NCBI GenBank assembly: GCA_002369515.1
Contig: DFFM01000041.1
Span: 1-64,000, forward strand
Length of the DNA stretch: 64,000 bases
Direction: 5' to 3'
Source: Prevotella sp. UBA3776
GTDB lineage: Bacteria; Bacteroidota; Bacteroidia; Bacteroidales; Bacteroidaceae
The notes beneath the pieces were generated by a model. That model did no database searches and was not told the DNA's origin. It saw only the letters and a program-made list of their open reading frames with translations. The position numbers were made by a program, and so were the translations under genes. The stretch's first letter is position 1, and each line of letters starts with the position of its first letter. Below are positions 1 through 64,000 of the stretch, piece after piece.

Positions 1-78
1 TTTTGTTGGTTTTTCTTTGTTTTTGTTGGTTTTTTAAAGACGCAGAGCGTTCAACCAACAGGACGCTTTCAGCGTCTT
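1..78. repeat. Dispersed T-rich/hairpin repeat, copy 1 (cut by window edge)
   Basis: A T/G-rich stretch (1-35, repeated TTTTGTTGG and TTTTTCTTTG words) is followed by AAGACGC..AGCGT and, after a short loop, ACGCTTTCAGCGTCTT, which can fold back on it. The same T-rich stretch followed by GACGC(G)TAGCGT recurs at about 60966-61015. The left end lies outside the window. Confidence 0.6.
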
Positions 79-106
79 GATGGTACGATTGCGGATAATC
101 ATATAA

Positions 107-196
107 TTTTTTTATCGTCGGGAGTTGTGAAAATACTACCGTGAGTTACGAAAATATTGTCGTGCTTTACGGAAAAATTCTCTAGAAAATTTGAAA
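107..196. repeat. TCTAGA-core intergenic repeat, copy A
   Basis: Two contiguous 21-bp units (113-133 and 134-154) and one 23-bp unit (155-177), of the type TATyGTCGkGAGTTryGAAAA, run into the core TTCTCTAGAAAA at 178-189 and then TTTGAAA. The same core and flanks recur at 16204-16303, 26681-26770, 60681-60860 and 61081-61250. No gene is seen between 1 and 277. Confidence 0.65.
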
Positions 197-277
197 TCGT
201 CGCTGCGAATGGCTTTTCGGGCCTTTTCCAACGTGAACGAAAAACCATGCGACAGGATGGCAATTCGCCGTCATGAA

Positions 278-308
278 AAAGAGGCCGACTGTCAAAGTCG
301 GCCTCTTT
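278..308 (-). terminator. Rho-independent terminator of radC
   Basis: The 13-bp arms AAAGAGGCCGACT (278-290) and AGTCGGCCTCTTT (296-308) form a perfect hairpin with a 5-nt loop. On the minus strand it is followed by a T run. It overlaps the last codons and the stop of radC, so the gene end and terminator share sequence. Confidence 0.8.
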
Positions 309-1032
309 CGTAGTAGGAGTAATAGTTGCCATCGGTGATGATGACGTGGTCCATGAAGAAGATGCGCATCAGCTCGCAGGCGTTCTTCACTCGCTGGGTC
401 AGCCTGTCGTCGTCCTTGCTGGGATTGATGCTGTTGCTGGGATGGTTGTGACAGAGTGCCAGCACAGTGGCTTTGGCCAACAGCGCCTCCTTGATGATGA
501 TGCGCACATCGACCGCCGTCTCGGTGATGCCCCCGTGCGAAACGCGCAGGGCTTTTATCAGTTTGTTGTTCTGGTTCATCAGCAGCACCCACGCCTCCTC
601 TACGTCAAGGTCCTGCATCTTGGGGTGCATCAGGTTGTATATGGCGGTCGCCGACCCTATGTCCTGGCGCTCGGCGGCTTTTTCCATCTGTCGCCGTTTG
701 CCCAGCTCGCAGGCTGCGAGCACGGTGATGGCCTTGGCCGGCCCCATGCCGGTGTAGGCGGTGAGGTCTTGGATGGACATTTTGCCCAGCGTGTTCAGGT
801 TGTTGCCGCAGTCGTTCAGCACGTGCTGCATCAGTGACACGGCGCTCTCCTTGGTAGAGCCCGACCCGATGAGAATGGCCAGCAGTTCGGCGTTGGTCAG
901 AGCCTCTGCGCCCAACCTCATGAGCTTCTCGCGCGGGCGGTCTTCCTCTGCCCATTGGTTGATGTTCAGTTTCAGTTCAGAGCTACGAGTTATGAGTTCA
1001 GAGTTATGATTACCTTTATTATCAGCTTTCAT
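292..1032 (-). CDS. radC: RadC-family JAB/MPN domain protein
   Basis: This 246-residue protein has the RadC layout: an N-terminal UPF0758 region (AEEDRPREKLMRLGAEAL near 28-45), a helix-hairpin-helix (YTGMGPAKAI near 92-101) and a C-terminal JAB metalloprotease-like domain with HNHPSNSINPSKDD near 196-209, the predicted zinc site. The family was historically linked to DNA repair, but its real function is unsettled. The start is unusual. The only in-frame ATG ahead of the conserved region (1030-1032) overlaps the stop of the four-helix-bundle gene as ATGA, and residues 6-20 are encoded by the left inverted-repeat arm flanking that gene. The N-terminal extension therefore looks like a by-product of a cassette insertion, with translation probably coupled to the upstream gene. 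Confidence 0.93.
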   Translation of the reverse strand: MKADNKGNHNSELITRSSELKLNINQWAEEDRPREKLMRLGAEALTNAELLAILIGSGSTKESAVSLMQHVLNDCGNNLNTLGKMSIQDLTAYTGMGPAKAITVLAACELGKRRQMEKAAERQDIGSATAIYNLMHPKMQDLDVEEAWVLLMNQNNKLIKALRVSHGGITETAVDVRIIIKEALLAKATVLALCHNHPSNSINPSKDDDRLTQRVKNACELMRIFFMDHVIITDGNYYSYYERGRL

Positions 1033-1442
1033 TTGTCGAAATTATATTTGGTTTTCATGGTTTTAACTGAGGCTACAAGCATTTTTATGATTTCGTCGTT
1101 ATCGCTTGCCATGGAAGAAAAACCTCTTTCTTCAATATAGCCACCTCCATATAGCTTTTCAAGCCAATAGTACGTTTCGTCAGCCTCTTTCAGGGCGATT
1201 TTCAGTTTGTGTACAAAATCTTTCGGGCCTTCGGCATTGCGACTTTCCGCCAGATAGGCACCTATACTTGTACCACTTCGCAGAATCTGCGCAGAAATGA
1301 TTGTCTCATGCTTTTCCTCTTTCAGATACCGAAAAAGTTTCACTATCCGGTCTGTATATCTGTCCACTTTCGTACTTAGTACGCTTTCTTTTCGTTGCAG
1401 CATATCGTAAATAAGGTAATCATAACTCGAAACTCTTAACTC
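987..1442. mobile_element. Inverted-repeat-flanked cassette carrying the four-helix-bundle gene
   Basis: The left arm 987-1016 and right arm 1413-1442 are inverted copies of about 30 bp. The inner 16 bp (GAGTTATGATTACCTT and its complement) are perfect, and the outer part is made of the heptamer-like GAGTTAA/GAGTTCA units seen in other gaps. Between the arms lies exactly one gene, whose ATG is 9 nt from the right arm and whose stop is 12 nt from the left arm. No transposase or obvious target duplication is seen, so mobility is inferred from architecture only. Confidence 0.45.
1029..1403 (-). CDS. Four-helix-bundle protein (23S rRNA IVS-type family)
   Basis: The 124-residue product starts at MLQRKESVLSTKVDRYTDRI and carries the family signature AQILRSGTSIGAYLAESRNA followed by FVHKLKIALKEADETYYWLE. 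These are the hallmarks of the four-helix-bundle family first found as ORFs in 23S rRNA intervening sequences. The biochemical role is unknown. A longer reading frame extends to 1472, but it would run through the right inverted-repeat arm and the end of the glycosyltransferase gene, so the start at 1403, just inside the arm, is preferred. The stop overlaps the radC start (ATGA). Confidence 0.85.
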   Translation of the reverse strand: MLQRKESVLSTKVDRYTDRIVKLFRYLKEEKHETIISAQILRSGTSIGAYLAESRNAEGPKDFVHKLKIALKEADETYYWLEKLYGGGYIEERGFSSMASDNDEIIKMLVASVKTMKTKYNFDK

Positions 1443-1449
1443 GAAACTC

Positions 1450-2493
1450 TTAACTATAAAATGTTTTTTCAAAGGCGGTGAACTCGTCTTGCTTCAGTAC
1501 GCAGCGTTTCCACCATGACTCGATGAATCCGAAACCGTAGCCCATGAGTTGGACGAAAGCGGCAGGGACGGAGAGCAGCCCCACCTTGAGGCTCTTGTTC
1601 TTGGCGGAGGAGTCGATGAAGATTACCAGGCTGTAGAACAGTATGGGAATCCAAGGCAGCAGGGCCACCCAGTACCACGAGCGCCAGTTGGGCTCGTCGT
1701 AGTGCATCAGGGCGCGCCCAACGGCAGAAGTCAGGATGAGCGCCACCACACCCACGGTGAACACGGTGGGGAGCAGATGGACCAGCTTGAGTGTGCCGGG
1801 ATGGCGTTTCTCCAAGTTGATGCGGGCAATGCCGCTGTTATAGACCTGGCGGAAGAACTTGCGGAAGTCGGTGCGGCGCTTGTGCCACACCCACGCGTCG
1901 GCGAAAAGGCGCGGCTGGTAGCCGGCTTCTACGATGCGGTAGCTGAAATCGATGTCTTCGCCGAAGCGCATCTTTGAGAATCCGCCCAGCTGCCTATAGA
2001 CGTCGCGGCGGATGCCCATGTTGAACGAGCGGGGGTAGAACTTGTCCAGTTTCTTCTTCCCTCCGCGTATGCCGCCCGTGGTGAAGAACGAGGTCATCGA
2101 GTAGCTGATGGCCTTCTGCACATCGGTGAACGATGGGTGCGAGGCGTCGGGGCCGCCAAAGGCTTCGGCCGGTTGGCGGCGCATCTCGTCGTCAACGGCC
2201 TGCAGATAACCCTGGGGCAGCACCACGTCGGAGTCGAGCACGATGAGCATGTCGCCCTGCGCCCGTTCGGCTCCGTAGTTGCGGCTTTGGCCGGGGCCGG
2301 AGTTGGGCTTCACGAAGTATTTCACGTCCATCAGTGGCATGTATTTCTCCACCACCTGGCGACAGTCGCGCTGCGAACCGTCTTCCACGATGAGCACTTC
2401 GAAGTCGGTCACAGTCTGTTGGGTGAGGCTCTGCAACAGCTCGTCCACCTCGTCAGGACGATTGAACACAGGAACAATTATGGAATATTTCAT
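1450..2493 (-). CDS. Membrane-anchored family 2 glycosyltransferase
   Basis: This 347-residue GT2 enzyme (GT-A fold) opens with MKYSIIVPVFNRPDEV, the nucleotide-sugar binding strand. It carries a DxD-type site in VLDSDVVLP near residue 90 and an acceptor/catalytic region FGEDIDFSYRI near 180. Two C-terminal hydrophobic segments (TVFTVGVVALILTSAV and LLPWIPILFYSLVIFI) suggest it sits at the inner membrane and transfers sugars to a lipid or surface glycan; the substrate cannot be told. The start at 2493 is chosen over 2511 because the fold begins at MKYSIIV. A TAnnTTTG box lies only 5 nt upstream, implying a leaderless or nearly leaderless mRNA. Confidence 0.9.
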   Translation of the reverse strand: MKYSIIVPVFNRPDEVDELLQSLTQQTVTDFEVLIVEDGSQRDCRQVVEKYMPLMDVKYFVKPNSGPGQSRNYGAERAQGDMLIVLDSDVVLPQGYLQAVDDEMRRQPAEAFGGPDASHPSFTDVQKAISYSMTSFFTTGGIRGGKKKLDKFYPRSFNMGIRRDVYRQLGGFSKMRFGEDIDFSYRIVEAGYQPRLFADAWVWHKRRTDFRKFFRQVYNSGIARINLEKRHPGTLKLVHLLPTVFTVGVVALILTSAVGRALMHYDEPNWRSWYWVALLPWIPILFYSLVIFIDSSAKNKSLKVGLLSVPAAFVQLMGYGFGFIESWWKRCVLKQDEFTAFEKTFYS

Positions 2494-2498
2494 GAGCG

Positions 2499-2506
2499 CA
2501 AAGGTA
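2499..2506 (-). promoter_or_regulatory. -7 box (TACCTTTG) of the glycosyltransferase gene
   Basis: TACCTTTG on the minus strand matches the Bacteroidetes primary-sigma -7 consensus TAnnTTTG. It is 5 nt from the ATG at 2493, so the transcript would have almost no leader. Confidence 0.6.
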
Positions 2507-2548
2507 AACATTTATTGGCATAAGAGCAATAATTTCATATTTTATTTG

Positions 2549-2556
2549 TATTTTTG
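2549..2556 (+). promoter_or_regulatory. -7 box (TATTTTTG) of the SufT-like gene
   Basis: TATTTTTG matches TAnnTTTG and lies 21 nt before the ATG at 2578. It is divergent from the glycosyltransferase promoter across an 86-bp gap. Confidence 0.65.
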
Positions 2557-2577
2557 TGGCCAAAAACCGACGACATT

Positions 2578-2898
2578 ATGACGCAAGAAGAAAAGACAAA
2601 GATAGAAGAACGCATCGTTGACGTGCTCAAGACCGTCTATGACCCCGAAATTCCCGTTGACATCTGGAATTTGGGCATGATTTACAAAATCGACGTAAAA
2701 GAAGACGCAAGCGTCGAGGTGGATATGACATTCACCGCACCGTCGTGCCCCGCCGCCGACTTCATCCTGGAGGACGTGCGCACAAAGATAGAGAGCGTGG
2801 AGGGCGTGGGCAGCGTCAACGTGAACCTCGTGTTCGAACCCGCATGGGATCAGAGCATGATGAGCGAGGAAGCCCGCGTAGAACTCGGCTTCGACTAG
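2578..2898 (+). CDS. SufT-like iron-sulfur assembly protein (DUF59/MIP18)
   Basis: The 106-residue protein consists of one DUF59 domain: YDPEIPVDIWNLGMIYKI near 22-39 and FTAPSCPAADFI near 50-61, with the conserved Cys of the family. DUF59 proteins assist iron-sulfur cluster delivery (bacterial SufT, eukaryotic MIP18). The start at 2578 (MTQEEKTK) is preferred over 2554, which overlaps the -7 box. The gene is followed after 40 bp by lpxH in the same direction and is not next to other suf genes here. Confidence 0.88.
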   Translation: MTQEEKTKIEERIVDVLKTVYDPEIPVDIWNLGMIYKIDVKEDASVEVDMTFTAPSCPAADFILEDVRTKIESVEGVGSVNVNLVFEPAWDQSMMSEEARVELGFD

Positions 2899-2938
2899 AA
2901 AACACCGTCCCCCCCCTTAATCCACCACACAGACAAAA

Positions 2939-3709
2939 ATGATCAACAAAAACGTATATTTCCTTTCCGATGCCCACCTTGGCTCGTGGGCCATCGACCA
3001 CGGACGAATGCAAGAGCGTCGGCTCGTGCGATTTCTCGACAGCATCAAGAACAAAGCCGCTGCCGCCTATCTGCTGGGCGACATGTTCGACTTCTGGTAC
3101 GAGTGGAAATACACCGTGCCCAAAGGCTACACGCGGTTCTTGGGAAAACTGTCCGAACTGACTGACATGGGCGTGGAAGTCCACTATTTCACCGGCAACC
3201 ACGACATTTGGATGTACGGCTACCTGGAGCAAGAATGCGGCGTCATACTGCACAAAAAGCCGGCCACGGTGGAAATCTACGACAAGGTGTTCTACCTGGC
3301 CCACGGCGACGGGCTGGGCGACGAGAACAAAAGCTTCAAGTTCATCCGAAGCATTTTCCACAACACCACCTGCCAGCGGCTGTTCTCAACGCTCCATCCC
3401 CGCTGGGCGATGTGGTTCGGACTGACATGGGCCAAGCACTCGCGACTCAAACGCGCCGACGGCAAGGAACCACCCTACATGGGCGAGGACAAGGAATTTC
3501 TCGTGCAGTACACCAAACAGTACATGCGCACCCACTCCGACATAGACTACTTCATTTATGGCCACCGCCACATCGAACTCGACCTCATGCTCAGCCACAA
3601 AACACGCATGATTATCCTCGGCGACTGGATTTGGCAATTCTCATACGTGGTCTTCGACGGCGAACACTTCTTCCTTTCCGAATATGCCGAAGGGGAAAGT
3701 CAGATGTAA
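2939..3709 (+). CDS. lpxH: UDP-2,3-diacylglucosamine diphosphatase
   Basis: This 256-residue metallophosphoesterase hydrolyses UDP-2,3-diacylglucosamine to lipid X and UMP in lipid A synthesis, at the cytoplasmic face of the inner membrane. All metal-binding motifs of the family are visible in order: LSDAHLGSW (residues 8-16), LGDMFDFWYEW (about 43-53), TGNHDIW (about 85-91), AHGDGLG (about 121-127) and YGHRHIEL (about 205-212). Length is normal for LpxH of Bacteroidetes. It probably shares the promoter of the SufT-like gene. A long hairpin just downstream (3728-3785) can end the transcript. Confidence 0.92.
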   Translation: MINKNVYFLSDAHLGSWAIDHGRMQERRLVRFLDSIKNKAAAAYLLGDMFDFWYEWKYTVPKGYTRFLGKLSELTDMGVEVHYFTGNHDIWMYGYLEQECGVILHKKPATVEIYDKVFYLAHGDGLGDENKSFKFIRSIFHNTTCQRLFSTLHPRWAMWFGLTWAKHSRLKRADGKEPPYMGEDKEFLVQYTKQYMRTHSDIDYFIYGHRHIELDLMLSHKTRMIILGDWIWQFSYVVFDGEHFFLSEYAEGESQM

Positions 3710-3712
3710 GAA

Positions 3713-3872
3713 ACTTAACCAAATCAACACCATAAAGCGCCCCAAACTTAACCAATTGTGGTTAAGTTTGGGGCGCTTTATGGTGCCACTTAACCAAAAT
3801 AACGGCGAAAAATGTTAATTTTTGGCCGTTTTTGAATTTTTCTGGGCAAAACTTAACCAGTTTTGGATAAGT
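3713..3872. promoter_or_regulatory. Operator-like array of ACTTAACCA sites
   Basis: The 9-mer ACTTAACCA occurs directly at 3713-3721, 3746-3754, 3788-3796 and 3851-3859, and as its complement TGGTTAAGT at 3759-3767 (TGGATAAGT at 3864-3872). Two of these form identical dyads, ACTTAACCA-4 nt-TGGwTAAGT, at 3746-3767 and 3851-3872. The second dyad ends 5 nt before the -7 box of the AlbA-type gene, where a bound protein would block transcription. The likely ligand is the AlbA/wHTH protein encoded next, acting on its own gene; this is inference. Confidence 0.55.
3728..3785. repeat. Perfect 27-bp inverted repeat (hairpin, 4-nt loop)
   Basis: Arms 3728-3754 and 3759-3785 are perfect reverse complements around the loop ATTG. 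The arm begins CACCATAAAGCGCCCC and ends with an operator-like ACTTAACCA. It can act as the lpxH terminator in RNA, and as a cruciform or double operator in DNA. Confidence 0.9.
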
Positions 3873-3877
3873 TTTGT

Positions 3878-3885
3878 TATCTTTG
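3878..3885 (+). promoter_or_regulatory. -7 box (TATCTTTG) of the AlbA-type gene
   Basis: TATCTTTG fits the TAnnTTTG consensus. It is 22 nt before the ATG at 3908 and directly downstream of the second ACTTAACCA dyad. Confidence 0.65.
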
Positions 3886-3907
3886 CAACTGAATGAAGAA
3901 CAAATAA

Positions 3908-5440
3908 ATGGTAAAGTATATGGACGCAAACAAGATTAAGGAACTATGTGCTTTGGGCGAAAACAGCAAAGTGCAATTCAAGCTCCGACTCGACAATCCC
4001 AATAAGATTGCCGCCGAGATTGTCGCCTTCGCAAACTATCAAGGTGGAGTCATTTTGATTGGCGTCGAAGACAAGACGGGCGAAATCGTTGGCCTCAACT
4101 ACGACCAGGTGCAACAACTCAGCCGCGACATCGGCAACGCAGCCAACAACAGTGTCCGCCCCACCATCTATCTGCAAACCGAAACCGTTGACGTAGATGG
4201 AAAGATTGTGCTCGTTGTCAATGTGGCCGAAGGCATCAACAAACCCTACAAAGATGCGAGCGGCAACATCTGGATAAAACAAGGCAGCGACAAACGCCGA
4301 ATCATGGAGAACGACGAGATTCTGTCCATGTTTCAGGAATCGGGCAAATATCACGCCGACGAGCACGGAGTGATGAGGACACAGGCCTCCGACATCGACC
4401 TGATGCTGCTCAACGACTATCTGGAGCAATCCTACGGCAAGCGGGCCGACGAGTTCAACCTGCCGCTCGAGCAATTGCTTCAGAACATGCAACTCATGAA
4501 CAGCAAAGGCCAGCTCACTCTGGCTGGACTGCTCTATTTCGGCAAACATCCACAGATGTACGAGCCTGCCTTCGTCATCAAGGCCGTCTCGTTTTTCGGT
4601 AACGACATGGGTGGATTGGAATATCGCGACAGTAAGGACATCACGGGCACCATCCCGCGCATGTTCAACGAAGGCATGGCCTTCCTCAAAGCCAACCTGC
4701 ACAGCTTGCAGGCTGGGCAGTCGTTCAATTCGGTGGGAAAACTGGAGATTTCGGAAATAGCGCTGAGAGAATTGCTTCAGAATGCGCTCGTCCACCGCGA
4801 CTATCTGATTGATGCTCCCATACGCATCTTGATTTTCGATGACCGAGTGGAGATTGTCAGCCCCGGAGGGCTGCCCAACGGTGTAGATGTCAACTCCATC
4901 CGGTTTGGGAAAACCAGCCAGCGCAACCGGCTGATGGCCACGCTTTGCGCCAAGACCATGGACTATCGCGGATTGGGCACGGGCATCATCCGCGCCACCA
5001 AGGAGGTGCGCGACATTGAATTTGTCAACGACAAGGGCAGCCAGTTCAAGGTGGTCATCAAGAGGCCCGTGGTCGGACTGTCCTATCCGCAGACTTCCGG
5101 CTCCGACCTCATTGTTTCCGACGGTTTGCCTTCTCAACCCTACAACTTGGGATACAGGCAAATCGCTGCGCCCGACATGCACTTCGGCTCGCTGCCTGTG
5201 CGGCAGCTATGCCCTCAGCTTCCCAAGGGCGAGGACGAGAATGCCATCCGCATACTCCAGCTCTGCCAGACGCCTCAAGGCATTCTGGAGATGATGGAGG
5301 CAACAGGTTACAAGAGCCGCACCAGTTTCCGCCGCAGAATCCTTGACCCGCTTATCGGTGCCGGACTCATAGAGCCCGAGCTGAAGGACAAACCCAACAG
5401 CCCCAAGCAGCGCTACAGAACCGTGAGAAATAATCAATGA
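3908..5440 (+). CDS. AlbA/Schlafen-type ATP-binding transcriptional regulator
   Basis: This 510-residue protein has an N-terminal AlbA_2 (Schlafen-like) domain, residues about 12-130, with GENSKVQFKLRL and ANYQGGVILIGVEDKTG. A GHKL-type divergent ATPase domain follows (about 280-400: ALRELLQNALVHRDYL, FDDRVEIVSPGGLP, GLGTGIIRATKEV). The C-terminal winged-helix-like region (about 445-505) contains GILEMMEATGYKSRTSFRRR. Such proteins are usually annotated as putative transcriptional regulators; the ligand and targets are unknown. The palindromic array ahead of the gene suggests autoregulation. An alternative start is at 3920 (MDANKIKEL). The stop overlaps a possible ATG of the next gene (ATGA at 5437-5440). 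Confidence 0.85.
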   Translation: MVKYMDANKIKELCALGENSKVQFKLRLDNPNKIAAEIVAFANYQGGVILIGVEDKTGEIVGLNYDQVQQLSRDIGNAANNSVRPTIYLQTETVDVDGKIVLVVNVAEGINKPYKDASGNIWIKQGSDKRRIMENDEILSMFQESGKYHADEHGVMRTQASDIDLMLLNDYLEQSYGKRADEFNLPLEQLLQNMQLMNSKGQLTLAGLLYFGKHPQMYEPAFVIKAVSFFGNDMGGLEYRDSKDITGTIPRMFNEGMAFLKANLHSLQAGQSFNSVGKLEISEIALRELLQNALVHRDYLIDAPIRILIFDDRVEIVSPGGLPNGVDVNSIRFGKTSQRNRLMATLCAKTMDYRGLGTGIIRATKEVRDIEFVNDKGSQFKVVIKRPVVGLSYPQTSGSDLIVSDGLPSQPYNLGYRQIAAPDMHFGSLPVRQLCPQLPKGEDENAIRILQLCQTPQGILEMMEATGYKSRTSFRRRILDPLIGAGLIEPELKDKPNSPKQRYRTVRNNQ

Positions 5441-5463
5441 AACACTTAAAACCACACATCATC

Positions 5464-5997
5464 ATGAAAAAGAAACTTCTCCTGCTGCTGCTCGTTTGCA
5501 TCAGCACCCCTATCTTCGCCCAGACGGCAGAAACAATCATTGAGCAGTCGGACAAATACGCCACCGAACATCTGCACATCAAGTACGAATACGAACTGAT
5601 GACTCTCGACGGTGTGCTCTACGCCACCAACAAATACGAGCGCACTCCTTGTGTGCTCATCCGTTATCCGTCGGCCAAGACGCAGAGCTCGTTCACCATT
5701 CCCACAGGCGTAACCCGCATCTGCGCCCATGCCTTCGACGGCGCCAAGCTGGAGACGCTCTACATCCCCAACACCGTGCGCTACATTGCCTACGAAGCCT
5801 TCACCAACGCCCAGATTGGACGTTTCGAATCGGACAACAACCAGAGTGCAGCCGTCCAGCCACTCACTTTCGATGCCGAAACTGAGGCTATCTACGATGC
5901 CGAGGGCAAGCTCCAGGACAGCATCAGCGACCCCGCCAAGACCTACATCATCCGACTGAAAAATGGACAGGCGCTGAAAGTGAGAGGCAGCAAATAA
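5464..5997 (+). CDS. Secreted BspA-like leucine-rich-repeat protein (short)
   Basis: The 177-residue product has a clear Sec signal peptide (MKKKLLLLLLVCISTPIFAQ, cleavage after AQ) and one BspA/LRR_5-type unit: FTIPTGVTRICAHAFDGAKL, then ETLYIPNTVRYIAYEAF. That region resembles the LRR modules of Bacteroidales surface proteins, but no type IX sorting tail is present, so the mature protein is probably periplasmic or outer-membrane associated. The start at 5464 gives a standard signal peptide. An in-frame ATG at 5437 overlaps the stop of the upstream regulator, so translation may be coupled. The role is unknown. Confidence 0.75.
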   Translation: MKKKLLLLLLVCISTPIFAQTAETIIEQSDKYATEHLHIKYEYELMTLDGVLYATNKYERTPCVLIRYPSAKTQSSFTIPTGVTRICAHAFDGAKLETLYIPNTVRYIAYEAFTNAQIGRFESDNNQSAAVQPLTFDAETEAIYDAEGKLQDSISDPAKTYIIRLKNGQALKVRGSK

Positions 5998-6085
5998 GGG
6001 CCACTCCGGCTTTCGAAGCCCCCTGGATTCTTTTCTTTCTCCGGCTTCAGCCTTTGCTTCATCACCTTGCATAATTGGTTCTTTT

Positions 6086-6229
6086 TTATTGCTGTCCGCT
6101 AAAAATTTTGCTTGGTTCATAAAATAGGCTGAATCCCTCGCTTGGGTTTCAGCCTTTATAGTTACCTTTGTTTCTGCAAAAAAAACAGATTACATGAACA
6201 AAGGTACACATTTTATCGGACAGCAATAA
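6086..6229. repeat. Nested inverted repeats between the LRR gene and ackA
   Basis: The outer arms TTATTGCTGTCCG (6086-6098) and CGGACAGCAATAA (6217-6229) are perfect 13-bp complements. Inner arms TACCTTTGTT (6163-6172) and AACAAAGGTA (6197-6206) are perfect 10-bp complements, each containing a TACCTTTG -7-like box, in convergent orientation. The unit resembles a small MITE-like element, but no target duplication is seen. The remainder of 5998-6309 holds two hairpins, listed separately. Confidence 0.5.
6126..6155 (+). terminator. Hairpin downstream of the LRR gene
   Basis: AGGCTGAATCCC (6126-6137) pairs with GGGTTTCAGCCT (6144-6155) with one mismatch and a 6-nt loop, followed by a short T-rich stretch. 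A terminator for the regulator/LRR unit is plausible. Confidence 0.45.
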
Positions 6230-6243
6230 TTTAATTATTTGAA

Positions 6244-6282
6244 AATGTTCACCAACTGGTGTGACACCAGCTGGTGAACATT
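6244..6282 (-). terminator. Hairpin terminator downstream of ackA
   Basis: The 19-nt arms 6244-6262 (AATGTTCACCAACTGGTGT) and 6264-6282 pair with a single mismatch. On the minus strand an A/T-rich stretch follows. It lies 27 bp beyond the ackA stop. Confidence 0.65.
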
Positions 6283-6309
6283 GTTCGTTGCTCTGTGTGA
6301 AAGCGAGGA

Positions 6310-7503
6310 TTACTTCAGCAGGTTCATGGTGTCGGTGGCAATCATCAGTTCCTCGTCGGTGGGGATGACGACAACCTTTACGCGCGAGTCGTCGGCAGAG
6401 ATGATGGCCTCTTCGCCACGCACGCGGTTCTTCACCTCGTCGAACTTCACGCCGAGGAACTCCATGTCCTTGCAGACCTCTGAGCGCATGCTCGTCTGAT
6501 TCTCGCCCACACCGGCGGTGAAGACAATGACATCAAGGCCACCCATGGCGGCAGCGTAGGCACCGATGTACTTCTTGATGCGATAGAAATACATGTCCTG
6601 AGCCAGCTTGGCTTTCGGGTCGCCCGACTTGGCAGCACTCTCCACGTCGCGCATGTCGCTGGAACCGCCCGTGAGACCGGCCACACCGCTCTTCTTGTTG
6701 AGCAGGTTGGACATGCCGTCTGCATCTAGACCGAGCTTCTTCTCGATGAAGGTCACGGCACCACCGTCGATGTCACCGGCACGTGTGCCCATCACCAGAC
6801 CTTCCAGCGGGGTGAGACCCATGGAGGTGTCGATGCACTTGCCATCCTTCACAGCAGCGATAGAACCGCCATTGCCCACGTGGCAGGTCACCATCTTGGT
6901 GCCTTCGGCGGGAATGCCGAGGAACTCGCAGGCGCGGGCCGACACGTAGCGGTGGCTGGTGCCGTGGAAACCGTAGCGGCGGATGCCGTACTTCTCGTAG
7001 AGTTCGTAGGGAATGGCATACATGTAAGCCTTGGGAGGCATGGTTTGGTGGAAGGCAGTGTCGAACACGCCCACCTGGGGCAGACCCGGCATGAGCTCCT
7101 TCACGGCGTTCACGCCCTTCAGGTTGGCGGGGTTGTGCAGTGGAGCCAGGTCGGAGCACTCCTCGAAGGCCTTGAGCACCTCGTCGGTGAGGATGACCGA
7201 CTTGTTGAACTTCTCGCCGCCATGCACCATGCGGTGGCCCACGGCATCAATCTCCGAGAGGTCTTTGATGACGCCAATCTCGGGGTCGGTGAGCAGGGAG
7301 AAGATGAACTTCACTCCCTCGGTGTGCTCGGGAATGTCGTGCATAATCTGGCGTTTCTCGCCGTTGGCGAGTTTCACTTTCACGAAGGAGCCGTCGAGTC
7401 CCACTCGCTCTGCACCGCCGCTGGTCATCACACTCTTGTCGTCCATGTTGTACAGAGCGTACTTGATGGAACTGCTTCCGCAGTTGAGAACTAAAATTTT
7501 CAT
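6310..7503 (-). CDS. ackA: Acetate kinase
   Basis: This 397-residue enzyme converts acetyl phosphate and ADP to acetate and ATP, the energy-yielding last step of acetate fermentation. The acetokinase signatures are visible: VLNCGSSSIKYALY at the N-terminus, GHRMVHGGEKF near 90, VFDTAFHQTMPPKAYMYAIP near 145-165 (catalytic Asp in FDTAF), YGFHGTSHRYVS near 176-187 and HVGNGGSIAAV near 206-216. Length is typical. It normally follows pta directly; here a 554-bp inverted-repeat unit with another gene lies between them. No clear separate -7 box is seen at 7504-7535. Confidence 0.97.
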   Translation of the reverse strand: MKILVLNCGSSSIKYALYNMDDKSVMTSGGAERVGLDGSFVKVKLANGEKRQIMHDIPEHTEGVKFIFSLLTDPEIGVIKDLSEIDAVGHRMVHGGEKFNKSVILTDEVLKAFEECSDLAPLHNPANLKGVNAVKELMPGLPQVGVFDTAFHQTMPPKAYMYAIPYELYEKYGIRRYGFHGTSHRYVSARACEFLGIPAEGTKMVTCHVGNGGSIAAVKDGKCIDTSMGLTPLEGLVMGTRAGDIDGGAVTFIEKKLGLDADGMSNLLNKKSGVAGLTGGSSDMRDVESAAKSGDPKAKLAQDMYFYRIKKYIGAYAAAMGGLDVIVFTAGVGENQTSMRSEVCKDMEFLGVKFDEVKNRVRGEEAIISADDSRVKVVVIPTDEELMIATDTMNLLK

Positions 7504-7535
7504 ATTCTTTCTTGTTGTTAATAATCTTTTTTTAT

Positions 7536-8089
7536 GAAACGAATTTGAATAATTAGAATAATTAATCCACGAATGAGAATAAGAAATACTATAAACGAAG
7601 GCTATCCCAAGATATAGTATTTATAATTATCCTGATTCAGAAGCACGAAATTGTCCTCTTCGGGGAGGTAGAGATAACGTTCTGCATAGAGTTGCTTTTC
7701 TCCGAAGTTGAAAAGCACCCCTCTCTCGGCTTTAGAAATACGCATATAGTTCATGAGTTGTGCACGGTGGTCGGAGGTTATACTCTCCACAGACTTAAAC
7801 TCAATAACGATGCCATTGTAAAAGAAGTCTGCATAGTAGGTCTTTTCCATCAGCACACCTTTATAATAAAGTCGGAGCTCTTTTTCCCTTTCGACTTTTT
7901 TGCCTCTAAGCATCATTTCCAAAGCAAAAGCCTCTTGATAGATAGGTTCTGCCATGCCTCGGCCCAGTGTCTTATGAACTTCCATGGCAACACCTACGAC
8001 TTCATAAATATCTTGATACTCCTGCTTGGTCATAAAATATGGTTATTCTAATTCGTGGATCAATTATTCTAATTATTTTTATTCGTTTC
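7536..8089. mobile_element. Inverted-repeat-flanked GxxExxY cassette inside pta-ackA
   Basis: Left arm 7536-7582 and right arm 8043-8089 are inverted copies of 47 bp with 42 identical positions. Both begin GAAACGAAT and contain AATAATTAGAATAATT and ATCCACGAAT. Exactly one gene lies between them, with its ATG 9 nt from the right arm and its stop 19 nt from the left arm. The unit splits pta from ackA, which are usually adjacent, supporting insertion. No transposase or convincing target duplication is visible. Confidence 0.55.
7602..8033 (-). CDS. GxxExxY protein (PD-(D/E)XK-like)
   Basis: The 143-residue protein shows the naming motif G26-x-x-E29-x-x-Y32 in GRGMAEPIYQEAF. A nuclease-fold-like pattern follows, D69 in YYADFFYNG and E78-x-K80 in IVIEFKSVE, which resembles the PD-(D/E)XK core of restriction-type nucleases. 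The family is widespread in Bacteroidetes and has no established function. The gene is oriented with pta and ackA and would be cotranscribed with them. Its base composition is more A/T-rich than its neighbours (compare AAGACTTATTATAAT-like codons), consistent with transfer. Confidence 0.85.
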   Translation of the reverse strand: MTKQEYQDIYEVVGVAMEVHKTLGRGMAEPIYQEAFALEMMLRGKKVEREKELRLYYKGVLMEKTYYADFFYNGIVIEFKSVESITSDHRAQLMNYMRISKAERGVLFNFGEKQLYAERYLYLPEEDNFVLLNQDNYKYYILG

Positions 8090-8133
8090 TTAATGCTTTA
8101 TACGATTTCTTTCCTAGAAATACCCATCGGGCA

Positions 8134-9144
8134 TTATTTCTTTGCATCCATAGCCTGGCAGGCGGTGATGGCAACGAGATAGTAGATGTCGTCGATGGAG
8201 CAGCCGCGGCTGAGGTCGTTCACCGGACGGGCGATGCCCTGGAGGATGGGACCTACTGCGATGGCGTCGCCAAGGCGCTGTACGAGCTTGTAGGCGATGT
8301 TGCCCACCTCGAGGCAGGGGAATACCAGCACGTTGGCGTTGCCTGCGATGTCGCTGCCCGGAGCCTTCTTCTTGCCTACGGCAGGAACGAGGGCGGCGTC
8401 GGCCTGAAGCTCTCCGTCCACCTTCAGTGCGGGATCAAGCTCCTTGGCCAGACGAGTGGCCTCGCTGACCTTATCGACCACTTCGTGGGTGGCGCTGCCC
8501 TTGGTGGAGAAGCTCAGCATGGCCACGCGCGGATCCTGGAATCCTGCCACCGAGCGGGCGGTCTGCGCGGTGCAGACGGCAATCTGCGACAGCTGGTTGG
8601 CGTCGGGCATGGGCGTAACGGCCACGTCGCCCACTACGAGCACACCGTCCTCGCCGTATTCGGGCTTCTTGGTGATGAGCAGCATGGCACCGCTGACGCA
8701 GGTGATGCCCGGGGCGCACTTGATGATCTGCAGGGCGGGGCGCAGCGTCTCGCCGGTGGTGGAGAGCGCACCGCTGATCTGTCCGTCGGCACCCTCGGTC
8801 TTGATGATCATGCAGCCCAGGTAGAGCGGGTTCTTCACCAGCTCGCGGGCCTGCTCGATGGTCATGCCCTTCTTCTTGCGCAGCTCGCAGAGCAGCTGGG
8901 CATACTCCTCGCTCTTCTCGCAGTTCTCCGGGTCGATGATGGTGGCCTTGCCGATGTTCTGCAGGTCCCACTCAGCAGCCAGACGGTTGATTTCGTCGGG
9001 ATTGCCAATGAGAATGATGTTGGCGATGTCGTCGGCCAGCACTTTGTCGGCGGCCTTCAGTGTACGCTCCTCTGTAGCCTCGGGGAGCACAATGCGCTGC
9101 TTGTTTGATTTAGCGCGGGCAACGATTTGATTTAATAAATCCAT
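8134..9144 (-). CDS. pta: Phosphate acetyltransferase
   Basis: This 336-residue short-form Pta lacks the N-terminal regulatory domain of the enterobacterial enzyme. It transfers the acetyl group from acetyl-CoA to phosphate, supplying acetyl phosphate to AckA. Family segments include MDLLNQIVARAKSNKQRIVLPE at the start, ARPVNDLSRGCSIDDIYYL near the C-terminus, and the PTA_PTB core with MLSFSTKGSA near 215. It is the first gene of the minus-strand unit pta, GxxExxY, ackA, with its own promoter at 9224-9231. Confidence 0.96.
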   Translation of the reverse strand: MDLLNQIVARAKSNKQRIVLPEATEERTLKAADKVLADDIANIILIGNPDEINRLAAEWDLQNIGKATIIDPENCEKSEEYAQLLCELRKKKGMTIEQARELVKNPLYLGCMIIKTEGADGQISGALSTTGETLRPALQIIKCAPGITCVSGAMLLITKKPEYGEDGVLVVGDVAVTPMPDANQLSQIAVCTAQTARSVAGFQDPRVAMLSFSTKGSATHEVVDKVSEATRLAKELDPALKVDGELQADAALVPAVGKKKAPGSDIAGNANVLVFPCLEVGNIAYKLVQRLGDAIAVGPILQGIARPVNDLSRGCSIDDIYYLVAITACQAMDAKK

Positions 9145-9223
9145 AGTCTGTGTTTTTTGAATGTGTGTTTATGATTTAAATAATGAGTTTTTCCAAAATC
9201 ATGTGTTCATCATTTGAATTTTG

Positions 9224-9231
9224 CAAAAATA
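9224..9231 (-). promoter_or_regulatory. -7 box (TATTTTTG) of pta
   Basis: TATTTTTG on the minus strand matches TAnnTTTG and lies 79 nt before the pta ATG. Confidence 0.6.
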
Positions 9232-9297
9232 AGAAAAATAATCCACATACCGTTGCCGCAAAGACCTAAAAATTCATAATTCACCCACAAAAGTGCT

Positions 9298-9329
9298 CAG
9301 GCCACTTCCGCCGATGCGGGAGTGGCCTG
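9298..9329 (-). terminator. Strong hairpin between the small ORF and pta
   Basis: CAGGCCACTTCCGC (9298-9311) pairs with GCGGGAGTGGCCTG (9316-9329) with one G-U type mismatch and a 4-nt loop. It could terminate the small transcript started at 9515-9522, upstream of the pta promoter. No long T run follows. Confidence 0.5.
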
Positions 9330-9389
9330 AAACAAACACTAACCTAAAAAAAACTAAATGTAAATTGATGAAAAGATAACAATAATTGT

Positions 9390-9512
9390 CTAACCTAATC
9401 CCTCTCGTCGTTCGCGCTTATAATGGGGTTCCCTCATGTTTTCCCTAAAGTTGTTTCTGTCAGTTTTGAATGCGGTTGTTGTCGTAGAATCGTTATTGTT
9501 TCCTTTTGACAT
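9390..9512 (-). CDS. Possible 40-residue protein or small RNA
   Basis: An ATG at 9512 lies 2 nt after a TATCTTTG -7 box and opens a 40-codon frame (MSKGNNNDSTTTTAFKTDRN to the end GLG), rich in N, T, R and E, without signal or membrane segment. A hairpin at 9298-9329 could end the transcript, giving about 210 nt. I do not recognise the peptide. The unit could equally be a non-coding RNA. The same frame extends upstream to 9602, but that part lies before the promoter. Confidence 0.25.
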   Translation of the reverse strand: MSKGNNNDSTTTTAFKTDRNNFRENMREPHYKRERREGLG

Positions 9513-9514
9513 TG

Positions 9515-9522
9515 CAAAGATA
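9515..9522 (-). promoter_or_regulatory. -7 box (TATCTTTG) of the small transcript
   Basis: TATCTTTG matches TAnnTTTG, and GTTTG lies about 20 nt upstream as a -33 candidate. A 60-bp conserved element begins 51 bp further upstream (9574-9633). Confidence 0.5.
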
Positions 9523-9573
9523 CAACCCTTTTGGCCTTGGTTCCAAACTTTTGGCTTTCTTTGCATGAAAGAG

Positions 9574-9633
9574 GTTCGGACAACCAGGCTTTTTTCGGAC
9601 AAACGGCCTAAATGGGGGCCGTTGTTGTCCGAA
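9574..9633 (-). promoter_or_regulatory. 60-bp TTCGGACAA upstream element, copy 1
   Basis: GTTCGGACAA (9574-9583), TTCGGACAA (9594-9602) and the inverted GTTGTCCGAA (9624-9633) form a block that aligns without gaps to 51682-51741 (38 of 60 identical, concentrated in the three motifs). Both copies precede a minus-strand -7 box by 50-51 bp, so this looks like an activator or repressor site set. Confidence 0.5.
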
Positions 9634-9657
9634 AGGGCGCTGCAAGGGGGAGTAATA

Positions 9658-9702
9658 GGAACTATAGGTTCTATAGGTACTATGGATACTATAGGTACTA
9701 TG
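9658..9702. repeat. 9-bp tandem repeat
   Basis: Five contiguous 9-bp units of the type GGTACTATA/GGTACTATG (9658, 9667, 9676, 9685, 9694) lie between the ftsZ terminator and the TTCGGACAA element. Confidence 0.75.
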
Positions 9703-9720
9703 GGGCTAGTGGTGCTGCAA

Positions 9721-9755
9721 AAAAAACATGGCCATCCGCACGGACGGCCATGTTT
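9721..9755 (-). terminator. Rho-independent terminator of ftsZ (end of dcw cluster)
   Basis: AAACATGGCCATCCG (9724-9738) pairs with GGACGGCCATGTTT (ending 9755) with one mismatch. On the minus strand it is followed by eight T residues. It lies 45 bp beyond the ftsZ stop. Confidence 0.88.
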
Positions 9756-9800
9756 GGGTGATTTGTACTATATAATAACTGTCGTTTGTAATGCCGTTGT

Positions 9801-11129
9801 TTATGAGAAGGTGATGACGCCCTGCACGGGTTCCTCGCCCTTGGGGGTGTTGTCGTTGACAATGTTGCCCGAAGCCTTTCCGCGTATGCCTTCGAGCACC
9901 TGGCGTGTGCGCTTGTAGGTGGGCGACGACTCTACGTCGGAGATGACGTTGTCGTTGTCCAAGTCTTCGGGGCGGAAGAGGAAGATGTGCGGGCGGCGCT
10001 TGTACTGCTTGTTGTTGCTGTCGCTGCCGTAGTAGCGGTCGCGGCGCTCGCGCCGTTCCTCGCGTTTCTCGGCCTCCTCGGCCAAACGGTCCTGCTCCTC
10101 CTGAGTGCGGCGGTTGAAGTGGCCCGTCATGCCATCTACATCCTCTATGCCGAAGCCGGTGGCCAGGATGGTCACCTTCACCTTGTCGCCCAGTTCGGGG
10201 TCGGTGGCTATTCCCCACTTGATTTCGAAGTCGTTGCCGAATTTGGCCATGAAGTCGTTCACGTCGGTCATCTCGTCCATCATCAGTCCGCCACCGTTCT
10301 TGTCGTTGCAGAAGGTGATGTTGAGCAGAATCTTCTTCGAGTTGAACACGTCGTTGTCGTTGAGCAGCGGCGAGTTGAGCGCGTCGTCGATGGCCTTCTT
10401 CACGCGCGACTCGCCCTCGCCATAGCCTGTTGACATGATGGCCACGCCACCATCCTTGAGCACGGTCTTCACGTCGTTGAAGTCGAGGTTGATGAGTCCG
10501 TGGACGGTGATGATTTCGGCAATCGACTTGGCGGCCACGCTCAGCGTGTCGTCGGCCTTGCCAAAGGCGTCGAGCACGGTCAGCTCGGGATAGATTTCGC
10601 GCAGGCGCTCGTTGTTGATGACGAGCAGCGCGTCAACGTGCTTCGACATCTCCTCCACGCCGTCGAGCGCCTGGTCTATCTTGCGGTCGCCCTCGAAACG
10701 GAAGGGAATGGTGACGATGCCCACGGTCAGTATGCCCAGATTTTTCGATTCGCGCGCAATGACAGGGGCGGCGCCTGTGCCGGTGCCACCGCCCATTCCG
10801 GCGGTGATGAACGCCATCTTGGTGCCGTCGTTGAGCATGTTGCGCACCTCGTCGATGCTTTCTTCGGCAGCCTGGCGCGCCTTTTCGGGCTTGTTGCCCG
10901 CTCCGAGTCCTTCCTTGCCCAGCTGCAGATGAACGGGCACGGGGCTGTCGTTGAGTGCCTGGTTGTCGGTGTTGCAGAGCACGAAGGTGACGTCGTGGAT
11001 GCCTTCGCGGTACATGTGGTTGACGGCATTGCCGCCTCCGCCGCCCACACCGATGACTTTGATGATGCTTTGGTCTTTGTCTGGCTCGCCGAAGTCCAGA
11101 ACATCTACTGGTATGTTGCTGTTTGCCAT
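9801..11129 (-). CDS. ftsZ: Cell division GTPase FtsZ
   Basis: This 442-residue tubulin homologue forms the cytokinetic Z ring. The nucleotide site includes VGGGGGNAVNHM near 27-38 and the tubulin signature GGMGGGTGTGAAPVIA near 113-128. The GTPase core ends near 335. It is followed by a charged linker (EEQDRLAEEAEKREERRERR) and a Bacteroidetes-type tail ending PVQGVITFS in place of the proteobacterial CCTP sequence. It is the last gene of the dcw cluster, 83 bp after ftsA, and ends at a strong terminator. Confidence 0.98.
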   Translation of the reverse strand: MANSNIPVDVLDFGEPDKDQSIIKVIGVGGGGGNAVNHMYREGIHDVTFVLCNTDNQALNDSPVPVHLQLGKEGLGAGNKPEKARQAAEESIDEVRNMLNDGTKMAFITAGMGGGTGTGAAPVIARESKNLGILTVGIVTIPFRFEGDRKIDQALDGVEEMSKHVDALLVINNERLREIYPELTVLDAFGKADDTLSVAAKSIAEIITVHGLINLDFNDVKTVLKDGGVAIMSTGYGEGESRVKKAIDDALNSPLLNDNDVFNSKKILLNITFCNDKNGGGLMMDEMTDVNDFMAKFGNDFEIKWGIATDPELGDKVKVTILATGFGIEDVDGMTGHFNRRTQEEQDRLAEEAEKREERRERRDRYYGSDSNNKQYKRRPHIFLFRPEDLDNDNVISDVESSPTYKRTRQVLEGIRGKASGNIVNDNTPKGEEPVQGVITFS

Positions 11130-11212
11130 AATTGTCTCAAAACTTAATAAAAACTGTGAATCCTTTTTTTATAAACCTTTAATCATTCCTTTTTCCTAGC
11201 TTTTCCGCTGCG

Positions 11213-12664
11213 TCATTCTTCTTCGGTGAGGAATTTGTTCACGAACGTCCTGAACTTGCTCAGTGTCTTCTTCATTCCGGCGTTGGCTTTGCGCTCCGCC
11301 TCTTCCTTGGCCTTGCGCTCCGCCTCTTCCTTGGCTTTGCGTTCGGCATCCTCCTGTGCCTTGCGCTCGGCTTCCTCTTGAGCCTTCAGTTTTTCGGCTT
11401 CTGTGATGACGATTCCGCTCTTTATTTCGTTGGCGGTTCGGGGCTTGTTGTGGATGTCGGCAGTGGTGGTGCTTGGGCTCTTGGGGCCGAAGAGATCGCC
11501 GTTTTCGCTGATTTCGTTTCCGGCGCAGTTCATGTCGCCCTTGGCCAGCAGTCCGAGCACGGTGTTCATCATGCCGTTGTGGTTGTTGATGTCGGGCGTG
11601 TTTGCGTGGATGGAGTTGAGCACGAACTTGGCCGTGCGTATCTTCTCCACATGGGTGTGGTTGCGGAATGCTTTCTCGATGTTCTTCATGTTCGAGCCGC
11701 CCCCGGTGAGGATGATTCCGCCCAGCAGCTTGTCAGCATACTCGTTGGGCACCTGGTACCACACGTTGGCGATGATCTCTTCCAGGCGGGCCTCCACGAT
11801 GTCGATGAATTTGCGGCTTTCCACCGAGCGTTCTGCGTCGATGGGGAGCATGAGCGTGTTGTCAATGTCGTTGTTGTCGGTATAGGCCGATGCATACTTG
11901 AGCTTCATTTTCTCTGCTTCGCTCTCCTCCATCTGCAGCGATGCGATGTCCTTGGTGATGTTCGAGCCGCCCAGCGGGATGACAGCCAGATGGCGCAGTA
12001 TGTTCTTGTAATACACGGACACGGTGGTGGTGTCGGCGCCCAGGTCAACCAGTGCGCAGCCCGAGCGGCGCTCGGCGTCGGTGAGTACGCTGTCGGCCAG
12101 TGCCAGTGGCGCCAGATACATCTCTGCAATGGCGATGCCCGCCTGGTCGAAGCACTTGTTGAGGTTTTTGTAGAACAGCTTGCGCCACAGGATGTTGAGG
12201 AAATTGCCTGTGAGGCGGCTGCACTGAATGCCGACAGGGTCCTGCTGATACTGCGAATCGACCTTGTACTCCTGAGTGGCTGCATCGAGAATCTCCTGGT
12301 CGGGGTAGGTCATGTTGCGGTTGGCGTCCATGAGTTCGTTCACCATCTCCTGTTTGACGATGGTGTCGGTGGGCAGGTCTTTGATGATTTCGTTCTTGAC
12401 GCTACGTATGCTTTGTCCGCCCACGCCCACATACACGTGTGAAATTTCCGTTTTGAGAGTGTTTGTCAGTTTCTTCACAATATTCGTCAAGCACTGGGCG
12501 GTCTTGTCGATATTGTAAACAATGCCTTTCCGGATGAAAGAAGATGAGTCTTCCTTGACCACTGCGAGTACCTGAATACTGCCGTCGAGGTTCTTCTTGC
12601 CGGCGATGCCGGTCACCTTTGATGAGCCTAATTCGATTGCTACGATAAAATCCCTTGCTGGCAT
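11213..12664 (-). CDS. ftsA: Cell division protein FtsA
   Basis: This 483-residue actin-like ATPase tethers FtsZ to the membrane. The N-terminal FIVAIELGSSKVTGIAG is the phosphate-1 motif, the 1C/SHS2 domain follows (KKLTNTLKTEISHVYVGVGG near 65-84), and VDLGADTTTVSVYYK near 205-219 is phosphate-2. Between the fold and the C-terminal amphipathic helix (KKTLSKFRTFVNKFLTEEE) lies a highly charged linker with four or five near-perfect 8-residue units of type AERKAKEE (about 425-460), probably a long helix setting the distance between FtsZ ring and membrane. The linker repeats are also tandem at DNA level (24-bp units near 11285-11375). Confidence 0.96.
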   Translation of the reverse strand: MPARDFIVAIELGSSKVTGIAGKKNLDGSIQVLAVVKEDSSSFIRKGIVYNIDKTAQCLTNIVKKLTNTLKTEISHVYVGVGGQSIRSVKNEIIKDLPTDTIVKQEMVNELMDANRNMTYPDQEILDAATQEYKVDSQYQQDPVGIQCSRLTGNFLNILWRKLFYKNLNKCFDQAGIAIAEMYLAPLALADSVLTDAERRSGCALVDLGADTTTVSVYYKNILRHLAVIPLGGSNITKDIASLQMEESEAEKMKLKYASAYTDNNDIDNTLMLPIDAERSVESRKFIDIVEARLEEIIANVWYQVPNEYADKLLGGIILTGGGSNMKNIEKAFRNHTHVEKIRTAKFVLNSIHANTPDINNHNGMMNTVLGLLAKGDMNCAGNEISENGDLFGPKSPSTTTADIHNKPRTANEIKSGIVITEAEKLKAQEEAERKAQEDAERKAKEEAERKAKEEAERKANAGMKKTLSKFRTFVNKFLTEEE

Positions 12665-12750
12665 AACGTTCTTTTTATTGTTGTTTTTTTATTTGTTTTG
12701 TTGTGTTGAATGTCTGAGTCGAGTTGCCCGAAGCCAGGCCGTTGTTTGTC

Positions 12751-13560
12751 CTATCCCTGTTCGTCGGGTTTGAAGTGGCGTTTTTTGCAGATGATCTGGT
12801 TGTCGAATTCCAGGCTGATGTAGCTGTACTTGTTCCACCCCGCTTGGCTCAGTCCGTAGCGATAGAACTTCTCCAGCCGTTCCATTTTCTTGCTCACGTA
12901 GTCGGCCACCATCTTCTGTCGCTCGTCCTTCTGTCGCGACTCGGGCAGATAGCCGATGAAGACGATGTTGTCGCCCACGCGCGGCACAATCTCCACCCCC
13001 TTGTCGGGCAGAATGTTGATTTGCTCCACCAGGTTGCGCCACAGGTTGTTCTCCATGAGCGTTTCGCTGAGGAACCCCAGATAGTTCTTGGCATAGTCCT
13101 TGCTGATGTTGCCCGTGGCGATGATGAGGTCGGAGGTGTATTTCGAGTTGGGCATGATGCCGCCCTGGTCGTCGAGATAATAGTCGTCGCCGTTGCTGCT
13201 CTTGATGCGCACGATGGGGAGCCGCTGGGTAATGTTGATGCAGACGTGGCCGTCCTGCGTCTTGTAGCACTGTGCGGTTTTGACGAAGGGGCTGGTTTTG
13301 AGGATGTCCTCTATGCCCCTTGGCTGGACGAAAGCCATGCGTTTCTCCAGCGGGTAGAGCTGGTTGCGCTGCAGGATTTTCTTTATCTCGGCTGCGCTGA
13401 GAAATCCGTTGGTGGTTTCGTCGGCAATGTTGATGGCCACCTTGGTGCATACCTTCGCCGTCTCGTCGGGTTTGTTGAACGAGGTGATGGCAAACACCAG
13501 ATAGACCGCCAGGGCTATGTCGAGTGTGCCAATGATGGTTTTCTTCCAGTTGATGTGCAT
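12751..13560 (-). CDS. ftsQ: Cell division protein FtsQ
   Basis: This 269-residue bitopic protein has a short cytoplasmic start (MHINWKKTIIG), a membrane segment at about 10-28 (TLDIALAVYLVFAITSF) and a periplasmic POTRA/FtsQ domain. It would link FtsL/FtsI to the rest of the divisome. Sequence conservation is low, as usual in Bacteroidetes; the assignment rests on topology, on segments such as NQLYPLEKRMAFVQPRGIED, and on its place between murC and ftsA. The ATG is 6 bp after the murC stop. Confidence 0.9.
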   Translation of the reverse strand: MHINWKKTIIGTLDIALAVYLVFAITSFNKPDETAKVCTKVAINIADETTNGFLSAAEIKKILQRNQLYPLEKRMAFVQPRGIEDILKTSPFVKTAQCYKTQDGHVCINITQRLPIVRIKSSNGDDYYLDDQGGIMPNSKYTSDLIIATGNISKDYAKNYLGFLSETLMENNLWRNLVEQINILPDKGVEIVPRVGDNIVFIGYLPESRQKDERQKMVADYVSKKMERLEKFYRYGLSQAGWNKYSYISLEFDNQIICKKRHFKPDEQG

Positions 13561-13566
13561 GAGTGG

Positions 13567-14943
13567 TTATTTCTGCTGAAGAATCTTGGCGATTTCGGGC
13601 ACGTAGTTGTCCAGGTCGCCTGCGCCGAGCACAACCAGCACGTCAAAGTCGCGGCCGCGCACCAGGTCGAGCACCTGCTCCTTGTGAATCATGCTTTTCT
13701 CCACGCCCGGGCGCAGGTTGTCGTAGATGAGCTGCGAGGTGACGCCCGGGATGGGTTCTTCGCGGGCGGGGTAGATGTCGCACAGGATGACCTCGTCGAG
13801 CTGGCTCAGCGCGTCGGCGAAATCGCGGTAGAAGTCGCGGGTGCGCGTGTAGAGGTGAGGCTGGAAGATGGCCGTGATGCGGCGGTTCTTGTAGAGCTCG
13901 CGTATGCTGCGGGCACTCTGGTAGATTTCCTTGGGATGGTGGGCGTAGTCGCTGAGGAACACATGGCGGTCGTCCTTCAGCTTAAAGTCGAAACGGCGGT
14001 CAACGCCCCCGTAGGTGCGCATGCCGTAGCGCAGCTCGTTGGCCGAGCAGCCGTTGAGCTGGGCGATGGCCATGGCGGCGATGGCGTTCTCGATGTTGAT
14101 GGGGATGGGCTGTCCCAGCTTCACGTCTGTGACGTTCTCTACGGGCGAGATGAAGTCGAAGGTGATTTCGCCGTTGTCGATGACCACATTCTCGGCGTGG
14201 AAGTCGCCCTCCTCGCGGCTGTACTCATAGATGCGCACACCGGGCTGCACGTCGGGGCGCACTTCCAGCCCGCGGTGGATGACGAGTGCTCCGCCCGGCT
14301 GGATGAGGGTGGTGTAGTGGCGGAAACTCTCCAGATAGGCCTCCTTGGTTCCGTAGATGTCCAGATGGTCGGGGTCGGTGCTGGTGATGACGCTCATCCA
14401 CGGGCGCAGCCAGTGGAACGAGCGGTCGTACTCGTCGGCCTCGATCACCACGTATTCGCTCTCTTTGCTCAGAATGTAGTTGGTGCCGTAGTTTTTGGAG
14501 ATGCCGCCCAGAAAGGCGTTGCAGTCCATTTGGCTCTGGTGCATGATGTGGGCGCACATGGTCGAGGTGGTGGTTTTGCCGTGTGTGCCGGCAAAGCAGA
14601 GTCCCTTGGAGGCGCGGGTCAGCGTGCCGAGCACCTGGGCGCGTTTCTCAATCTCGAATCCCTCGCTGCGGAAGTATTGCAGTTCCTTGTGGCTCTCGGG
14701 GATGGCCGGCGTGTAGATGACCAGCGTCGATGCCCGCTTCTTGCAGGCGTGGGGTATCTCGTCGATGTTCTCTTCGTAGTGTATGAGCATGCCTTCTTTC
14801 TCGAGCTGGGCGGTGAGTGCCGAGGGTGTCTTGTCGTAACCCGCCACCACCACGCCGCGGCTGATGAAGTAGCGGGCGATGGCGCTCATGCCGATGCCTC
14901 CGGCACCGACGAAATAGACAGCTTTGATGGTTTTCAGTTCCAT
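13567..14943 (-). CDS. murC: UDP-N-acetylmuramate--L-alanine ligase
   Basis: The 458-residue cytoplasmic ligase adds L-Ala to UDP-MurNAc, the first amino acid of the stem peptide. Motifs: the N-terminal Rossmann loop FVGAGGIGMSAIARYF (11-26), the ATP-binding P-loop GTHGKTTTSTMCAHI near 115-129, the central ligase segment STDPDHLDIYG near 185, and DYAHHPKEI near 340. Length is typical for MurC. It lies between murG (39 bp upstream) and ftsQ. Confidence 0.97.
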   Translation of the reverse strand: MELKTIKAVYFVGAGGIGMSAIARYFISRGVVVAGYDKTPSALTAQLEKEGMLIHYEENIDEIPHACKKRASTLVIYTPAIPESHKELQYFRSEGFEIEKRAQVLGTLTRASKGLCFAGTHGKTTTSTMCAHIMHQSQMDCNAFLGGISKNYGTNYILSKESEYVVIEADEYDRSFHWLRPWMSVITSTDPDHLDIYGTKEAYLESFRHYTTLIQPGGALVIHRGLEVRPDVQPGVRIYEYSREEGDFHAENVVIDNGEITFDFISPVENVTDVKLGQPIPINIENAIAAMAIAQLNGCSANELRYGMRTYGGVDRRFDFKLKDDRHVFLSDYAHHPKEIYQSARSIRELYKNRRITAIFQPHLYTRTRDFYRDFADALSQLDEVILCDIYPAREEPIPGVTSQLIYDNLRPGVEKSMIHKEQVLDLVRGRDFDVLVVLGAGDLDNYVPEIAKILQQK

Positions 14944-14981
14944 GGTCGAACCTTGATGTTTAATCTTTGTTTTTTCTTTCT

Positions 14982-16091
14982 TTAGTTTTTCTTCGCCAGT
15001 TTGATGACCTCGTCGGCAATGATGTCGGCGGAGTGGGGCAGGGCCAACTTCAGGATGTTTTGGCTGAGTGTGGCCAGCCGTTCGTCGTCGTTCACCGTCT
15101 TGACGGCCAGGGCCAACAGCTCGGCCGGAGCGTCGGCATCCTTTACGTAGAGGGCGGCGTCCTTGTTGACCAGAGCCATGGCGTTCTTGGTCTGGTGGTC
15201 TTCGGCCACGTTGGGGCTGGGCACCAGGATGACAGGCTTGCCCAGCAGGCAGAACTCGCTGATGGAGCCTGCTCCGGCACGGCTGATGACCAGGTCAGCG
15301 GCCCTGTAGGCTGCTCCCATGTCGCTGATGAAGTCGGTAACGTGGAGCATGGGCAGCTCGCGGCCCCGCATCTGCTCGGCTATGGCGGCACTGTAGTATT
15401 TGCCCGTCTGCCAGACGAACTGCACACCCGACTGTTCCACCAGGTCGAGGTGCTGCAGGACGCTCTCGTTGATGGTGCGCGCTCCCAGGCTGCCGCCCAC
15501 CAGCAGGATGGTCTTCTTCTGCACGTCCAGTCCGAAACTTTGCAGGGCCTCTTCGCGGCTGATGGTGGTTTGGAGCAGGGCCTGGCGCACGGGGTTGCCC
15601 GTCATGATGATTTTCTCGGCGGGGAAGAATTTCTCCATGCCCTCGTAGGCCACGCACACCTTGGCGGCCTTGCCGGCCAGCATCTTGTTGGTTTTGCCTG
15701 CAAACGAGTTCTGCTCTTGTATGAGGCAGGGAATGCCCATGCCCATGGCCGCCTTCAGGGTGGGAAAGCTGGCATAGCCGCCTACGCCCACGGCCGCCAT
15801 GGGGCGGAACTGGCGCAGAATCTGCTTCACCATGTGGTTGCTCTTCCACATCTTGTAGGGCAGCGTGATGTTCTTCAGCAGGTTCGAACGGTTGAAGCCG
15901 CTGATGGGCAGACCTTTTATTTCGTATCCGGCCTGCGGCACACGCGTCATCTCCATGCGGCCCTCGGCTCCCACAAACAGGATTTTAGCGACGGGACACT
16001 TGGCCTTGATGGCGTTGGCGATGGAAATGGCGGGGAAGATGTGGCCCCCCGTGCCGCCACCGCTGACTACTATTCTGAGTTCTTCGTTCAT
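14982..16091 (-). CDS. murG: Lipid II synthase (GlcNAc transferase) MurG
   Basis: This 369-residue GT28 enzyme adds GlcNAc to lipid I on the cytoplasmic face of the membrane. The signature loop SGGGTGGHIFPAISIANAI is at residues 9-27, and a second glycine loop VGGSLGARTINESV lies near 190. The UDP-GlcNAc site is visible as ISRAGAGSISEFCLLGKPVI near 265-285. The 315-bp gap to ftsW upstream is unusually large for this cluster and holds a copy of the TCTAGA-core repeat. Confidence 0.97.
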   Translation of the reverse strand: MNEELRIVVSGGGTGGHIFPAISIANAIKAKCPVAKILFVGAEGRMEMTRVPQAGYEIKGLPISGFNRSNLLKNITLPYKMWKSNHMVKQILRQFRPMAAVGVGGYASFPTLKAAMGMGIPCLIQEQNSFAGKTNKMLAGKAAKVCVAYEGMEKFFPAEKIIMTGNPVRQALLQTTISREEALQSFGLDVQKKTILLVGGSLGARTINESVLQHLDLVEQSGVQFVWQTGKYYSAAIAEQMRGRELPMLHVTDFISDMGAAYRAADLVISRAGAGSISEFCLLGKPVILVPSPNVAEDHQTKNAMALVNKDAALYVKDADAPAELLALAVKTVNDDERLATLSQNILKLALPHSADIIADEVIKLAKKN

Positions 16092-16203
16092 ATATTTACA
16101 TATTTCTGCAAAAGTACGAAAATAATTTTTCTTTTTGCCAAATTTCTGCCAATTTCTTTTTGGGCTTTTCCGCTCGTGGCCAAAATTTCTCCGCGTGTCG
16201 TCA

Positions 16204-16303
16204 TGCTCTCGTCGGGAGATATTTTTTTGTTGTCGTGAGTTGCAAAATTATTGTCGGGAGATACGCTGAAATTCTCTAGAGAACTTGCGCCTGTTTCCCG
16301 ACG
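16204..16303. repeat. TCTAGA-core intergenic repeat, copy B (ftsW-murG gap)
   Basis: The 12-bp perfect palindrome TTCTCTAGAGAA (16272-16283) is preceded by units with GTCGGGAGATA (near 16211 and 16253) and TTGTCGTGAGTTGCAAAA, and followed by CTGTTTCCCGACG (16291-16303). It occupies most of the 315-bp gap between ftsW and murG (16092-16406); nothing else is recognised there. Confidence 0.7.
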
Positions 16304-16406
16304 TCATTTCGTCGCCTCCCGCCGTGGGCGTTTTTTCGCGCGACAATGCTGTCGGCGCGGCTTCTCAGGCGGGTGCATTGGCTTCTCAGACGAGTGCCGC
16401 GGCTTC

Positions 16407-17693
16407 TCAGACGGATGCCACGGCCAGTTTCACCTTGCCTGAACCGTCTGTCACGGCGGCCTCGTCCTTCTTCTTGGCCGAGTAGCTCACGCTGAGGATG
16501 ACGCCCATGTAGATGCAGTTGATGATGGTCGAGGTGCCGCCCTTGCTGATGAGCGGCAGCGGCTGTCCCGTCACGGGCACCAAGCCTACGGCCACCAGCA
16601 TGTTGAACATGGCTTGCGTGACGAGCAGCAGGGCCAGCCCCATGATGAGCAGCGCGGGGAAGATGTTTTCGCAGCGGTTGGCGATGGTGGCCGTGCGGAA
16701 CAGCAGGATGATGTAGAGCATGCACACCACGATGGCTCCCACGATGCCCATCTCCTCGATGATGATGGCGTAGATGAAGTCGGAGAACGCCTGCGACAGG
16801 AAGTCGCGCTCCACCGAGTTGCCGGGCCCTTTGCCCACGATGTTGCTCGAAGCGATGGCTATGTTGGCGTGGGCCACCTGGGCGTCCTTGTCGAGGTCGA
16901 ATTCGTTGGGCGCCACTTCCTCACTGTTGAGGAATTTGTCGATGCGCGATTTCCACGTGTCGGCACGATGGAACAGTTTGTCCAATTTGCTGGGCTCCTC
17001 CAGCTCGGTTTCGGCGGCAGCCTCGGTCATGGCCAGCTTAGGGTCCTTCTCCTCTACGTCGTTGCCCACAATCATGATGGTGGCCAGCCCGAAAGCGGCT
17101 ATCAGCATGACACAGCCCAGCAGCTTGCCTATCTGAACCAGGGGTACGCGCCCGATGAACATCATCATCACGATGACGGCGCTCACCAGCACTGCCGTAG
17201 AGAGGTTTTCGAGCATGATGAGCGGAACGATGGCGCCGCAGACACACATGATGTATTTGAACGCCCGCTTGTCGGCGCCACGCTCGGTCTGCATGGCGCT
17301 CAGTATTTGGGCCACGGCCAGAATCAGCGCGCCCTTGGCTATCTCTGACGGCTGAAACTGAATGCCCACAAGACTGATCCAGCGCTGCGCGCCGTTGGTG
17401 CTGTGGCCCGCTATGAGCACCCAGACGAGCGTGAACAGGGCGAATGCCAACATGAAGGGGGTGACAATCTTGAAGTACTTGCACTTGACGTTCATCACCA
17501 CCACCATGCAGAATACGCCCACCAGCAGCAGCCCCGCATGCTTGATCATCGGGCTCCAGTAGTTGCCCGTCTTGTACGTCAGTACGCTCGAGGCGCTATA
17601 CACCTCGACGATGCTGATGATGCAGAGCAGGAAGAATATCATCCAGATGATACCGTCGCCCTTGAATTTCTTGCTGAATATTTTGTCTAACAT
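16407..17693 (-). CDS. ftsW: Septal peptidoglycan polymerase FtsW
   Basis: This 428-residue SEDS-family integral membrane protein polymerises lipid II at the septum with FtsI. About ten hydrophobic segments are visible, with the SEDS segments NGAQRWISLVGIQFQPSEIAK near 99-119 and GLVPVTGQPLPLISKGGTS near 370-388. A charged periplasmic loop (VEEKDPKLAMTEAAAETELEEPSKLDK near 215-241) is longer than in enterobacteria. The C-terminus is short and charged. murD lies 46 bp upstream, separated by a heptamer array. Confidence 0.96.
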   Translation of the reverse strand: MLDKIFSKKFKGDGIIWMIFFLLCIISIVEVYSASSVLTYKTGNYWSPMIKHAGLLLVGVFCMVVVMNVKCKYFKIVTPFMLAFALFTLVWVLIAGHSTNGAQRWISLVGIQFQPSEIAKGALILAVAQILSAMQTERGADKRAFKYIMCVCGAIVPLIMLENLSTAVLVSAVIVMMMFIGRVPLVQIGKLLGCVMLIAAFGLATIMIVGNDVEEKDPKLAMTEAAAETELEEPSKLDKLFHRADTWKSRIDKFLNSEEVAPNEFDLDKDAQVAHANIAIASSNIVGKGPGNSVERDFLSQAFSDFIYAIIIEEMGIVGAIVVCMLYIILLFRTATIANRCENIFPALLIMGLALLLVTQAMFNMLVAVGLVPVTGQPLPLISKGGTSTIINCIYMGVILSVSYSAKKKDEAAVTDGSGKVKLAVASV

Positions 17694-17704
17694 ATTCCTA
17701 ACCC

Positions 17705-17739
17705 AAAACTCCTAACTCTTAACTCCTAACTCCTAACTC
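17705..17739. repeat. Heptamer array (CTAACTC type), ftsW-murD gap
   Basis: Five contiguous 7-bp units (AAAACTC, CTAACTC, TTAACTC, CTAACTC, CTAACTC) fill the gap up to the murD stop at 17740. Confidence 0.85.
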
Positions 17740-19071
17740 TCACAGGTTTCTCACGAGCGTCTTGAATTGGTCGCCGCGATCCTCCATGTTCTTGAACAAG
17801 TCGAACGAGGCGCAGCAGGGGCTCAGCAGAACGGTTTCGCCCGGTTTGGCCATTTCGTAGCATGCCTGCACACACTCGCTCATGGAGTGGGTGTCGCGCA
17901 CGGGAATGCCCAGCGGGTCGAAGAAATTGTGCAGTTTGGTGTTGTCGGCGCCCAGATAGACCAGGCCCGAGCACTTCTTCAGCACCAGTTCGCGGATGGC
18001 GTTGTAGTCGTTGCCCTTGTCCTTGCCGCCGATGATGAGAATCACCTTGGTGCGCATGCTTTCCAGCGCATACCAGCAGGCGTCCACGTTGGTGGCCTTC
18101 GAGTCGTTGACGTAGGTCACGCCGCGCACCGTGGTCACCTTTTCCAGACGGTGCTCCACGCCGGGGAAGTCGCTCAGGCTCTTGCGGATGCTCTCCTTGC
18201 GTATGCCGCTGATGTTCGAGGCGATGCCCGCAGCCAGCGAGTTGTAGATGTTGTGCTTCCCTGTGAGGCTCAGTTCCTCCTGTTCCATGTTGAACGGCGT
18301 GGGATACTCAATCTTGTACTGCCCCTCTTCGATGTAGCCGATGCTTCCGCGCTCTTTCAGCTCGGAGAACGGGCACTGCACAGCCTTGATGTCGTATTTC
18401 GCCAGCTCGCGCTTGATGATGGGGTCGTCGTTCCAATAGACGAAGGCGTCGTCGGCAGTCTGGTTCTGTATGATTCGCATCTTGCTGTCCACATAGTTCT
18501 GCATGCAGTTGTCGTAGCGGTCCAGGTGGTCGGGTGTGATGTTGAGCAGAATGGCAATGTTGGCGCGGAAGTCGTACATGTTGTCCAGCTGGAACGAACT
18601 CAGCTCGATGATGTAGTATTCGTGCGGATCCTCGGCCACCTGCAGCGCCAGCGAATGGCCGATGTTGCCGGCCAGTCCGGCGTCGTAGCCAGCGTCGCGG
18701 AAGATGTGGTAGATGAGCGACGTGGTGGTGGTCTTGCCGTTGCTGCCCGTGATGCAAATCATCTTCGAGTTGGTGTAGCGTCCGGCAAACTCTATTTCGC
18801 TGATGATGTGAGTGCCCTGCTCGCGCAGTTTCTTCACCATGGGAGCCGTGTCGGGAATGCCGGGACTCTTGATCACCTCGTCGGCACAGAGAATCTTCGA
18901 TTCGGTGTGTTGGCCTTCCTCCCATTCTATTTGGTGGTCGTCCATCAGTTTCTTGTATTTGTCCTTGATCTTCGACATGTCAGAAACAAACACGTCGAAC
19001 CCTTCTTTCTTTGCCAGTACGGCGGCTCCTGCACCGCTTTCGCCAGCTCCCAATATTACAATTCTTTTCAT
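17740..19071 (-). CDS. murD: UDP-N-acetylmuramoylalanine--D-glutamate ligase
   Basis: The 443-residue cytoplasmic ligase adds D-Glu to UDP-MurNAc-L-Ala. The N-terminal Rossmann motif RIVILGAGESGAGAAVLA, the P-loop ITGSNGKTTTTSLIYHIF near 106-123, LLNITPDHLDRY near 180, and the substrate-binding YVNDSKATNVDACWYALES near 315 fit the Mur ligase family and MurD in particular. It lies between mraY (116 bp upstream, with a heptamer array) and ftsW. Confidence 0.97.
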   Translation of the reverse strand: MKRIVILGAGESGAGAAVLAKKEGFDVFVSDMSKIKDKYKKLMDDHQIEWEEGQHTESKILCADEVIKSPGIPDTAPMVKKLREQGTHIISEIEFAGRYTNSKMICITGSNGKTTTTSLIYHIFRDAGYDAGLAGNIGHSLALQVAEDPHEYYIIELSSFQLDNMYDFRANIAILLNITPDHLDRYDNCMQNYVDSKMRIIQNQTADDAFVYWNDDPIIKRELAKYDIKAVQCPFSELKERGSIGYIEEGQYKIEYPTPFNMEQEELSLTGKHNIYNSLAAGIASNISGIRKESIRKSLSDFPGVEHRLEKVTTVRGVTYVNDSKATNVDACWYALESMRTKVILIIGGKDKGNDYNAIRELVLKKCSGLVYLGADNTKLHNFFDPLGIPVRDTHSMSECVQACYEMAKPGETVLLSPCCASFDLFKNMEDRGDQFKTLVRNL

Positions 19072-19125
19072 ATCTTGTTTTTTTCTTAATGAAGAATGAG
19101 GTGGGATGAGTGAAACTTAACCATG

Positions 19126-19181
19126 ACTCCAATCTCCCAACTCCCAACTCCAAACTCTTAACTCCTAACTCCAAACTCCCC
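19126..19181. repeat. Heptamer array (ACTCCAA type), murD-mraY gap
   Basis: Eight contiguous 7-bp units (ACTCCAA, TCTCCCA, ACTCCCA, ACTCCAA, ACTCTTA, ACTCCTA, ACTCCAA, ACTCCCC) run to within 6 bp of the mraY stop. Confidence 0.85.
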
Positions 19182-19187
19182 CCGCTT

Positions 19188-20465
19188 CTATCTCATCTTC
19201 AGCGTGATGATGGTCAGCGCAGCCAGAATGATGGTGGTGATCCAGAAGCGGAACGTAATCTTCGACTCGTGGAACTGTCGCTGCGGCCAGTGCTTGAAGA
19301 TGTAGCGGCTTGACTCGTCGAGTTGCGAGTCCAGCTTGCGGAAGTTGTCGTGTATGGGCGTGGCGCGGAACACCCTCACGCGCTCGCCCTTGCGCTTGTA
19401 CCACTTGAACACCTGGGTCTGGATGATGACGCTCAGGCTCTCAACGAAGAAGATTCCGCAGAGGATGGGCAGCAGCAGCTCCTTGTGGATGATGACGGCG
19501 CAAACGCCAATGATGCCGCCGATGGTGAGCGACCCCGTGTCGCCCATGAACACCTGCGCGGGATAGGCGTTGTACCAGAGAAAACCAATCATGGCACCCA
19601 CGAAGGCGCACATGAAGATGACCAGCTCCTGCGAGCCCTGAATGTACATGATGTCGAAATAGCTGGCAAAACCGATGTGCGACGACACGTAGGCCAAGAT
19701 GCCCAGCGCCACACCGATGATGGCCGCGTTGCCCGCGCACATGCCGTCCATGCCGTCGTTAAGGTTGGCGCCGTTGGAAACGGCCGTCACCACCAGAATG
19801 GTCATCAGCACGAACAGCACCCAGCCTGCGGCTGACTTGTGTTTGCCGAATATCGACATCACCTGCGAATAGTCCAAGTTGTGGTTCTTGAAGAACGGAA
19901 CGGTGGTTTTCAGCGATTTCACCGCCTCTTTCTGGTGTTTCACCACCACCTCCTGCTGAGCGGTGTTGTGGGGCACACTCACATTCTCGCGCACCACGGC
20001 GTCGGGGCTCAGATAGAGCACAATGCCCACGATGAATCCGATGCTCACCTGGCCCACAATCTTGTACTTGCCCTTCAGACCGTCTTTGTTGCGGCGGAAA
20101 ATCTTGATGTAGTCGTCCAGAAAGCCCAGGAACCCCAGCCACACGGTGGTGATGATCATCAGGATGAGGTAGATGTTGCGCATGCGGCCCAACAGCAGTA
20201 CGGGCAACAGGATGGACACGATGATGATGATGCCCCCCATGGTGGGCACCCCCTTCTTCTGAGTGCCGAAGGGGTCGATGCTGGCGTCGCGGGCGGTTTC
20301 GGAAATGTTCTTCCGCTTCATGTACTTGATGAAGTGTTCGCCGAACCATGCCGAGATGATCAGCGAGAAAATGAGCGTGAGCAGCGCGCGGAACGATATG
20401 TACGACCACACGTGCGCACCGGGAATGTCGTATTGCTCTAGAAAACGGAACAGATAGTATAACAT
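19188..20465 (-). CDS. mraY: Phospho-N-acetylmuramoyl-pentapeptide transferase
   Basis: This 425-residue polytopic membrane enzyme transfers phospho-MurNAc-pentapeptide to undecaprenyl phosphate, giving lipid I. Conserved segments: KKGVPTMGGIIII near 70-82, FLDDYIKIFRRNKDGL near 116-131 (the Asp-Asp motif), NGANLNDGMDGMCAG near 232-246, and QTQVFKWYKRKGERVFRATPIHD-like sequence near 370-392 with the family HxxP-type region. It is longer than the E. coli enzyme (360 aa) because of an insert near 150-215, a common feature of Bacteroidetes MraY. Confidence 0.97.
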   Translation of the reverse strand: MLYYLFRFLEQYDIPGAHVWSYISFRALLTLIFSLIISAWFGEHFIKYMKRKNISETARDASIDPFGTQKKGVPTMGGIIIIVSILLPVLLLGRMRNIYLILMIITTVWLGFLGFLDDYIKIFRRNKDGLKGKYKIVGQVSIGFIVGIVLYLSPDAVVRENVSVPHNTAQQEVVVKHQKEAVKSLKTTVPFFKNHNLDYSQVMSIFGKHKSAAGWVLFVLMTILVVTAVSNGANLNDGMDGMCAGNAAIIGVALGILAYVSSHIGFASYFDIMYIQGSQELVIFMCAFVGAMIGFLWYNAYPAQVFMGDTGSLTIGGIIGVCAVIIHKELLLPILCGIFFVESLSVIIQTQVFKWYKRKGERVRVFRATPIHDNFRKLDSQLDESSRYIFKHWPQRQFHESKITFRFWITTIILAALTIITLKMR

Positions 20466-20558
20466 GTGCTTCTTGGCTGTTTTTTCATTTGATCTTGAAC
20501 TTGCAATTCAACGCCATGGCAAATTGCCAATCGACGTTGTGACCGAGGAGTCGCCTGC

Positions 20559-22010
20559 TCAGTTGGCGAAAATTTCGCGCACCACCTCGCGGTCGTCGAA
20601 ATGGTGTTTCACACCCTTTATCTCCTGATAGTCTTCGTGGCCCTTGCCCGCTATGAGTATCACGTCGCCCTTCTGCGCCAGCATGCAGGCCGTGCGGATG
20701 GCCTCGCGCCGGTCGGCAATGCTCAGCACCTTCTTCATCTGTTGGCCGTTCAGTCCGGCCAGCATGTCGTTGATGATGTCCTGCGGCTCCTCGAAACGCG
20801 GATTGTCGCTCGTGATGATTACGCGGTCGCTTTGCTTCACGGCTTCCTGGGCCATGAGCGGACGCTTGCCCTTGTCGCGGTTGCCGCCTGCGCCGCAAAC
20901 GGTGATGACGTGTCCTTTGCCGTTGAGCACCTCGTGGATGGCGTTGAGCACATTTTCCAGCGCGTCGGGCGTGTGGGCGTAGTCAACGATGGCGGTGAAC
21001 CCTTCGGGCGAATGGATGGGCTCCAGTCGGCCGCTGACACTCTTCAGTGTGCTCATCACCACGAGAATGTCCTCGGGCTGTTTGCCCAAGAGCACGGCGG
21101 CTCCATAGACGGCGAGCAGGTTGCTCACGTTGAACTTGCCGATGAACTGCACCCCCACCTCGCGACCGTCAATCTCCAGATACATGCCCTCGAAGTGGCA
21201 CTCCAGAATGCGCGCCCTGAAGTCGGCCATGCTGCGCGTAGAATAGGTCTTCTTCTGAGCCTTGGTGTTCTGCAGCATCACCATGCCGTTCTTGTCGTCG
21301 GCGTTGGTCAGGGCGAAGGCCGTCTTGGGCAGCTGGTCGAAGAATGCCTTCTTGGCGTCGCGGTAGTTTTCGAACGTCTTGTGGTAGTCCAGATGGTCGC
21401 GCGTCAGATTGGTGAAGATTCCGCCTGCAAAGTTCAGCCCGCCGATGCGTTTCTGGGCGATGGCATGGCTGCTGCATTCCATGAAGGCATATTCGCAGCC
21501 TGCTTCCACCATGCGCGCCAGCAGGGCGTTCAGCTCGATGGGGTCGGGCGTGGTGTGGCTGGCGGGGATGGGCTCGTCTTCGATGTAGTTGCACACCGTC
21601 GAGAGCAGGCCGCACTTGTGGCCCATCCTGCGGAACATATTATATAATAAGGTGGCGATGGTGGTTTTGCCGTTGGTGCCCGTCACACCCACCAGCTTCA
21701 ACTTGGTTGAGGGATTGCCATAGAACAATGTGGCCACGCGTCCTACCGCATCCTCGGTGCTGGCCACCTGAACGTAGGTGACACCCTCTCGCACTTCGGT
21801 TGGCAGCGTTTCGCAGAGCACTGCCACAGCTCCCATGTCCAGCGCCTTGCCGATGAAGGTGTGACCATCCACCTGCGTGCCCTTGATGGCCACAAAGATG
21901 TGTCCCTTGGCAATGCGCCGGGAATCGATGTTGATGCCGGTTATCTCTACTTCTGTGCCACCGACCACGTTCAGTGGCACAATGTTCGTAATCAACTCTT
22001 TCAGTTTCAT
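20559..22010 (-). CDS. murE: UDP-MurNAc-tripeptide synthetase (meso-DAP adding)
   Basis: This 483-residue Mur ligase carries the P-loop [18 protein letters not shown] near 108-125 and [16 protein letters not shown] near 200. The DNPRFEEP motif (near 400) is typical of enzymes adding meso-diaminopimelate rather than lysine, so the organism should have DAP-type peptidoglycan. The N-terminal MurE domain begins [13 protein letters not shown]. It sits between ftsI and mraY; murF, which often follows murE, is absent from this cluster, as is usual in Bacteroidetes. Confidence 0.97.
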
Positions 22011-22153
22011 ATCGTCTTCTTGTTTTTATTTTTCACTCCAAAGCTTTCATTTCAAGGCCAAACTCTTTCCTTGCTCGGTTTGTCAGCACTGTGCCGACAC
22101 TTTCGCTCTTTCGATTTGCAAAACGGTGGTCTGCCCTCCTGAAGAAAGGCTCC

Positions 22154-24319
22154 TCACCTGAGCTTCAGCATGCAGGTTTCACCTTTCTTTATATAGTGTC
22201 CCGGCGGAAGGCTCTGCTCGGTCACCTTGCCGCGGCCCTCGATGCGTACCTTCACGCCGCGGCTTTCGAGCATGAACACGGCATCGCGGGCACCCATGCC
22301 CCGCACGTCGGGCACGTGGCTGTTGCCGTAGTGCTTCACGCGCTCCAGCTGCACACTGTTGTTGCTGCCCACGCCCTTTCCCCAAATGGGGGCACCCTCG
22401 GCAAACTTGCCGTTCCAGCCGTCGTCGGTGCGGATGTTGAGGTGCGAGAGCACGTAGTCGGCAGCCAGGATGTTTCCGTTCTTGATGCTTGGCACCATGA
22501 CCGACGAGGAGTCCTTGGCATCCACCACGCTGAGCTTGAGGTTCTGCGCCATGATGCCTTCGGCAATGTGGTGGAACACCAAGCCGCTCATTCCGCCACC
22601 CGAAGCGGGCAACCCCGACTTCTGTATGCACACTATGCAGCTGTAGCGCGGATTGTCGGCGGGGAAGAATCCTGCGAAACTCAGCAGGTAGTTCACCGTG
22701 CCCGTGCGGTAGCCGCCACCCTTGGCAATCTGGGCCGTTCCGGTCTTGCCGGCCACCTTGAACGAGGGCGACCCTGCCTTTCGTCCGAGCCCTTGGCTCA
22801 CCACATGTTCCAGGATGGTTTGCATCTTCTTCACCGTTTCGGGCTTGGCGATGTGCTCCCTGATGACGCGAACGGGAAATTCGCGCACAATCTGTCCGTC
22901 CTTCGACACGTGTTTGATGAACCGCGGAGCCACCATCTTGCCGTTGTTGGCGATGGCGTTGTAGAATGTGAGCGTTGAAATGGGCGGAATCTGCGTTTCG
23001 TAGCCAATGCTCATCCAGGGCAGCGCCGTCTTGCTCCAGTTGGCCCAGTGCTTGCCCGTCTTGTCCATTCGCGGACGGCGAATCTTGGCTGCGCTCGAAC
23101 CCTTGAGCGGAATGTGCAGGTCTTCGGCGATGCCCAGGTCGTAGATGCGGTCAACGAACCGCTCGGGATGGGCACCGTAGTATTCGTCGATGATGCGGCT
23201 CACCACAATGTTCGAGCTCACCTCCAGTCCTCGTGCCAGCGAAATCTTGCCGTAGCCGCCGCGCCGCCAGTTGTGGTCCTTCATGTCGCGGCCGTGCATG
23301 TGATAGACACCGCCTCCGGTATCGACCATCTTCGACGAGTCGCACATGCCGTCGTCGAGCGCCACCATCATCGAGGCGGTCTTGAACACCGAACCCGGTT
23401 CCAGAAGGTCGCTCACGGCATGGTTCTTCAGCTCGCGATATTCCACCTTTCCCTCAATCATGCACTTTTCCATGTTGACGATGGCCTTGATGTCGCCCGT
23501 GGCCACCTCCATGACGATGGCCACACCCACATTGCCGTTGATTTTGCGCAGTTCGTCGATGACGGCCCGCTCGGCCAGGTCCTGGATGCCCACGTCGATG
23601 GTGGTGACAATGTCGGCACCATCGGTGGGCGGCGTGTCCATGATGTCGAGATACTTGTTGAGCACCTTGTTGCGGTGAATCAGTCCGTTGGTGCCGCGCA
23701 GGATGGTGTCGTAGGCCAGCTCCAGTCCGAAGCGGGCGGTGTCCTTCGCGCCGTACATGTCGCCCACGGTGCGCGAGGCCAGTGTGCCGAAAGGCCGCTT
23801 GCGGGCGTTGAACTCCTCGGCGTGGAATCCACCCTTGTATGAGATGAGGTTGAACACGGGCAGCCGTTTCACCTCGCTGTAGGTGCTGTAGTCAACGCGC
23901 CGCGGCCAAATGGCCATGTTGCGCGCCATCTTGGTATGGCCCGCCTCGAGGGCGGCCCTGAACTCTGCGGCCGACTTCTGTGGGAATATCTGGCTGAGCC
24001 CGTTGCAGATGCTGTCGAGCTTGTCGTACCACAGCGAGTCGTTGCCGGCGTCGTGCAGGGCCTTGAAGTCCATGTACATCTTGAATTCGGGCAGCGAGCT
24101 GGCCATCAGCCGTCCGTCGCAGCTCAGGATGTTGCCGCGCACGGGCTTCACCACCACGCTGTCTTTCTTCAGTCGCGAGGCCACCTGCATCCAGTAGTCG
24201 CGCTTGACGGTGCTGATGAAGAGCGCACGGGCTATGATGATGATGCCCAAGAGCAACATCACGTAGGCTATCATCTTGTAGCGCGGTACGATTTTTTTTC
24301 TGTCAAACAAACTACTCAT
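22154..24319 (-). CDS. ftsI: Septal transpeptidase FtsI (PBP3) with PASTA domain
   Basis: This 721-residue class B penicillin-binding protein has an N-terminal membrane anchor (YKMIAYVMLLLGIIIIARAL, about 14-33) and a PBP dimerisation domain. The transpeptidase domain carries the catalytic S-x-x-K in EPGSVFKTASMMV near 305-317, the SxN motif in LEVSSNIVVSRI near 360 and KTG in VAGKTGTAQIAKGG near 510. A C-terminal PASTA domain (VPDVRGMGARDAVFMLESRG) is present, as in other Bacteroidetes and unlike E. coli FtsI. Its ATG overlaps the ftsL stop (TGATG), pointing to translational coupling. Confidence 0.96.
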   Translation of the reverse strand: MSSLFDRKKIVPRYKMIAYVMLLLGIIIIARALFISTVKRDYWMQVASRLKKDSVVVKPVRGNILSCDGRLMASSLPEFKMYMDFKALHDAGNDSLWYDKLDSICNGLSQIFPQKSAAEFRAALEAGHTKMARNMAIWPRRVDYSTYSEVKRLPVFNLISYKGGFHAEEFNARKRPFGTLASRTVGDMYGAKDTARFGLELAYDTILRGTNGLIHRNKVLNKYLDIMDTPPTDGADIVTTIDVGIQDLAERAVIDELRKINGNVGVAIVMEVATGDIKAIVNMEKCMIEGKVEYRELKNHAVSDLLEPGSVFKTASMMVALDDGMCDSSKMVDTGGGVYHMHGRDMKDHNWRRGGYGKISLARGLEVSSNIVVSRIIDEYYGAHPERFVDRIYDLGIAEDLHIPLKGSSAAKIRRPRMDKTGKHWANWSKTALPWMSIGYETQIPPISTLTFYNAIANNGKMVAPRFIKHVSKDGQIVREFPVRVIREHIAKPETVKKMQTILEHVVSQGLGRKAGSPSFKVAGKTGTAQIAKGGGYRTGTVNYLLSFAGFFPADNPRYSCIVCIQKSGLPASGGGMSGLVFHHIAEGIMAQNLKLSVVDAKDSSSVMVPSIKNGNILAADYVLSHLNIRTDDGWNGKFAEGAPIWGKGVGSNNSVQLERVKHYGNSHVPDVRGMGARDAVFMLESRGVKVRIEGRGKVTEQSLPPGHYIKKGETCMLKLR

Positions 24320-24981
24320 CAGTTCTGTGGTACATAAATAATATATGGTGGCTGGTCGGCTATGTGGAGCAGACTGTCATGGTTTTGCTTCAGCATGTCG
24401 AGCACGTGGCTCTCGCGGCATTTCTCGGTGAGCATGCTGCTGCTCGAGAGCGCCTTGTACTTGGCGTCCTGCAATTGGCTGTTGAGCCGGTCAATCTCCA
24501 GCAGGTTGCGCTGGCAGCTGTAGCGGTTGGAGATATAGACGATGGTGAAGGCCACGATGATGAGAATCATGCCAATCTGTCGGCGTATCATCGATGCCGT
24601 GAGGAAGTCGCCTCCAAGAATCTTTCTCAGCGTGATGTTCGACGTGAGCGTGGGTTCGTCTTCGCGTGCCTGTTCGTGGATGGCCTCCTTGAGCGCTTCG
24701 CCGAAGTTCTCCTCCTTCTTGCGCTTGCGGCTTTTCTCCGTTTTCTGTTCCTCGGTCTGCTCCTCGGCGGTGTCGCCGTCGTCGCCGGCCGTTGTCGTCT
24801 GGTCGGCCTGCGGGGCTGTGGGCTCTTCGCCCTTGGTGGCTGACGACGAGACGGCCTTGCGCCCTTTCACCTGCGTGTCGGGGGGCACAAGGGTTCCGTC
24901 TTCGTCGGCAATGTCGTTGTCGGCAGGTGGTGTCTCCACCGGCTCCAAGTCTTTATATGTGTCTTTTGTTTCGTCGCTCAT
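24319..24981 (-). CDS. ftsL: FtsL-like division protein
   Basis: The 220-residue bitopic protein has a long acidic, low-complexity cytoplasmic region (residues 1-130, with EEQTEEQKTEKSRKRKKEE), one membrane segment (QIGMILIIVAFTIVYISNRY, about 136-155) and a short periplasmic coiled coil (LEIDRLNSQLQDAKYKALSS). Topology, size of the periplasmic part and place between rsmH and ftsI identify FtsL; the extended cytoplasmic tail is unusual outside Bacteroidetes. The start at 24981 (MSDETKDTYKDL) is preferred over 25005. Confidence 0.88.
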   Translation of the reverse strand: MSDETKDTYKDLEPVETPPADNDIADEDGTLVPPDTQVKGRKAVSSSATKGEEPTAPQADQTTTAGDDGDTAEEQTEEQKTEKSRKRKKEENFGEALKEAIHEQAREDEPTLTSNITLRKILGGDFLTASMIRRQIGMILIIVAFTIVYISNRYSCQRNLLEIDRLNSQLQDAKYKALSSSSMLTEKCRESHVLDMLKQNHDSLLHIADQPPYIIYVPQN

Positions 24982-25033
24982 ATTTTTCTGATGCAAGAAG
25001 CGCAATCAAGCGCCTCGTTCCTCGTTTCTTGTC

Positions 25034-25975
25034 CTAAACTCTCTCCGCCACCCTCAGTTTGGCGCTGCGGCTGCGCGGGTTGCGGGCCTGCTCGTCGGGG
25101 CTTGGCGTAATCACCTTGTTGCTTACCAGCGTGAAGGGCGACTCCACTCGGCCGAAGAAGTCCTGCCGCTGTTTGCCCTCAATGTTGCCCGCCTTCATGA
25201 TGTTCTTCACCATGCGGTCCTCCAGCGAGTGGTACGTAATCACCACCAGCCGCCCGCCGGGGCGGAGCAGTTCGGTGGCGGACTGCAGCATTTCGCGCAG
25301 GGCGTCCATTTCGTGGTTTACCTCGATGCGCAGGGCCTGAAACAGCCGTGCCATGTCTTTCTTCTGGCGGCTCTCCAGCAGTTCGGCCTCTGTCTCGGCC
25401 ATCCCCTTGCGGCCAGTCACCGCGCTGATGAGGTCCTGCGTGGTCTCTATGGGATGGCTGGCGCGCGCCTTCACCAGTTGGGCGGCCAGTCGGCGCGCCT
25501 GTTTCAGCTCGCCGTAGAGATAGAGCACGTCGGCCAGTTGCTGCTCGTCGTAGGTGTTCACCACGTCGGCGGCCGTCAGTGTGGCGTTGCGGTTCATGCG
25601 CATGTCCAACTTGGCGTTGAAGCGGAACGAGAATCCGCGCCCTCCGTCGTCGAAGTGGTGGCTCGATACGCCCAGATCGCCCATCAGCCCGTCTATTTGG
25701 TCCACACCGTAGTAGCGCATCCAATTCTTCAGATAGCGGAAGTTGCTGCGGACAAAGGTGAACCGCTCGTCGTTGAGGACGCGCCCGAGCACGTCTTCGT
25801 CCTGGTCGAAACCGTAGAGATGGCCCTTGGCGTCGAGCCGGTTGAGAATCTCGCGGCTATGACCACCACCGCCGAAGGTGACGTCCACGTAGATGCCTCC
25901 GGGCTTGATGGAAAGCCCGTCAACGCTCTCGCTCAGGAGAACTGGCACGTGGTAGTTTTCTGCGGTGATAGTCAT
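25034..25975 (-). CDS. rsmH: 16S rRNA (cytosine-1402-N4) methyltransferase
   Basis: This 313-residue SAM-dependent methylase modifies C1402 in the ribosomal P site. The SAM loop YVDVTFGGGGHSREILNRL is near 27-45, with MGDLGVSSHHFDDGGRGFSFR near 95-115 and VVITYHSLEDRMVKN near 250-264. The start at 25975 (MTITAENYHVPVLLSE) is chosen over 26044, because the latter would overlap mraZ and adds unconserved residues. It lies 52 bp after mraZ, the usual order. Confidence 0.95.
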   Translation of the reverse strand: MTITAENYHVPVLLSESVDGLSIKPGGIYVDVTFGGGGHSREILNRLDAKGHLYGFDQDEDVLGRVLNDERFTFVRSNFRYLKNWMRYYGVDQIDGLMGDLGVSSHHFDDGGRGFSFRFNAKLDMRMNRNATLTAADVVNTYDEQQLADVLYLYGELKQARRLAAQLVKARASHPIETTQDLISAVTGRKGMAETEAELLESRQKKDMARLFQALRIEVNHEMDALREMLQSATELLRPGGRLVVITYHSLEDRMVKNIMKAGNIEGKQRQDFFGRVESPFTLVSNKVITPSPDEQARNPRSRSAKLRVAERV

Positions 25976-26027
25976 ACGCAAGTCTATGAAGAAGTTCTTA
26001 TTGTCGTTTCTCGTTGCTGTCCGTAAG

Positions 26028-26480
26028 TCAGAATTCTGCACCACCCATAATGCTTTCCATGGCCTTGCTGAATTCGTCGGCTTCCATGAACGGCTGGTTG
26101 CCCTCGTCGTTGCTCCAAATCTCTATGGTGTCGTCAACACCCACAAACTTCAGGCTTTGCTCGATGTGTGCCATCTTCAGGTAACGTTTCGGTATGAGGA
26201 AGCGTCCGTTGCCGTCGAGCTCTATCTGCTCGGCGTCGGCCACGAACTGGCGGAATATCTGCTGGTGGGCCTTGTTCCAGCGGTTCAGCGACTGCCGCAA
26301 CACGTCCATCTGCTCGTTCCATACGTCCTCAGGATAGAGCACAAGACAGTCCTGGTGGATGTCTTTCCTGAGCACCAGCTGTTCGCACTTGGCGCCTTGC
26401 AGCACCTTGCGGAATGTGGCCGGCAGGAAAGCCCTTCCCTTGGCGTCAATCTTGGCTTCTATGTTTCCTAAAAATCGCAT
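26028..26480 (-). CDS. mraZ: MraZ, dcw-cluster transcriptional regulator
   Basis: The 150-residue protein has two SpoVT/AbrB-like half-domains: residues 1-60 with NIEAKIDAKGRAFLPATFR and 75-135 with IELDGNGRFLIPKRYLK. MraZ is known to bind repeats ahead of its own promoter in other bacteria and to regulate the dcw cluster. It is first in the cluster, behind a -7 box at 26510-26517; I could not identify clear MraZ boxes in the short upstream region. Confidence 0.95.
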   Translation of the reverse strand: MRFLGNIEAKIDAKGRAFLPATFRKVLQGAKCEQLVLRKDIHQDCLVLYPEDVWNEQMDVLRQSLNRWNKAHQQIFRQFVADAEQIELDGNGRFLIPKRYLKMAHIEQSLKFVGVDDTIEIWSNDEGNQPFMEADEFSKAMESIMGGAEF

Positions 26481-26509
26481 ACGTACATCTTATATTTGAA
26501 ATTCGGGTT

Positions 26510-26517
26510 CAAAGTTA
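26510..26517 (-). promoter_or_regulatory. -7 box (TAACTTTG) of mraZ / dcw cluster
   Basis: TAACTTTG on the minus strand fits TAnnTTTG and is 29 nt before the mraZ ATG. It is the only clear promoter for the 17-kb cluster. Confidence 0.7.
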
Positions 26518-26680
26518 CATATTTTTCCCCACAATCCTCCACTTTTTCCCACTTTTTTTCCTAAAACATGCTTTTTTCTTGATTTACCACTGTTTTGGCT
26601 CTCGTTTTCATGTCGGCCAACTTCGGTGTCCCGTTCTTGTTTCATGACGTTAACCTTCGTTAACCCGTGAGTTTTTTGTG

Positions 26681-26770
26681 GTTTTCTTGGAGTTACGAAA
26701 ATAACGCTTAACTTTGCGCTCAGATTCTCTAGAGAATTCAATCCTGTTGCCGTGCGTTATTTTCGTCGTC
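26681..26770. repeat. TCTAGA-core intergenic repeat, copy C
   Basis: The palindrome TTCTCTAGAGAA (26725-26736) is preceded by a 21-bp unit ending GGAGTTACGAAAA (26681-26701) and followed by TTCAATCCTGTTGCCGTGCG. A plus-strand TAACTTTG box (26709-26716) lies inside it, so the repeat overlaps the likely promoter of the HU-like gene. Together with the mraZ promoter it accounts for most of the gap 26481-26853. Confidence 0.65.
26709..26716 (+). promoter_or_regulatory. -7 box (TAACTTTG) of the HU-like gene
   Basis: TAACTTTG matches TAnnTTTG, 137 nt before the ATG at 26854, and lies within a TCTAGA-core repeat. Confidence 0.45.
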
Positions 26771-26853
26771 TCGAACTTGCGGAATTTCGCTTGCGGCGCG
26801 GCCTGAGAAAAATCAACAGAAATGGTAATATAACTCACTTTCCGACACCCGAC

Positions 26854-27429
26854 ATGAAATTCAAAATTACCCGTGAAAACCGTCCAACACTGAAAAACTA
26901 CGGCCGCTACAAGGCCGTGGTCGTTCACGAAAACACCATCGAGACAAGCCAGATTGTCCGTGAGGTGAGCCGCAGCATAGGCGCCTCGCGCGGTTCGGTC
27001 ATCGCCGTGCTCATTGCCCTGTCCGAGAGTGTGGGCGACCATCTGCGCCGAGGCGACCGTGTGCGTCTCGACGACTGGGGGCTGCTCAAACTCGAGATAG
27101 AATGCGAAAAGGTGGATAGTCCCGATGAATTCGACGAAAACCGCCACATCCGCGCCACGCGCCTCCATTTTCTGCCCGAGAGCCGCCACGGCCGTCAGAT
27201 GCTTTACGACGGGCTGCAGTTTTCGCGCGACGAACCACCGTCGCCTTCCTCCTCTCCGAAGGATGCCGCAGGGGACGTACAGCTGGGTGTGGCAACGTCC
27301 GCACCCGTGGGGGCAAACCTGCGAAAAAAGTCCATTCCATCGCAAAATACCGTCTTTCAATCGTCTTGTGTAAAACCACCCAATAACCCAACATTTTGCC
27401 AACATGAACATTACAATCGAAATACCTGA
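26854..27429 (+). CDS. HU-like DNA-binding domain protein
   Basis: The 191-residue protein carries an HU/IHF-like domain of the Bacteroidetes HU-HIG type in residues 1-120: MKFKITRENRPTLKNYGRYK, then IETSQIVREVSRSIGASRG, VIAVLIALSESVGDHLRRGD and VRLDDWGLLKLEIE. The C-terminal 70 residues are low-complexity and unconserved (DEPPSPSSSPKDAAG). It probably binds DNA as a nucleoid-type protein. The start at 26854 begins the conserved domain; a longer frame from 26752 would be encoded by the upstream repeat. Its last 26 bp overlap the start of the Imm32-like gene. Confidence 0.75.
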   Translation: MKFKITRENRPTLKNYGRYKAVVVHENTIETSQIVREVSRSIGASRGSVIAVLIALSESVGDHLRRGDRVRLDDWGLLKLEIECEKVDSPDEFDENRHIRATRLHFLPESRHGRQMLYDGLQFSRDEPPSPSSSPKDAAGDVQLGVATSAPVGANLRKKSIPSQNTVFQSSCVKPPNNPTFCQHEHYNRNT

Positions 27430-27658
27430 ATACAGTGCGGATGGGCTCAGGCTCAACTGGACGGAGGGCTTCATGCTCAAAGTGGAATCATCGGAAACGG
27501 CGGTTGTTGTCTCAGCCAACAAAGCGGGACTCCTTTCGCTGGCCAACCACTTGCTGAATCTCGCGCAAGATGCGGTGCCCGGCGGCTCGCATCTGCACTT
27601 CGATGAATGCAATTCTTTGGAGGAAGGCTCTACAGAGTTGATCGTCCAGAAGGTGTGA
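27404..27658 (+). CDS. Imm32-like small protein
   Basis: The 84-residue protein contains SANKAGLLSLANHLLNLAQD followed by PGGSHLHFDECNSLEEGSTELIVQK. This pattern (aNkeGLlsLA..LL.LA, HlHfDe, LeeGSxELiI) matches what I know of the Imm32 family, predicted immunity proteins of polymorphic toxin systems. No toxin gene is seen nearby, so an immunity role here is doubtful. It overlaps the HU-like gene by 26 bp and is probably cotranscribed with it. Confidence 0.6.
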   Translation: MNITIEIPEYSADGLRLNWTEGFMLKVESSETAVVVSANKAGLLSLANHLLNLAQDAVPGGSHLHFDECNSLEEGSTELIVQKV

Positions 27659-27716
27659 CCGTCTTTTTTCGTATTTTTTTTATCATTTCAGCGTGTGCTG
27701 TTCAAGTTATTTTTTG

Positions 27717-27724
27717 TATCTTTG
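27717..27724 (+). promoter_or_regulatory. -7 box (TATCTTTG) and structured leader of the aldo/keto reductase
   Basis: TATCTTTG lies 146 nt before the ATG at 27871. The leader can form GGGCA/TGCCC and CCCAC/GTGGG hairpins (about 27783-27809) inside a longer TGCTGG/CCAGCA pairing (about 27758 with 27828). No known riboswitch class is recognised. Confidence 0.5.
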
Positions 27725-27870
27725 CCCACATAAGTGCCGATGGAGAACGGATGCATTGCTGGAGGGCTCGCTCTCGTTTGTTGGGCAGCCTGCCCACCGG
27801 TGTGGGCTTGCGATGACAGCCATTCGGCCAGCAGCGACTAGACACAAAAACAACCAATGGAAAACAACCA

Positions 27871-29238
27871 ATGGAAAACAACAAGAACAACCACAACGAC
27901 ATGAGTCGCAGAGAGTTTCTGCGGCGTTTGGGACTGGGCGCCGGAAGCGCCATGGCACTGATGGCGCTCGAGCCGTTCAGCATGATGGCCAAAGAACCCG
28001 AGAAGCCGGCGGCTGCCGCCAACCGGATGACCTACCGAGTGCAGCATGGCACGGGCGAGCAAATCTCGCTGTTGGGCTTTGGCATGATGCGACTGCCCGA
28101 CAACCAAGACGAGGTCAACCGGCTGGTCGATTATGCCATCGAGCACGGGGTGAACTATTTCGACACCGCCCCCATGTATATGGGAGGCCGTTCGGAAGTG
28201 CTCACCGGCAACGCCCTGTCACGCCATCCGCGCGACAAATACTATGTGGCCACGAAAATGTCCAACCAAGGGCGACAATTGTGGTCGTTCGACGAGTCGC
28301 AGAAAATGTACTACCAGTCGTTTCAGCGGCTCAAGACCGACCACATCGACTACTATCTGCTGCACAGCATCGGTGGTGGCGGGCTCGACGCGCTGAACGG
28401 GCGTTTCTTCGACAATGGTCTGCTGGACTTTCTCATGAAGGAGCGCGAGGCGGGGCGCATCCGCCACCTGGGCTTCTCTTATCATGGCGACGTGAGCGTG
28501 TTCGACTGGTTGCTCGACCACAACGACGACTATCATTGGGACTTCGTGCAAATTCAGATGAATTTCCTCGACTGGCGCCATGCGTCGCGCGGAGGAAGTT
28601 GGAAGAAAGACGCCGATGCCGAATACCTCTACAACAAATTGAAGAAACTCGACATCCAGTGTGTCGTGATGGAACCGCTGCGAGGCGGAGCGCTGGGCAA
28701 GCTGCGCAACGAACAGACCGAGCAGATGCAGGCCATGCGCCCCAACGACAGCGCCGCCAGATGGGCTTTCAGATGGGTGGGCTCGCACAGCAACATACTC
28801 ACAGCGCTGAGCGGAATGAACAAAATGGAGCACCTCGTTGACAACGTGGAGACCTTCTCGCCGCTCGACCCCTGCACCGAGAGCGAAAACGCACTGCTGG
28901 CCAGCTTGGCCGACGTCATGGCCGGATTCCCCACCATCCCCTGCACCACGTGCGGATACTGCATGCCCTGTCCTTACGGCGTGGACATCCCGGCCAACTT
29001 CGCCTACTACAACGAGGCCGTCAACGAACACGTGCTGCCATTGCCCGCCAAGGGAGCCGCCGACTACACGGCGCGGCAGCAGCAGTTTGCCGACGGACTG
29101 AGAACGGCCATCGCCGACGAGAAGAAGTGGGCCACCGCCAGCCAGGACTGCGAGGAATGCCTCTCGAAATGTCCCCACCAGATACGCATCCCCAACCAGA
29201 TGGCGCGCATCGTGGAAACGCTGAGGCATTTGCCGTGA
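27871..29238 (+). CDS. Tat-exported aldo/keto reductase with two Fe-S motifs
   Basis: This 455-residue protein begins with a twin-arginine signal (MSRREFLRRLGLGAGSAMAL, residues 11-30), so it is probably folded with cofactor before export. Residues about 55-345 form an aldo/keto reductase barrel (SLLGFGMMRLP, HGVNYFDTAPMYMGG, YYLLHSIGGGG, IRHLGFSYHG). The C-terminal part has two ferredoxin-like clusters: CTTCGYCMPCPYGVDIP near 370 and CEECLSKCPHQIRIP near 430, enough for 4Fe-4S binding. Similar proteins are common in Bacteroides and Prevotella as predicted oxidoreductases; the substrate is unknown. It is monocistronic, with its own promoter and a downstream hairpin. Confidence 0.9.
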   Translation: MENNKNNHNDMSRREFLRRLGLGAGSAMALMALEPFSMMAKEPEKPAAAANRMTYRVQHGTGEQISLLGFGMMRLPDNQDEVNRLVDYAIEHGVNYFDTAPMYMGGRSEVLTGNALSRHPRDKYYVATKMSNQGRQLWSFDESQKMYYQSFQRLKTDHIDYYLLHSIGGGGLDALNGRFFDNGLLDFLMKEREAGRIRHLGFSYHGDVSVFDWLLDHNDDYHWDFVQIQMNFLDWRHASRGGSWKKDADAEYLYNKLKKLDIQCVVMEPLRGGALGKLRNEQTEQMQAMRPNDSAARWAFRWVGSHSNILTALSGMNKMEHLVDNVETFSPLDPCTESENALLASLADVMAGFPTIPCTTCGYCMPCPYGVDIPANFAYYNEAVNEHVLPLPAKGAADYTARQQQFADGLRTAIADEKKWATASQDCEECLSKCPHQIRIPNQMARIVETLRHLP

Positions 29239-29338
29239 TTTCCCCCTGCGCCCGCTGACAAAAGCTGACGAGGCCATCCTTCATTCATTCCCAAAGCAGC
29301 CAGATAAGGAGCGAAGGAGGGCCCTCGTTAGTCATGGG

Positions 29339-29371
29339 AAAAGGCACTAAAGGAGGAAAAAATGCCTTTTT
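29339..29371 (+). terminator. Hairpin downstream of the aldo/keto reductase
   Basis: AAAAGGCA (29339-29346) pairs with TGCCTTTT (29363-29370) and is followed by further T residues, in the gap before the next promoter. Confidence 0.5.
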
Positions 29372-29417
29372 GGAACTTTTTTCTTGAAAATAGTGACGTT
29401 TTGTGAAAAAGAAATGG

Positions 29418-29425
29418 TATTTTTG
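29418..29425 (+). promoter_or_regulatory. -7 box (TATTTTTG) of the acyltransferase pair
   Basis: TATTTTTG matches TAnnTTTG and lies 49 nt before the ATG at 29475. The gap 29239-29474 holds only the hairpin and this promoter. Confidence 0.65.
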
Positions 29426-29474
29426 CAAATTATTAGCCAAAACATACCAAAAAGGATTTTTCAGAAACACCATC

Positions 29475-30290
29475 ATGGAAACAATCTCACAGAAAACGGT
29501 TGACGTTGACGAAGTGCTTGCCAGCAAAATAGGGAAAAAAGCACGTTATGTGCCTACAGGATGGTTAAAAAAGCTCGTTCACCAAAACGAGGTGAACAAG
29601 TTCCTGTGGGAGCACCGCGACGAGAAGGGAGTGCCCTGGCTCGAATCGTGCGTGAAGTACCTGGAGATGGACCTGAAGCTGGAAGGCGTGGAGAATCTGC
29701 CCGACAAGAACGACGGACGGCTCTACACCTTCGTGAGCAACCATCCGTTGGGAGGCATCGACGGCGTGGCCCTGGGGTCGGTCATCGGACGCCACTACGA
29801 CGGCAACTTCCGTTATTTGGTGAACGACATCCTTATGAATCTTCCCGGCTTGGCCCCCCTCTGCATACCCATCAACAAGACAGGCAAGCAGAGCCGCGAC
29901 TTTCCGGCCATGGTGCAGGCGGGGTTCACCAGCCAAAACCACATGCTCATGTTTCCGGCAGGTCTCTGCTCGCGCAAGCAGAACGGCCAAATCAGAGACC
30001 TTCCGTGGACCAAGACCTTCATCACCAAAAGCGTGCAGACCCACCGCGACGTGGTGCCCATCCACTTTGGCGGCCACAACTCGAAATTCTTCTATCGTCT
30101 GGCCAACTTCAGCGACCGGTTCCTGCCTTTCAACCTGGCCATGATGTTCCTGGTGGACGAGATGTACAAGAACGTGGGCAAGTCGTTTCGCGTGGCCTTC
30201 GGGAAACCCATCCCCTGGCAGACATTCGACAAGTCGAAATCTCCGTTGGAATGGGCAAATTTTGTAAAGGAACAAGTCTATAAACTGTAA
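29475..30290 (+). CDS. GlsA-like lysophospholipid/glycerolipid O-acyltransferase
   Basis: This 271-residue membrane-associated acyltransferase of the PlsC superfamily shows the NHPLGGIDGVALG block near 89-101 (the variant of the HxxxxD motif: His and Asp in H-P-L-G-G-I-D), the FPAGLCSRKQNGQIRDLPW block near 161-180 and DVVPIHFGGHNSKFFY near 197-212. Paired with the GNAT-type gene that follows, it matches the glsA/glsB arrangement described for Bacteroides glycine lipid synthesis, where GlsA adds the second, ester-linked acyl chain. The start at 29475 (METISQKT) is preferred over 29403, which overlaps the -7 box. Confidence 0.85.
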   Translation: METISQKTVDVDEVLASKIGKKARYVPTGWLKKLVHQNEVNKFLWEHRDEKGVPWLESCVKYLEMDLKLEGVENLPDKNDGRLYTFVSNHPLGGIDGVALGSVIGRHYDGNFRYLVNDILMNLPGLAPLCIPINKTGKQSRDFPAMVQAGFTSQNHMLMFPAGLCSRKQNGQIRDLPWTKTFITKSVQTHRDVVPIHFGGHNSKFFYRLANFSDRFLPFNLAMMFLVDEMYKNVGKSFRVAFGKPIPWQTFDKSKSPLEWANFVKEQVYKL

Positions 30291-30351
30291 ACAGTCAACC
30301 GTAAACCGTAAACTGTAAACTGTAAACTATAAACTGACAACCCTCAACACT
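30282..30351. repeat. Heptamer array (AAACTGT type)
   Basis: Ten contiguous 7-bp units (AAACTGT, AAACAGT, CAACCGT, AAACCGT, AAACTGT, AAACTGT, AAACTAT, AAACTGA, CAACCCT, CAACACT) run from the last codons of the glsA-like gene to the glsB-like start. The glsA-like stop codon is part of the array. Confidence 0.85.
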
Positions 30352-30358
30352 ATAAACA

Positions 30359-31357
30359 ATGGAACAAGAGATTATCCAGCCAGTGAGCGTAGAGCTGCTG
30401 AAAAGCGAACTCACAAGCGAACGACAACTGCGCATGACCAACAAGAGCAACAATGAGATTTACGTCGTCACTGCGCACAACGCGCCCAACGTGATGCGAG
30501 AGATTGGACGTCTGCGCGAGATTGCCTTCCGCGAGGCAGGTGGCGGCACCGGCAAAGAGGTGGACATCGACGAGTTCGACACCTGCGAGAACTGCTACAA
30601 GCAGCTCATCGTTTGGAACCCCGAGGCTCAGGAAATCATCGGTGGCTACCGCTACCTGTTGGGCACCGACTGGGAGCTCGACTCTGAGGGTCAGCCCATT
30701 TTGGCTACGAGCCACATGTTCCACTTCTCGCAGAAGTTTCTCGACGAATACATGTCACGCACCATCGAGCTGGGACGCTCGTTCGTTTCGTTGCCCTATC
30801 AAAGTTCGCGCATGGGAGCCAAGAGCCTTTTCGCCCTCGACAATCTCTGGGACGGTTTGGGGGCGCTCACGGTGATCAAACCCAACGTGAAGTATTTCTT
30901 TGGCAAGATGACCATGTATCCCAGCTACGTGCGCAAGGGGCGCGACATGATTCTCTACTTCCTGAAAAAGCATTTCGGCGACAAGGAAAACCTCATCATC
31001 CCGATGAAACCGCTGAAAATTGAAACCGACGAGGCAGAGCTGGAGAAACTCTTTTGCGAGGACGACTTCAAAGCCGACTACCGCATCCTGAACCGCGAAA
31101 TACGCAAACTGGGCTACAATATACCGCCGTTGGTGAACGCCTACATGAGCCTTTCGCCCACCATGAAACTCTTCGGGACGGCCATCAACTATGGATTCGG
31201 CGACGTGGAGGAAACGGGCATCCTGATAGCAGTGGATGAAATCCTGCAGGAAAAGCGTGTGCGCCACATCGACAGCTACATCAACGCCCACCCCGAAGCG
31301 CTCCACATCACCTCGGGGGCCAACAAGGTGATTTACAAGGAAAAAAGCGCTGATTGA
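30359..31357 (+). CDS. GlsB-like GNAT N-acyltransferase
   Basis: The 332-residue protein belongs to the hemolysin/OlsB-type GNAT acyltransferases: VTAHNAPNVMREIGRLREIAFREAGGGTG near the N-terminus, IGGYRYLLG near 95, ELGRSFVSLPYQ near 137-148, FGKMTMYPSYV near 178. By family and by pairing with the O-acyltransferase upstream it should N-acylate glycine with a 3-hydroxy fatty acid, as GlsB does in Bacteroides thetaiotaomicron. An ornithine-lipid role is the alternative. The stop overlaps an in-frame ATG ahead of the protease gene (ATGA), suggesting readthrough transcription into it. Confidence 0.85.
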   Translation: MEQEIIQPVSVELLKSELTSERQLRMTNKSNNEIYVVTAHNAPNVMREIGRLREIAFREAGGGTGKEVDIDEFDTCENCYKQLIVWNPEAQEIIGGYRYLLGTDWELDSEGQPILATSHMFHFSQKFLDEYMSRTIELGRSFVSLPYQSSRMGAKSLFALDNLWDGLGALTVIKPNVKYFFGKMTMYPSYVRKGRDMILYFLKKHFGDKENLIIPMKPLKIETDEAELEKLFCEDDFKADYRILNREIRKLGYNIPPLVNAYMSLSPTMKLFGTAINYGFGDVEETGILIAVDEILQEKRVRHIDSYINAHPEALHITSGANKVIYKEKSAD

Positions 31358-31407
31358 GCGATACGGACTTCTTTCTCTTTAAAGGAATCCCCAAACCGAC
31401 AATAATC

Positions 31408-34400
31408 ATGAAAACGAGACAACTACTATTCCTGTTGGCATGCTTCATGGCATGCGTTGCCAAGGCTGCTCCCGTTGACCAAAAACAGGCACAGCAACTG
31501 GCACAAGACTTTTTTGCCAAGAAAGGCATATCGTATGCTGCTCCCAAGCTGGTTTTCAAAGCTCCCGGCAGACAGCAGACGGTCCAGACGGTCTCCTATT
31601 ATGTTTTCAATGCCACGGGCCGAAACGGCTTCGTCCTTGTTTCGGGCGACGACCGCACGGTGCCCATCTTGGGCTATTCAGACCATGGCTCGCTCGACAC
31701 CGACAACTTGCCGCCTAACGTCAAGGCATGGCTCGAGGGCTACCAGCGGCAAATCGACGCTTTGGGCGAAGAGACCGCCGTGGGCGCTCCTCAGCAGAAG
31801 GCTCCGGCCACCAACCGCCGAGCCGCCGAGGCCACCAAGAAACCCATCGCTCCGCTGCTCACCACCACGTGGAACCAAAACAGCCCCTACAACGACTTGT
31901 GCCCAAGATATGGTTTCCCCAACTCTGATGACACGGAAGCCTGCGTAACGGGATGTGTGGCTACGGCCTTGGCGCAAGTGATGTATTATTACAAATGGCC
32001 TGCAAAGACTTATGAATTGATTCCCGGCTATACCAATCCGAAGACCGTGAATGGTTTTACAATGACAGTGGAAGATGTTGCAGCCGATACACCCATTGAC
32101 TGGGCAAACATGTGCGACAACTACCAGAACGTTTCGGATGTAGCCAAACGCAAAGCCGTTGCAGAGTTGATGCTGTATTGCGGAACCTCTGTCGAAATGG
32201 CTTACGGCACTTCCTCGTCTGCCTCCAGTTCTGATATACCCTACGCCTTGAAGACTTATTTTGGCTATCAAGGCAAAATGGAGTACATCAATCGAGAAGT
32301 GTATTCGATTGACGATTGGGACCAATTGATCTTCAACGAGTTGCTCAACGGTCGTCCCGTCATCTATGAAGGCCAATCAACGGGCGGCGGCCACGCCTTT
32401 GTGGTGGATGGGTACGACGGTGACGGCCTCTACCATGTCAACTGGGGCTGGGGCGGCATGAGCGACGGCTACTTCGTCCTTTCGGTGATGAATCCCAACA
32501 ACAACAGCGGCATCGGTGCCAGCTCCAGCAGCGACGGCTACTCCATGGATCAGGGCGCTGTCATCGGTATTCAGGTGGAGATGTCTGGAGAAACACTTTC
32601 TTATGCTCTAACGTCAAGCATTATCGGTTTGAGTGATAACACTATTAGTGCTATGTTTGAGAATTCTACGGGATTTACTCACGTGGTGAAAGGCGGCATA
32701 GGCATTGTTGGAAGCGATGGTAAAGTAATTTTATTAAAGTCCTGGGGGGATTGGAACGGCGAATTGGAAAATGGAGAGTATTACCCCCAAATTGATATTT
32801 CATTAAACAAAAACGAATTCTCGGCTGCAGGACTTGAGTATGGCACATATAAAGTAGTTCCTGTCTCACTTGTTGATAGCGATACAGAGTGGCAACCTTG
32901 CCATATTAGTCCCACAGAATATGTAGAAGCCGTTTATGATGAGAATGGCGTTACGCTCACGCTCCACACGGCTGAGGTGAACCTTGAAGTAACAAGCTTT
33001 GACTTCCCCGGCTCGCGCATTGCTGGTATGGAACAACCCGTCAACATGATTGTCAAGAACAATGGCGACGAGTACAGCGGACTTCTCCATTTCTTTGTCA
33101 ACGATCAGTTTGTTGGCAATACAGGAGTGGCCATCGCAGCAGGGAAGAACGGCAATGTGAGCTTCAGATTCACACCCTCCAGCAGCGGCCTTCATACCAT
33201 TGCCGTGGCACTCGATGAAGATGGGGCCAACATGATTGGAACCGCAGAAGTGGAGATTACTGCCGGAAGTGCAGAGCAAAGTTTGGAAGTGGTTTCATTC
33301 ACGGCTGCCAATGCTGACCCGGCAGGCAACAAGACGATATATGGTACTACACTGAAAGGAACTGCAGTCATCAAAAATACAGCAAGTTCAGCCTATGCGG
33401 GCGGGGTGCTTGTATATTTGTTGGAAAATACGGATGCCACTCATTACTCCAGTGTCCAACAAAACACTTACTCTGTTGAAATACCAGCTGGGGGCTCCCA
33501 AGAAATAACAGTACAGTTTGAACAATTAAATACTGATAAATATTATTGGGTCTCCTTCAGATACACAGACAAAAATAAAACGAAACTGACCAATGCGGAT
33601 TTTCACGCATACGACATGGAGCCAGGTCTCGTCACCTGGAACTCTCAAGGCGAGCAGAAAGCCATTGCGGCATCAAGCAGTTTGACTGTTCCCACCGAAG
33701 CCATAGCCGTTGACCTGACGGGGACTGGCGTAAGCACTGTCGTGCCGAACGACAATCCCAACACCTTATATTATTTGGGCGACACCGATGCTGTGCCCAG
33801 TGGCCTTGAAGGAAAGAACATCGTTCAGGGCAGCAAGGCTACCTCCATTGTGCTGACCGACGAGCAGGAGTTCTTCGTGCCCAAGACGTTCACCGCCACA
33901 GAGGCCACCTACACACAGACACCGACTTTGGTGACCAGCGGCACGGGTGGATGGACGACTCTTGTGCTTCCGTTTGCCGTTTCATCGGTGACAAACGCCA
34001 CCGACAACAAACGCATCGACTGGTTCCACAGCCGCACCGACACGGACAAAGACTTCTGGGTGAAACGTTTCGCTGAATTGGAAGGTAGCACGGTGCTGTT
34101 CGATTTTGCAGACGTGTTGGAGGCAAACGTGCCCTACATCGTGGCTTATCCGGGCAACAAGTGGGGCGAGGAGTTCAATCTGGGCGGCAAGCAGATTGTC
34201 TATGAAGGCGAAAATGTAAGATTCGCAGCCAATGCCCGCATGCTGGCCAGTTCGAGCCTCTACAATTTTGTGGGAGCCACCACAAAGACAGAGATTGTCG
34301 GCGGCTACGCCCTCAACGACGCGGGCACCAATTTCGGCTTGAACGCAACTGTGGAGACAAAGCCGTTCCGCGCCTATTTTGTTGCAAAAACGCAGACTGC

Positions 34401-34608
34401 CAGCATGCCCAAGCGACTGAACATTGGCAGCTACAAGGGTCAGCCTACGGAAATACTGATGCCTTTTGCCGCCGAGGATGAGCAAGTGGCCATTTATTCG
34501 TTGAACGGACAAATGGTGCGCATGGCAAAGAAACAGAACGGCTGCATCAGTCTGGAAGGCCTGCCCAAGGGAGTTTATGTGGTTAAAGGAAAAAAGGTAG
34601 TATGGTAA
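31408..34608 (+). CDS. Secreted C10 (streptopain-like) cysteine protease with type IX tail
   Basis: This 1066-residue preproprotein has a signal peptide (MKTRQLLFLLACFMACVAKA), a Spi/inhibitor-like propeptide (about 22-140), then a C10 peptidase domain like interpain and SpeB. The catalytic Cys is C183 in CVTGCVATALAQVMYYY, the His is H329 in TGGGHAFVVDGYDGDGLY, and the NWGWGG segment follows. Residues about 400-990 form several beta-sandwich modules. The end (QVAIYSLNGQMV, then LPKGVYVVKGKKVVW) is a type IX secretion sorting domain, so the enzyme is exported to the cell surface or medium. The start at 31408 gives the signal peptide; an upstream ATG (31354) overlaps the previous stop. It may act on host proteins. 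Confidence 0.93.
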   Translation: MKTRQLLFLLACFMACVAKAAPVDQKQAQQLAQDFFAKKGISYAAPKLVFKAPGRQQTVQTVSYYVFNATGRNGFVLVSGDDRTVPILGYSDHGSLDTDNLPPNVKAWLEGYQRQIDALGEETAVGAPQQKAPATNRRAAEATKKPIAPLLTTTWNQNSPYNDLCPRYGFPNSDDTEACVTGCVATALAQVMYYYKWPAKTYELIPGYTNPKTVNGFTMTVEDVAADTPIDWANMCDNYQNVSDVAKRKAVAELMLYCGTSVEMAYGTSSSASSSDIPYALKTYFGYQGKMEYINREVYSIDDWDQLIFNELLNGRPVIYEGQSTGGGHAFVVDGYDGDGLYHVNWGWGGMSDGYFVLSVMNPNNNSGIGASSSSDGYSMDQGAVIGIQVEMSGETLSYALTSSIIGLSDNTISAMFENSTGFTHVVKGGIGIVGSDGKVILLKSWGDWNGELENGEYYPQIDISLNKNEFSAAGLEYGTYKVVPVSLVDSDTEWQPCHISPTEYVEAVYDENGVTLTLHTAEVNLEVTSFDFPGSRIAGMEQPVNMIVKNNGDEYSGLLHFFVNDQFVGNTGVAIAAGKNGNVSFRFTPSSSGLHTIAVALDEDGANMIGTAEVEITAGSAEQSLEVVSFTAANADPAGNKTIYGTTLKGTAVIKNTASSAYAGGVLVYLLENTDATHYSSVQQNTYSVEIPAGGSQEITVQFEQLNTDKYYWVSFRYTDKNKTKLTNADFHAYDMEPGLVTWNSQGEQKAIAASSSLTVPTEAIAVDLTGTGVSTVVPNDNPNTLYYLGDTDAVPSGLEGKNIVQGSKATSIVLTDEQEFFVPKTFTATEATYTQTPTLVTSGTGGWTTLVLPFAVSSVTNATDNKRIDWFHSRTDTDKDFWVKRFAELEGSTVLFDFADVLEANVPYIVAYPGNKWGEEFNLGGKQIVYEGENVRFAANARMLASSSLYNFVGATTKTEIVGGYALNDAGTNFGLNATVETKPFRAYFVAKTQTASMPKRLNIGSYKGQPTEILMPFAAEDEQVAIYSLNGQMVRMAKKQNGCISLEGLPKGVYVVKGKKVVW

Positions 34609-34613
34609 GATTT

Positions 34614-34832
34614 ATGGAAGCAACGAAAGCAAAATATTTGCATCCACGGATGAAAATTCTTCTGATGGATTCTGAATGTATGGGACTGACAGCCAGTGGC
34701 GTTGAAGATCCGACGGTTGGGTCTGCAAAGGGTGGTTTCTTCGATGAAATCGACGAAAACGAAGCCAGCAATGCCCCACAAAACGACCTTCAAACCACGG
34801 TCAGCCAGATGCACAGCGTCTGGGACGAATAA
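34614..34832 (+). CDS. Small protein with SVWDE C-terminus
   Basis: This 72-residue protein (MEATKAKYLHPRMKILLMD) has no signal peptide or membrane segment, is acidic at its C-terminus and ends QMHSVWDE. It shares a YLxPxxKxxxxDxEC start and an SxWD(D/E) end with the 63-residue protein at 51351-51542. Similar short Bacteroidales proteins with this pattern are, to my recollection, common and uncharacterised. It begins 5 bp after the C10 protease stop, so it is cotranscribed with a secreted protease; an upstream ATG at 34602 overlaps that stop. Function unknown. Confidence 0.6.
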   Translation: MEATKAKYLHPRMKILLMDSECMGLTASGVEDPTVGSAKGGFFDEIDENEASNAPQNDLQTTVSQMHSVWDE

Positions 34833-34843
34833 GAATAGGCGAA

Positions 34844-34896
34844 AAAAAGCCCACCCCCGCCTCCTTCGAAAAGAAGAGGGCGGGGGTGGGCTTTTT
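34844..34896. terminator. Bidirectional terminator between the small gene and dgt
   Basis: The 18-nt arms 34844-34861 (AAAAAGCCCACCCCCGCC) and 34879-34896 are perfect complements, with A and T runs on either side, so it works for both convergent units. Confidence 0.9.
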
Positions 34897-34900
34897 CCCC

Positions 34901-36244
34901 CTAAACAATGGGCAGTGAGATGCCGTTGATTTTCTGGTAGAAGTCGAGCGCATAGACGTCGGTCATGCCGCTGATGAAATCAATCATGGCCATGATGCGC
35001 GTTTCCAGGTCGGGCGAGTCGATGTGGTACTGGCTGCTCACACGACCGATGAGCTGGCGCGAATGGAACTTTTCGGGATAGACGGCAGCCTGGATGAGGC
35101 TGTCCATGAGGGTTTCTATGATTTTGTATCCCGACAGTTCCACGTCGAGCACAGGCTTGCTGTTGTAGATTTTTCGGACGCTCATATCTACGCAGGCACG
35201 GTAAGCCTCGCGCTGCCGCTGGTGGATGTGGTCCACCAGACTGCCCGTGAAAGTACCTTTCAGTATCTCGTCCTCGTGGCGCACAAAAGCTTGCACACAC
35301 TCGTGTTCGAGCAGTCCGATGACGCTGGCGCGCATGTAGATCACCTTTTCGTTGTTGTCGGTGATGCCTTCGTCGATGATTCGCTGGCGTATGCGGTGCT
35401 GGGTGTCGTCGTCGAAAAAACGGAGCAGCAGGCTTGATGTCTCGTCGAACGAAAGAATTTTCAGCTTGTGCGAGTCTTCGATGTCCATGATTTCGTAGCA
35501 GATGTCGTCGGCAGCCTCTACGAGATAGACCAGCGGGTGGCGGGCGAAACGCATGGGCTCTCCGGGTGACGAGAGGCGAAGAATGCCCATTTCATCGGCG
35601 ATTTTCTGGTATATTGGCTGTTCTGTGGCAAAAAAGCCGAACTTCCCCTTCTTGCTGGCCGCTGCCGACGCCAGCGGGTATTTCACAATGCTGGCCAGGG
35701 TGGAGTAGGTCATGACGAAGCCACCTTCGCGGCGCCCCTTGAACCGGTGGGTCAATATGCGGAAGGCATTGGCATTGCCCTCGAAGTGAGTGATGTCGCT
35801 CCAGAATTGCTCGCTCACCATCGGGCGAAGCGACAGTCCTTTGGCCTCGGTGAAGTAGGCTTGGATGGCCTTTTCGCCTGAATGGCCGAACGGTGGGTTG
35901 CCAAGGTCGTGCGCCAGACACGCCGCCGAGACAATATTGCCGATTTCATCGAAGAATGTTCCGCGCAGTTCGGGATGGCGAAGCGTCAGCTCGCGAGCCA
36001 CGTCGTCGCCCAGCGAGCGCCCCACGCTGGCCACTTCGAGCGAGTGGGTCAGTCGGTTGTGGACGAAAATGCTTCCTGGCAGGGGGAACACCTGCGTTTT
36101 GTTTTGCATGCGTCGGAAAGGAGCAGAGAAAATCAGACGGTCGTAGTCGCGTTTGAATTCGCTGCGGTCGTCATGTCGATGGGCATGACGGTCTTCCTGT
36201 CCGAGCCGTTTGTTGGTTATCAGTTGGTTCCAGTTCATCATCAT
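34901..36244 (-). CDS. dgt: Deoxyguanosinetriphosphate triphosphohydrolase (dNTPase)
   Basis: This 447-residue HD-domain enzyme splits dNTPs (typically dGTP) into nucleoside and tripolyphosphate, controlling nucleotide pools. It shows FKRDYDRLIFSAPFRRMQNKT near 30-50, the metal ligands in RLTHSLEVASVGRSLG near 60, and CLAHDLGNPPFGHSGE near 105-120 (the HD motif). Start choice: three ATGs in a row (36244, 36241, 36238); 36244 is the first after the -7 box. A TAACTTTG box ends 5 nt upstream, so the mRNA should be leaderless or nearly so. It converges on the bidirectional terminator at 34844-34896. Confidence 0.93.
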   Translation of the reverse strand: MMMNWNQLITNKRLGQEDRHAHRHDDRSEFKRDYDRLIFSAPFRRMQNKTQVFPLPGSIFVHNRLTHSLEVASVGRSLGDDVARELTLRHPELRGTFFDEIGNIVSAACLAHDLGNPPFGHSGEKAIQAYFTEAKGLSLRPMVSEQFWSDITHFEGNANAFRILTHRFKGRREGGFVMTYSTLASIVKYPLASAAASKKGKFGFFATEQPIYQKIADEMGILRLSSPGEPMRFARHPLVYLVEAADDICYEIMDIEDSHKLKILSFDETSSLLLRFFDDDTQHRIRQRIIDEGITDNNEKVIYMRASVIGLLEHECVQAFVRHEDEILKGTFTGSLVDHIHQRQREAYRACVDMSVRKIYNSKPVLDVELSGYKIIETLMDSLIQAAVYPEKFHSRQLIGRVSSQYHIDSPDLETRIMAMIDFISGMTDVYALDFYQKINGISLPIV

Positions 36245-36249
36245 GGCGA

Positions 36250-36257
36250 CAAAGTTA
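36250..36257 (-). promoter_or_regulatory. -7 box (TAACTTTG) of dgt
   Basis: TAACTTTG on the minus strand, 5 nt from the first ATG at 36244. Confidence 0.65.
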
Positions 36258-36409
36258 CGATTAACTGAGCAAATAAGAAAAAGAAACACCCACTTTCTTT
36301 GTTTTTCTTTCTTTTACGACTGTCAGCAACTTTATCGCATAGAAACTGTTTTAACAGCCATTTTTATATTAAATAAGGTAAAAACGATGGATATGTGAAG
36401 ACGAATGAT

Positions 36410-36417
36410 TAATTTTG
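36410..36417 (+). promoter_or_regulatory. -7 box (TAATTTTG) of the dut operon
   Basis: TAATTTTG matches TAnnTTTG and lies 64 nt before the dut ATG at 36482. Confidence 0.6.
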
Positions 36418-36481
36418 CATTTTAATAGTGTCATTGAAACAGTTGAATCATCTTAACCAGCTGAATAAAGAAATCAAAGAA

Positions 36482-36916
36482 ATGAAGATAAAAGTAGTGA
36501 ACCGAAGCCACCATCCGCTGCCTGCCTACGCCACCGCCCAAAGTGCAGGCATGGATTTGCGTGCCAATTTGGATGAACCCGTTGTGTTGCACCCCTTGGA
36601 GCGAAAGCTCATCAAAACGGGGCTGTTCATCGCTCTGCCCGAGGGGTACGAGGCCCAGGTTCGTCCCCGCAGCGGGTTGGCCCTGAAGCATGGCATCACC
36701 GTCATCAACACGCCGGGCACCATCGACTCCGACTATCGTGGCGAGGTTGGCGTTTGCCTGGTCAATCTGTCGCAGGACGACTTTGTGGTGAACGATGGCG
36801 AGCGCATCGCCCAGATGGTCATTGCGCGTCATGAACAGGGTGTGTTTGTAGAAGTCGAAGAACTGGATGCCACCGAGCGAGGCGCTGGCGGCTACGGTCA
36901 TACGGGCGTAAAATAA
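36482..36916 (+). CDS. dut: Deoxyuridine 5'-triphosphate nucleotidohydrolase
   Basis: The 144-residue trimeric dUTPase converts dUTP to dUMP, keeping uracil out of DNA. All five motifs are visible: AGMDLRANL near 23, [11 protein letters not shown] near 62 (motif 2/3 region), [15 protein letters not shown] near 75, [10 protein letters not shown] near 105 and the C-terminal [10 protein letters not shown] arm. The start at 36482 ([18 protein letters not shown]) fits the family; the longer frame from 36428 adds a [15 protein letters not shown] leader. First gene of a four-gene unit, 10 bp before the TPR gene. Confidence 0.96.
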
Positions 36917-36926
36917 CACAGCGGCG

Positions 36927-38720
36927 ATGTTTTTTCGGAGCAAATTTTTCGAGTTGGTAGCGGGCATGTTGGCAGTTGCCGCGGTTTCTGTCGCGACGCA
37001 GAGTTGCAGTTACAAAGGAACGGCAACGCATGCGCCATCGGCGCAGGTGAAGTATGAAATCAGCCGCAACGACAGCCTGCGGTACGCCTATTTCTTCGAC
37101 GAGGCGGTGAAACTGCAATTGGCTGAGCGCTACGACGAGGCCTACGACCTGTTGAAGCACTGTCAGGAAATCAATCCTTATGCCGCAGAGGTGTATTATC
37201 TGCTGGCGGCCTACCATGGCGAAATGGAGCAGGACACACTGGCCATGAACTGCTACAAGAAAGCCGCCGAACTGAACCCCGACAACTACGACTATTTGGA
37301 GCGGTTGGCGCAGGTCTATATCAGCGAAGGAAAACTAGACGAGGCAACCGACGTCTATGAACGACTCCACGAGGGCAACAAAGAACGCTCGGACGTGCTG
37401 GCCATGCTGCTTCGCCTCTACAGCAACAGCAAGGACTATGAGAAGATGCTGCACACCATCGACAGGCTAGAGGCTACTGACGGCCCCAGCGAACAGCTCA
37501 CCCTGGGACGCATGAGCATCTACGACCAGCAAGGCCGCAAGAAAGAAGCACTGAACGAACTGAAACAACTGGCCCATCGCCATCCCAACGACCTGAACTA
37601 CCGGGTGATGATGGGCAACTGGCTGCTGCAGAACGACCGCAAGGCTGAAGCCCTGGGCGAATATGAACATGTGCTGAAGGAGGAACCCGACAATGTGCTG
37701 GCACAGACGGCGCTGGTTGATTACTACAAGGCCGACGGCCAGGACTCGGTGGCCCACGAGATGCAGGAGCGCATGCTCGTCAGCCCAAAGACGCCCTCGG
37801 ACACCAAAATACTGCTCATCCGGCAGATTATTCAGGAAAATGAAACCATGGGCAATGGCGACAGCACCCACGTGCTGCGGCTCTTTGAACGCATCTATGA
37901 GGCCAACCCAAAGGATGCCGGCATGGTTTCGCTATGGGCGGCCTACATGAAACTCAAAGAAATGCCCGACGACTCAGTGAACGTAGTGCTGGAACGCGTA
38001 CTCGCCATCACTCCCGACGACAGCAACGCGCGGCTGGAACTGATTCAGAACACGTGGAAGACGCAGGACTACGACCGCGTGATTGAGCAGGCTCGCCAGG
38101 CGCAGCAGTATATTCCCGATGAAATGGCCTTTTATTACTTCGAAGGTGTGGCCTACTACCAGAAGGAAATGAAAGAAGAAGCCCTGCAGGCCTTCCGTCG
38201 CGGCGTGGGGCAAATCAACGAGCAGAGCAACAAACACATCGTGTCGGACTTCTACGCCATGATGGGTGACATACTGCACGACAAGGGACGATCCGAAGAG
38301 GCATACGCAGCCTACGACAGCTGTCTGCAGTGGAAGGATGACAATCTGGGATGTCTGAACAACTATGCCTACTACCTGAGCGAGGAGAACCGCGAGTTGC
38401 ACAAGGCCGAGCAAATGAGTTACCGAACCATCAAGGCCGAACCCACCAACAGCACCTTTCTGGACACCTACGCTTGGATTCTCTTCATGCAGGAACGTTA
38501 CGCCGAGGCGCAAATCTACATCGACCAGGCCATACAAAACGACACTGCGGCCAGCGCAGTGCTCCTTGAACATGGCGGCGACATCCACGCACAGAACAAC
38601 GACATTGTGAAAGCCTTGGAACTCTGGCAGAAAGCTGTTGATGCCGGCAGCGAGAGCAAAGTGCTCATCAGGAAAATAAAGCTGAGGAAATACATCAAGG
38701 ATAAAGGAAACGAAAAATGA
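36927..38720 (+). CDS. TPR-repeat lipoprotein
   Basis: This 597-residue protein has an N-terminal hydrophobic segment ending in a lipobox-like cysteine (VSVATQSCSYKG, Cys near 27) and about 10 to 12 tetratricopeptide repeats filling the rest, e.g. AERYDEAYDLLKHCQEINPY, DTLAMNCYKKAAELNPDNYD, GRSEEAYAAYDSCLQWKDDN. It is probably anchored in the outer or inner membrane facing the periplasm, and offers protein-binding surfaces. The place between dut and the DUF4292/EnvC-like genes is a conserved Bacteroidetes arrangement and suggests an envelope-assembly role. Confidence 0.85.
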   Translation: MFFRSKFFELVAGMLAVAAVSVATQSCSYKGTATHAPSAQVKYEISRNDSLRYAYFFDEAVKLQLAERYDEAYDLLKHCQEINPYAAEVYYLLAAYHGEMEQDTLAMNCYKKAAELNPDNYDYLERLAQVYISEGKLDEATDVYERLHEGNKERSDVLAMLLRLYSNSKDYEKMLHTIDRLEATDGPSEQLTLGRMSIYDQQGRKKEALNELKQLAHRHPNDLNYRVMMGNWLLQNDRKAEALGEYEHVLKEEPDNVLAQTALVDYYKADGQDSVAHEMQERMLVSPKTPSDTKILLIRQIIQENETMGNGDSTHVLRLFERIYEANPKDAGMVSLWAAYMKLKEMPDDSVNVVLERVLAITPDDSNARLELIQNTWKTQDYDRVIEQARQAQQYIPDEMAFYYFEGVAYYQKEMKEEALQAFRRGVGQINEQSNKHIVSDFYAMMGDILHDKGRSEEAYAAYDSCLQWKDDNLGCLNNYAYYLSEENRELHKAEQMSYRTIKAEPTNSTFLDTYAWILFMQERYAEAQIYIDQAIQNDTAASAVLLEHGGDIHAQNNDIVKALELWQKAVDAGSESKVLIRKIKLRKYIKDKGNEK

Positions 38721-38727
38721 ACAGATA

Positions 38728-39651
38728 ATGAAGAAAATGAAAAATAGCAACATCAAAATAGTGTTGGCGCTGGCTGTGCTGATGGCATTGGCTAGTGCAT
38801 GTGGCTCGAAAAAGGCCGTAGTGAAAGACAATGCAGGCAAACCGGCAACGGGCCAGCAACAACAAGGCGGGCAGACTGCCCAGGATTCGAAGGAACTGCA
38901 AAAGGCGAGATTTTTGCAGATGGTGGCAGACAATGCCGTCTATTCCGACTTCATCAATACAAAAATGAAAATCAAGGTGAACACCGGCAGCAAGGAAATG
39001 ACTCTGCCGGGCGTGTTGCGCATGCACAAGGACGATGTCATCCGCATCCAGGTGCAGGTGCCCATCCTAGGCACCGAGGCAGCCCGCCTGGAGTTTACCA
39101 AAGACTATGTGCTCATTGTTGACCGCATACACAGGGAGTACTGCAAGGGCAACTACAACCAGTTGGACTTTCTCAAGCGCAACGGACTGACCTTCAGCTC
39201 GCTGCAGGCTCTGTTCTGGAACCAGTTGTTTGTGCCGGGTAGCGAACGCATCGACCAGAATGCCCTCCAGCAACTCGATGCCAATCTGGGCAGTGGAGCC
39301 ACCACGCCCATCGTGCTGAAGAAAGGCAACATGAGCTATCAGTGGCAAACTGACAGCAAGACGGGCCGCATAGAGAAAACGTCGATAGCCTACTCCAGCA
39401 AGCAGAGCGGAAATACAAAGGTGGAGGTCAACTACTCGGACTTCGTGCAACTGGGTGTCAAGCAATTCCCTTCGCAACTGAACATTGATGCCAACACAAC
39501 AGCCCTGAAAGGTGGTGCCAAGAAGCTGAACGTGAACATCAGCATGAACGGCGTGAACACCGACAGCGACTGGGAACTGCGCACCACACTGAGCAAGAAG
39601 TACAAGGAAATGAGCGTTGACGATGTTCTCAAACGCGTCATGAGCCTGTAG
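38728..39651 (+). CDS. DUF4292 lipoprotein
   Basis: This 307-residue lipoprotein (lipobox LMALASACGSKK, Cys near 25) carries a low-complexity Q/K linker, then a DUF4292 domain (about 60-300) with FINTKMKIKVNTGSKEMTLPG and LRMHKDDVIRIQVQVPILG-type segments, which recall LolA/LolB-like lipid-binding folds. Its function is not established. It is 7 bp after the TPR gene and 38 bp before the EnvC-like gene, suggesting a shared envelope task. Confidence 0.82.
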   Translation: MKKMKNSNIKIVLALAVLMALASACGSKKAVVKDNAGKPATGQQQQGGQTAQDSKELQKARFLQMVADNAVYSDFINTKMKIKVNTGSKEMTLPGVLRMHKDDVIRIQVQVPILGTEAARLEFTKDYVLIVDRIHREYCKGNYNQLDFLKRNGLTFSSLQALFWNQLFVPGSERIDQNALQQLDANLGSGATTPIVLKKGNMSYQWQTDSKTGRIEKTSIAYSSKQSGNTKVEVNYSDFVQLGVKQFPSQLNIDANTTALKGGAKKLNVNISMNGVNTDSDWELRTTLSKKYKEMSVDDVLKRVMSL

Positions 39652-39689
39652 TGAGTTGAGCGTGAATGTTTAATGTTAACTGTGAAAAG

Positions 39690-41399
39690 ATGAAGAAATC
39701 TGTTCTTCTGCTCTTGTTGTTCTCCCTGATGGTTCCCACCGTGGCACAACAGAAGAAAAATGCCAACAAGCAGAAAGCCAAAACCACCCATGTAGCCAAA
39801 CCCGCCGCCAAGAGTCAAACCGCCAAGGGAAAGACTGCAAACTCGAAGCAGAATGGCACGGCCTCAAAGGGCAAAGTGCAAACCGCCAAGGCGACCAGTG
39901 CAAAGAAGAAAGGGAAAACACAAAGCTCAAAGTCGAAAGGACAAAATTCGAAGACACCCGTCTATACCAACGAGAACATCAAGGGACTGCAAAACCAGCG
40001 GGCAGCCATACAGAAGAAAATAAAAGAGCAGCAGCAACTGCTCAGCGCCAACCGTGCAGACGTGAAGAAACGGTTGCAGGACCTGCAAGTGATCAACACC
40101 GAGATAGGCAACCGGCAGCGTACCATCGACACCATACAGAGCGACATCAAGCACATTGACGGCAACATCAGCCTGCTGCAGACCCAGCTCAAAACGCTCG
40201 AGGAACAGCTCAAGGAGCGAAAGGCCAAGTATGTGCGCAGTATGCGCTACATGGCCCGGCACCGCACCATCCAGGACCAGCTGATGTTCATCTTCAGTGC
40301 AAAGAATCTCACACAGATGCACCGTCGGTTGCGTTTTGTGCGCGACTATGCCTCCTACCAGAAGGCTCAAGGCGAAATGGTGAAGGCCAAACAGCAGCAG
40401 ATAGACGACAAGCACAAGCAACTGCAAGCCGTCAAGGGCCAGAAGCACACCTTACTTAATAAAGGAAAGAAGGAACAGGCCCAACTCACCACCCAGCAGG
40501 AAGAACAGCAGAAGGTGGTGACATCGCTGCAGAAACAGCAGAAAACCATTCAGGCCGTCATCGACGAGCAACAGAAGAAAGACGCCGCCCTGAACGCAGA
40601 GATTGATCGGCTGATAGCCGAGGAAGTGGCCAAGGCTCGCGCCCGTGCCGAGGCCGAGGCGCGCAAGAAAGCCGCCGAGGAGGAGGCAGCCCGCAAGCGG
40701 CGCGCCGAAGAGCTGGCGCGCAAGAAAGCTGAGGCTGAGGCCGCAGCCAGAGAGAATGCCCGCCGTGTAGAGGAGGCCCGCAAAGCTGAGGCCAAGGCCA
40801 AGGAGGAGGCTCGCAAGGCTGCCCGACGCGACGCTGCCGCCAAGGCACGTGCCGAGCAACGGGCGCGCGAGGCCGAGGCTGCCCGATTGGCCGCCGAGCG
40901 CAAGGCGCGGGTGGAGAAAGAACGCCATGAACACGAACTGGAAACGGCCCGTACCGAGCGCGAAGAGAGCCTGAAGTTCAGCAGTGAGGACCGCCGACTG
41001 AGTGGCAACTTTGCCAGCAACAAAGGCCGGCTGCCCATGCCCATTACAGGCGGCTACCGCATTGTGAGCCACTTTGGGCAGTACAATGTGGAGGGGCTGC
41101 ACAACGTGCGACTCGACAACAAGGGCATCAACATTCTCGGACAGGCCGGAGCCCAGGCCCGTGCCGTGTTCGACGGCGAGGTGAGCGCCATTTTCGGTTT
41201 TGCCGGTTCGTGGGTGGTGATGGTTCGCCACGGCAGCTACATCTCGGTGTATTGCAATCTGCGGTCGGTCAGCGTCAGCAAGGGACAGAAAGTGAGCACA
41301 CGCCAAGTGCTCGGCCCCTTGGCTTCCGACAATATGATGCAGTTTCAGCTTCGGCGCGAAACGGCCAAGCTCAATCCTGAGCAGTGGCTGAAGAGATGA
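39690..41399 (+). CDS. EnvC-like murein hydrolase activator (degenerate M23)
   Basis: This 569-residue protein has a signal peptide (MKKSVLLLLLFSLMVPTVAQ), a K/Q/A/T-rich low-complexity stretch (25-95), long coiled coils (about 100-450, including A/R/E/K-rich helices such as AEAEARKKAAEEEAARKRRA) and a C-terminal LytM/M23 domain (about 450-569). The M23 zinc ligands are missing: the HxxxD position reads RLDNKGIN and the HxH position reads SVYCNL. It is therefore likely an activator of amidases, like EnvC, and not itself a peptidase. The start at 39690 gives the signal peptide. Confidence 0.86.
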   Translation: MKKSVLLLLLFSLMVPTVAQQKKNANKQKAKTTHVAKPAAKSQTAKGKTANSKQNGTASKGKVQTAKATSAKKKGKTQSSKSKGQNSKTPVYTNENIKGLQNQRAAIQKKIKEQQQLLSANRADVKKRLQDLQVINTEIGNRQRTIDTIQSDIKHIDGNISLLQTQLKTLEEQLKERKAKYVRSMRYMARHRTIQDQLMFIFSAKNLTQMHRRLRFVRDYASYQKAQGEMVKAKQQQIDDKHKQLQAVKGQKHTLLNKGKKEQAQLTTQQEEQQKVVTSLQKQQKTIQAVIDEQQKKDAALNAEIDRLIAEEVAKARARAEAEARKKAAEEEAARKRRAEELARKKAEAEAAARENARRVEEARKAEAKAKEEARKAARRDAAAKARAEQRAREAEAARLAAERKARVEKERHEHELETARTEREESLKFSSEDRRLSGNFASNKGRLPMPITGGYRIVSHFGQYNVEGLHNVRLDNKGINILGQAGAQARAVFDGEVSAIFGFAGSWVVMVRHGSYISVYCNLRSVSVSKGQKVSTRQVLGPLASDNMMQFQLRRETAKLNPEQWLKR

Positions 41400-41509
41400 T
41401 AGGAGTTAAGAGTTAGGAGTTAGGAGTTAAGAGTTAGGAGTTAAGAATTTGGCACAAAAAAAGGAGTTAAGAAAACTCCTAACTCCTAATTCCTAACTCC
41501 TAACTCCTA
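41400..41509. repeat. Inverted heptamer arrays (long hairpin) between convergent genes
   Basis: GGAGTTA/AGAGTTA units (about 41402-41447) face their complements AACTCCT/AATTCCT (about 41474-41509) around a short spacer; about 33 of 36 arm positions pair. It could form a long hairpin ending both convergent transcripts. It uses the same unit as the arms of the four-helix-bundle cassette, but without a gene inside. Confidence 0.8.
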
Positions 41510-44500
41510 CTAGTTGTCGATGACCACTTTTTGGCCATTCACAATGTAGATGCCCTTTGGCAGTGAGCTGGGTTGGTTCGGGTCGAACGCCACCTTGCGG
41601 CCTTGCAAATCGTAAACAGACTTGTCGCTTGATGTCTTGATGTTGCTGATGCCGGTGGCTTGATGGTCTTCATCCATTTCGTCGTTGATGTAGATGGCAA
41701 TCTTGGCGTTCTTGTCCATTTCTCCATTGTAGGTCAGATAGCATCTGAAGGGAGGAATATAGCCGTTAGGATTGCTGTAGTAGTAGAATCCCAGTGTGCC
41801 TTTGCTGTTGAATCCCAGTGTAAGGATGCTTCCCTGGTTGGAGTCAGACTGATAGACGTCCAAACCATAAGAATAGCCACCGCGTCCGTTGGCGCCGATG
41901 GATGTACCCTGCAGCCAGTTCTCGTATTTGTTGACATCGGGCACGGTTCCCACGTATGGTTCAAGCCGGTAGATGCCTGCGTTCTCGGCCTTGATGATGA
42001 CGGGAGTGGTGAGCGGAAGCAGGTTGTTCATGCGTTTCAACTCCACTTCGGTGGTCGTCTCGTCGAATTGGTAGTCGCTGGTCTTGTTTACGCGATAGGC
42101 TTTCAGCCCATTGGGCAACTTGGTGGCAAATCCAATGTACATGGTAGCCCACTTGGCATTGGTCACCTGCAGGGGGAAGTAGCGGTGGAGCTTGCCCTCT
42201 TCTTGATAGGTCCGCCACAGGGGCTGCGAGAGGTATTCTTTCATGACGACACCGTCGAACATTCCACCATTCGACTCGTCGTAAGTATTGTCGTAGGTGC
42301 CGTCGTTGACGTGGATGTCCATCATGGTTCCGTTGTCGCAGTCCCAGTGGACGATGCTCTCGTCGTTGCTGAGTACAGGGGCTGTTCCCGTAGGCTTGGG
42401 GTTGTCAAAATAAATGTCGTTCAGCACGGGGATGCGGTAGAAAGCATGGTCGTAGATTACGCCAATGGGGCCGCTGATGGTGATTTCGCTTTCGCCGCGT
42501 CCGGCTGGATAGGCAACCAAGTCGTTGGTGCCCGCTGTGAAGAGTGCATTGTCGCGAATGCTGAACGCTTCGTTTCGGGGCGACACTTGGATTTCCGTCA
42601 ACGAATTGCCGTCGAAAGCGCCTTCTGCAATGGTTCCCGTTGTGGAAGGAATCTCCACTGTCTTCAGGCTGCTGCAACCGTCAAATGCTCCGGGGTTGAT
42701 GGTGGACAACTGCTTGGGCAGCTCCACTTCGCTGAGTTGGTCGAGATCGGAAAGGATACCGTTGCCCAGTGTCTTGATGCCAGTGAAGTAGCGCATTTCG
42801 GGGAACTGCTCCACGCCAAGCTCCTTGGCATAGTTGTTGAACTGACGTCCTTGGGGCGTTGCTTTCGTCTCGTAGGCATTGCGCAGTGTCACCACTTCGC
42901 CATCGCTCTTTCCAAACACCTTTAGCCATGCTGACTCGCACTTGGGATCCTTGAACTCTATGCCTACGGTGCCCTCGGGTTTAGTGTCTATCTGCATCAC
43001 TCGCAGGGCTTTGGTCGATTGGCTTTTGGCGGTGATGGTCTGTGCGGAGATAAACTCGGTACCACTGCTCATGGGAGTGGCGGCTCCGCAGTCGAGGATA
43101 AGGTCGATGTATGTGTCGCCATTGCTGGCGGTCCAGGTGACATTTTCGGTGGGGAACTCGAAAATTTTCGTCACACTGCCTGCGCGGTCGCCCTCGGCAA
43201 AATGCACGGGCATGGACAGGATGTCGCCATAAGGCGTGTCGGCAAACTGGCGGAGCATGGGGTAGCGCCCTTTCTCGTGTTGCCAAGCTGCCTGGTCGGT
43301 GAAGATGTCGCCATTGATAAGCTCAGAGGTATTGTGCTCGCCACGATTATTTGTTGATTGGAAGTCTGTTGTCATTTGCTGCCGGTCGAAGTACCAGGTC
43401 TGGGCTTCAATTTCGGTTTCTGAGTTATCGGAGAGGATTCCCACGCCTCTGCGGCTAGTGAAATTCTCAACCTTGCCTGTCGATACGCAGCGTAGGATAT
43501 GGCCAACAGGGCTGCCGGTGATGCCTCCGCCACTGCCTGCCTTTTGGGGCTTATGGACACCTGTGCCTATGCCGTATTCCACGTGGACGCAGGCATAGCA
43601 GTCCTCAATGGTGCCACAGTGGTTATAGACGGGGTCGTAAGCTCCTCTGCTTTTACTCCATGACACCTCGAAGTTGATTTCCCTGGAACCACCTACGAGG
43701 CCGCCGTTGTTAGTATTGCCATCGACGGCACCGTGGACCATGCAACGGCGGATGGTGGCCTCGCCTGTCATCACAGCGCACAGAATGCCAATGAAATTGG
43801 TGGCACTGATGTAGCTGTCAACAATGGCAAGGTCGTGGACATTGCCGCTGAGAAGGTTGAAAAGTCCTGCGCCGGTCACGGTAGAGTAATAGGTGAACGT
43901 TTCGTTATTAGAGCCAGGGCCAGTCTTGCTGATGGTGGCCGACTTGCTGGACGTGACATACATGCCATAGATGGTCTTGCCGTTGCCGTCGAGGTTGGCG
44001 TGCCACTCCACAGGTGTCCATTTACGGGCTCCGCTTTTCACCGACTCGTCGGATTGAATGAGGTGCTGGTTCATGAAGATGTCATTGACCAAGCGGAAAT
44101 AAGCGCCCTCCCTGTTCTTGGTGGGGTCGGCTGCAGCCTTGACCAGTTGCGATACGTTCTGGATGAGATAAGGTGTGTTTTGCGTACCGTCGCCGGCGAA
44201 GATGTCATTGGGTTCATCGTCGTTCCATTCCACGCCGTAGGCAACGTCGAGGTGAATGGTGCGGGTGAGGCTGGAGGCAATGTGGGTGACGGTGAGTTCG
44301 GTTTGGCCTGGGTCGAGCGGCTGGACATGAAACGGGTCGTCCTCCTTGTCGAATTCCAGGAAAGAGGCGTCGTTGGGCAGCGTGAAGCGGGCCAACTCAC
44401 CCACGCCCGGCTGGTTGCTCACCAAGGGTGCCAGCGTGAAGGGTGTTGTGATGTAGTAGGCACTGAAGCTGGTGCTCTTCTTGCCTTCGCTGATATAGAA

Positions 44501-46030
44501 CGGGATGGAGGCCAGAATGAAATTGTCCTTAAAGGCCACTTCCTGGTTGTTGTGGTCAAGCGCATAGTTCTTCATCATGTCGCGGGGCATGATGTAGCAG
44601 TACTCGTAACCGACGTGCTCGCCCTCCACCTCTTGACTGGCCAGTTCCCTGGTCAGTTTGGTTTCAACCCCATTCAGTGTTCCCGATGAGCAGGCAGGCA
44701 GCCCGCACATGTTTTTGTCAACAAACACATCGTTGAAAGCCCGGCTCTCGTTGAAGAAGCCGATAGCATTGTCACTGGAAGTTGTTGAGCAGTTGCCCAC
44801 TATCGAGCCATAGTTCATTGAGCCAAGCTGTGTCTTGTCGTATTTGAATGTACCTGCAAAAGTGCATTGGGTAATATACGCACTGCACTGCGTGTTGTTG
44901 CTGTTTTCGAGAAGACCTATTAAGCCTCCCACATTGGTGTCTTGTCCGTTTTTTAACTCTATGCCGCCACTTGCAAAACAGTCGGTAAAGGTAACAGGAC
45001 TCAACACGAATCCTGTCAGGCCACCAACCAACCCCGTTCCAGAAATAGAAACAGCCGATGAACAGTGTTCAATGTTTGCAGACTGCAGATAGCCGAACAA
45101 CCCTCCCATAAAGGGGCGGTCGGCATCGGCTGGGGCCGTAATGGAGCCAGAAGCCGAACAATAGGCAAAGACAGCTTTATTGTCGGCAAAGCATTCGCCT
45201 ATCAGTCCTCCTGCCCTTACTCCTGAATACGAATCGACGGTGATTTCAGTACTGGCGTGGCAGTCTTCCACGAACACGGTACTCTCATCCAAATTATAGT
45301 TCACACCGTTGTATTTGCCTACCATGCCACCACACATGTGCCCGCCGAGGATGCCTGTAACCGTGCAATGACGGAACACGCAACCAGCAGCCAACCCTAC
45401 AAGACCTCCCGTGATGCCATTGCCGTCAGACGGTTGCATAATACGCACGTTAGTGGCTGTGCAATTCTCAATGGTTATAGTAGAATTGGAATCTATCATT
45501 CCACAAAGGCTACCGGCCGCGAAATCTCTACTGATTTGAAAATCCACATCAGAAAAGCGAGCGCCACTAATACTTTGATTCAGTATTTCGAAAAGTCCGA
45601 AGTGATAGGGACCGTTCCAACGGTTGCCTACAGCCCGGATGGTCATTCCCTTGATGAAATGCTCACCCTTAAACTTTACTGTTCCTTTGAACGTTTCTCC
45701 TATGGGCACCCAGTTCAGCGTCTGCTCCTGGCCGTCAACCACTTTCTGCTTTCCCAAGTCAATGTTTGCATTCGACAGGTCGAAGAGGAAGTGATTCCCC
45801 TCATACGACATATTGTTAACATTCACATTATACGTCAGTAATGCCAACTGCTCAGGGGTGTTAATCACATAAGGAGCAGACTGTGAGCCACTACCTCCGC
45901 CAAAACTACTGGCCTTGGCCTCATACCACGTGGGGCCGTCGATGCCTGTCACCTGGGTGTAGGCCTCTGCATGGAGGCAGCAAAGCACGGCGAGTGTGCA
46001 TGCTGCGATTATCTTACCGATTGTCTTCAT
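41510..46030 (-). CDS. Large secreted GLUG/LRR-repeat protein with type IX tail
   Basis: The 1506-residue protein has a signal peptide (MKTIGKIIAACTLAVLCCLH, cleaved after AEA). Two stretches rich in GLUG-like motifs (about 170-380 and 690-850; GGLVGLAAGCVFRHCTVTG, GGLIGLLENSNNTQC) predict right-handed beta-helix folds. A bacterial Ig/BspA-like LRR part (about 1110-1200, with LKTVEIPSTTGTIAEGAFDG) follows. The C-terminus (KSVYDLQGRKVAF and LPKGIYIVNGQKVVIDN) is a type IX sorting domain. It is likely a surface adhesin or glycan/mucin-binding protein. It starts 21 bp after the stop of the other giant gene, so both form one operon. Confidence 0.88.
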   Translation of the reverse strand: MKTIGKIIAACTLAVLCCLHAEAYTQVTGIDGPTWYEAKASSFGGGSGSQSAPYVINTPEQLALLTYNVNVNNMSYEGNHFLFDLSNANIDLGKQKVVDGQEQTLNWVPIGETFKGTVKFKGEHFIKGMTIRAVGNRWNGPYHFGLFEILNQSISGARFSDVDFQISRDFAAGSLCGMIDSNSTITIENCTATNVRIMQPSDGNGITGGLVGLAAGCVFRHCTVTGILGGHMCGGMVGKYNGVNYNLDESTVFVEDCHASTEITVDSYSGVRAGGLIGECFADNKAVFAYCSASGSITAPADADRPFMGGLFGYLQSANIEHCSSAVSISGTGLVGGLTGFVLSPVTFTDCFASGGIELKNGQDTNVGGLIGLLENSNNTQCSAYITQCTFAGTFKYDKTQLGSMNYGSIVGNCSTTSSDNAIGFFNESRAFNDVFVDKNMCGLPACSSGTLNGVETKLTRELASQEVEGEHVGYEYCYIMPRDMMKNYALDHNNQEVAFKDNFILASIPFYISEGKKSTSFSAYYITTPFTLAPLVSNQPGVGELARFTLPNDASFLEFDKEDDPFHVQPLDPGQTELTVTHIASSLTRTIHLDVAYGVEWNDDEPNDIFAGDGTQNTPYLIQNVSQLVKAAADPTKNREGAYFRLVNDIFMNQHLIQSDESVKSGARKWTPVEWHANLDGNGKTIYGMYVTSSKSATISKTGPGSNNETFTYYSTVTGAGLFNLLSGNVHDLAIVDSYISATNFIGILCAVMTGEATIRRCMVHGAVDGNTNNGGLVGGSREINFEVSWSKSRGAYDPVYNHCGTIEDCYACVHVEYGIGTGVHKPQKAGSGGGITGSPVGHILRCVSTGKVENFTSRRGVGILSDNSETEIEAQTWYFDRQQMTTDFQSTNNRGEHNTSELINGDIFTDQAAWQHEKGRYPMLRQFADTPYGDILSMPVHFAEGDRAGSVTKIFEFPTENVTWTASNGDTYIDLILDCGAATPMSSGTEFISAQTITAKSQSTKALRVMQIDTKPEGTVGIEFKDPKCESAWLKVFGKSDGEVVTLRNAYETKATPQGRQFNNYAKELGVEQFPEMRYFTGIKTLGNGILSDLDQLSEVELPKQLSTINPGAFDGCSSLKTVEIPSTTGTIAEGAFDGNSLTEIQVSPRNEAFSIRDNALFTAGTNDLVAYPAGRGESEITISGPIGVIYDHAFYRIPVLNDIYFDNPKPTGTAPVLSNDESIVHWDCDNGTMMDIHVNDGTYDNTYDESNGGMFDGVVMKEYLSQPLWRTYQEEGKLHRYFPLQVTNAKWATMYIGFATKLPNGLKAYRVNKTSDYQFDETTTEVELKRMNNLLPLTTPVIIKAENAGIYRLEPYVGTVPDVNKYENWLQGTSIGANGRGGYSYGLDVYQSDSNQGSILTLGFNSKGTLGFYYYSNPNGYIPPFRCYLTYNGEMDKNAKIAIYINDEMDEDHQATGISNIKTSSDKSVYDLQGRKVAFDPNQPSSLPKGIYIVNGQKVVIDN

Positions 46031-46051
46031 GTTGTTTTGAATGTATGTTGG

Positions 46052-49000
46052 TTAGAATTTGAATTTCAAAATGTCTTTGCCAGTGCTGAGCACATACACG
46101 TCGTGCTGTTTCAGCGGAACAAAGATGGTTTCGGCCGTCGCGGGCTCGCTGTAGATGGCCACGCCTGCGGAATTGAACACGCGCACACGGGTTCCTTCTG
46201 CCTCTCCCTCTGCCGAGAGCGCCTGGCGGACAGGCAGTCCGCTGATGCGCACACCGCCTTCCTCGTTGGTGATGCGTATGTTGAGACGCGCCTTCTGTTC
46301 GTCGAAACGCACAGGGTTGATGGCGGTCGGGTCGTTGCTGGGCTGCAGGATGACGTAGTGGATGTTGTCGCTGTAGCTGGCGTTGTTGACAAGCGGATTC
46401 TGGCCCGCTGCCTGCTTGGTGTCGTAGATGTGTGCCGAGAGATAAGCATCGGTGGTTTCCACCACGCCTTCGGCCCGGATGGTGGCATAAGCCTTGCGTA
46501 CGCCTCCGAAGCTGTGGAAGTCGGATGAACGAACCACGGTGATGGCTCCGTCGGTCAGTGGCACAGGATAGGCTGGATGGGCATAGACACCCACATGCAC
46601 TTCGTTGTCGGGGTTGAGTCCACGCGTAGAGCGGTCAATCAGCTCAACGGTGAAGATGTTCACGCCGTCTTCAATGCCTTGTCCGATAAGTCGCATCTCG
46701 ATGTTTTCCATGACGACGCGACGGGGCGCAGTCTGTTTGAGCTGTCGCAGCAGGCTGACATTCTTGCGGCGGGCATGCATGGATGCGCGGAATACGTTGT
46801 CATAATCGACAAGTACCTTGGTGGAGAGATAGCCATCGAAGTTGTCGAGCGGATATTCAACCACGAAGTTGCGGCTCTGCATGGGTGGGACGTAGGAGTT
46901 GTCGATTGAGTAATCATGTCCGTTGAGCGACACCGTGACGTGGTTGATGGTTGATGTGCCAGTGTTGATGACGTTGATTTCCACGGGCATGGTGCTGCTG
47001 CCGAGGAGCGATGTCCGCGAGAAGCAAACCTCGTAGCGGAAACTGTTGGTGAAGTAGCGTTCGCTCTGCACGATGACGGCTTCGTCGGTTTCAGTGTCGG
47101 CCAGTGAATAGACCACTTTGATGTGTTGGTCGTCAAGGAATCCGTCGAAATCCATCATGAACAGTTCGTCGGTTTCAGCACCCAGCGTGAGGGGCGCGGT
47201 GATGCGCATGGTGGGGTCGAGGGCTATGCGCGATGCGTTGAGCATCAAGCGGGTTTTGCCCGTGTCCTTTGATGAGCCCTCGGTGCCGTGGGCGGTGTTG
47301 TTCATTTCTGTCCAGAGCACGGCAAAGTCGTTGAGACGGTTGGCCGAACGGTCGCAGACGATCTTCACCAGTTCGGGCGTACAGAAGTTGGCGCCCAGGT
47401 CGTTGCCGGCCAAACCGTTGCCCTGTCCGTCCATGTTGAGTGTCTTGACGTAGATGTCGCGCAGGGTGTCGTTCTTGGCATAGAGCATGGCAATGACGGC
47501 ATGCTCACCCACGCGGTTCATGAAGAAACGCATCGGCTGGATGTTCTCGCTGGTTCGAGTCACCACCTTGGTTTCAAGTGGCACGGATGCGTAGCTGAAC
47601 TTTCGGGTGCGCTTTTCCGGATCGAGAAGGTTTTCAGTGATGTTGGTGCCAACGAGCACGGTGTCGTTGCGCATCATGAGGTCGTACTGGGCGATTGTGT
47701 GGGTGGCGTCGAGCTTCTGTATCTGTATGGGCGCGCTCCAAATCTTTCCATTGTAGATGGAGAGCATCAGGCTTCCGTCAAGATAGGTGTTGTAGTACTC
47801 GTTGTCTGCCACATCGGCCCTGTTGAGAGTCTTGATTTGTCCGTGTTGCCAGACGCAGGCTGCATGTCCGTCGTCTTGCATGGTCACGATGGGCTTGGCG
47901 TCCACTTCACCTGGGTTGTGGGCGATGACCATGTTTTTCCACGCTCCGCCTTCGGTGCGCATGTTGGCCATGATGCGTTGCTGCTGGCCCAACTTGGTGG
48001 CAGCCTCCACGTCGTTGTCGGTGTTGAGTTCGCTTTCGCTCACCGGGCGTGTCATTTCTTCATAGACCACGATTTCGTGCTTGCCGCGCTTTGAGCGCAT
48101 GTGGTTGGAAGCCTTCAGCCCTTTGTTGGAGAGCGAGGTGGTGGTGCCCGTCGCTGTGTTGAGCACTGCTATGTTGTCATCGTTGTAGTCAGAGGCTTTG
48201 CCCATGTCGTTATAGACGATGGTGTTCTCGTCCAGATAGTGGGGGTTGGCATTGCTGGTCACGTCGGTGACAATGGTTTTCCCGAAGTCGGTGTCTTCGG
48301 GATTCGAGATGGCTTTGCGTATGCGCGAGGAGTGGCGCAGATAGCGTGGAGATTTCATTGGCCCGAAGTTGTTGGGTTCGGGTGTCCAAAGGGCGTTGCC
48401 CTGAAGTTCTTCGTTGTGAGTTTCGAAGAATGCATTCTTGGCACCGGCCGTCGGGGCCCAGTAGGGATACTTCTCGTGGAAGGGGTTTCGGTTGTCGGCA
48501 TAGGGAAAAAGCCATCTGCCACCCAAATGCGTCTCGGCACGTGCCTGGCCTGTAAGCAAGACCGAGCGTATGGAAGCGTAGGCTTCGAGTATGCCTATGC
48601 CGAGCACCATGCCTCCAAAGTCGTGGTGGCTGCGATAGTCGGTTCCATATCCGAAACCGGCGGCCACCTTCAGTCCGGCGCGCACACCAGCTTGGAGATG
48701 AAGGAACGGGTTGGGGGGTGTGTGCAGTTCAATGGCTGCTCCTGTCTTCATCTTTCCCGTCATGGTGAGGAGGAATCCCCAGCCATCTACGTCGTAGCCC
48801 ACATCCTTGTCTGCCCAGTTCTTCACAGAGAAGTCGAGGTCGAAGCCTGCCGACCACACAGCGGTGGCCGAAATGAGATTAAACTTGCTCAGGTATTTGC
48901 TGATCCATTCTCCGGGTTTCCCCAGTTTTCCGGCTATCACGTCGATGTAGTTCGGGATGCCCAAACCATAGGAATAGGTTATTTTCCCTCCACCTTCAGA

Positions 49001-51265
49001 GATGACGAAGTTGGGGTTGGCTCCTTCTTTCTTTTTGCCGTTCTTGTCAAGGTCTTTCTTGACGAATCCCAGGAATCCGGACACACTGAAATTGAATCCG
49101 AAGCTGTGGCCGGGCTTGGGCACGGCGAAGATGTCGTCAATGTCTTTGTAAATCCAGTTTTCGAGTTTCGCAGCAGTACCGTCGCTCACGACCGAAGCGT
49201 CTATGCCGTGCCATTTTTGGGTGGCGTTGGGGTCGTCGCCTTCCTGCATGTTCTCTTTCTTGAACTTGTCCCAGTTGGCCAGCTCCTTCTGCTCTTTGCG
49301 CAGGTCGCTGAACTTTTCGTCCTGTGGGTTGAAAGTGTAGCTCATCGAGCCTTTGAAGTTGAGGCATTTCTTCAAGATGCTGACATACCACGAGAAGTTG
49401 ATCTTCACTGAGTGTGGCGAGTTTTTGCCCAAGTCGGGCCCCCAGCTGTAGTTTGAAGGTATGCCAACGTCAAAGTTGGCGTCGCCATCGCCTCCACCAG
49501 CCTTGAGGGGGTCTTCTTCGCAGACTCCTCTGATGGTATTGTTGACGATCTCGTCGTTGGTTTCTTCAGAAGCCTTCTTGCGGTCGAAGTGGATGCGCTG
49601 GAACATGGGCAGACCCTCGTAGGTCTTGTCGTCTGCCATGAGGTGAAGTCGGCACTCCGTGTCGAGGGGCATACCTGTCAAATCGTAACTCACATCGTAG
49701 TAGTCGTAGGTGAAGATGGGAATGGTGACGGGAGCCGACGTGTTGGCATCCGAATGGTAGCGTTCCAGTTCGCTCCAAGTCTTCGAGTCATAGGCTACAA
49801 GGTCGGGCTTCTGTATGTTGTTCCCTCCACCCTTGCTTTTGGAGAATGTCATCACCAACTGTGCATGTTTGTCAATGGACCGCCCCTGCATCAGTTTTGG
49901 GGCTTCCTGGCCGGCATTGGCGTCGAAGTAAAGGGTGGTGGTGGCGGGCTGGCCCGAGAGGTCCACGTCCTCAAGGTCGCACAGCGCGTGGTCAACGCCC
50001 CTATAGACCACCACCTTCTTTGTGTCGCGCAGATTGTAGAAGTGCTGGTCGCTGATGGAAAAGTCTGCATATTTGGAGTTGCCCGGAATCATGGTGATTT
50101 CCGCGGTGCAGCGTTCCTCGTCAACGATGCCCGAGATGGGGTCGTAGGCTCCGGGATACTTGTAAATGGCGGGGAAGAATCCCTTGGAAAGTATTTCCAG
50201 ATAAACGGGGTTGCCCATTGTGATCACCTTGTGGGCCTCGCGGCTCTTGTCGTAGCCGTCGTACTTCACCTGGTTGTTTGGGATGTAGTTGCCGTTGGCA
50301 TCGACGCGAGCCACGTTGATTTTCTCGATTTGGGTGATGGGAATGCCGTTGCTGCGGCGCAGCTTGACGTAGAGTGTGTCGAAATTCTCAAACAGTCCGG
50401 TGCCTATCCAGTTGAAGTTCACCAGCTCGCGGTTGGCGTGGCGGTCCAGATGGAAGGAAGGCGTCAGCGTGAGGAAATTGAAGTCGGGGTCGGTGCCCGC
50501 ACCTGGATGGAGACGGCTTTTGTCTATGCGCAGTTTCTTCTGCTTGCTGCCTTTTTCGGCTGCTCCCGTGGTGAGGAACACGTCGGTCAGTTCTTTGTTT
50601 TCCGGAACATAGAAAGACTGGAAATTGTTTCTCTGAAGTTTCAGCGTGATCGTGTCTTCTTTCAGCAGTCCGTCATCGTCGGAGTAGCTGAGCACATAGT
50701 CCATGTTATAGACCTCACCGTCGGCCTGTCGCTTGGAGTCGAGCTGGAAGATGTACAGGTTTTGGTCGTTCCAGTCATGAACGTGATATTGGAAAGTCAG
50801 CGTGTCGGCCTTTTCACCGATTTTCCACACCCGTATTTTCACGGGGGCCTCCTGCAGGGGCATGTTGGCATAGAAATAGCGGCTCACGGTGATGTTGATC
50901 ACTTTGCCGCTGCCGTCGGTAGCCTCCACGCCATAGGCTTCGTTGTTCTCATTTCCGTCGTTGATGCGGAAACAGAGCAGCGAGTGGTCGCGCATTTTCC
51001 AGAACGCTTGCTGATGGGTAAGGTTTTTCATGTCTGGCGAACTGAACATTCGCATGATGGTGTTCGCCTCGGCCGCATTGGTGTAAATGTCGCCGTTTGG
51101 CATCACTGGGCGCCAATCGAGCTCTTTGGAATCTTCTATATTGGCCAAATCTGCCACGTCGGATGTGTTGTTGGCAAAATACAACTTGAAGTTCTGTGCA
51201 TGGCTGCCCGTTGAAAGAAGGAGCAGCACGAGCGAGAACAGAAGGTGAAGCTTATTTTTTTTCAT
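46052..51265 (-). CDS. Giant secreted protein with type IX-like tail
   Basis: The 1737-residue product has a signal peptide (MKKNKLHLLFSLVLLLLSTG, cleaved near SHAQ) and no domain I recognise over most of its length. Visible parts: beta-rich N-terminal region (about 20-600), an aromatic/Gly-rich central region (about 650-970) with KNSPHSVKINFSWYVSILKK, WSAGFDLDFSVKNWADKD and LQAGVRAGLKVAAGFGYGTD resembling outer-membrane or lipid-contact strands, a WD-like beta region (about 1040-1380, TDVTSNANPHYLDENTIVYN), a CARDB-like segment near 1500 and a type IX-like tail (NEEGGVRISGLPV, VYVLSTGKDILKFKF). Start 51265 gives the signal peptide; a longer frame from 51496 overlaps the 63-aa gene. Confidence 0.82.
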   Translation of the reverse strand: MKKNKLHLLFSLVLLLLSTGSHAQNFKLYFANNTSDVADLANIEDSKELDWRPVMPNGDIYTNAAEANTIMRMFSSPDMKNLTHQQAFWKMRDHSLLCFRINDGNENNEAYGVEATDGSGKVINITVSRYFYANMPLQEAPVKIRVWKIGEKADTLTFQYHVHDWNDQNLYIFQLDSKRQADGEVYNMDYVLSYSDDDGLLKEDTITLKLQRNNFQSFYVPENKELTDVFLTTGAAEKGSKQKKLRIDKSRLHPGAGTDPDFNFLTLTPSFHLDRHANRELVNFNWIGTGLFENFDTLYVKLRRSNGIPITQIEKINVARVDANGNYIPNNQVKYDGYDKSREAHKVITMGNPVYLEILSKGFFPAIYKYPGAYDPISGIVDEERCTAEITMIPGNSKYADFSISDQHFYNLRDTKKVVVYRGVDHALCDLEDVDLSGQPATTTLYFDANAGQEAPKLMQGRSIDKHAQLVMTFSKSKGGGNNIQKPDLVAYDSKTWSELERYHSDANTSAPVTIPIFTYDYYDVSYDLTGMPLDTECRLHLMADDKTYEGLPMFQRIHFDRKKASEETNDEIVNNTIRGVCEEDPLKAGGGDGDANFDVGIPSNYSWGPDLGKNSPHSVKINFSWYVSILKKCLNFKGSMSYTFNPQDEKFSDLRKEQKELANWDKFKKENMQEGDDPNATQKWHGIDASVVSDGTAAKLENWIYKDIDDIFAVPKPGHSFGFNFSVSGFLGFVKKDLDKNGKKKEGANPNFVISEGGGKITYSYGLGIPNYIDVIAGKLGKPGEWISKYLSKFNLISATAVWSAGFDLDFSVKNWADKDVGYDVDGWGFLLTMTGKMKTGAAIELHTPPNPFLHLQAGVRAGLKVAAGFGYGTDYRSHHDFGGMVLGIGILEAYASIRSVLLTGQARAETHLGGRWLFPYADNRNPFHEKYPYWAPTAGAKNAFFETHNEELQGNALWTPEPNNFGPMKSPRYLRHSSRIRKAISNPEDTDFGKTIVTDVTSNANPHYLDENTIVYNDMGKASDYNDDNIAVLNTATGTTTSLSNKGLKASNHMRSKRGKHEIVVYEEMTRPVSESELNTDNDVEAATKLGQQQRIMANMRTEGGAWKNMVIAHNPGEVDAKPIVTMQDDGHAACVWQHGQIKTLNRADVADNEYYNTYLDGSLMLSIYNGKIWSAPIQIQKLDATHTIAQYDLMMRNDTVLVGTNITENLLDPEKRTRKFSYASVPLETKVVTRTSENIQPMRFFMNRVGEHAVIAMLYAKNDTLRDIYVKTLNMDGQGNGLAGNDLGANFCTPELVKIVCDRSANRLNDFAVLWTEMNNTAHGTEGSSKDTGKTRLMLNASRIALDPTMRITAPLTLGAETDELFMMDFDGFLDDQHIKVVYSLADTETDEAVIVQSERYFTNSFRYEVCFSRTSLLGSSTMPVEINVINTGTSTINHVTVSLNGHDYSIDNSYVPPMQSRNFVVEYPLDNFDGYLSTKVLVDYDNVFRASMHARRKNVSLLRQLKQTAPRRVVMENIEMRLIGQGIEDGVNIFTVELIDRSTRGLNPDNEVHVGVYAHPAYPVPLTDGAITVVRSSDFHSFGGVRKAYATIRAEGVVETTDAYLSAHIYDTKQAAGQNPLVNNASYSDNIHYVILQPSNDPTAINPVRFDEQKARLNIRITNEEGGVRISGLPVRQALSAEGEAEGTRVRVFNSAGVAIYSEPATAETIFVPLKQHDVYVLSTGKDILKFKF

Positions 51266-51350
51266 ATACTTATGATTGTTTTTTTTCTTGTTGCTAAAAA
51301 CTCGGACTTCTTCGTATTTGTTGATCTTCTCTGCATGAAAGCTCACACTT

Positions 51351-51542
51351 CTAGTCGTCCCACAAAGAACGTTGCTGGAGCCCGTCCTCCGTGTTGAATT
51401 CGCTTTCGCCGGCAAGCGCATCTTGCGTACCATCTTTGGGATTAAAGGGCATTGGCTCGCTGGGGCTGCCGTTCTGCATGGTGCATTCGCCGTCAATGGC
51501 CTTAGCCTTTGTTTGCGGCTGAAGGTAATTCTTCTTTTTCAT
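51351..51542 (-). CDS. Small protein with SLWDD C-terminus
   Basis: The 63-residue protein (MKKKNYLQPQTKAKAIDGEC) has no signal or membrane segment and ends QQRSLWDD. It is related in both ends to the 72-residue protein at 34614-34832 (YLxPxxKxxxxDxEC and SxWD(D/E)). It is first in an operon with two giant type IX cargo genes, 85 bp before the first. The promoter at 51624-51631 has a 60-bp conserved upstream element. Function unknown; a chaperone-like, signalling or peptide-precursor role would fit the context but is not shown. Confidence 0.65.
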   Translation of the reverse strand: MKKKNYLQPQTKAKAIDGECTMQNGSPSEPMPFNPKDGTQDALAGESEFNTEDGLQQRSLWDD

Positions 51543-51623
51543 TTTGTTTTTTAAGGAAATGGTTTGCCCAACTGTCTGAAACTGTTGTTGGTATCAAGTT
51601 GATGAATTGATATTTATCATTTG

Positions 51624-51631
51624 CAAAAATA
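51624..51631 (-). promoter_or_regulatory. -7 box (TATTTTTG) of the giant-protein operon
   Basis: TATTTTTG on the minus strand lies 81 nt before the ATG at 51542. A GTTGTG -33-like word is about 19 nt upstream and the TTCGGACAA element starts 50 bp upstream. Confidence 0.6.
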
Positions 51632-51681
51632 GTATATTTGGAAATGTTTCACAACTTTTTTTTGTTAAAATTAAACGGATT

Positions 51682-51741
51682 GTTCGGACAAATGCCATTT
51701 TTCCAGACAAGCAACGAAAAATGACCCGTTTTTTGTCCGAT
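51682..51741 (-). promoter_or_regulatory. 60-bp TTCGGACAA upstream element, copy 2
   Basis: GTTCGGACAA (51682-51691), a degenerate TCCAGACAA (51702-51710) and the inverted TTGTCCGAT (51733-51741) align without gaps to 9574-9633. Position relative to the -7 box is the same as in copy 1 within 1 bp. Confidence 0.5.
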
Positions 51742-51870
51742 AACCACCATCTTTCATTTGTTTTTTTTAATAGTTGCAAATAAAAATCGTGTGCGTACAT
51801 TATTTTTTAATTACGAGTCAGATGGAGAAACATCGGAAGCGGTAAATGCAACTCTGCGCATGGCGAAAAT

Positions 51871-51930
51871 GCTTCTCGACGATACGCTTGTTTTTTCTGG
51901 AAAAACCAGAGCTGTCTCCCGACGTTGTTC
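51871..51930. repeat. TCTAGA-core repeat family, diverged copy D
   Basis: GCTTCTCGACGATACGC is followed by TTTTTTCTGGAAAAACCAGA (51891-51910) and GCTGTCTCCCGACGTTG (51911-51927). The same order TTTTTTCTGGAAAA ... CTGTCTTCCGACG occurs at 60681-60714. Here the TCTAGA palindrome is replaced by a TCTGG/CCAGA hairpin. The rest of the gap 51543-52065 holds the two divergent promoters and the TTCGGACAA element. Confidence 0.5.
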
Positions 51931-52031
51931 TCGCGGTTGATGGAAAAGGAAAACAGGGGCACGACGCGGCTGCCATTAAAGCTCGACGAAAAAAACATGC
52001 GGATATTTTTGGCATTTTCACGAAATTGCTT

Positions 52032-52039
52032 TATTTTTG
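52032..52039 (+). promoter_or_regulatory. -7 box (TATTTTTG) of the acyl-CoA ligase gene
   Basis: TATTTTTG, 26 nt before the ATG at 52066. Confidence 0.65.
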
Positions 52040-52065
52040 CAGATTATAACAAAACAAAAGGGCTT

Positions 52066-53874
52066 ATGCAGAATAATTGTCATCTCTCGGTGCTTGTTCA
52101 CAAACAGGCTGAGACGTACGGTGAGAAAACGGTGCTGAACTATCGCGACTTCGGCAGCCTGAAGTGGAAGACCGCCTCGTGGAACGAGTTTTCACAGAAA
52201 GTCCGGCAGGTGTCCAACGCGCTGCTCAACCTTGGCGTGAAGGTTCAGGAGAATGTGGGCGTATTCGCGCAGAACACCGTCCAGGGGCTGTTTGTCGATT
52301 TCGGTGCGTGGGGTGTACGTGCAGTCACCATTCCCTTCTACGCCACTAGCAGTGAGCAGCAGATTCAGTACATGATAGGTGACGCTCAGATACGTTTCCT
52401 CTTCGTGGGCGAGCAAGAGCAGTACGACAAGGCGCACCGCATATTCCCGTTGTGCCCCACGCTGGAGCGCATCATCGTGTTTGATGCCAGTGTGCGCATC
52501 AATGCCCACGACCCGAACACCATCTTCTTCGACGACTTCATGAAGCTGGGCGAAGGTTTTCCGCGCCAGTCGGAGCTGGAAGAACTCTATCGGCAGGCCT
52601 CTATGGACGACTTGGCCAACATCCTCTACACCAGCGGCACTACGGGCGACTCGAAGGGAGTGATGCTCACTTACGGACAGTATCATGCAGCCTTCGAGGC
52701 CAACGGCAAGTGCGTACCCGTGACCGAGAAGGACCGCATCATGAATTTCCTGCCCTTCACCCATATCTTTGAGCGCGGATGGACCATTCTGTGCCTCACC
52801 GTGGGGGCTGAACTCATCGTGAACACTTATCCCCGTGAGGTGCAGCAGTCGATGCGCGAGACTCACCCCACGTGCATGAGCTCGGTGCCCAGGTTTTGGG
52901 AGAAAGTGCTGGTGGGCGTCAGGGAGAAGATTGAAAATTCGAACGCTGTGGAGCGCAAATTGATGAACAAGGCGCTGGCTGTAGGCCGCAAACACAACAT
53001 AGAGTACCTGAGCCGTGGCAAACGGCCGCCGCTGCCGCTGCATCTGGAATACAAGATGTACGACAAGACGCTCTTCAGCCTTGTGCGCAAACAACTCGGA
53101 CTGGAGAACGCCCACTTCTTCCCCACTGCCGGCGCAGCCGTGTCGGCCGAGGTGGAGGAGTTCATCCACTCGTTGGGCATCAACATGATAGTGGGCTACG
53201 GGCTGACCGAAAGCCTGGCCACCGTCAGCTGCGACCATCTGGGCGAACCGTTCACCGTGGGGTCGGTGGGCCGTCCCATTGAAGGCATCGAGATAAAGAT
53301 TGGCGAGGACGACGAGGTGCTGCTCAAAGGCCCGACCATCACGCGCGGCTACTACAACCGGCCAGCCCTGAATGAGCAGGCTTTCGATGCCGAAGGCTTC
53401 TTCCACACCGGCGATGCGGGCTACATGAGCAACGGCGAGCTGTTCCTCAAGGAACGCATCAAGGACTTGTTCAAGACTTCCAACGGCAAGTACATTGCGC
53501 CCCAGATGATAGAGTCGAAGTTGCTTGTTGACAAGTTCATCGAGCAGATTTCCATCATTGCCGACGAGCGCAAGTTCGTATCGGCACTCATCGTGCCCGC
53601 CTATGCGGAACTGGAGGACTATGCCAAGGAGAACAACATCGTCTTCAGCAGCCGCGAGGAACTCTGCCAGAACAAACAGGTCAACCAAATGATAAAAGAG
53701 CGCATCGACACACTGCAGCAACAGTTGGCCAGCTACGAGCAGATAAAGCGTTTCACCCTGCTCCCCCATCCGTTCACCATGGAGTCGGGAGAGTTGACCA
53801 ACACGCTGAAAATCCGTCGTCGTGTGCTCAACGTGAACTACAAGGACGTGATCGACAAGATGTACGAAGAATAA
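52066..53874 (+). CDS. Long-chain-fatty-acid--CoA ligase (AMP-forming)
   Basis: The 602-residue AMP-dependent synthetase activates fatty acids as acyl-CoA via acyl-AMP. Signatures: the P-loop NILYTSGTTGDSKGVMLTYG near 185-204, the substrate/adenylate block VGYGLTESLATVSC near 372-385, the HTGDAGYMSNGELFLKERIKD motif near 446-466 (Asp of the A8 hinge) and a C-terminal catalytic Lys-containing domain. The FACS form with long insertion (NAVERKLMNKALAVGRKHN) is typical of Bacteroidetes and plants. Start 52066 (MQNNCHLSVLVHKQ) follows the promoter. Confidence 0.92.
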   Translation: MQNNCHLSVLVHKQAETYGEKTVLNYRDFGSLKWKTASWNEFSQKVRQVSNALLNLGVKVQENVGVFAQNTVQGLFVDFGAWGVRAVTIPFYATSSEQQIQYMIGDAQIRFLFVGEQEQYDKAHRIFPLCPTLERIIVFDASVRINAHDPNTIFFDDFMKLGEGFPRQSELEELYRQASMDDLANILYTSGTTGDSKGVMLTYGQYHAAFEANGKCVPVTEKDRIMNFLPFTHIFERGWTILCLTVGAELIVNTYPREVQQSMRETHPTCMSSVPRFWEKVLVGVREKIENSNAVERKLMNKALAVGRKHNIEYLSRGKRPPLPLHLEYKMYDKTLFSLVRKQLGLENAHFFPTAGAAVSAEVEEFIHSLGINMIVGYGLTESLATVSCDHLGEPFTVGSVGRPIEGIEIKIGEDDEVLLKGPTITRGYYNRPALNEQAFDAEGFFHTGDAGYMSNGELFLKERIKDLFKTSNGKYIAPQMIESKLLVDKFIEQISIIADERKFVSALIVPAYAELEDYAKENNIVFSSREELCQNKQVNQMIKERIDTLQQQLASYEQIKRFTLLPHPFTMESGELTNTLKIRRRVLNVNYKDVIDKMYEE

Positions 53875-53965
53875 GGGTGGATGGCTGAGACACCGGAGCA
53901 TCTGGTACATTTCAATGGCTGTAAGTCCCTGGATGTTCATAAATGAGATATTACTGAAAAAGATA

Positions 53966-55087
53966 ATGATTACCCAAGACCAACTGAAAAACGTGATGGA
54001 ACGTGCCGATGCACTCCATCATTATCTGGATATAGACCGCAAGCAGATAGAGTTTGAAGAAGAACAGCTGCGCACACAGGCACCCGACTTCTGGGAGGAT
54101 CCGAAGCGGGCGCAGGAGCAGATGAAGAAAGTGAAGGACATACAGAAGTGGATCGACGGCTACAAAAATGTGCGTACGCTCGCCGACGAGTTGCAGCTGG
54201 CTTTCGACTTCTACCACGACGACATGGTGACCGAGCAGGAGGTGGACGACGACTACCAAAAGGCTCTCGCCGCCATTGAGGATCTGGAACTGAAGAACAT
54301 GCTCCGCCAGAAGGAAGACCCCATGGACTGTGTGCTCAAGATTAACTCGGGAGCAGGAGGCACCGAGAGCCAGGACTGGGCACAGATGCTCATGCGCATG
54401 TACACCCGCTGGGCTGAGGCCCACGGCCACAAGGTGACGGTGAGCAACCTTCAGGACGGCGATGAGGCAGGCATTAAGAGCGTCACCATGGAAATAGAGG
54501 GCGGCGAATATGCCTACGGCTATCTGAAGAGCGAGAATGGCGTTCACCGCCTGGTGCGCGTGAGCCCCTTCAACGCCCAGGGCAAGCGTATGACTTCGTT
54601 TGCGTCGGTGTTCGTGTCGCCCCTTGTAGATGACACCATCGAGGTGTACGTCGATCCGGCCAAACTCTCATGGGACACGTTCCGTAGCAGTGGTGCCGGC
54701 GGCCAGAATGTGAACAAGGTGGAGTCGGGAGTTCGACTGCGCTATTGGTACACCGACCCCGACACGGGCGAGGAGGAGGAAATCCTCATCGAAAACACCG
54801 AAACGCGCGACCAACCCAAGAACAAAGAGCGCGCCATGACCCTGCTGAAGTCGCAACTCTACGACCGCGCCATGAAGAAACGTCTGGAGGCTCAGGCCAA
54901 GATAGAGGCTGGGAAGAAGAAAATAGAGTGGGGGAGCCAGATACGCAGTTACGTGTTCGACGACCGTCGTGTCAAGGACCACCGCACCAACTACCAAACC
55001 AGCGACGTGGACGGCGTGATGGACGGCAAAATCGACGGTTTCATCAAGGCCTACCTCATGGAGTTCCCTGTCACCGACGAAGAGTGA
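53966..55087 (+). CDS. prfB: Peptide chain release factor 2
   Basis: This 373-residue factor ends translation at UGA and UAA. It carries the RF2 discriminator SPF in LVRVSPFNAQGKRMTSFAS near 205-223 and the GGQ peptidyl-hydrolysis motif in SSGAGGQNVNKVESGVRL near 243-260. Unlike many bacterial prfB genes, no in-frame UGA or frameshift site interrupts the start: the region that would hold it reads HHYLDIDRKQIEF in one open frame. The start at 53966 (MITQDQLKNV) matches the family; an earlier in-frame ATG is at 53915. Confidence 0.96.
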   Translation: MITQDQLKNVMERADALHHYLDIDRKQIEFEEEQLRTQAPDFWEDPKRAQEQMKKVKDIQKWIDGYKNVRTLADELQLAFDFYHDDMVTEQEVDDDYQKALAAIEDLELKNMLRQKEDPMDCVLKINSGAGGTESQDWAQMLMRMYTRWAEAHGHKVTVSNLQDGDEAGIKSVTMEIEGGEYAYGYLKSENGVHRLVRVSPFNAQGKRMTSFASVFVSPLVDDTIEVYVDPAKLSWDTFRSSGAGGQNVNKVESGVRLRYWYTDPDTGEEEEILIENTETRDQPKNKERAMTLLKSQLYDRAMKKRLEAQAKIEAGKKKIEWGSQIRSYVFDDRRVKDHRTNYQTSDVDGVMDGKIDGFIKAYLMEFPVTDEE

Positions 55088-55174
55088 CACCCTCAATCTG
55101 CTCCTCCCCAAAGGGGGCGTGGCGGCAGATTTGAAAAGGAGAAAAACAACGATAACTAAAAACAAATAAGTATT

Positions 55175-55312
55175 ATGAGCAAGAAAAAAGTAAATGCAAA
55201 GCGCGAAGCTTTCAAAAAGAAACAGGAACAGCAAGGACAGCGGGTGGTGAATTGGATCTTTGGAGTCCTCATTGCCCTCGGTGTGATCTACGCCATCTAT
55301 CTTTGCCTGTAA
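55175..55312 (+). CDS. Small single-pass membrane protein
   Basis: A 45-codon gene: MSKKKVNAKREAFKKKQEQQ is a strongly basic, helix-forming start, and NWIFGVLIALGVIYAIYLCL is one C-terminal membrane segment. It resembles small, uncharacterised membrane proteins often found in Bacteroidetes, with basic cytoplasmic tails. It lies 87 bp after prfB and 34 bp before the CYTH gene, in the same direction. Start and stop are clear; function is unknown. Confidence 0.7.
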   Translation: MSKKKVNAKREAFKKKQEQQGQRVVNWIFGVLIALGVIYAIYLCL

Positions 55313-55346
55313 ACGGCTAACCAATCAACCGTAAAAACACATCACT

Positions 55347-55880
55347 ATGAGTGGACTTGAGATTGAACGAAAGTTCCTGGTAAAAAAAGGCGACGCGTAT
55401 CAACGCGCCGCCTTTTCAAGTAGCCGCATAAAGCAGGGCTACATTCCGTGTGACAATGCAACTGTGCGCATCCGCTTGCGGCAGCAGGACGCAGGGGAAT
55501 CTCTCCGAACCACCGGGGGGCAAGCCTTTCTGACCATCAAGGGAAAGAGCCTTGACGGAGGCCTGTCGCGCTATGAGTTCGAGAAAGAAATCACCATCGA
55601 CGAAGCCGAGCATCTGCTGAGGCTCTGCCGTGGCGGGGTGATAGACAAGCGCCGCTACCTGGTGCGTAGCGGGCGGCATGTGTTCGAGGTCGATGAGTTC
55701 TATGGCGACAACGAGGGGCTTGTCATGGCCGAGGTGGAACTGAACAGCGAAGACGAACCCTACGAAAAGCCCGATTTCATCGGGCCAGAAGTGACGGGCG
55801 ACCACCGCTTCTACAACAAGCAAATGCTGAGAAATCCGTTTAAACTTTGGCGAGACACTTTGCCAGAAGCATACAGGTAA
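55347..55880 (+). CDS. CYTH domain protein (triphosphate tunnel metalloenzyme)
   Basis: This 177-residue protein opens with LEIERKFLVK, the diagnostic ExExK motif of CYTH/triphosphate-tunnel enzymes. The following tunnel strands contain alternating basic and acidic residues: TVRIRLRQQ, FLTIKGKSLDG, RYEFEKEI, VIDKRRYLV, FEVDEFYGDNEGLVMAEVEL. Bacterial relatives of this size hydrolyse inorganic triphosphate; the substrate here is not proven. Its last 41 bp overlap the convergent VanZ-family gene. Confidence 0.88.
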   Translation: MSGLEIERKFLVKKGDAYQRAAFSSSRIKQGYIPCDNATVRIRLRQQDAGESLRTTGGQAFLTIKGKSLDGGLSRYEFEKEITIDEAEHLLRLCRGGVIDKRRYLVRSGRHVFEVDEFYGDNEGLVMAEVELNSEDEPYEKPDFIGPEVTGDHRFYNKQMLRNPFKLWRDTLPEAYR

Positions 55881-56274
55881 GCGCACCTAGGGTGGCACCC
55901 GTGCCGTTGGCCAGAAAATCGAGCCATTCGCCACTGCGGTTGCCCGCCGTCAGGTAAGCCTGCGCCAATTCTATCAGTCCGCCCATCAGCAGCGGAGCCA
56001 GCCAGCCGCCGAGCAACAGCTTTCGGAGGCTGGTTGTTTTTTGTCCGTTGGCGGACGGGCGGTGGCTGCGCATGTACTCCCACCAAATGAGACTCACCAG
56101 GACCAAATACATGGCCATGTGAACCCATTTGTCGAAGAACGACACGTCGCTCAACGGCGTCTCGGGCACCGGCATCAGGCATGCCACCCAAATGGCTGCT
56201 GTCAGCAGGCACGACAGTGGGTAGCGCTTGACCTTGGCCAAGAGCCATCGCATCGAAAAAAAACCGTCTTTCAT
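55840..56274 (-). CDS. VanZ-family membrane protein
   Basis: The 144-residue protein (start MKDGFFSMRWLLAKVKRYPL) has four hydrophobic segments and the VanZ-like pattern PLSDVSFFDKWVHMAMYLVL, then GGLIELAQAYLTAGNRSGEW and DFLANGTGATLGAL. The family is named after a teicoplanin-resistance protein, but most members are of unknown role. The start at 56274 is preferred over 56301 and 56343 because the -7 box (56310-56317) would leave those with little or no leader or inside the promoter. It overlaps the CYTH gene tail to tail by 41 bp. Confidence 0.85.
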   Translation of the reverse strand: MKDGFFSMRWLLAKVKRYPLSCLLTAAIWVACLMPVPETPLSDVSFFDKWVHMAMYLVLVSLIWWEYMRSHRPSANGQKTTSLRKLLLGGWLAPLLMGGLIELAQAYLTAGNRSGEWLDFLANGTGATLGALTCMLLAKCLAKV

Positions 56275-56309
56275 TTCCGTTTCTTCTGTCTTTTCTGTCA
56301 TTTCGGGTG

Positions 56310-56317
56310 CAAAGATA
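56310..56317 (-). promoter_or_regulatory. -7 box (TATCTTTG) of the VanZ-family gene
   Basis: TATCTTTG on the minus strand, 35 nt before the ATG at 56274 and divergent from the transporter promoter. Confidence 0.6.
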
Positions 56318-56402
56318 GTGCAAAACGAGGGATTGACTTCCACGAATGTCGATATTTTTCATTTTTCCTGATGAATTCGCATTTTTTCTGCCATTATTTT
56401 TA

Positions 56403-56410
56403 TATTTTTG
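56403..56410 (+). promoter_or_regulatory. -7 box (TATTTTTG) of the transporter pair
   Basis: TATTTTTG, 27 nt before the ATG at 56438. Confidence 0.65.
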
Positions 56411-56437
56411 CACCGAAAATCTTCTTATTCATATTTT

Positions 56438-57796
56438 ATGTCACAAAAAGAACGAGCGAACTTCGGAAGCAAACTGGGCATTATCCTGGCCACGGCGGGT
56501 TCGGCGGTAGGACTGGGCAACGTGTGGCGTTTCCCCTACATGACGGGCCAGAACGGCGGAGGCACCTTCATCCTGATTTACATTTTGTGCGTGTTGCTGC
56601 TGGGCATTCCCTGCATGGTGAGCGAATTCATCATTGGCCGCCATGCTCAGGCCAATACGGCGCGCGCCTACGGCAAGTTGGGCGGCCGAGGCTGGGCCTT
56701 GGTCGGCGGACTGGGTGTGCTCACCGGTTTCCTGATTACGGGTTACTACGCAGTGGTTTCGGGTTGGTGCCTGCAATATCTTTACGCTTCGTTGGCGGGC
56801 CAGCTGAAGGGCGACCCGGCCTATGTGGCTCATTATTTCCAGAATTTTTCGCAAGACCCGCTGCTGCCCGTGTTCTGGACGGTGGTGATTTTGGGCATAA
56901 CCTGCTTCGTCATCGTGCGTGGTGTGGAGAAAGGCATTGAGCGCGCCTCAAAAATGCTCATGCCCACACTGTTCATTCTGCTGCTCGTCATTGTGGTGGC
57001 CTCGTGCCTGCTGCCGGGTGGCGGCCAGGGCATCGCTTTCCTGCTGAAACCCGACTTGTCGGCCCTCGACAAGGATGTGTTCCTTGGCGCTCTGGGGCAG
57101 TCGTTCTATTCGCTCAGCATCGCCATGGGCTGCATCTGCACTTATGCCTCCTACTTCAGCCGCGACACCAACCTTGGCAAGTCGGCCGTCCAGATAGCCG
57201 TCATCGACAGTGTGGTGGCCGTACTGGCAGGCCTGATGATTTTTCCCGCCGCCTTTTCGGTGGGCGTCAATCCTGACAGTGGCCCGTCGCTCATTTTCAT
57301 CACCCTGCCCAATGTGTTCCAGCAGGCATTCGTTGGCATGCCCGTGGTGGGCTATGTCATTTCCTTGCTCTTCTACGGACTCTTGGCCCTGGCCGCACTC
57401 ACGTCGCTCATCTCGCTGCACGAAGTGAGCACGGCGTTCTGCCACGAAGAGTTCCACCTGTCGCGCCGCACGGCAGCCATAGCCGTGACCGTGACCTGTG
57501 CAGTCATTGGCACATTCTGCTCGCTTTCGTTGGGCCGATTTGACGGGCTGCAGCTGTTCGGCAAGTCGCTGTTCGATGTGTTCGACTTCGTCACTGGCCA
57601 AATCATGCTTCCCGTGGGTGGCTTCCTCACCAGTCTTTTCGTGGGGTGGTACATTCCCCGCAAGGTGGTTCATGGCGAGTTCACCAACAACGGCACACTC
57701 AGTGGTCGTCTGTTCGGGCTGTTTCTGTTCAGTATCCGCTTCATCTGTCCATTGGGCATCCTCCTCATCTTCCTCCACCAGTTTGGAATCATTTAA
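56438..57796 (+). CDS. Sodium-dependent transporter (NSS/SNF family), first copy
   Basis: This 452-residue polytopic protein belongs to the neurotransmitter:sodium symporter family (LeuT-like). The TM1 signature GIILATAGSAVGLGNVWRFPYMTGQNGGG is split over residues 14-42, with Na+/substrate-binding backbone at the unwound helix. About eleven to twelve membrane segments follow, with LPNVFQQAFVGMPVVGYVI near 290. Substrates of prokaryotic members are usually amino acids; which one is used here cannot be told. The start at 56438 (MSQKERANFGSKL) follows the promoter. A paralogue starts 11 bp downstream. Confidence 0.93.
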   Translation: MSQKERANFGSKLGIILATAGSAVGLGNVWRFPYMTGQNGGGTFILIYILCVLLLGIPCMVSEFIIGRHAQANTARAYGKLGGRGWALVGGLGVLTGFLITGYYAVVSGWCLQYLYASLAGQLKGDPAYVAHYFQNFSQDPLLPVFWTVVILGITCFVIVRGVEKGIERASKMLMPTLFILLLVIVVASCLLPGGGQGIAFLLKPDLSALDKDVFLGALGQSFYSLSIAMGCICTYASYFSRDTNLGKSAVQIAVIDSVVAVLAGLMIFPAAFSVGVNPDSGPSLIFITLPNVFQQAFVGMPVVGYVISLLFYGLLALAALTSLISLHEVSTAFCHEEFHLSRRTAAIAVTVTCAVIGTFCSLSLGRFDGLQLFGKSLFDVFDFVTGQIMLPVGGFLTSLFVGWYIPRKVVHGEFTNNGTLSGRLFGLFLFSIRFICPLGILLIFLHQFGII

Positions 57797-57807
57797 GGTC
57801 CATCATC

Positions 57808-59160
57808 ATGGCTCGTAGCAAGTTTGGCAGTCTTTTAGGCATTGTTTTGGCCACCGCAGGCTCTGCGGTGGGGTTGGGCAACGTGTGGCGTTTCCCCTAC
57901 ATGACAGGACACAACGGTGGAGCTGCCTTCATTGTCTTCTATTTCGTTTGCGTGTTGTTGTTGGGGCTGCCGGGCATGATTAGCGAATTCATCGTTGGCC
58001 GTCACGGTGGCGCCAATGCGGCCCGTGCCTACGACCAACTGTCTCGCGGCAAGCCGTGGCGGCTGGTGGGCTATTTGGGCATACTCACTTCCACCATCAT
58101 TCTGGGCTTCTATGCCGTGGTGGCCGGATGGTGCCTGCAATATTTGTTCGCTTCGCTCATGGGGAGCCTCAATGGCGATTCCAGTTACGTAGCCCGCTAC
58201 TTTGCCGACTTCTCCGCCCATCCGCTGAAACCGTGCCTCTGGGCCGTGGCCTTCGTCCTGATCACCCATCTGGTCATTGTGCGTGGTGTGCAAAATGGCA
58301 TCGAGCGCGCCTCAAAGCTGCTCATGCCCACGCTGTTGGTGCTCTTGGTAATTATCGTCGTCGCCTCGTGCATGCTGCCTGGTGCCATGCGTGGAGTGGA
58401 GTTTCTGCTGAAGCCCGACTTCTCGAAACTCAGCGGCAGTGTTCTGCTCGAAGCCCTGGGCCAGGCTTTCTTCTCGCTCAGTCTGGGTACGGCCTGCCTC
58501 TGCACCTACGCCTCCTATTTCGACCACAACGTCAACTTGGGTCGCTCGGCCCTGCAGATTGCCCTCGTCGATACGCTCATTGCCATACTGGCAGGCTTGA
58601 TGATCTTCCCCGCCGCTTTCTCTGTGGGCATCACCCCCGACGCCGGCCCGTCACTCATCTTCATCACCCTGCCCAACGTCTTCCGCGAGGCGTTTGCAAC
58701 CATGCCTGCTGTCGGCTACGTCATTTCCGTCATGTTCTATGCACTGCTGGTGTTTGCCGCGCTGACCAGCACCATCTCGATGCACGAAATCGGCACGGCC
58801 TTTTTCCACGAAGAGCTCCGTCAGCCGCGTCGTCGCGCCGCATGGGTTCTGACGGTAGCCTGCAGTGTGATAGCCGTCGGCTGCTCGCTGTCGATGGGAG
58901 CCTGTCCCGGGTTGAAGCTCCTTGGAGTCAACCTGCTCGACTTCTGCGACAAGCTGACAGCCCAATATCTCTTGCCACTGGGCTCGTTGCTCACCTGCCT
59001 GTTTGTCGGTTGGTATGTGCCGCGCGTCACCGTTCATGGCGAGTTCACCAACAACGGTGCCCTCAGGGGCCGATTCTTTGGTCTTTATCTCTTTGCCGTG
59101 CGATTCCTCTGCCCCCTCTGCATAGCACTGATTTTCCTCCATCAAATGGGGGTGATTTAA
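57808..59160 (+). CDS. Sodium-dependent transporter (NSS/SNF family), second copy
   Basis: The 450-residue product is a close paralogue of the preceding transporter, aligned over its whole length (ATAGSAVGLGNVWRFPYMTG is identical in both). TM1, the TM6-region ALGQAFFSLSLGTACLCTYA near 215-234 and the C-terminal YVPRVTVHGEFTNNGAL segment are shared. Tandem duplication with divergence suggests different substrate preferences. The start at 57808 (MARSKFGSLLG) is chosen by alignment with the first copy; the frame extends upstream only as shadow sequence. Confidence 0.93.
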   Translation: MARSKFGSLLGIVLATAGSAVGLGNVWRFPYMTGHNGGAAFIVFYFVCVLLLGLPGMISEFIVGRHGGANAARAYDQLSRGKPWRLVGYLGILTSTIILGFYAVVAGWCLQYLFASLMGSLNGDSSYVARYFADFSAHPLKPCLWAVAFVLITHLVIVRGVQNGIERASKLLMPTLLVLLVIIVVASCMLPGAMRGVEFLLKPDFSKLSGSVLLEALGQAFFSLSLGTACLCTYASYFDHNVNLGRSALQIALVDTLIAILAGLMIFPAAFSVGITPDAGPSLIFITLPNVFREAFATMPAVGYVISVMFYALLVFAALTSTISMHEIGTAFFHEELRQPRRRAAWVLTVACSVIAVGCSLSMGACPGLKLLGVNLLDFCDKLTAQYLLPLGSLLTCLFVGWYVPRVTVHGEFTNNGALRGRFFGLYLFAVRFLCPLCIALIFLHQMGVI

Positions 59161-59233
59161 AGGGGTGGGGATAAGAAAAAAAGTATTCTGATTGTCTAAC
59201 CGCCTGATTGTCTTACTGCCTAACCGTCGAGCC

Positions 59234-60151
59234 ATGAACTTCAAGGAACTGTTCTACTTTCCACGATCCGACCGAAAGGTGTTGCTGGCTCTCTTGCTGA
59301 TTGCCACCATTGCGCTGGCCTGTTTCTACTTCATCGGAGGACGCTACAAAGAAACCACCCTCACGGCAGCCGACTCGGCTGCCGTTCGTAACTGGCAGGG
59401 CGCACCCCGACACGCCTACAGGCAGCGCTACCGCCACAACCGACGAAAATGGTACTACAACGAGTCTGCCGAACGGCACACCGAACTATTCCCATTCGAC
59501 CCCAATACCGCCGACAGCAGCCAGCTGCTGCGTCTCGGGTTGCAATCCTGGCAGGTAAGGAATATATATAAGTATCGCAACGCCGGGGGCATCTACCGCA
59601 AACCACAGGACTTTGCCCGCCTCTACGGCCTTACCGTAGGGCAGTATCGTCGGCTCGAACCCTACATTCATATAGGAAAAGACTTTATGGATGCGGCCAC
59701 GCTCTACGACTACGAACCCGCCGGCGAGCGTGATACCGTCAGGTCGCCCATCAAGATTGAACCCACCGAGCGCGTCGTGCTGAACGATGCCGACACCAAC
59801 CGACTCAAGAAAGTTCCGGGCATAGGATCGCACTTCGCCAGGAAAATTGTGCAATACCGCGAGCGGTTGGGAGGTTTCTACAGCGTCAACCAACTGCTCG
59901 AAATCGACGATTTCCCCGAGTCGGCGCTCAGTTTCTTCATCATTCCCGACGACCAGCTGCGCAAAATCAACCTCAACCGGCTCACGCTCGACCAGTTGCG
60001 TCGCCATCCCTACATCAACTTCTTCCAGGCAAAGGCCATCACCGACTACCGGCGGCTCAAAGGACCTCTGCACAGCCTGCACGACCTGCGCCTGCTGAAA
60101 GACTTTCCGCCAGAAGCCATCAGACGGCTCCAACCCTACGTCGAGTTCTAG
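59234..60151 (+). CDS. ComEA-like helix-hairpin-helix membrane protein
   Basis: This 305-residue protein has an N-terminal membrane anchor (KVLLALLLIATIALACFYFI, about 15-34), a basic linker, and three helix-hairpin-helix modules: FDPNTADSSQLLRLGLQSWQ near 88-107, VVLNDADTNRLKKVPGIGSH near 182-201 and INLNRLTLDQLRRHPYINFF near 247-266. ComEA-type proteins bind incoming DNA in natural transformation, but many Bacteroidetes homologues are unstudied. Start 59234 (MNFKELFYFPRSDRK) is preferred over 59192. Upstream (59190-59230) an 8/16-bp repeat (CTGATTGT, CTAACCGC type) fills the gap. Confidence 0.85.
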   Translation: MNFKELFYFPRSDRKVLLALLLIATIALACFYFIGGRYKETTLTAADSAAVRNWQGAPRHAYRQRYRHNRRKWYYNESAERHTELFPFDPNTADSSQLLRLGLQSWQVRNIYKYRNAGGIYRKPQDFARLYGLTVGQYRRLEPYIHIGKDFMDAATLYDYEPAGERDTVRSPIKIEPTERVVLNDADTNRLKKVPGIGSHFARKIVQYRERLGGFYSVNQLLEIDDFPESALSFFIIPDDQLRKINLNRLTLDQLRRHPYINFFQAKAITDYRRLKGPLHSLHDLRLLKDFPPEAIRRLQPYVEF

Positions 60152-60194
60152 TCCGTTGCCCGGCCGGCATGGCATTGTTCCGCCGGGCGGTGGC

Positions 60195-60234
60195 AGAAAA
60201 AAAGAGAAGTGGCTGAAAAACTCAGCCACTTCTC
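60195..60234 (-). terminator. Terminator of tRNA-Pro (minus strand)
   Basis: GAGAAGTGGCTGA (60204-60216) and TCAGCCACTTCTC (60222-60234) are perfect complements, followed on the minus strand by a T run. It may also slow the plus-strand transcript of the ComEA-like gene. Confidence 0.85.
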
Positions 60235-60256
60235 CGTCTTGCTCTTGGTCTTTAGG

Positions 60257-60329
60257 TCGGGATGAGGCGACTCGAACGCCCGACCCCTACGTCCCGAACG
60301 TAGTGCGCTACCAACTGCGCTACATCCCG
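60257..60329 (-). tRNA. tRNA-Pro (anticodon CGG)
   Basis: The minus strand folds as a 73-nt cloverleaf: acceptor CGGGATG/CATCCCG, D arm with AGCGCAGTTGGTAGCGC, anticodon stem CTACG/CGTAG around loop TTCGGGA (CGG), and T arm GTTCGAGTC. CCA is not encoded. Confidence 0.95.
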
Positions 60330-60352
60330 ATTGCTTTTCTTGAAAAGCGGTG

Positions 60353-60360
60353 CAAAGATA
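60353..60360 (-). promoter_or_regulatory. -7 box (TATCTTTG) of tRNA-Pro
   Basis: TATCTTTG on the minus strand, 23 nt before the tRNA 5' end. Confidence 0.65.
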
Positions 60361-60434
60361 GTGCATTTTTCGCAATTACTAGCATGTTTTGGGAGAAAAA
60401 TCGAAAAAAATTTGCTTTGTTCGCAAAAAAGCCG

Positions 60435-60442
60435 TAACTTTG
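60435..60442 (+). promoter_or_regulatory. -7 box (TAACTTTG) of tRNA-Phe
   Basis: TAACTTTG, 70 nt before the tRNA 5' end; divergent from the tRNA-Pro promoter. Confidence 0.65.
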
Positions 60443-60512
60443 CACCCGCTCTGAACGAAATGACTAGGGCGTTGGTGTCCTTTTCGATGGTTCGGGGCGT
60501 ATGATCATAGTT

Positions 60513-60585
60513 GGTGCCTTAGCTCAGTTGGTAGAGCATCGGACTGAAAATCCGTGTGTCCCCGGTTCGATTCCTGGAGGTACCA
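60513..60585 (+). tRNA. tRNA-Phe (anticodon GAA)
   Basis: A 73-nt cloverleaf: acceptor GGTGCCT/AGGTACC (one G-U), D arm AGCTCAGTTGGTAGAGC, anticodon stem CGGA/TCCG with loop CTGAAAA (GAA), T arm GGTTCGATTCC. CCA is not encoded. Confidence 0.96.
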
Positions 60586-60598
60586 CAGAAGATTGCAA

Positions 60599-60639
60599 GA
60601 ATCCGTTTTCCCGTTGGGGGAGACGGATTTCTTTTTTTT
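60599..60639 (+). terminator. Terminator of tRNA-Phe
   Basis: AATCCGT...TTCCC pairs with GGGGA...ACGGATT, and a run of eight T residues (60632-60639) follows. Confidence 0.8.
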
Positions 60640-60680
60640 GTCCCCCGCCGTGCCAAAATTGTCGTCATGAGCCGTCACCA

Positions 60681-60860
60681 TTTTTTCTGGAAAATATGAA
60701 CCTGTCTTCCGACGATAATTTTGTATCTCTCGGCATGCTGAAAATATCTCCCGACGACAGGATGAAATTATCTAGAGAATTTGAACGCATTGTCGGGAGA
60801 TATTTTTTATCGCCGGTAAATATTGTTTTATTTCCCGACGCCACATTCGTAGTCTCAAGG
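60681..60860. repeat. TCTAGA-core repeat family, copy E
   Basis: TTTTTTCTGGAAAA (60681-60694) and CTGTCTTCCGACGATAATTT are followed by ~21-bp units (TATCTCTCGGCATGCTGAAAA, TATCTCCCGACGACAGGATG), the core TTATCTAGAGAA (60768-60779), TTTGAACGCA, then inverted units with TTGTCGGGAGATA (60790-60802). It also encodes short spurious frames of SPDDxxxLS type. Confidence 0.7.
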
Positions 60861-60888
60861 CCTTTTGGTTTCTTCAGCTGAAAAGCAT

Positions 60889-61015
60889 ACGCTACGCGTC
60901 TTTCAAAAACAAATAAAAACAAAAACGGACAAGGAAAAACAGGTTTTTATTTGTAAAGCACCTTGTTTTGTTGGTTTTTCTTTGTTTTTATTGGTTTTTG
61001 AAAGACGCGTAGCGT
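60889..61015. repeat. Long inverted repeat, second copy of the edge repeat
   Basis: Arms 60889-60926 and 60978-61015 pair at about 36 of 38 positions (outer ACGCTACGCGTCTTTCAAAAA). The right half (TTTTGTTGGTTTTTCTTTG then TTTTTATTGG) repeats the sequence at positions 1-52. An inner ACAAGG/CCTTGT pair exists in the loop. Confidence 0.75.
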
Positions 61016-61080
61016 TATCATTCCCAAGGATTCCAGCGTAAAGCACGACAACAGAAAAACAAACTCATGACTACAGAAAA

Positions 61081-61250
61081 TTATCTCCCGACGATAGGAT
61101 GAAATTATCTAGAAAATTTGAGCGTATCTCCCGACGATAATTTTATGTCTCTCGGCACTCGGCAATTATCCCTCGGCAAGTTGGAAGTGTTTCCTAGCGT
61201 ACGGCAATTGTCTCCCGGCATGCTGGATTTGTCCCTCGGCATGTTTAACC
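61081..61250. repeat. TCTAGA-core repeat, copy F, with six 21-bp tandem units
   Basis: TTATCTCCCGACGATAGGAT and the core TTATCTAGAAAA (61105-61116) precede six contiguous 21-bp units at 61125, 61146, 61167, 61188, 61209 and 61230, consensus TrTCTCyCGGCAnnnnGGnAA. Units are adjacent with no spacers, so this is not CRISPR. The gap 60640-61267 is wholly accounted for by this and the two preceding repeats. Confidence 0.8.
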
Positions 61251-61267
61251 AACGTGCTGGGCGCAAA

Positions 61268-61301
61268 CAAAAAAACGGGCAACCCTGTTCGGGGTTGCCC
61301 G
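61268..61301 (-). terminator. Rho-independent terminator of efp
   Basis: CGGGCAACCC (61276-61285) and GGGTTGCCCG (61292-61301) form the stem; on the minus strand seven T residues follow. Confidence 0.9.
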
Positions 61302-61345
61302 TAATGAGATTTTTGTCTATGATGAAGTAATGTCTTTGCCTTTGA

Positions 61346-61912
61346 TTACTCCTTCACGCGGTTCAGGTAAGAGCCGTCGCGTGTGTCCACCTGGATGAGG
61401 TCGCCCTCGTTGATGAAGAGGGGCACACGGATTTCCACGCCAGTCTCCAGTGTTGCGGGCTTGGTGGCGTTGGTTGCGGTGTCGCCTTTGAGTCCGGGCT
61501 CCGAGTGGGTAACGCGCAGATTGGTCTTCACGGGCATTTCGGCGTAGAGCACGGTGCCGTCGGTGGTGTCGCTCACCACTTCCACGATGTCGCTCTCTTT
61601 CATGTACTCATGGCCGATGACGAGGTCGTTGGCAATGGGAATCTGCTCGAAGGTCTCCTGGTTCATGAAGATGCGTCCCGTAGCGTCCTCGTAGAGGTAC
61701 TGGTAGGGGCGTCGCTCGATGACGACATCTTCGAGTTTCTCGCCGATGTTGTATCTGCGCTCCAGTACGCGGCCGTCCGACACGTTCTTCACTTTGATGT
61801 TCATGATGGTGTTGCCCTTGCCCGGCTTGCGGTGCTGGAAATCGATGCAAACCCAAATGCCGCCGTCCATGCGGATGGCTGTTCCTTTCTTAATGTCTTG
61901 TGAATTAATCAT
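61346..61912 (-). CDS. efp: Elongation factor P
   Basis: This 188-residue protein relieves ribosome stalling at proline runs. It has the three-domain EF-P layout: KOW-like N-domain (MINSQDIKKGTAIRMDGGIW, loop FQHRKPGKGNTIMNIK with the tip KPGKG near 29-33, where Lys would be the modified residue), OB domain (RRPYQYLYEDATGRIFMNQE) and C-terminal OB (ATLETGVEIRVPLFINEGD). The start at 61912 gives the normal length; the frame extends upstream through the promoter to 62020. Confidence 0.97.
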   Translation of the reverse strand: MINSQDIKKGTAIRMDGGIWVCIDFQHRKPGKGNTIMNIKVKNVSDGRVLERRYNIGEKLEDVVIERRPYQYLYEDATGRIFMNQETFEQIPIANDLVIGHEYMKESDIVEVVSDTTDGTVLYAEMPVKTNLRVTHSEPGLKGDTATNATKPATLETGVEIRVPLFINEGDLIQVDTRDGSYLNRVKE

Positions 61913-61966
61913 CTTTTCTTGTGTTATTTTGGATAAATTTATCTCTGTTTGTCGCAAATTCGGGTG

Positions 61967-61974
61967 CAAAGTTA
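61967..61974 (-). promoter_or_regulatory. -7 box (TAACTTTG) of efp
   Basis: TAACTTTG on the minus strand, 54 nt before the efp ATG; divergent from rpmH. Confidence 0.65.
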
Positions 61975-62048
61975 CTGAAAATCTAGAAAAAATCATAAAA
62001 AGATTGGGTAAAATTTGCATATTTCTTTGCTAATTCGAAAAATATGAG

Positions 62049-62056
62049 TAATTTTG
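62049..62056 (+). promoter_or_regulatory. -7 box (TAATTTTG) of rpmH
   Basis: TAATTTTG, 45 nt before the rpmH ATG. Confidence 0.65.
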
Positions 62057-62101
62057 CAGCCCAAAAGTGTGAAAATAATAACATAAAACAATTATAGAGC
62101 A

Positions 62102-62257
62102 ATGAAAAGAACATTCCAGCCCCACAATCGCCGCCGCGTGAACAAGCATGGTTTCCGCGAGCGCATGGCAACAAAGAATGGCCGTCGCGTTTTGGCTTCA
62201 CGCCGCGCCAAGGGTCGTAAAAAACTGACTGTATCTGACGAGAACCACGGAAAGTAA
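62102..62257 (+). CDS. rpmH: 50S ribosomal protein L34
   Basis: The 51-residue, highly basic protein ([20 protein letters not shown], then [20 protein letters not shown]) is a textbook L34, with a short Bacteroidetes-type tail [12 protein letters not shown]. It is a component of the large ribosomal subunit. No dnaA or rnpA is next to it, unlike the classic origin region arrangement, as usual in Bacteroidetes. It is monocistronic, with its own promoter and a strong terminator. Confidence 0.97.
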
Positions 62258-62284
62258 TCCGCCTCTTGTCATGAATAATGAAGG

Positions 62285-62332
62285 AAAACAGAAAGAAGTA
62301 AAGCTTCATCTTTGCTTCTTTCTGTTTTTTTT
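62285..62332 (+). terminator. Rho-independent terminator of rpmH
   Basis: AAAACAGAAAGAAG (62285-62298) and CTTCTTTCTGTTTT (62315-62328) are perfect 14-bp complements, followed by more T residues. Confidence 0.88.
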
Positions 62333-62420
62333 ATTTGCATTTGTCGGCTTCCGAAACCACTTTCGCTGGGAAAAGCATAAGAAAAACTTGTTTTCCTTTT
62401 GCTTTTCGCTCGCTAATTCG

Positions 62421-62428
62421 TACCTTTG
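62421..62428 (+). promoter_or_regulatory. -7 box (TACCTTTG) of the PASTA/rluD unit
   Basis: TACCTTTG, 92 nt before the ATG at 62521. Confidence 0.6.
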
Positions 62429-62520
62429 CACTGTCCTCACGGCCCATTGTCGCCAGACCGTAGGTTTGCAGCCATTCTGGGGGCTGGCCAGAGGTGGTGA
62501 AACTCAAAATCGTAGGCTTA

Positions 62521-63330
62521 ATGAAATCGGCAGAGTTTATAAAGAAGATATTCAGTCTGAGTCTGTGGGCCAATCTGTTGGCCATGGCTTTGGTGGTGGT
62601 GCTCTTGTGCCTGGGGGTGAAGTTCGGCATCGACCTCTACACGCACCATGGTGAGAAAATCGTCGTTCCCGACGTGAAGCACAAGTCGTTCAGCGATGCC
62701 AAGCATATTCTCGGCGATCGCGACCTTGAGATTGTCGTCAGCGACACGGGCTACGTCAAGACCCTTCCGCCCGACTGCATTCTTGAGCAGTCGCCCGAGC
62801 CGGGCGCGGTGGTGAAGTCGGGGCGGATCATCTACGTCATCATCAATTCGCCCAGCACGCCACGCCTCACCATCCCCGACGTCATCGACAACAGCTCGTT
62901 GCGCGAGGCTCGCGCCAAGCTCATTGCCATGGGCTTCAAGGTCATCGACCCCGAGTATGTGCCGGGCGAGCGCGACTGGGTCTATGGCATAAAGGTTCGC
63001 GGCCGCAATGTGGTGACGGGCGACCGTGTGTCGATTGAAGACCCGCTCATTCTGCAAGTGGGCGACGGCAAGCGCGATATGATGGACTCGGTGAGCTACA
63101 TAGACCCTGTCTATCCCGAATTCGAGGAAGAGGACGAGTTCGAGGAGGTGCTCGAACTGGAAACCAACCACGAGGGCAACCAGCCCGCACAGGAGGCGCC
63201 GGCTGCGACGACACAACCCGCGCAGCCTGCGCAGCCCGCACAATCCGCGCAATCTGCCGCGCCCAAACCTGCCGCCCCCGCCGCGCAGCAGCCCACTCAA
63301 CCCGCCAACACCACGCCAAAACAGGAGTAA
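62521..63330 (+). CDS. PASTA-domain membrane protein
   Basis: The 269-residue protein has one membrane segment (SLWANLLAMALVVVLLCLGV, about 14-33), then two PASTA domains: VPDVKHKSFSDAKHILGDRD near 49-68 and IPDVIDNSSLREARAKLIAM near 118-137. An acidic stretch (FEEEDEFEEVLELE) leads to a P/A/Q-rich tail with QPAQPAQPAQSAQ repeats. PASTA domains usually bind peptidoglycan fragments or act as spacers; no kinase or penicillin-binding domain is present. The start at 62521 begins MKSAEFIKKIF. It is 6 bp ahead of rluD, a conserved Bacteroidetes pairing. Confidence 0.88.
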   Translation: MKSAEFIKKIFSLSLWANLLAMALVVVLLCLGVKFGIDLYTHHGEKIVVPDVKHKSFSDAKHILGDRDLEIVVSDTGYVKTLPPDCILEQSPEPGAVVKSGRIIYVIINSPSTPRLTIPDVIDNSSLREARAKLIAMGFKVIDPEYVPGERDWVYGIKVRGRNVVTGDRVSIEDPLILQVGDGKRDMMDSVSYIDPVYPEFEEEDEFEEVLELETNHEGNQPAQEAPAATTQPAQPAQPAQSAQSAAPKPAAPAAQQPTQPANTTPKQE

Positions 63331-63336
63331 CGCCAC

Positions 63337-64000
63337 ATGATGACCAACGAACAGATGGAAGCCATGCTCGAAGACGACGAGCAGCAGCTCTACGAGCACT
63401 TCCGCATGGAAGTGGATAAAGGGCAGGAGCCTCTGCGCATCGACAAGTTCCTCTTCGAGCATATGCAGCACTCCAGCCGCAACCGCATTCAGAAAGCGGC
63501 CGATGCCGGATTCGTGCATGTGAACGAGCGCCCCGTGAAGAGTAATTATAAGGTTCGCGCGGGCGATGTCATCACGCTGATGCTCGACCGGCCCCACTAC
63601 GACACCACCATTCAGCCCGAAGACATTCCGCTCGACGTGGTCTATGAGGACAGCGAGCTGATGGTGGTCAACAAAGCCGCTGGCATGGTGGTTCATCCCG
63701 GTTGCGGCAACTTCAGCGGCACACTGGTCAATGCCGTCGCCTGGCATCTGCGCAACCTGCCCACATACGACCCCAACGACCCTGAGGTGGGACTCGTCCA
63801 CCGCATCGACAAAGACACCAGCGGACTCATCGTGGTGGCCAAGACCCCCGAAGCCAAGTCGCGCCTCGGTGTGCAGTTCTTCAACAAAACCAGCCGCCGC
63901 ACCTATCTGGCCCTTGTCTGGGGCAATTTCACCGACGACCAGGGGCGCATCGAAGGCAACATCGGGCGCGACCCCAAGGACCGCCTGCGCATGGCCGTCT
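63337..64000 (+). CDS. rluD: 23S rRNA pseudouridine synthase RluD family (partial)
   Basis: The first 221 codons of the gene are in the window; the rest lies beyond it. An N-terminal S4 RNA-binding domain (LRIDKFLFEHMQHSSRNRIQ near 33-52) is followed by the RluA/RluD catalytic domain, with VNKAAGMVVHPG near 111-122 and the catalytic Asp in VGLVHRIDKDTSGLIVVAKT near 148-167. The family makes pseudouridines in helix 69 of 23S rRNA (RluD) or other sites; the S4 domain favours RluD/RluC type. Two ATGs in a row begin the frame (63337 and 63340). Confidence 0.92.
   Translation, partial: MMTNEQMEAMLEDDEQQLYEHFRMEVDKGQEPLRIDKFLFEHMQHSSRNRIQKAADAGFVHVNERPVKSNYKVRAGDVITLMLDRPHYDTTIQPEDIPLDVVYEDSELMVVNKAAGMVVHPGCGNFSGTLVNAVAWHLRNLPTYDPNDPEVGLVHRIDKDTSGLIVVAKTPEAKSRLGVQFFNKTSRRTYLALVWGNFTDDQGRIEGNIGRDPKDRLRMAV

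Follow-up and report, generated by a model that had tools for sequence, protein, structure and literature searches.

Short palindromes that lie between genes in many copies are familiar from REP/BIME elements, which occur together with a RAYT transposase, and iteron-type origins are known to adjoin primase-helicase genes, satellite phage P4 being one example. HU proteins typically bind DNA with little sequence specificity. A 2017 paper is said to describe an expansion of one branch of the HU/IHF superfamily, the HU-HIG family (PF18291), in Bacteroidetes, and no DNA target for this family was described in the papers that we searched. Within Bacteroidota, the BrickBuilt MITE of Porphyromonas gingivalis is composed of tandem 23-nt units, a leader, a tail and terminal inverted repeats (PMC4596501).

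Here, we analyzed a 64,000-nucleotide stretch of a Prevotella sp. UBA3776 contig (the window), which carries arrays of 21-bp units around a TCTAGA palindrome, and report the link of this core family to one HU-HIG DNA-binding protein, a member of PF18291. This link is new here. The arrays resemble REP/BIME elements in being short intergenic palindromes in many copies, but they form a 21-bp dyad lattice and the Y1 transposase loci carry no core. Repeated sites at helical intervals next to a primase-helicase gene recall iteron origins, whereas the cores also occur at the HU-HIG promoter and are most numerous where the primase-helicase domain PF08800 was not found or matched weakly. With BrickBuilt, the arrays share the Bacteroidota host, the location between genes and tandem units of similar length; however, BrickBuilt units are direct tandem repeats, while the array units stand in either orientation around a palindromic core. 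No leader, tail or terminal ends were seen in the arrays and they are linked to the HU-HIG gene, which sets them apart from BrickBuilt (PMC4596501). We found no account of the repeat family in the literature searched, a collection that mostly excludes subscription journals. A near-invariant 18-bp palindrome, often paired at 65 bp and located at the HU-HIG promoter, would provide a concrete target for a numerous protein family. If true, this would account for one type of repeat found between genes in these genomes, and illustrate a way for a nucleoid-type protein to acquire sequence addresses.

A large family of intergenic arrays on a strict lattice

The initial annotation had proposed an intergenic repeat family with a TCTAGA palindrome core, comprising about seven copies that all lie between genes. 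The family proved to be real and larger than claimed. Checks for further genomic copies and for chance-level identity revealed 61 occurrences of the exact 16-base core AATTYTCTAGARAATT in the window's genome (2.40 Mb, 67% complete), compared to 0 for a reversed-pattern control, and 6 matches to TTCTCTAGAGAA with up to two mismatches in the window, compared to 1.34 expected (0 of 100 shuffles reached 6). The sixth of these matches, at 20434, falls within a called gene and was left out of the count. About seven copies is a fair description of the window and far too low a figure for the genome. A looser core pattern with 3 mismatches gave 140/145 genome-wide matches vs 46/33 for the control. When a profile of the 21-mer unit was run at a 16-bit threshold on 845.5 kb of the same genome, it detected 105 places, 96 of them intergenic, as compared to 5 in one Markov-1 simulation; genes cover 82.6% of this sequence according to our own gene caller.

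Table 1. Array copies and the HU-HIG gene in the window
Feature	Position	Strand	Core	Context
Copy 1	107..193		TCTAGA 181-186	Array of 21-bp units left of core; start of contig C32
Copy 2	16201..16313		TCTAGA 16275-16280	Between two minus-strand genes, presumably murG-like (14982-16091) and ftsW-like (16407-17693), names taken from gene order
Copy 3	26690..26766		TCTAGA 26728-26733	Divergent gap between a presumably mraZ-like gene (26028-26480, minus strand) and the HU-HIG gene
Copy 4	51866..51929		TCTGGA 51896-51901	Degenerate core; lattice units at offsets -30 and +13
Copy 5	60681..60722		TCTGGA 60686-60691	Degenerate core; unit at offset +13
Copy 6	60741..60860		TCTAGA 60771-60776	Units on both sides of core
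Copy 7	61078..61240		TCTAGA 61108-61113	Direct-orientation units on the right
HU-HIG family DNA-binding protein gene	26854..27429	+		191 aa; PF18291, E 2.2e-18

The TCTAGA core is present at five of the seven places listed in Table 1, and those at 51891 and 60681 read TCTGGA instead. Because the calculated unit offsets from TCTGGA also occur at true cores, we regard these two places as degenerate copies; both fit the 21-bp lattice. The lattice itself is strict, with dyad units following at 21-bp steps, in either orientation, around an 18-bp palindrome, and it is the same in the window's genome (G000) and in the related genome G581. The location between genes holds for all copies in the window. 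Among 30 unit-bearing cores in the stretches examined, 25 lie between two called genes, 4 are located at stretch or contig ends, and 1 extends 33 bp into a called gene at its 3' end; cores lacking units in these stretches (L051:8542, L063:1100) were excluded as members. The orientation of neighboring genes tracks the intergenic base share in the window's genome and in G581, offering no support for a terminator role, which was rejected.

Distribution of the arrays in relatives

Of 398 genomes sampled from the same genus, 69 contained the exact core, at 1-115 copies each, and G581 carries 106 cores. Three core-bearing places were comparable between the window's genome and G581, of which two are shared and one is not. 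For copy 3, the left unit and the core are conserved in G581, whereas copy 2 is absent at the same place, the gap between the flanking genes measuring 315 bp in the window and 101 bp in G581. In this sole pair of an occupied and an empty site, the flanks align too poorly to show ends. Core-bearing relatives commonly have their cores in pairs, 65 bp apart and with differing intervening sequence, and all 11 listed pairs of neighboring cores in G122 show this spacing. The 49 pair middles that we collected are no proof of a fixed spacing because the search pattern admitted only 48-51 bases. Judged by eye, the units are similar inside one genome and dissimilar across species.

The core is linked to the HU-HIG gene

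We selected 30 HU-HIG loci by protein and not by core, taking the best match in each of 30 genomes; the query for this ranking by similarity was a protein that had itself been detected next to a core. Twenty-eight loci were readable, and L233 and L238, without the motif by which the gene was located, were dropped. A core lies upstream of the HU-HIG gene in 26 of the 28 loci, in 24 of them as pairs 65-66 bp apart, at 209-607 bp before a motif located about 20 codons into the gene. Closer to the gene, a degenerate core (at least 12/16) occurs within 110 bp upstream of 18 of the 28 HU-HIG genes, compared to 3 of 240 other genes. A TAnnTTTG box follows 2-3 bp after the end of twelve of these 18 cores and 22-24 bp after the end of five, a difference of about one lattice step, while one core has no box; the box alone is found at 25/28 HU-HIG and 102/240 other genes. 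In the window, TCTAGA is located 126 bp upstream of the HU-HIG gene, and this position is conserved in G581. Each of the four HU-HIG genes among the matches listed for G581 has a core variant of 12-13/16 at 131-334 bp upstream, none of them having a core as good as 14/16, against a background of 42 of 784 G581 genes with a core of at least 12/16 within 350 bp.

Core and protein also co-occur across genomes. Scoring the exact 18-base core and protein matches at E<=1e-30, with up to 10 candidates per genome, we counted 57 of the 398 genomes with both, 12 with the core only, 27 with the protein only and 302 with neither (Fisher p 4.3e-36, a value that is overstated because the genomes are related). 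The protein is present in 20 of the 21 genomes with at least 10 cores. The 12 core-bearing genomes without a HU-HIG match among the up to 10 candidates scored include G713 (14 cores, 71% complete), and G611, one of the 27 protein-only genomes, does carry a 16-base core pair. Among the 57 genomes with both, the number of HU-HIG genes, counted as at least the number matched, did not correlate with the number of cores (Spearman -0.08, p 0.58).

The protein encoded in the window matches PF18291 with 66.9 bits (gathering cut-off 26.2). HU-HIG proteins are numerous, with 1258 relatives of the core-linked protein at E 1e-3. A profile of the protein found HU chains (best E 7e-4), and a search with the single sequence found no PDB relative; the structure could be modelled only poorly (mean pLDDT 58), the best PDB matches of the model being HU proteins at E 0.08 or worse. 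G581 shares the window's arrangement of a HU-HIG gene beside an RsmH-like gene, an arrangement not seen at E 1e-6 in the examined flanks of 80 named Prevotellaceae loci. Two HU-HIG proteins had no match in a defence-system library.

A primase-helicase gene is the most frequent neighbor

A primase-helicase gene adjoins the HU-HIG gene in 15 of 20 stretches, each at most 20 kb long, the next commonest neighbor being found in 5, and the core pair is usually flanked by this divergently oriented gene. Inverted 11-bp repeats flank the core pair in 14 cassettes, with a mean self-match of 0.377/0.347 at lag 11 and 0.367/0.348 at lag 22, compared to about 0.30 at most other lags. PF08800 was matched in 10 of 12 genomes tested (high-copy or related, most of them core-rich). 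Nine of the 12, all other than G000, G558 and G581, have PF08800 proteins, and in these nine the primase-helicase may be a player. PF08800 was not found in G000 or G558, both incomplete, and was weakly matched in G581; these three genomes have the most cores in the sample, and all keep HU-HIG genes. In the defence-system library, the primase-helicase gave a match to PrimPol and a weak one to an RT-associated VirE model.

HU-HIG dimers as candidate readers of the arrays

We consider it probable that the TCTAGA palindrome is the operator or nucleation site of a homodimeric HU-HIG-type protein that fills the arrays, with AAATTCTCTAGAGAATTT as the proposed target. Because the palindrome sits at the control region of the HU-HIG gene in relatives, the HU-HIG protein is the likely reader. 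Each array would then consist of two-fold-symmetric sites that follow one another at the step of an HU dimer (~21 bp, two helical turns) and that dimers should occupy side by side and cooperatively, nucleated at the core. In the commonest arrangement among relatives, a core pair separated by three steps (65 bp) lies between the HU-HIG and the divergent primase-helicase genes, and an additional core adjoins the HU-HIG promoter. As the cores lie in this shared control region and at the promoter, HU-HIG probably controls its own gene and the neighboring one. In some lineages, including those of the window's genome and G581, the arrays have multiplied to dozens of mostly intergenic places, presumably served by the same reader, with the HU-HIG gene kept and the primase-helicase not found or weakly matched. 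Of the two functions initially suggested for the palindrome, the dimeric binding site is supported and has gained a candidate binder, while the structured RNA has become a weak candidate. A broader and more doubtful possibility is a sequence-addressed HU chromatin, in which dimers would recognize the near-invariant palindrome and fill 21-bp lattices, with arrays at about 100 places in some Prevotella-like lineages. The arrays would then be nucleoid-structuring or regulatory sites whose unit sequences turn over between species around a fixed core.

Alternative explanations

The dispersed arrays could also be selfish MITE-like elements moved by another enzyme, the HU-HIG linkage deriving from one ancestral copy. 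We regard this as rather unlikely, even though it would fit the patchy copy number per genome, the by-eye likeness of units within but not between genomes, and the copy missing from the murG-like/ftsW-like gap of G581. No clear ends were seen, two copies occupy the same place in two species, the spacing of the G122 pairs is fixed at 65 bp while the sequence between them changes, and the HU-HIG linkage extends over many species. Moreover, the association with a REP-type transposase suggested by the initial annotation was not borne out: a Y1_Tnp search of the 67% complete genome gave two matches, neither of which lies in a locus (L151, L152) with a TCTAGA core, and the core nearest to a match is located about 2.3 kb before it (C47:53693). 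The core pair and its flanking 11-bp repeats could instead form a replication origin of the iteron type, belonging to a cassette of primase-helicase and HU genes, with the dispersed arrays as solo origins. This is suggested by the position of the pair between a primase and helicase-like protein and an HU-type protein, by the lag-11 and lag-22 self-match of the inverted repeats and by the frequent PF08800 matches. It is nevertheless unlikely given that PF08800 was not found or only weakly matched in the three genomes richest in cores (two of them, G000 and G558, being incomplete), that a further core lies at the HU-HIG promoter, and that the conserved neighbors in 20 loci include no conspicuous integrase or other mobility gene.

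Transcribed RNA hairpins or terminators are a highly improbable explanation. The near-palindrome folds on paper, and its arms correlate within copies. The copy alignment comprised 43 copies, selected from 65 distinct TCTAGA sites by a centre match of 14 or more positions. The arm covariation score was 0.226, compared to 0.193 (sd 0.010) in shuffles and 0.080-0.145 in slid versions, and 0 of 500 shuffles reached either this score or the percentage paired. However, a DNA dyad or arm correction predicts correlated arms equally well, and pairs changed on both sides remained at shuffle level (24 vs 23.2; 222/500 shuffles). In some copies the inner stem is disrupted by units in direct orientation, tandem units reach past the hairpin, and the gene orientation in both genomes follows the intergenic base share. 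No Rfam family matches the arrays, two tRNAs being the only features of the window to reach the gathering score.

Phage and plasmid cargo were considered and rejected. In a viral collection described as 2.9 million contigs, the core pair was present in 1 and a single 18-mer in 24 contig stretches, and the HU-HIG protein had no match in the phage collection. The plasmid collection yielded 2 weak HU-HIG matches with 23-27% identity, both labelled Prevotella, one of them in a record of 1.77 Mb.

Anatomy of the repeat and its 21-bp lattice

All seven places that the initial annotation listed in the window exist; five carry a TCTAGA core; the remaining two read TCTGGA, yet have units at the offsets of true members. 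A further pattern match at window position 20434 falls inside a gene and was left out of the copy count. Across the entire assembly (G000; 2.40 Mb, 66.7% complete, 56 contigs) there are 61 exact matches to the core AATTYTCTAGARAATT, as compared to 0 for the reversed control. Within 845.5 kb of this genome, comprising the window and 40 fetched stretches, 30 of 51 TCTAGA sites met a looser core pattern.

Of 65 distinct TCTAGA sites, we kept the 43 copies whose centre agreed at 14 or more positions. They align gap-free over 72 bases, with an almost invariant centre, AAATTYTCTAGARAATTT, and arms that each consist of one 21-bp unit, AAAATATCTCCCGACGATACG or variants of it, in inverted or direct orientation; more units follow beyond the arms in 21-bp steps. 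At a 12-bit threshold, 36 of the 82 neighbouring unit pairs no more than 80 bp apart were spaced by 21 bp, and units opposed across the core lay 45 apart in 13 cases. In G000, unit slots of either orientation are centred at about -61, -40 and -19 on one side of the core and +24, +45 and +66 on the other. Covariation between the arms, which the initial annotation had proposed to test, is genuine though modest, and leaves the choice between a DNA and an RNA reading undecided.

Scanning the core-rich relative G581 with the profile made on G000 revealed the same unit offsets around 54 cores; units of at least 13 bits numbered 224 (178 intergenic), compared to 20 in a Markov simulation. Core-to-core distances were 43, 85, 106 and 127 bp in G581 and 65, sometimes 66 and once 130 bp in genomes with paired cores, all of them near multiples of 21–22 bp. 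In the pair-type genome G122, the 11 neighbouring core pairs listed were each spaced by 65 bp. The sequence between paired cores is highly divergent, with 49 distinct middles from relatives. A further relative, G713, by eye combines arrays of the G000 type with pairs of the G122 type.

Genomic surroundings and distribution among relatives

Using gene calls from our own small hexamer caller, we placed the 30 unit-bearing cores in the stretches of G000: 14 lay in tandem gaps, 5 in divergent and 6 in convergent ones, whereas 4 fell where a stretch ends and 1 overlapped the end of a gene. Counting only gaps of at least 100 bp, the three kinds total 83, 27 and 19 kb, respectively. For G581, the corresponding numbers were 28, 14 and 10, with 2 cores at stretch ends and gap totals of 105, 42 and 20 kb, and none of the 54 cores lay inside a called gene. 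Among the 43 orthologous intergenic gaps that could be compared between the two genomes, 2 had a core in both, 1 in G000 only and 40 in neither. Since two gaps share a core and one has it in G000 only, copies can persist and can also appear or vanish, as seen in this small sample.

A 16-base core was found in 7 of 399 genomes of the family sample, four from the same genus and three from other genera; outside the genus, cores are paired in G294 and also in G356, where one of the two is altered. An 18-base core occurred in 69 of 398 genus-sample genomes, at 1 to 115 copies each (with no reversed-control match among the genomes listed), and in 3 of 295 order-sample genomes, namely G000 and two single-copy genomes. 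Named relatives were sought with a window protein that we take to be RsmH-like. Because its matches were Prevotella and other Prevotellaceae at no more than 73% identity, we term the genus Prevotella-like. Of 80 named loci, one (RUG13469, L076) had a core pair 65 bp apart. Three loci from other Prevotellaceae (L103, L106, L147) carry tandem 9-bp repeats of a different kind that contain TCTAGA. No paper describing a TCTAGA-core element was found in the literature searched, whose coverage leaves out many journals; the nearest described repeat known to us is BrickBuilt.

Linkage to an HU-HIG protein

Clustering of element-adjacent proteins from different relatives yielded two recurrent families: a 130-residue protein, present at six loci, and a longer one, present at five. 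Five of six scanned members of the former were HU-HIG (PF18291) proteins; the three scanned members of the latter were BT4734-like_N, and full-length members also had a VapE-like helicase domain. Among the matches listed, with up to ten candidates scored per genome, at least 126 of the 398 genus-sample genomes encode HU-HIG at E ≤ 1e-12, and core and HU-HIG presence are associated when each genome is counted regardless of kinship. In 30 loci picked by the HU-HIG protein alone, cores lay upstream of the gene in 26 of the 28 that were readable. A degenerate core adjoins the promoter box, presumably the Bacteroidota -7 motif, in 18 of 28 loci, ending 2–3 bp before it in 12 and 22–24 bp before it in 5. 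In G581, each of the four listed HU-HIG genes has an upstream core variant matching 12–13 of 16 positions, compared to 42 of 784 genes. The window copy at 26728 sits between the HU-HIG gene and a presumed mraZ-like gene; its G581 counterpart keeps the left unit and core, except for a paired substitution next to TCTAGA (C..G to T..A), and differs in the right half. In the control regions of HU-HIG cassettes (L247-L264), the core pair is flanked by inverted arrays of 11-bp repeats, with ACTACAT recurring in 11-bp steps.

The palindrome would call for a binder with two-fold symmetry, and the 21-bp lattice for one dimer every two helical turns. Given the gene linkage and the promoter position of the cores, the HU-HIG protein is the candidate binder. 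In crystal work, HU dimers are spaced at about 19–20 bp per dimer, and HU38-19bp-type entries appear in the structure-model match list; such spacing would be compatible with the lattice reading, and is no proof of it. The primase-helicase is the sole widely conserved HU-HIG neighbour (15 of 20 genes, in stretches of up to 20 kb), being divergent with the core pair in between in 14 of 15 cases; in the G122 exception, the two genes are in tandem and the core pair precedes both. Its marker PF08800 matched in 10 of 12 genomes tested. The primase-helicase is unlikely as the only reader of the arrays, given the three core-richest genus-sample genomes: PF08800 was not found in G000 and G558, a provisional absence because both assemblies are incomplete, and gave only a weak match in G581.

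Other repeats and associated observations

Some arrays lie at N runs or close to contig ends (contigs C13, C32 and C24; L062:17920-18084 and the window start). Either the core family breaks assemblies, or the N runs represent masking, as they may, instead of gaps in assembly, in the fetched stretches. The second interspersed repeat in the table is 82% inverted at 60889-61015 and recurs next to N runs in several other stretches. At locus L151 (G000:C47:54461-57688), stretches encoding GGDVSHVAT-like repeats flank a Y1 transposase domain that sits in frame within a long, methylase-like open frame. About 390 bp before this open frame lies a core copy (L047:13693) whose left unit is nearly that of the copy upstream of HU-HIG.

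Other repeats in the window
Feature	Window position	Location
7-bp repeat arrays (TAGGAGT / ACTCCTA), inverted, 31-bp centre	41400-41509	fills the gap that separates a convergent gene pair
Second interspersed repeat, AAAACCAACAAAAAC-type, GACGC..GCGT end	1-60 and 60889-61015	
Perfect 27-bp inverted repeat, 4-base loop	3728-3785	between two called plus-strand genes
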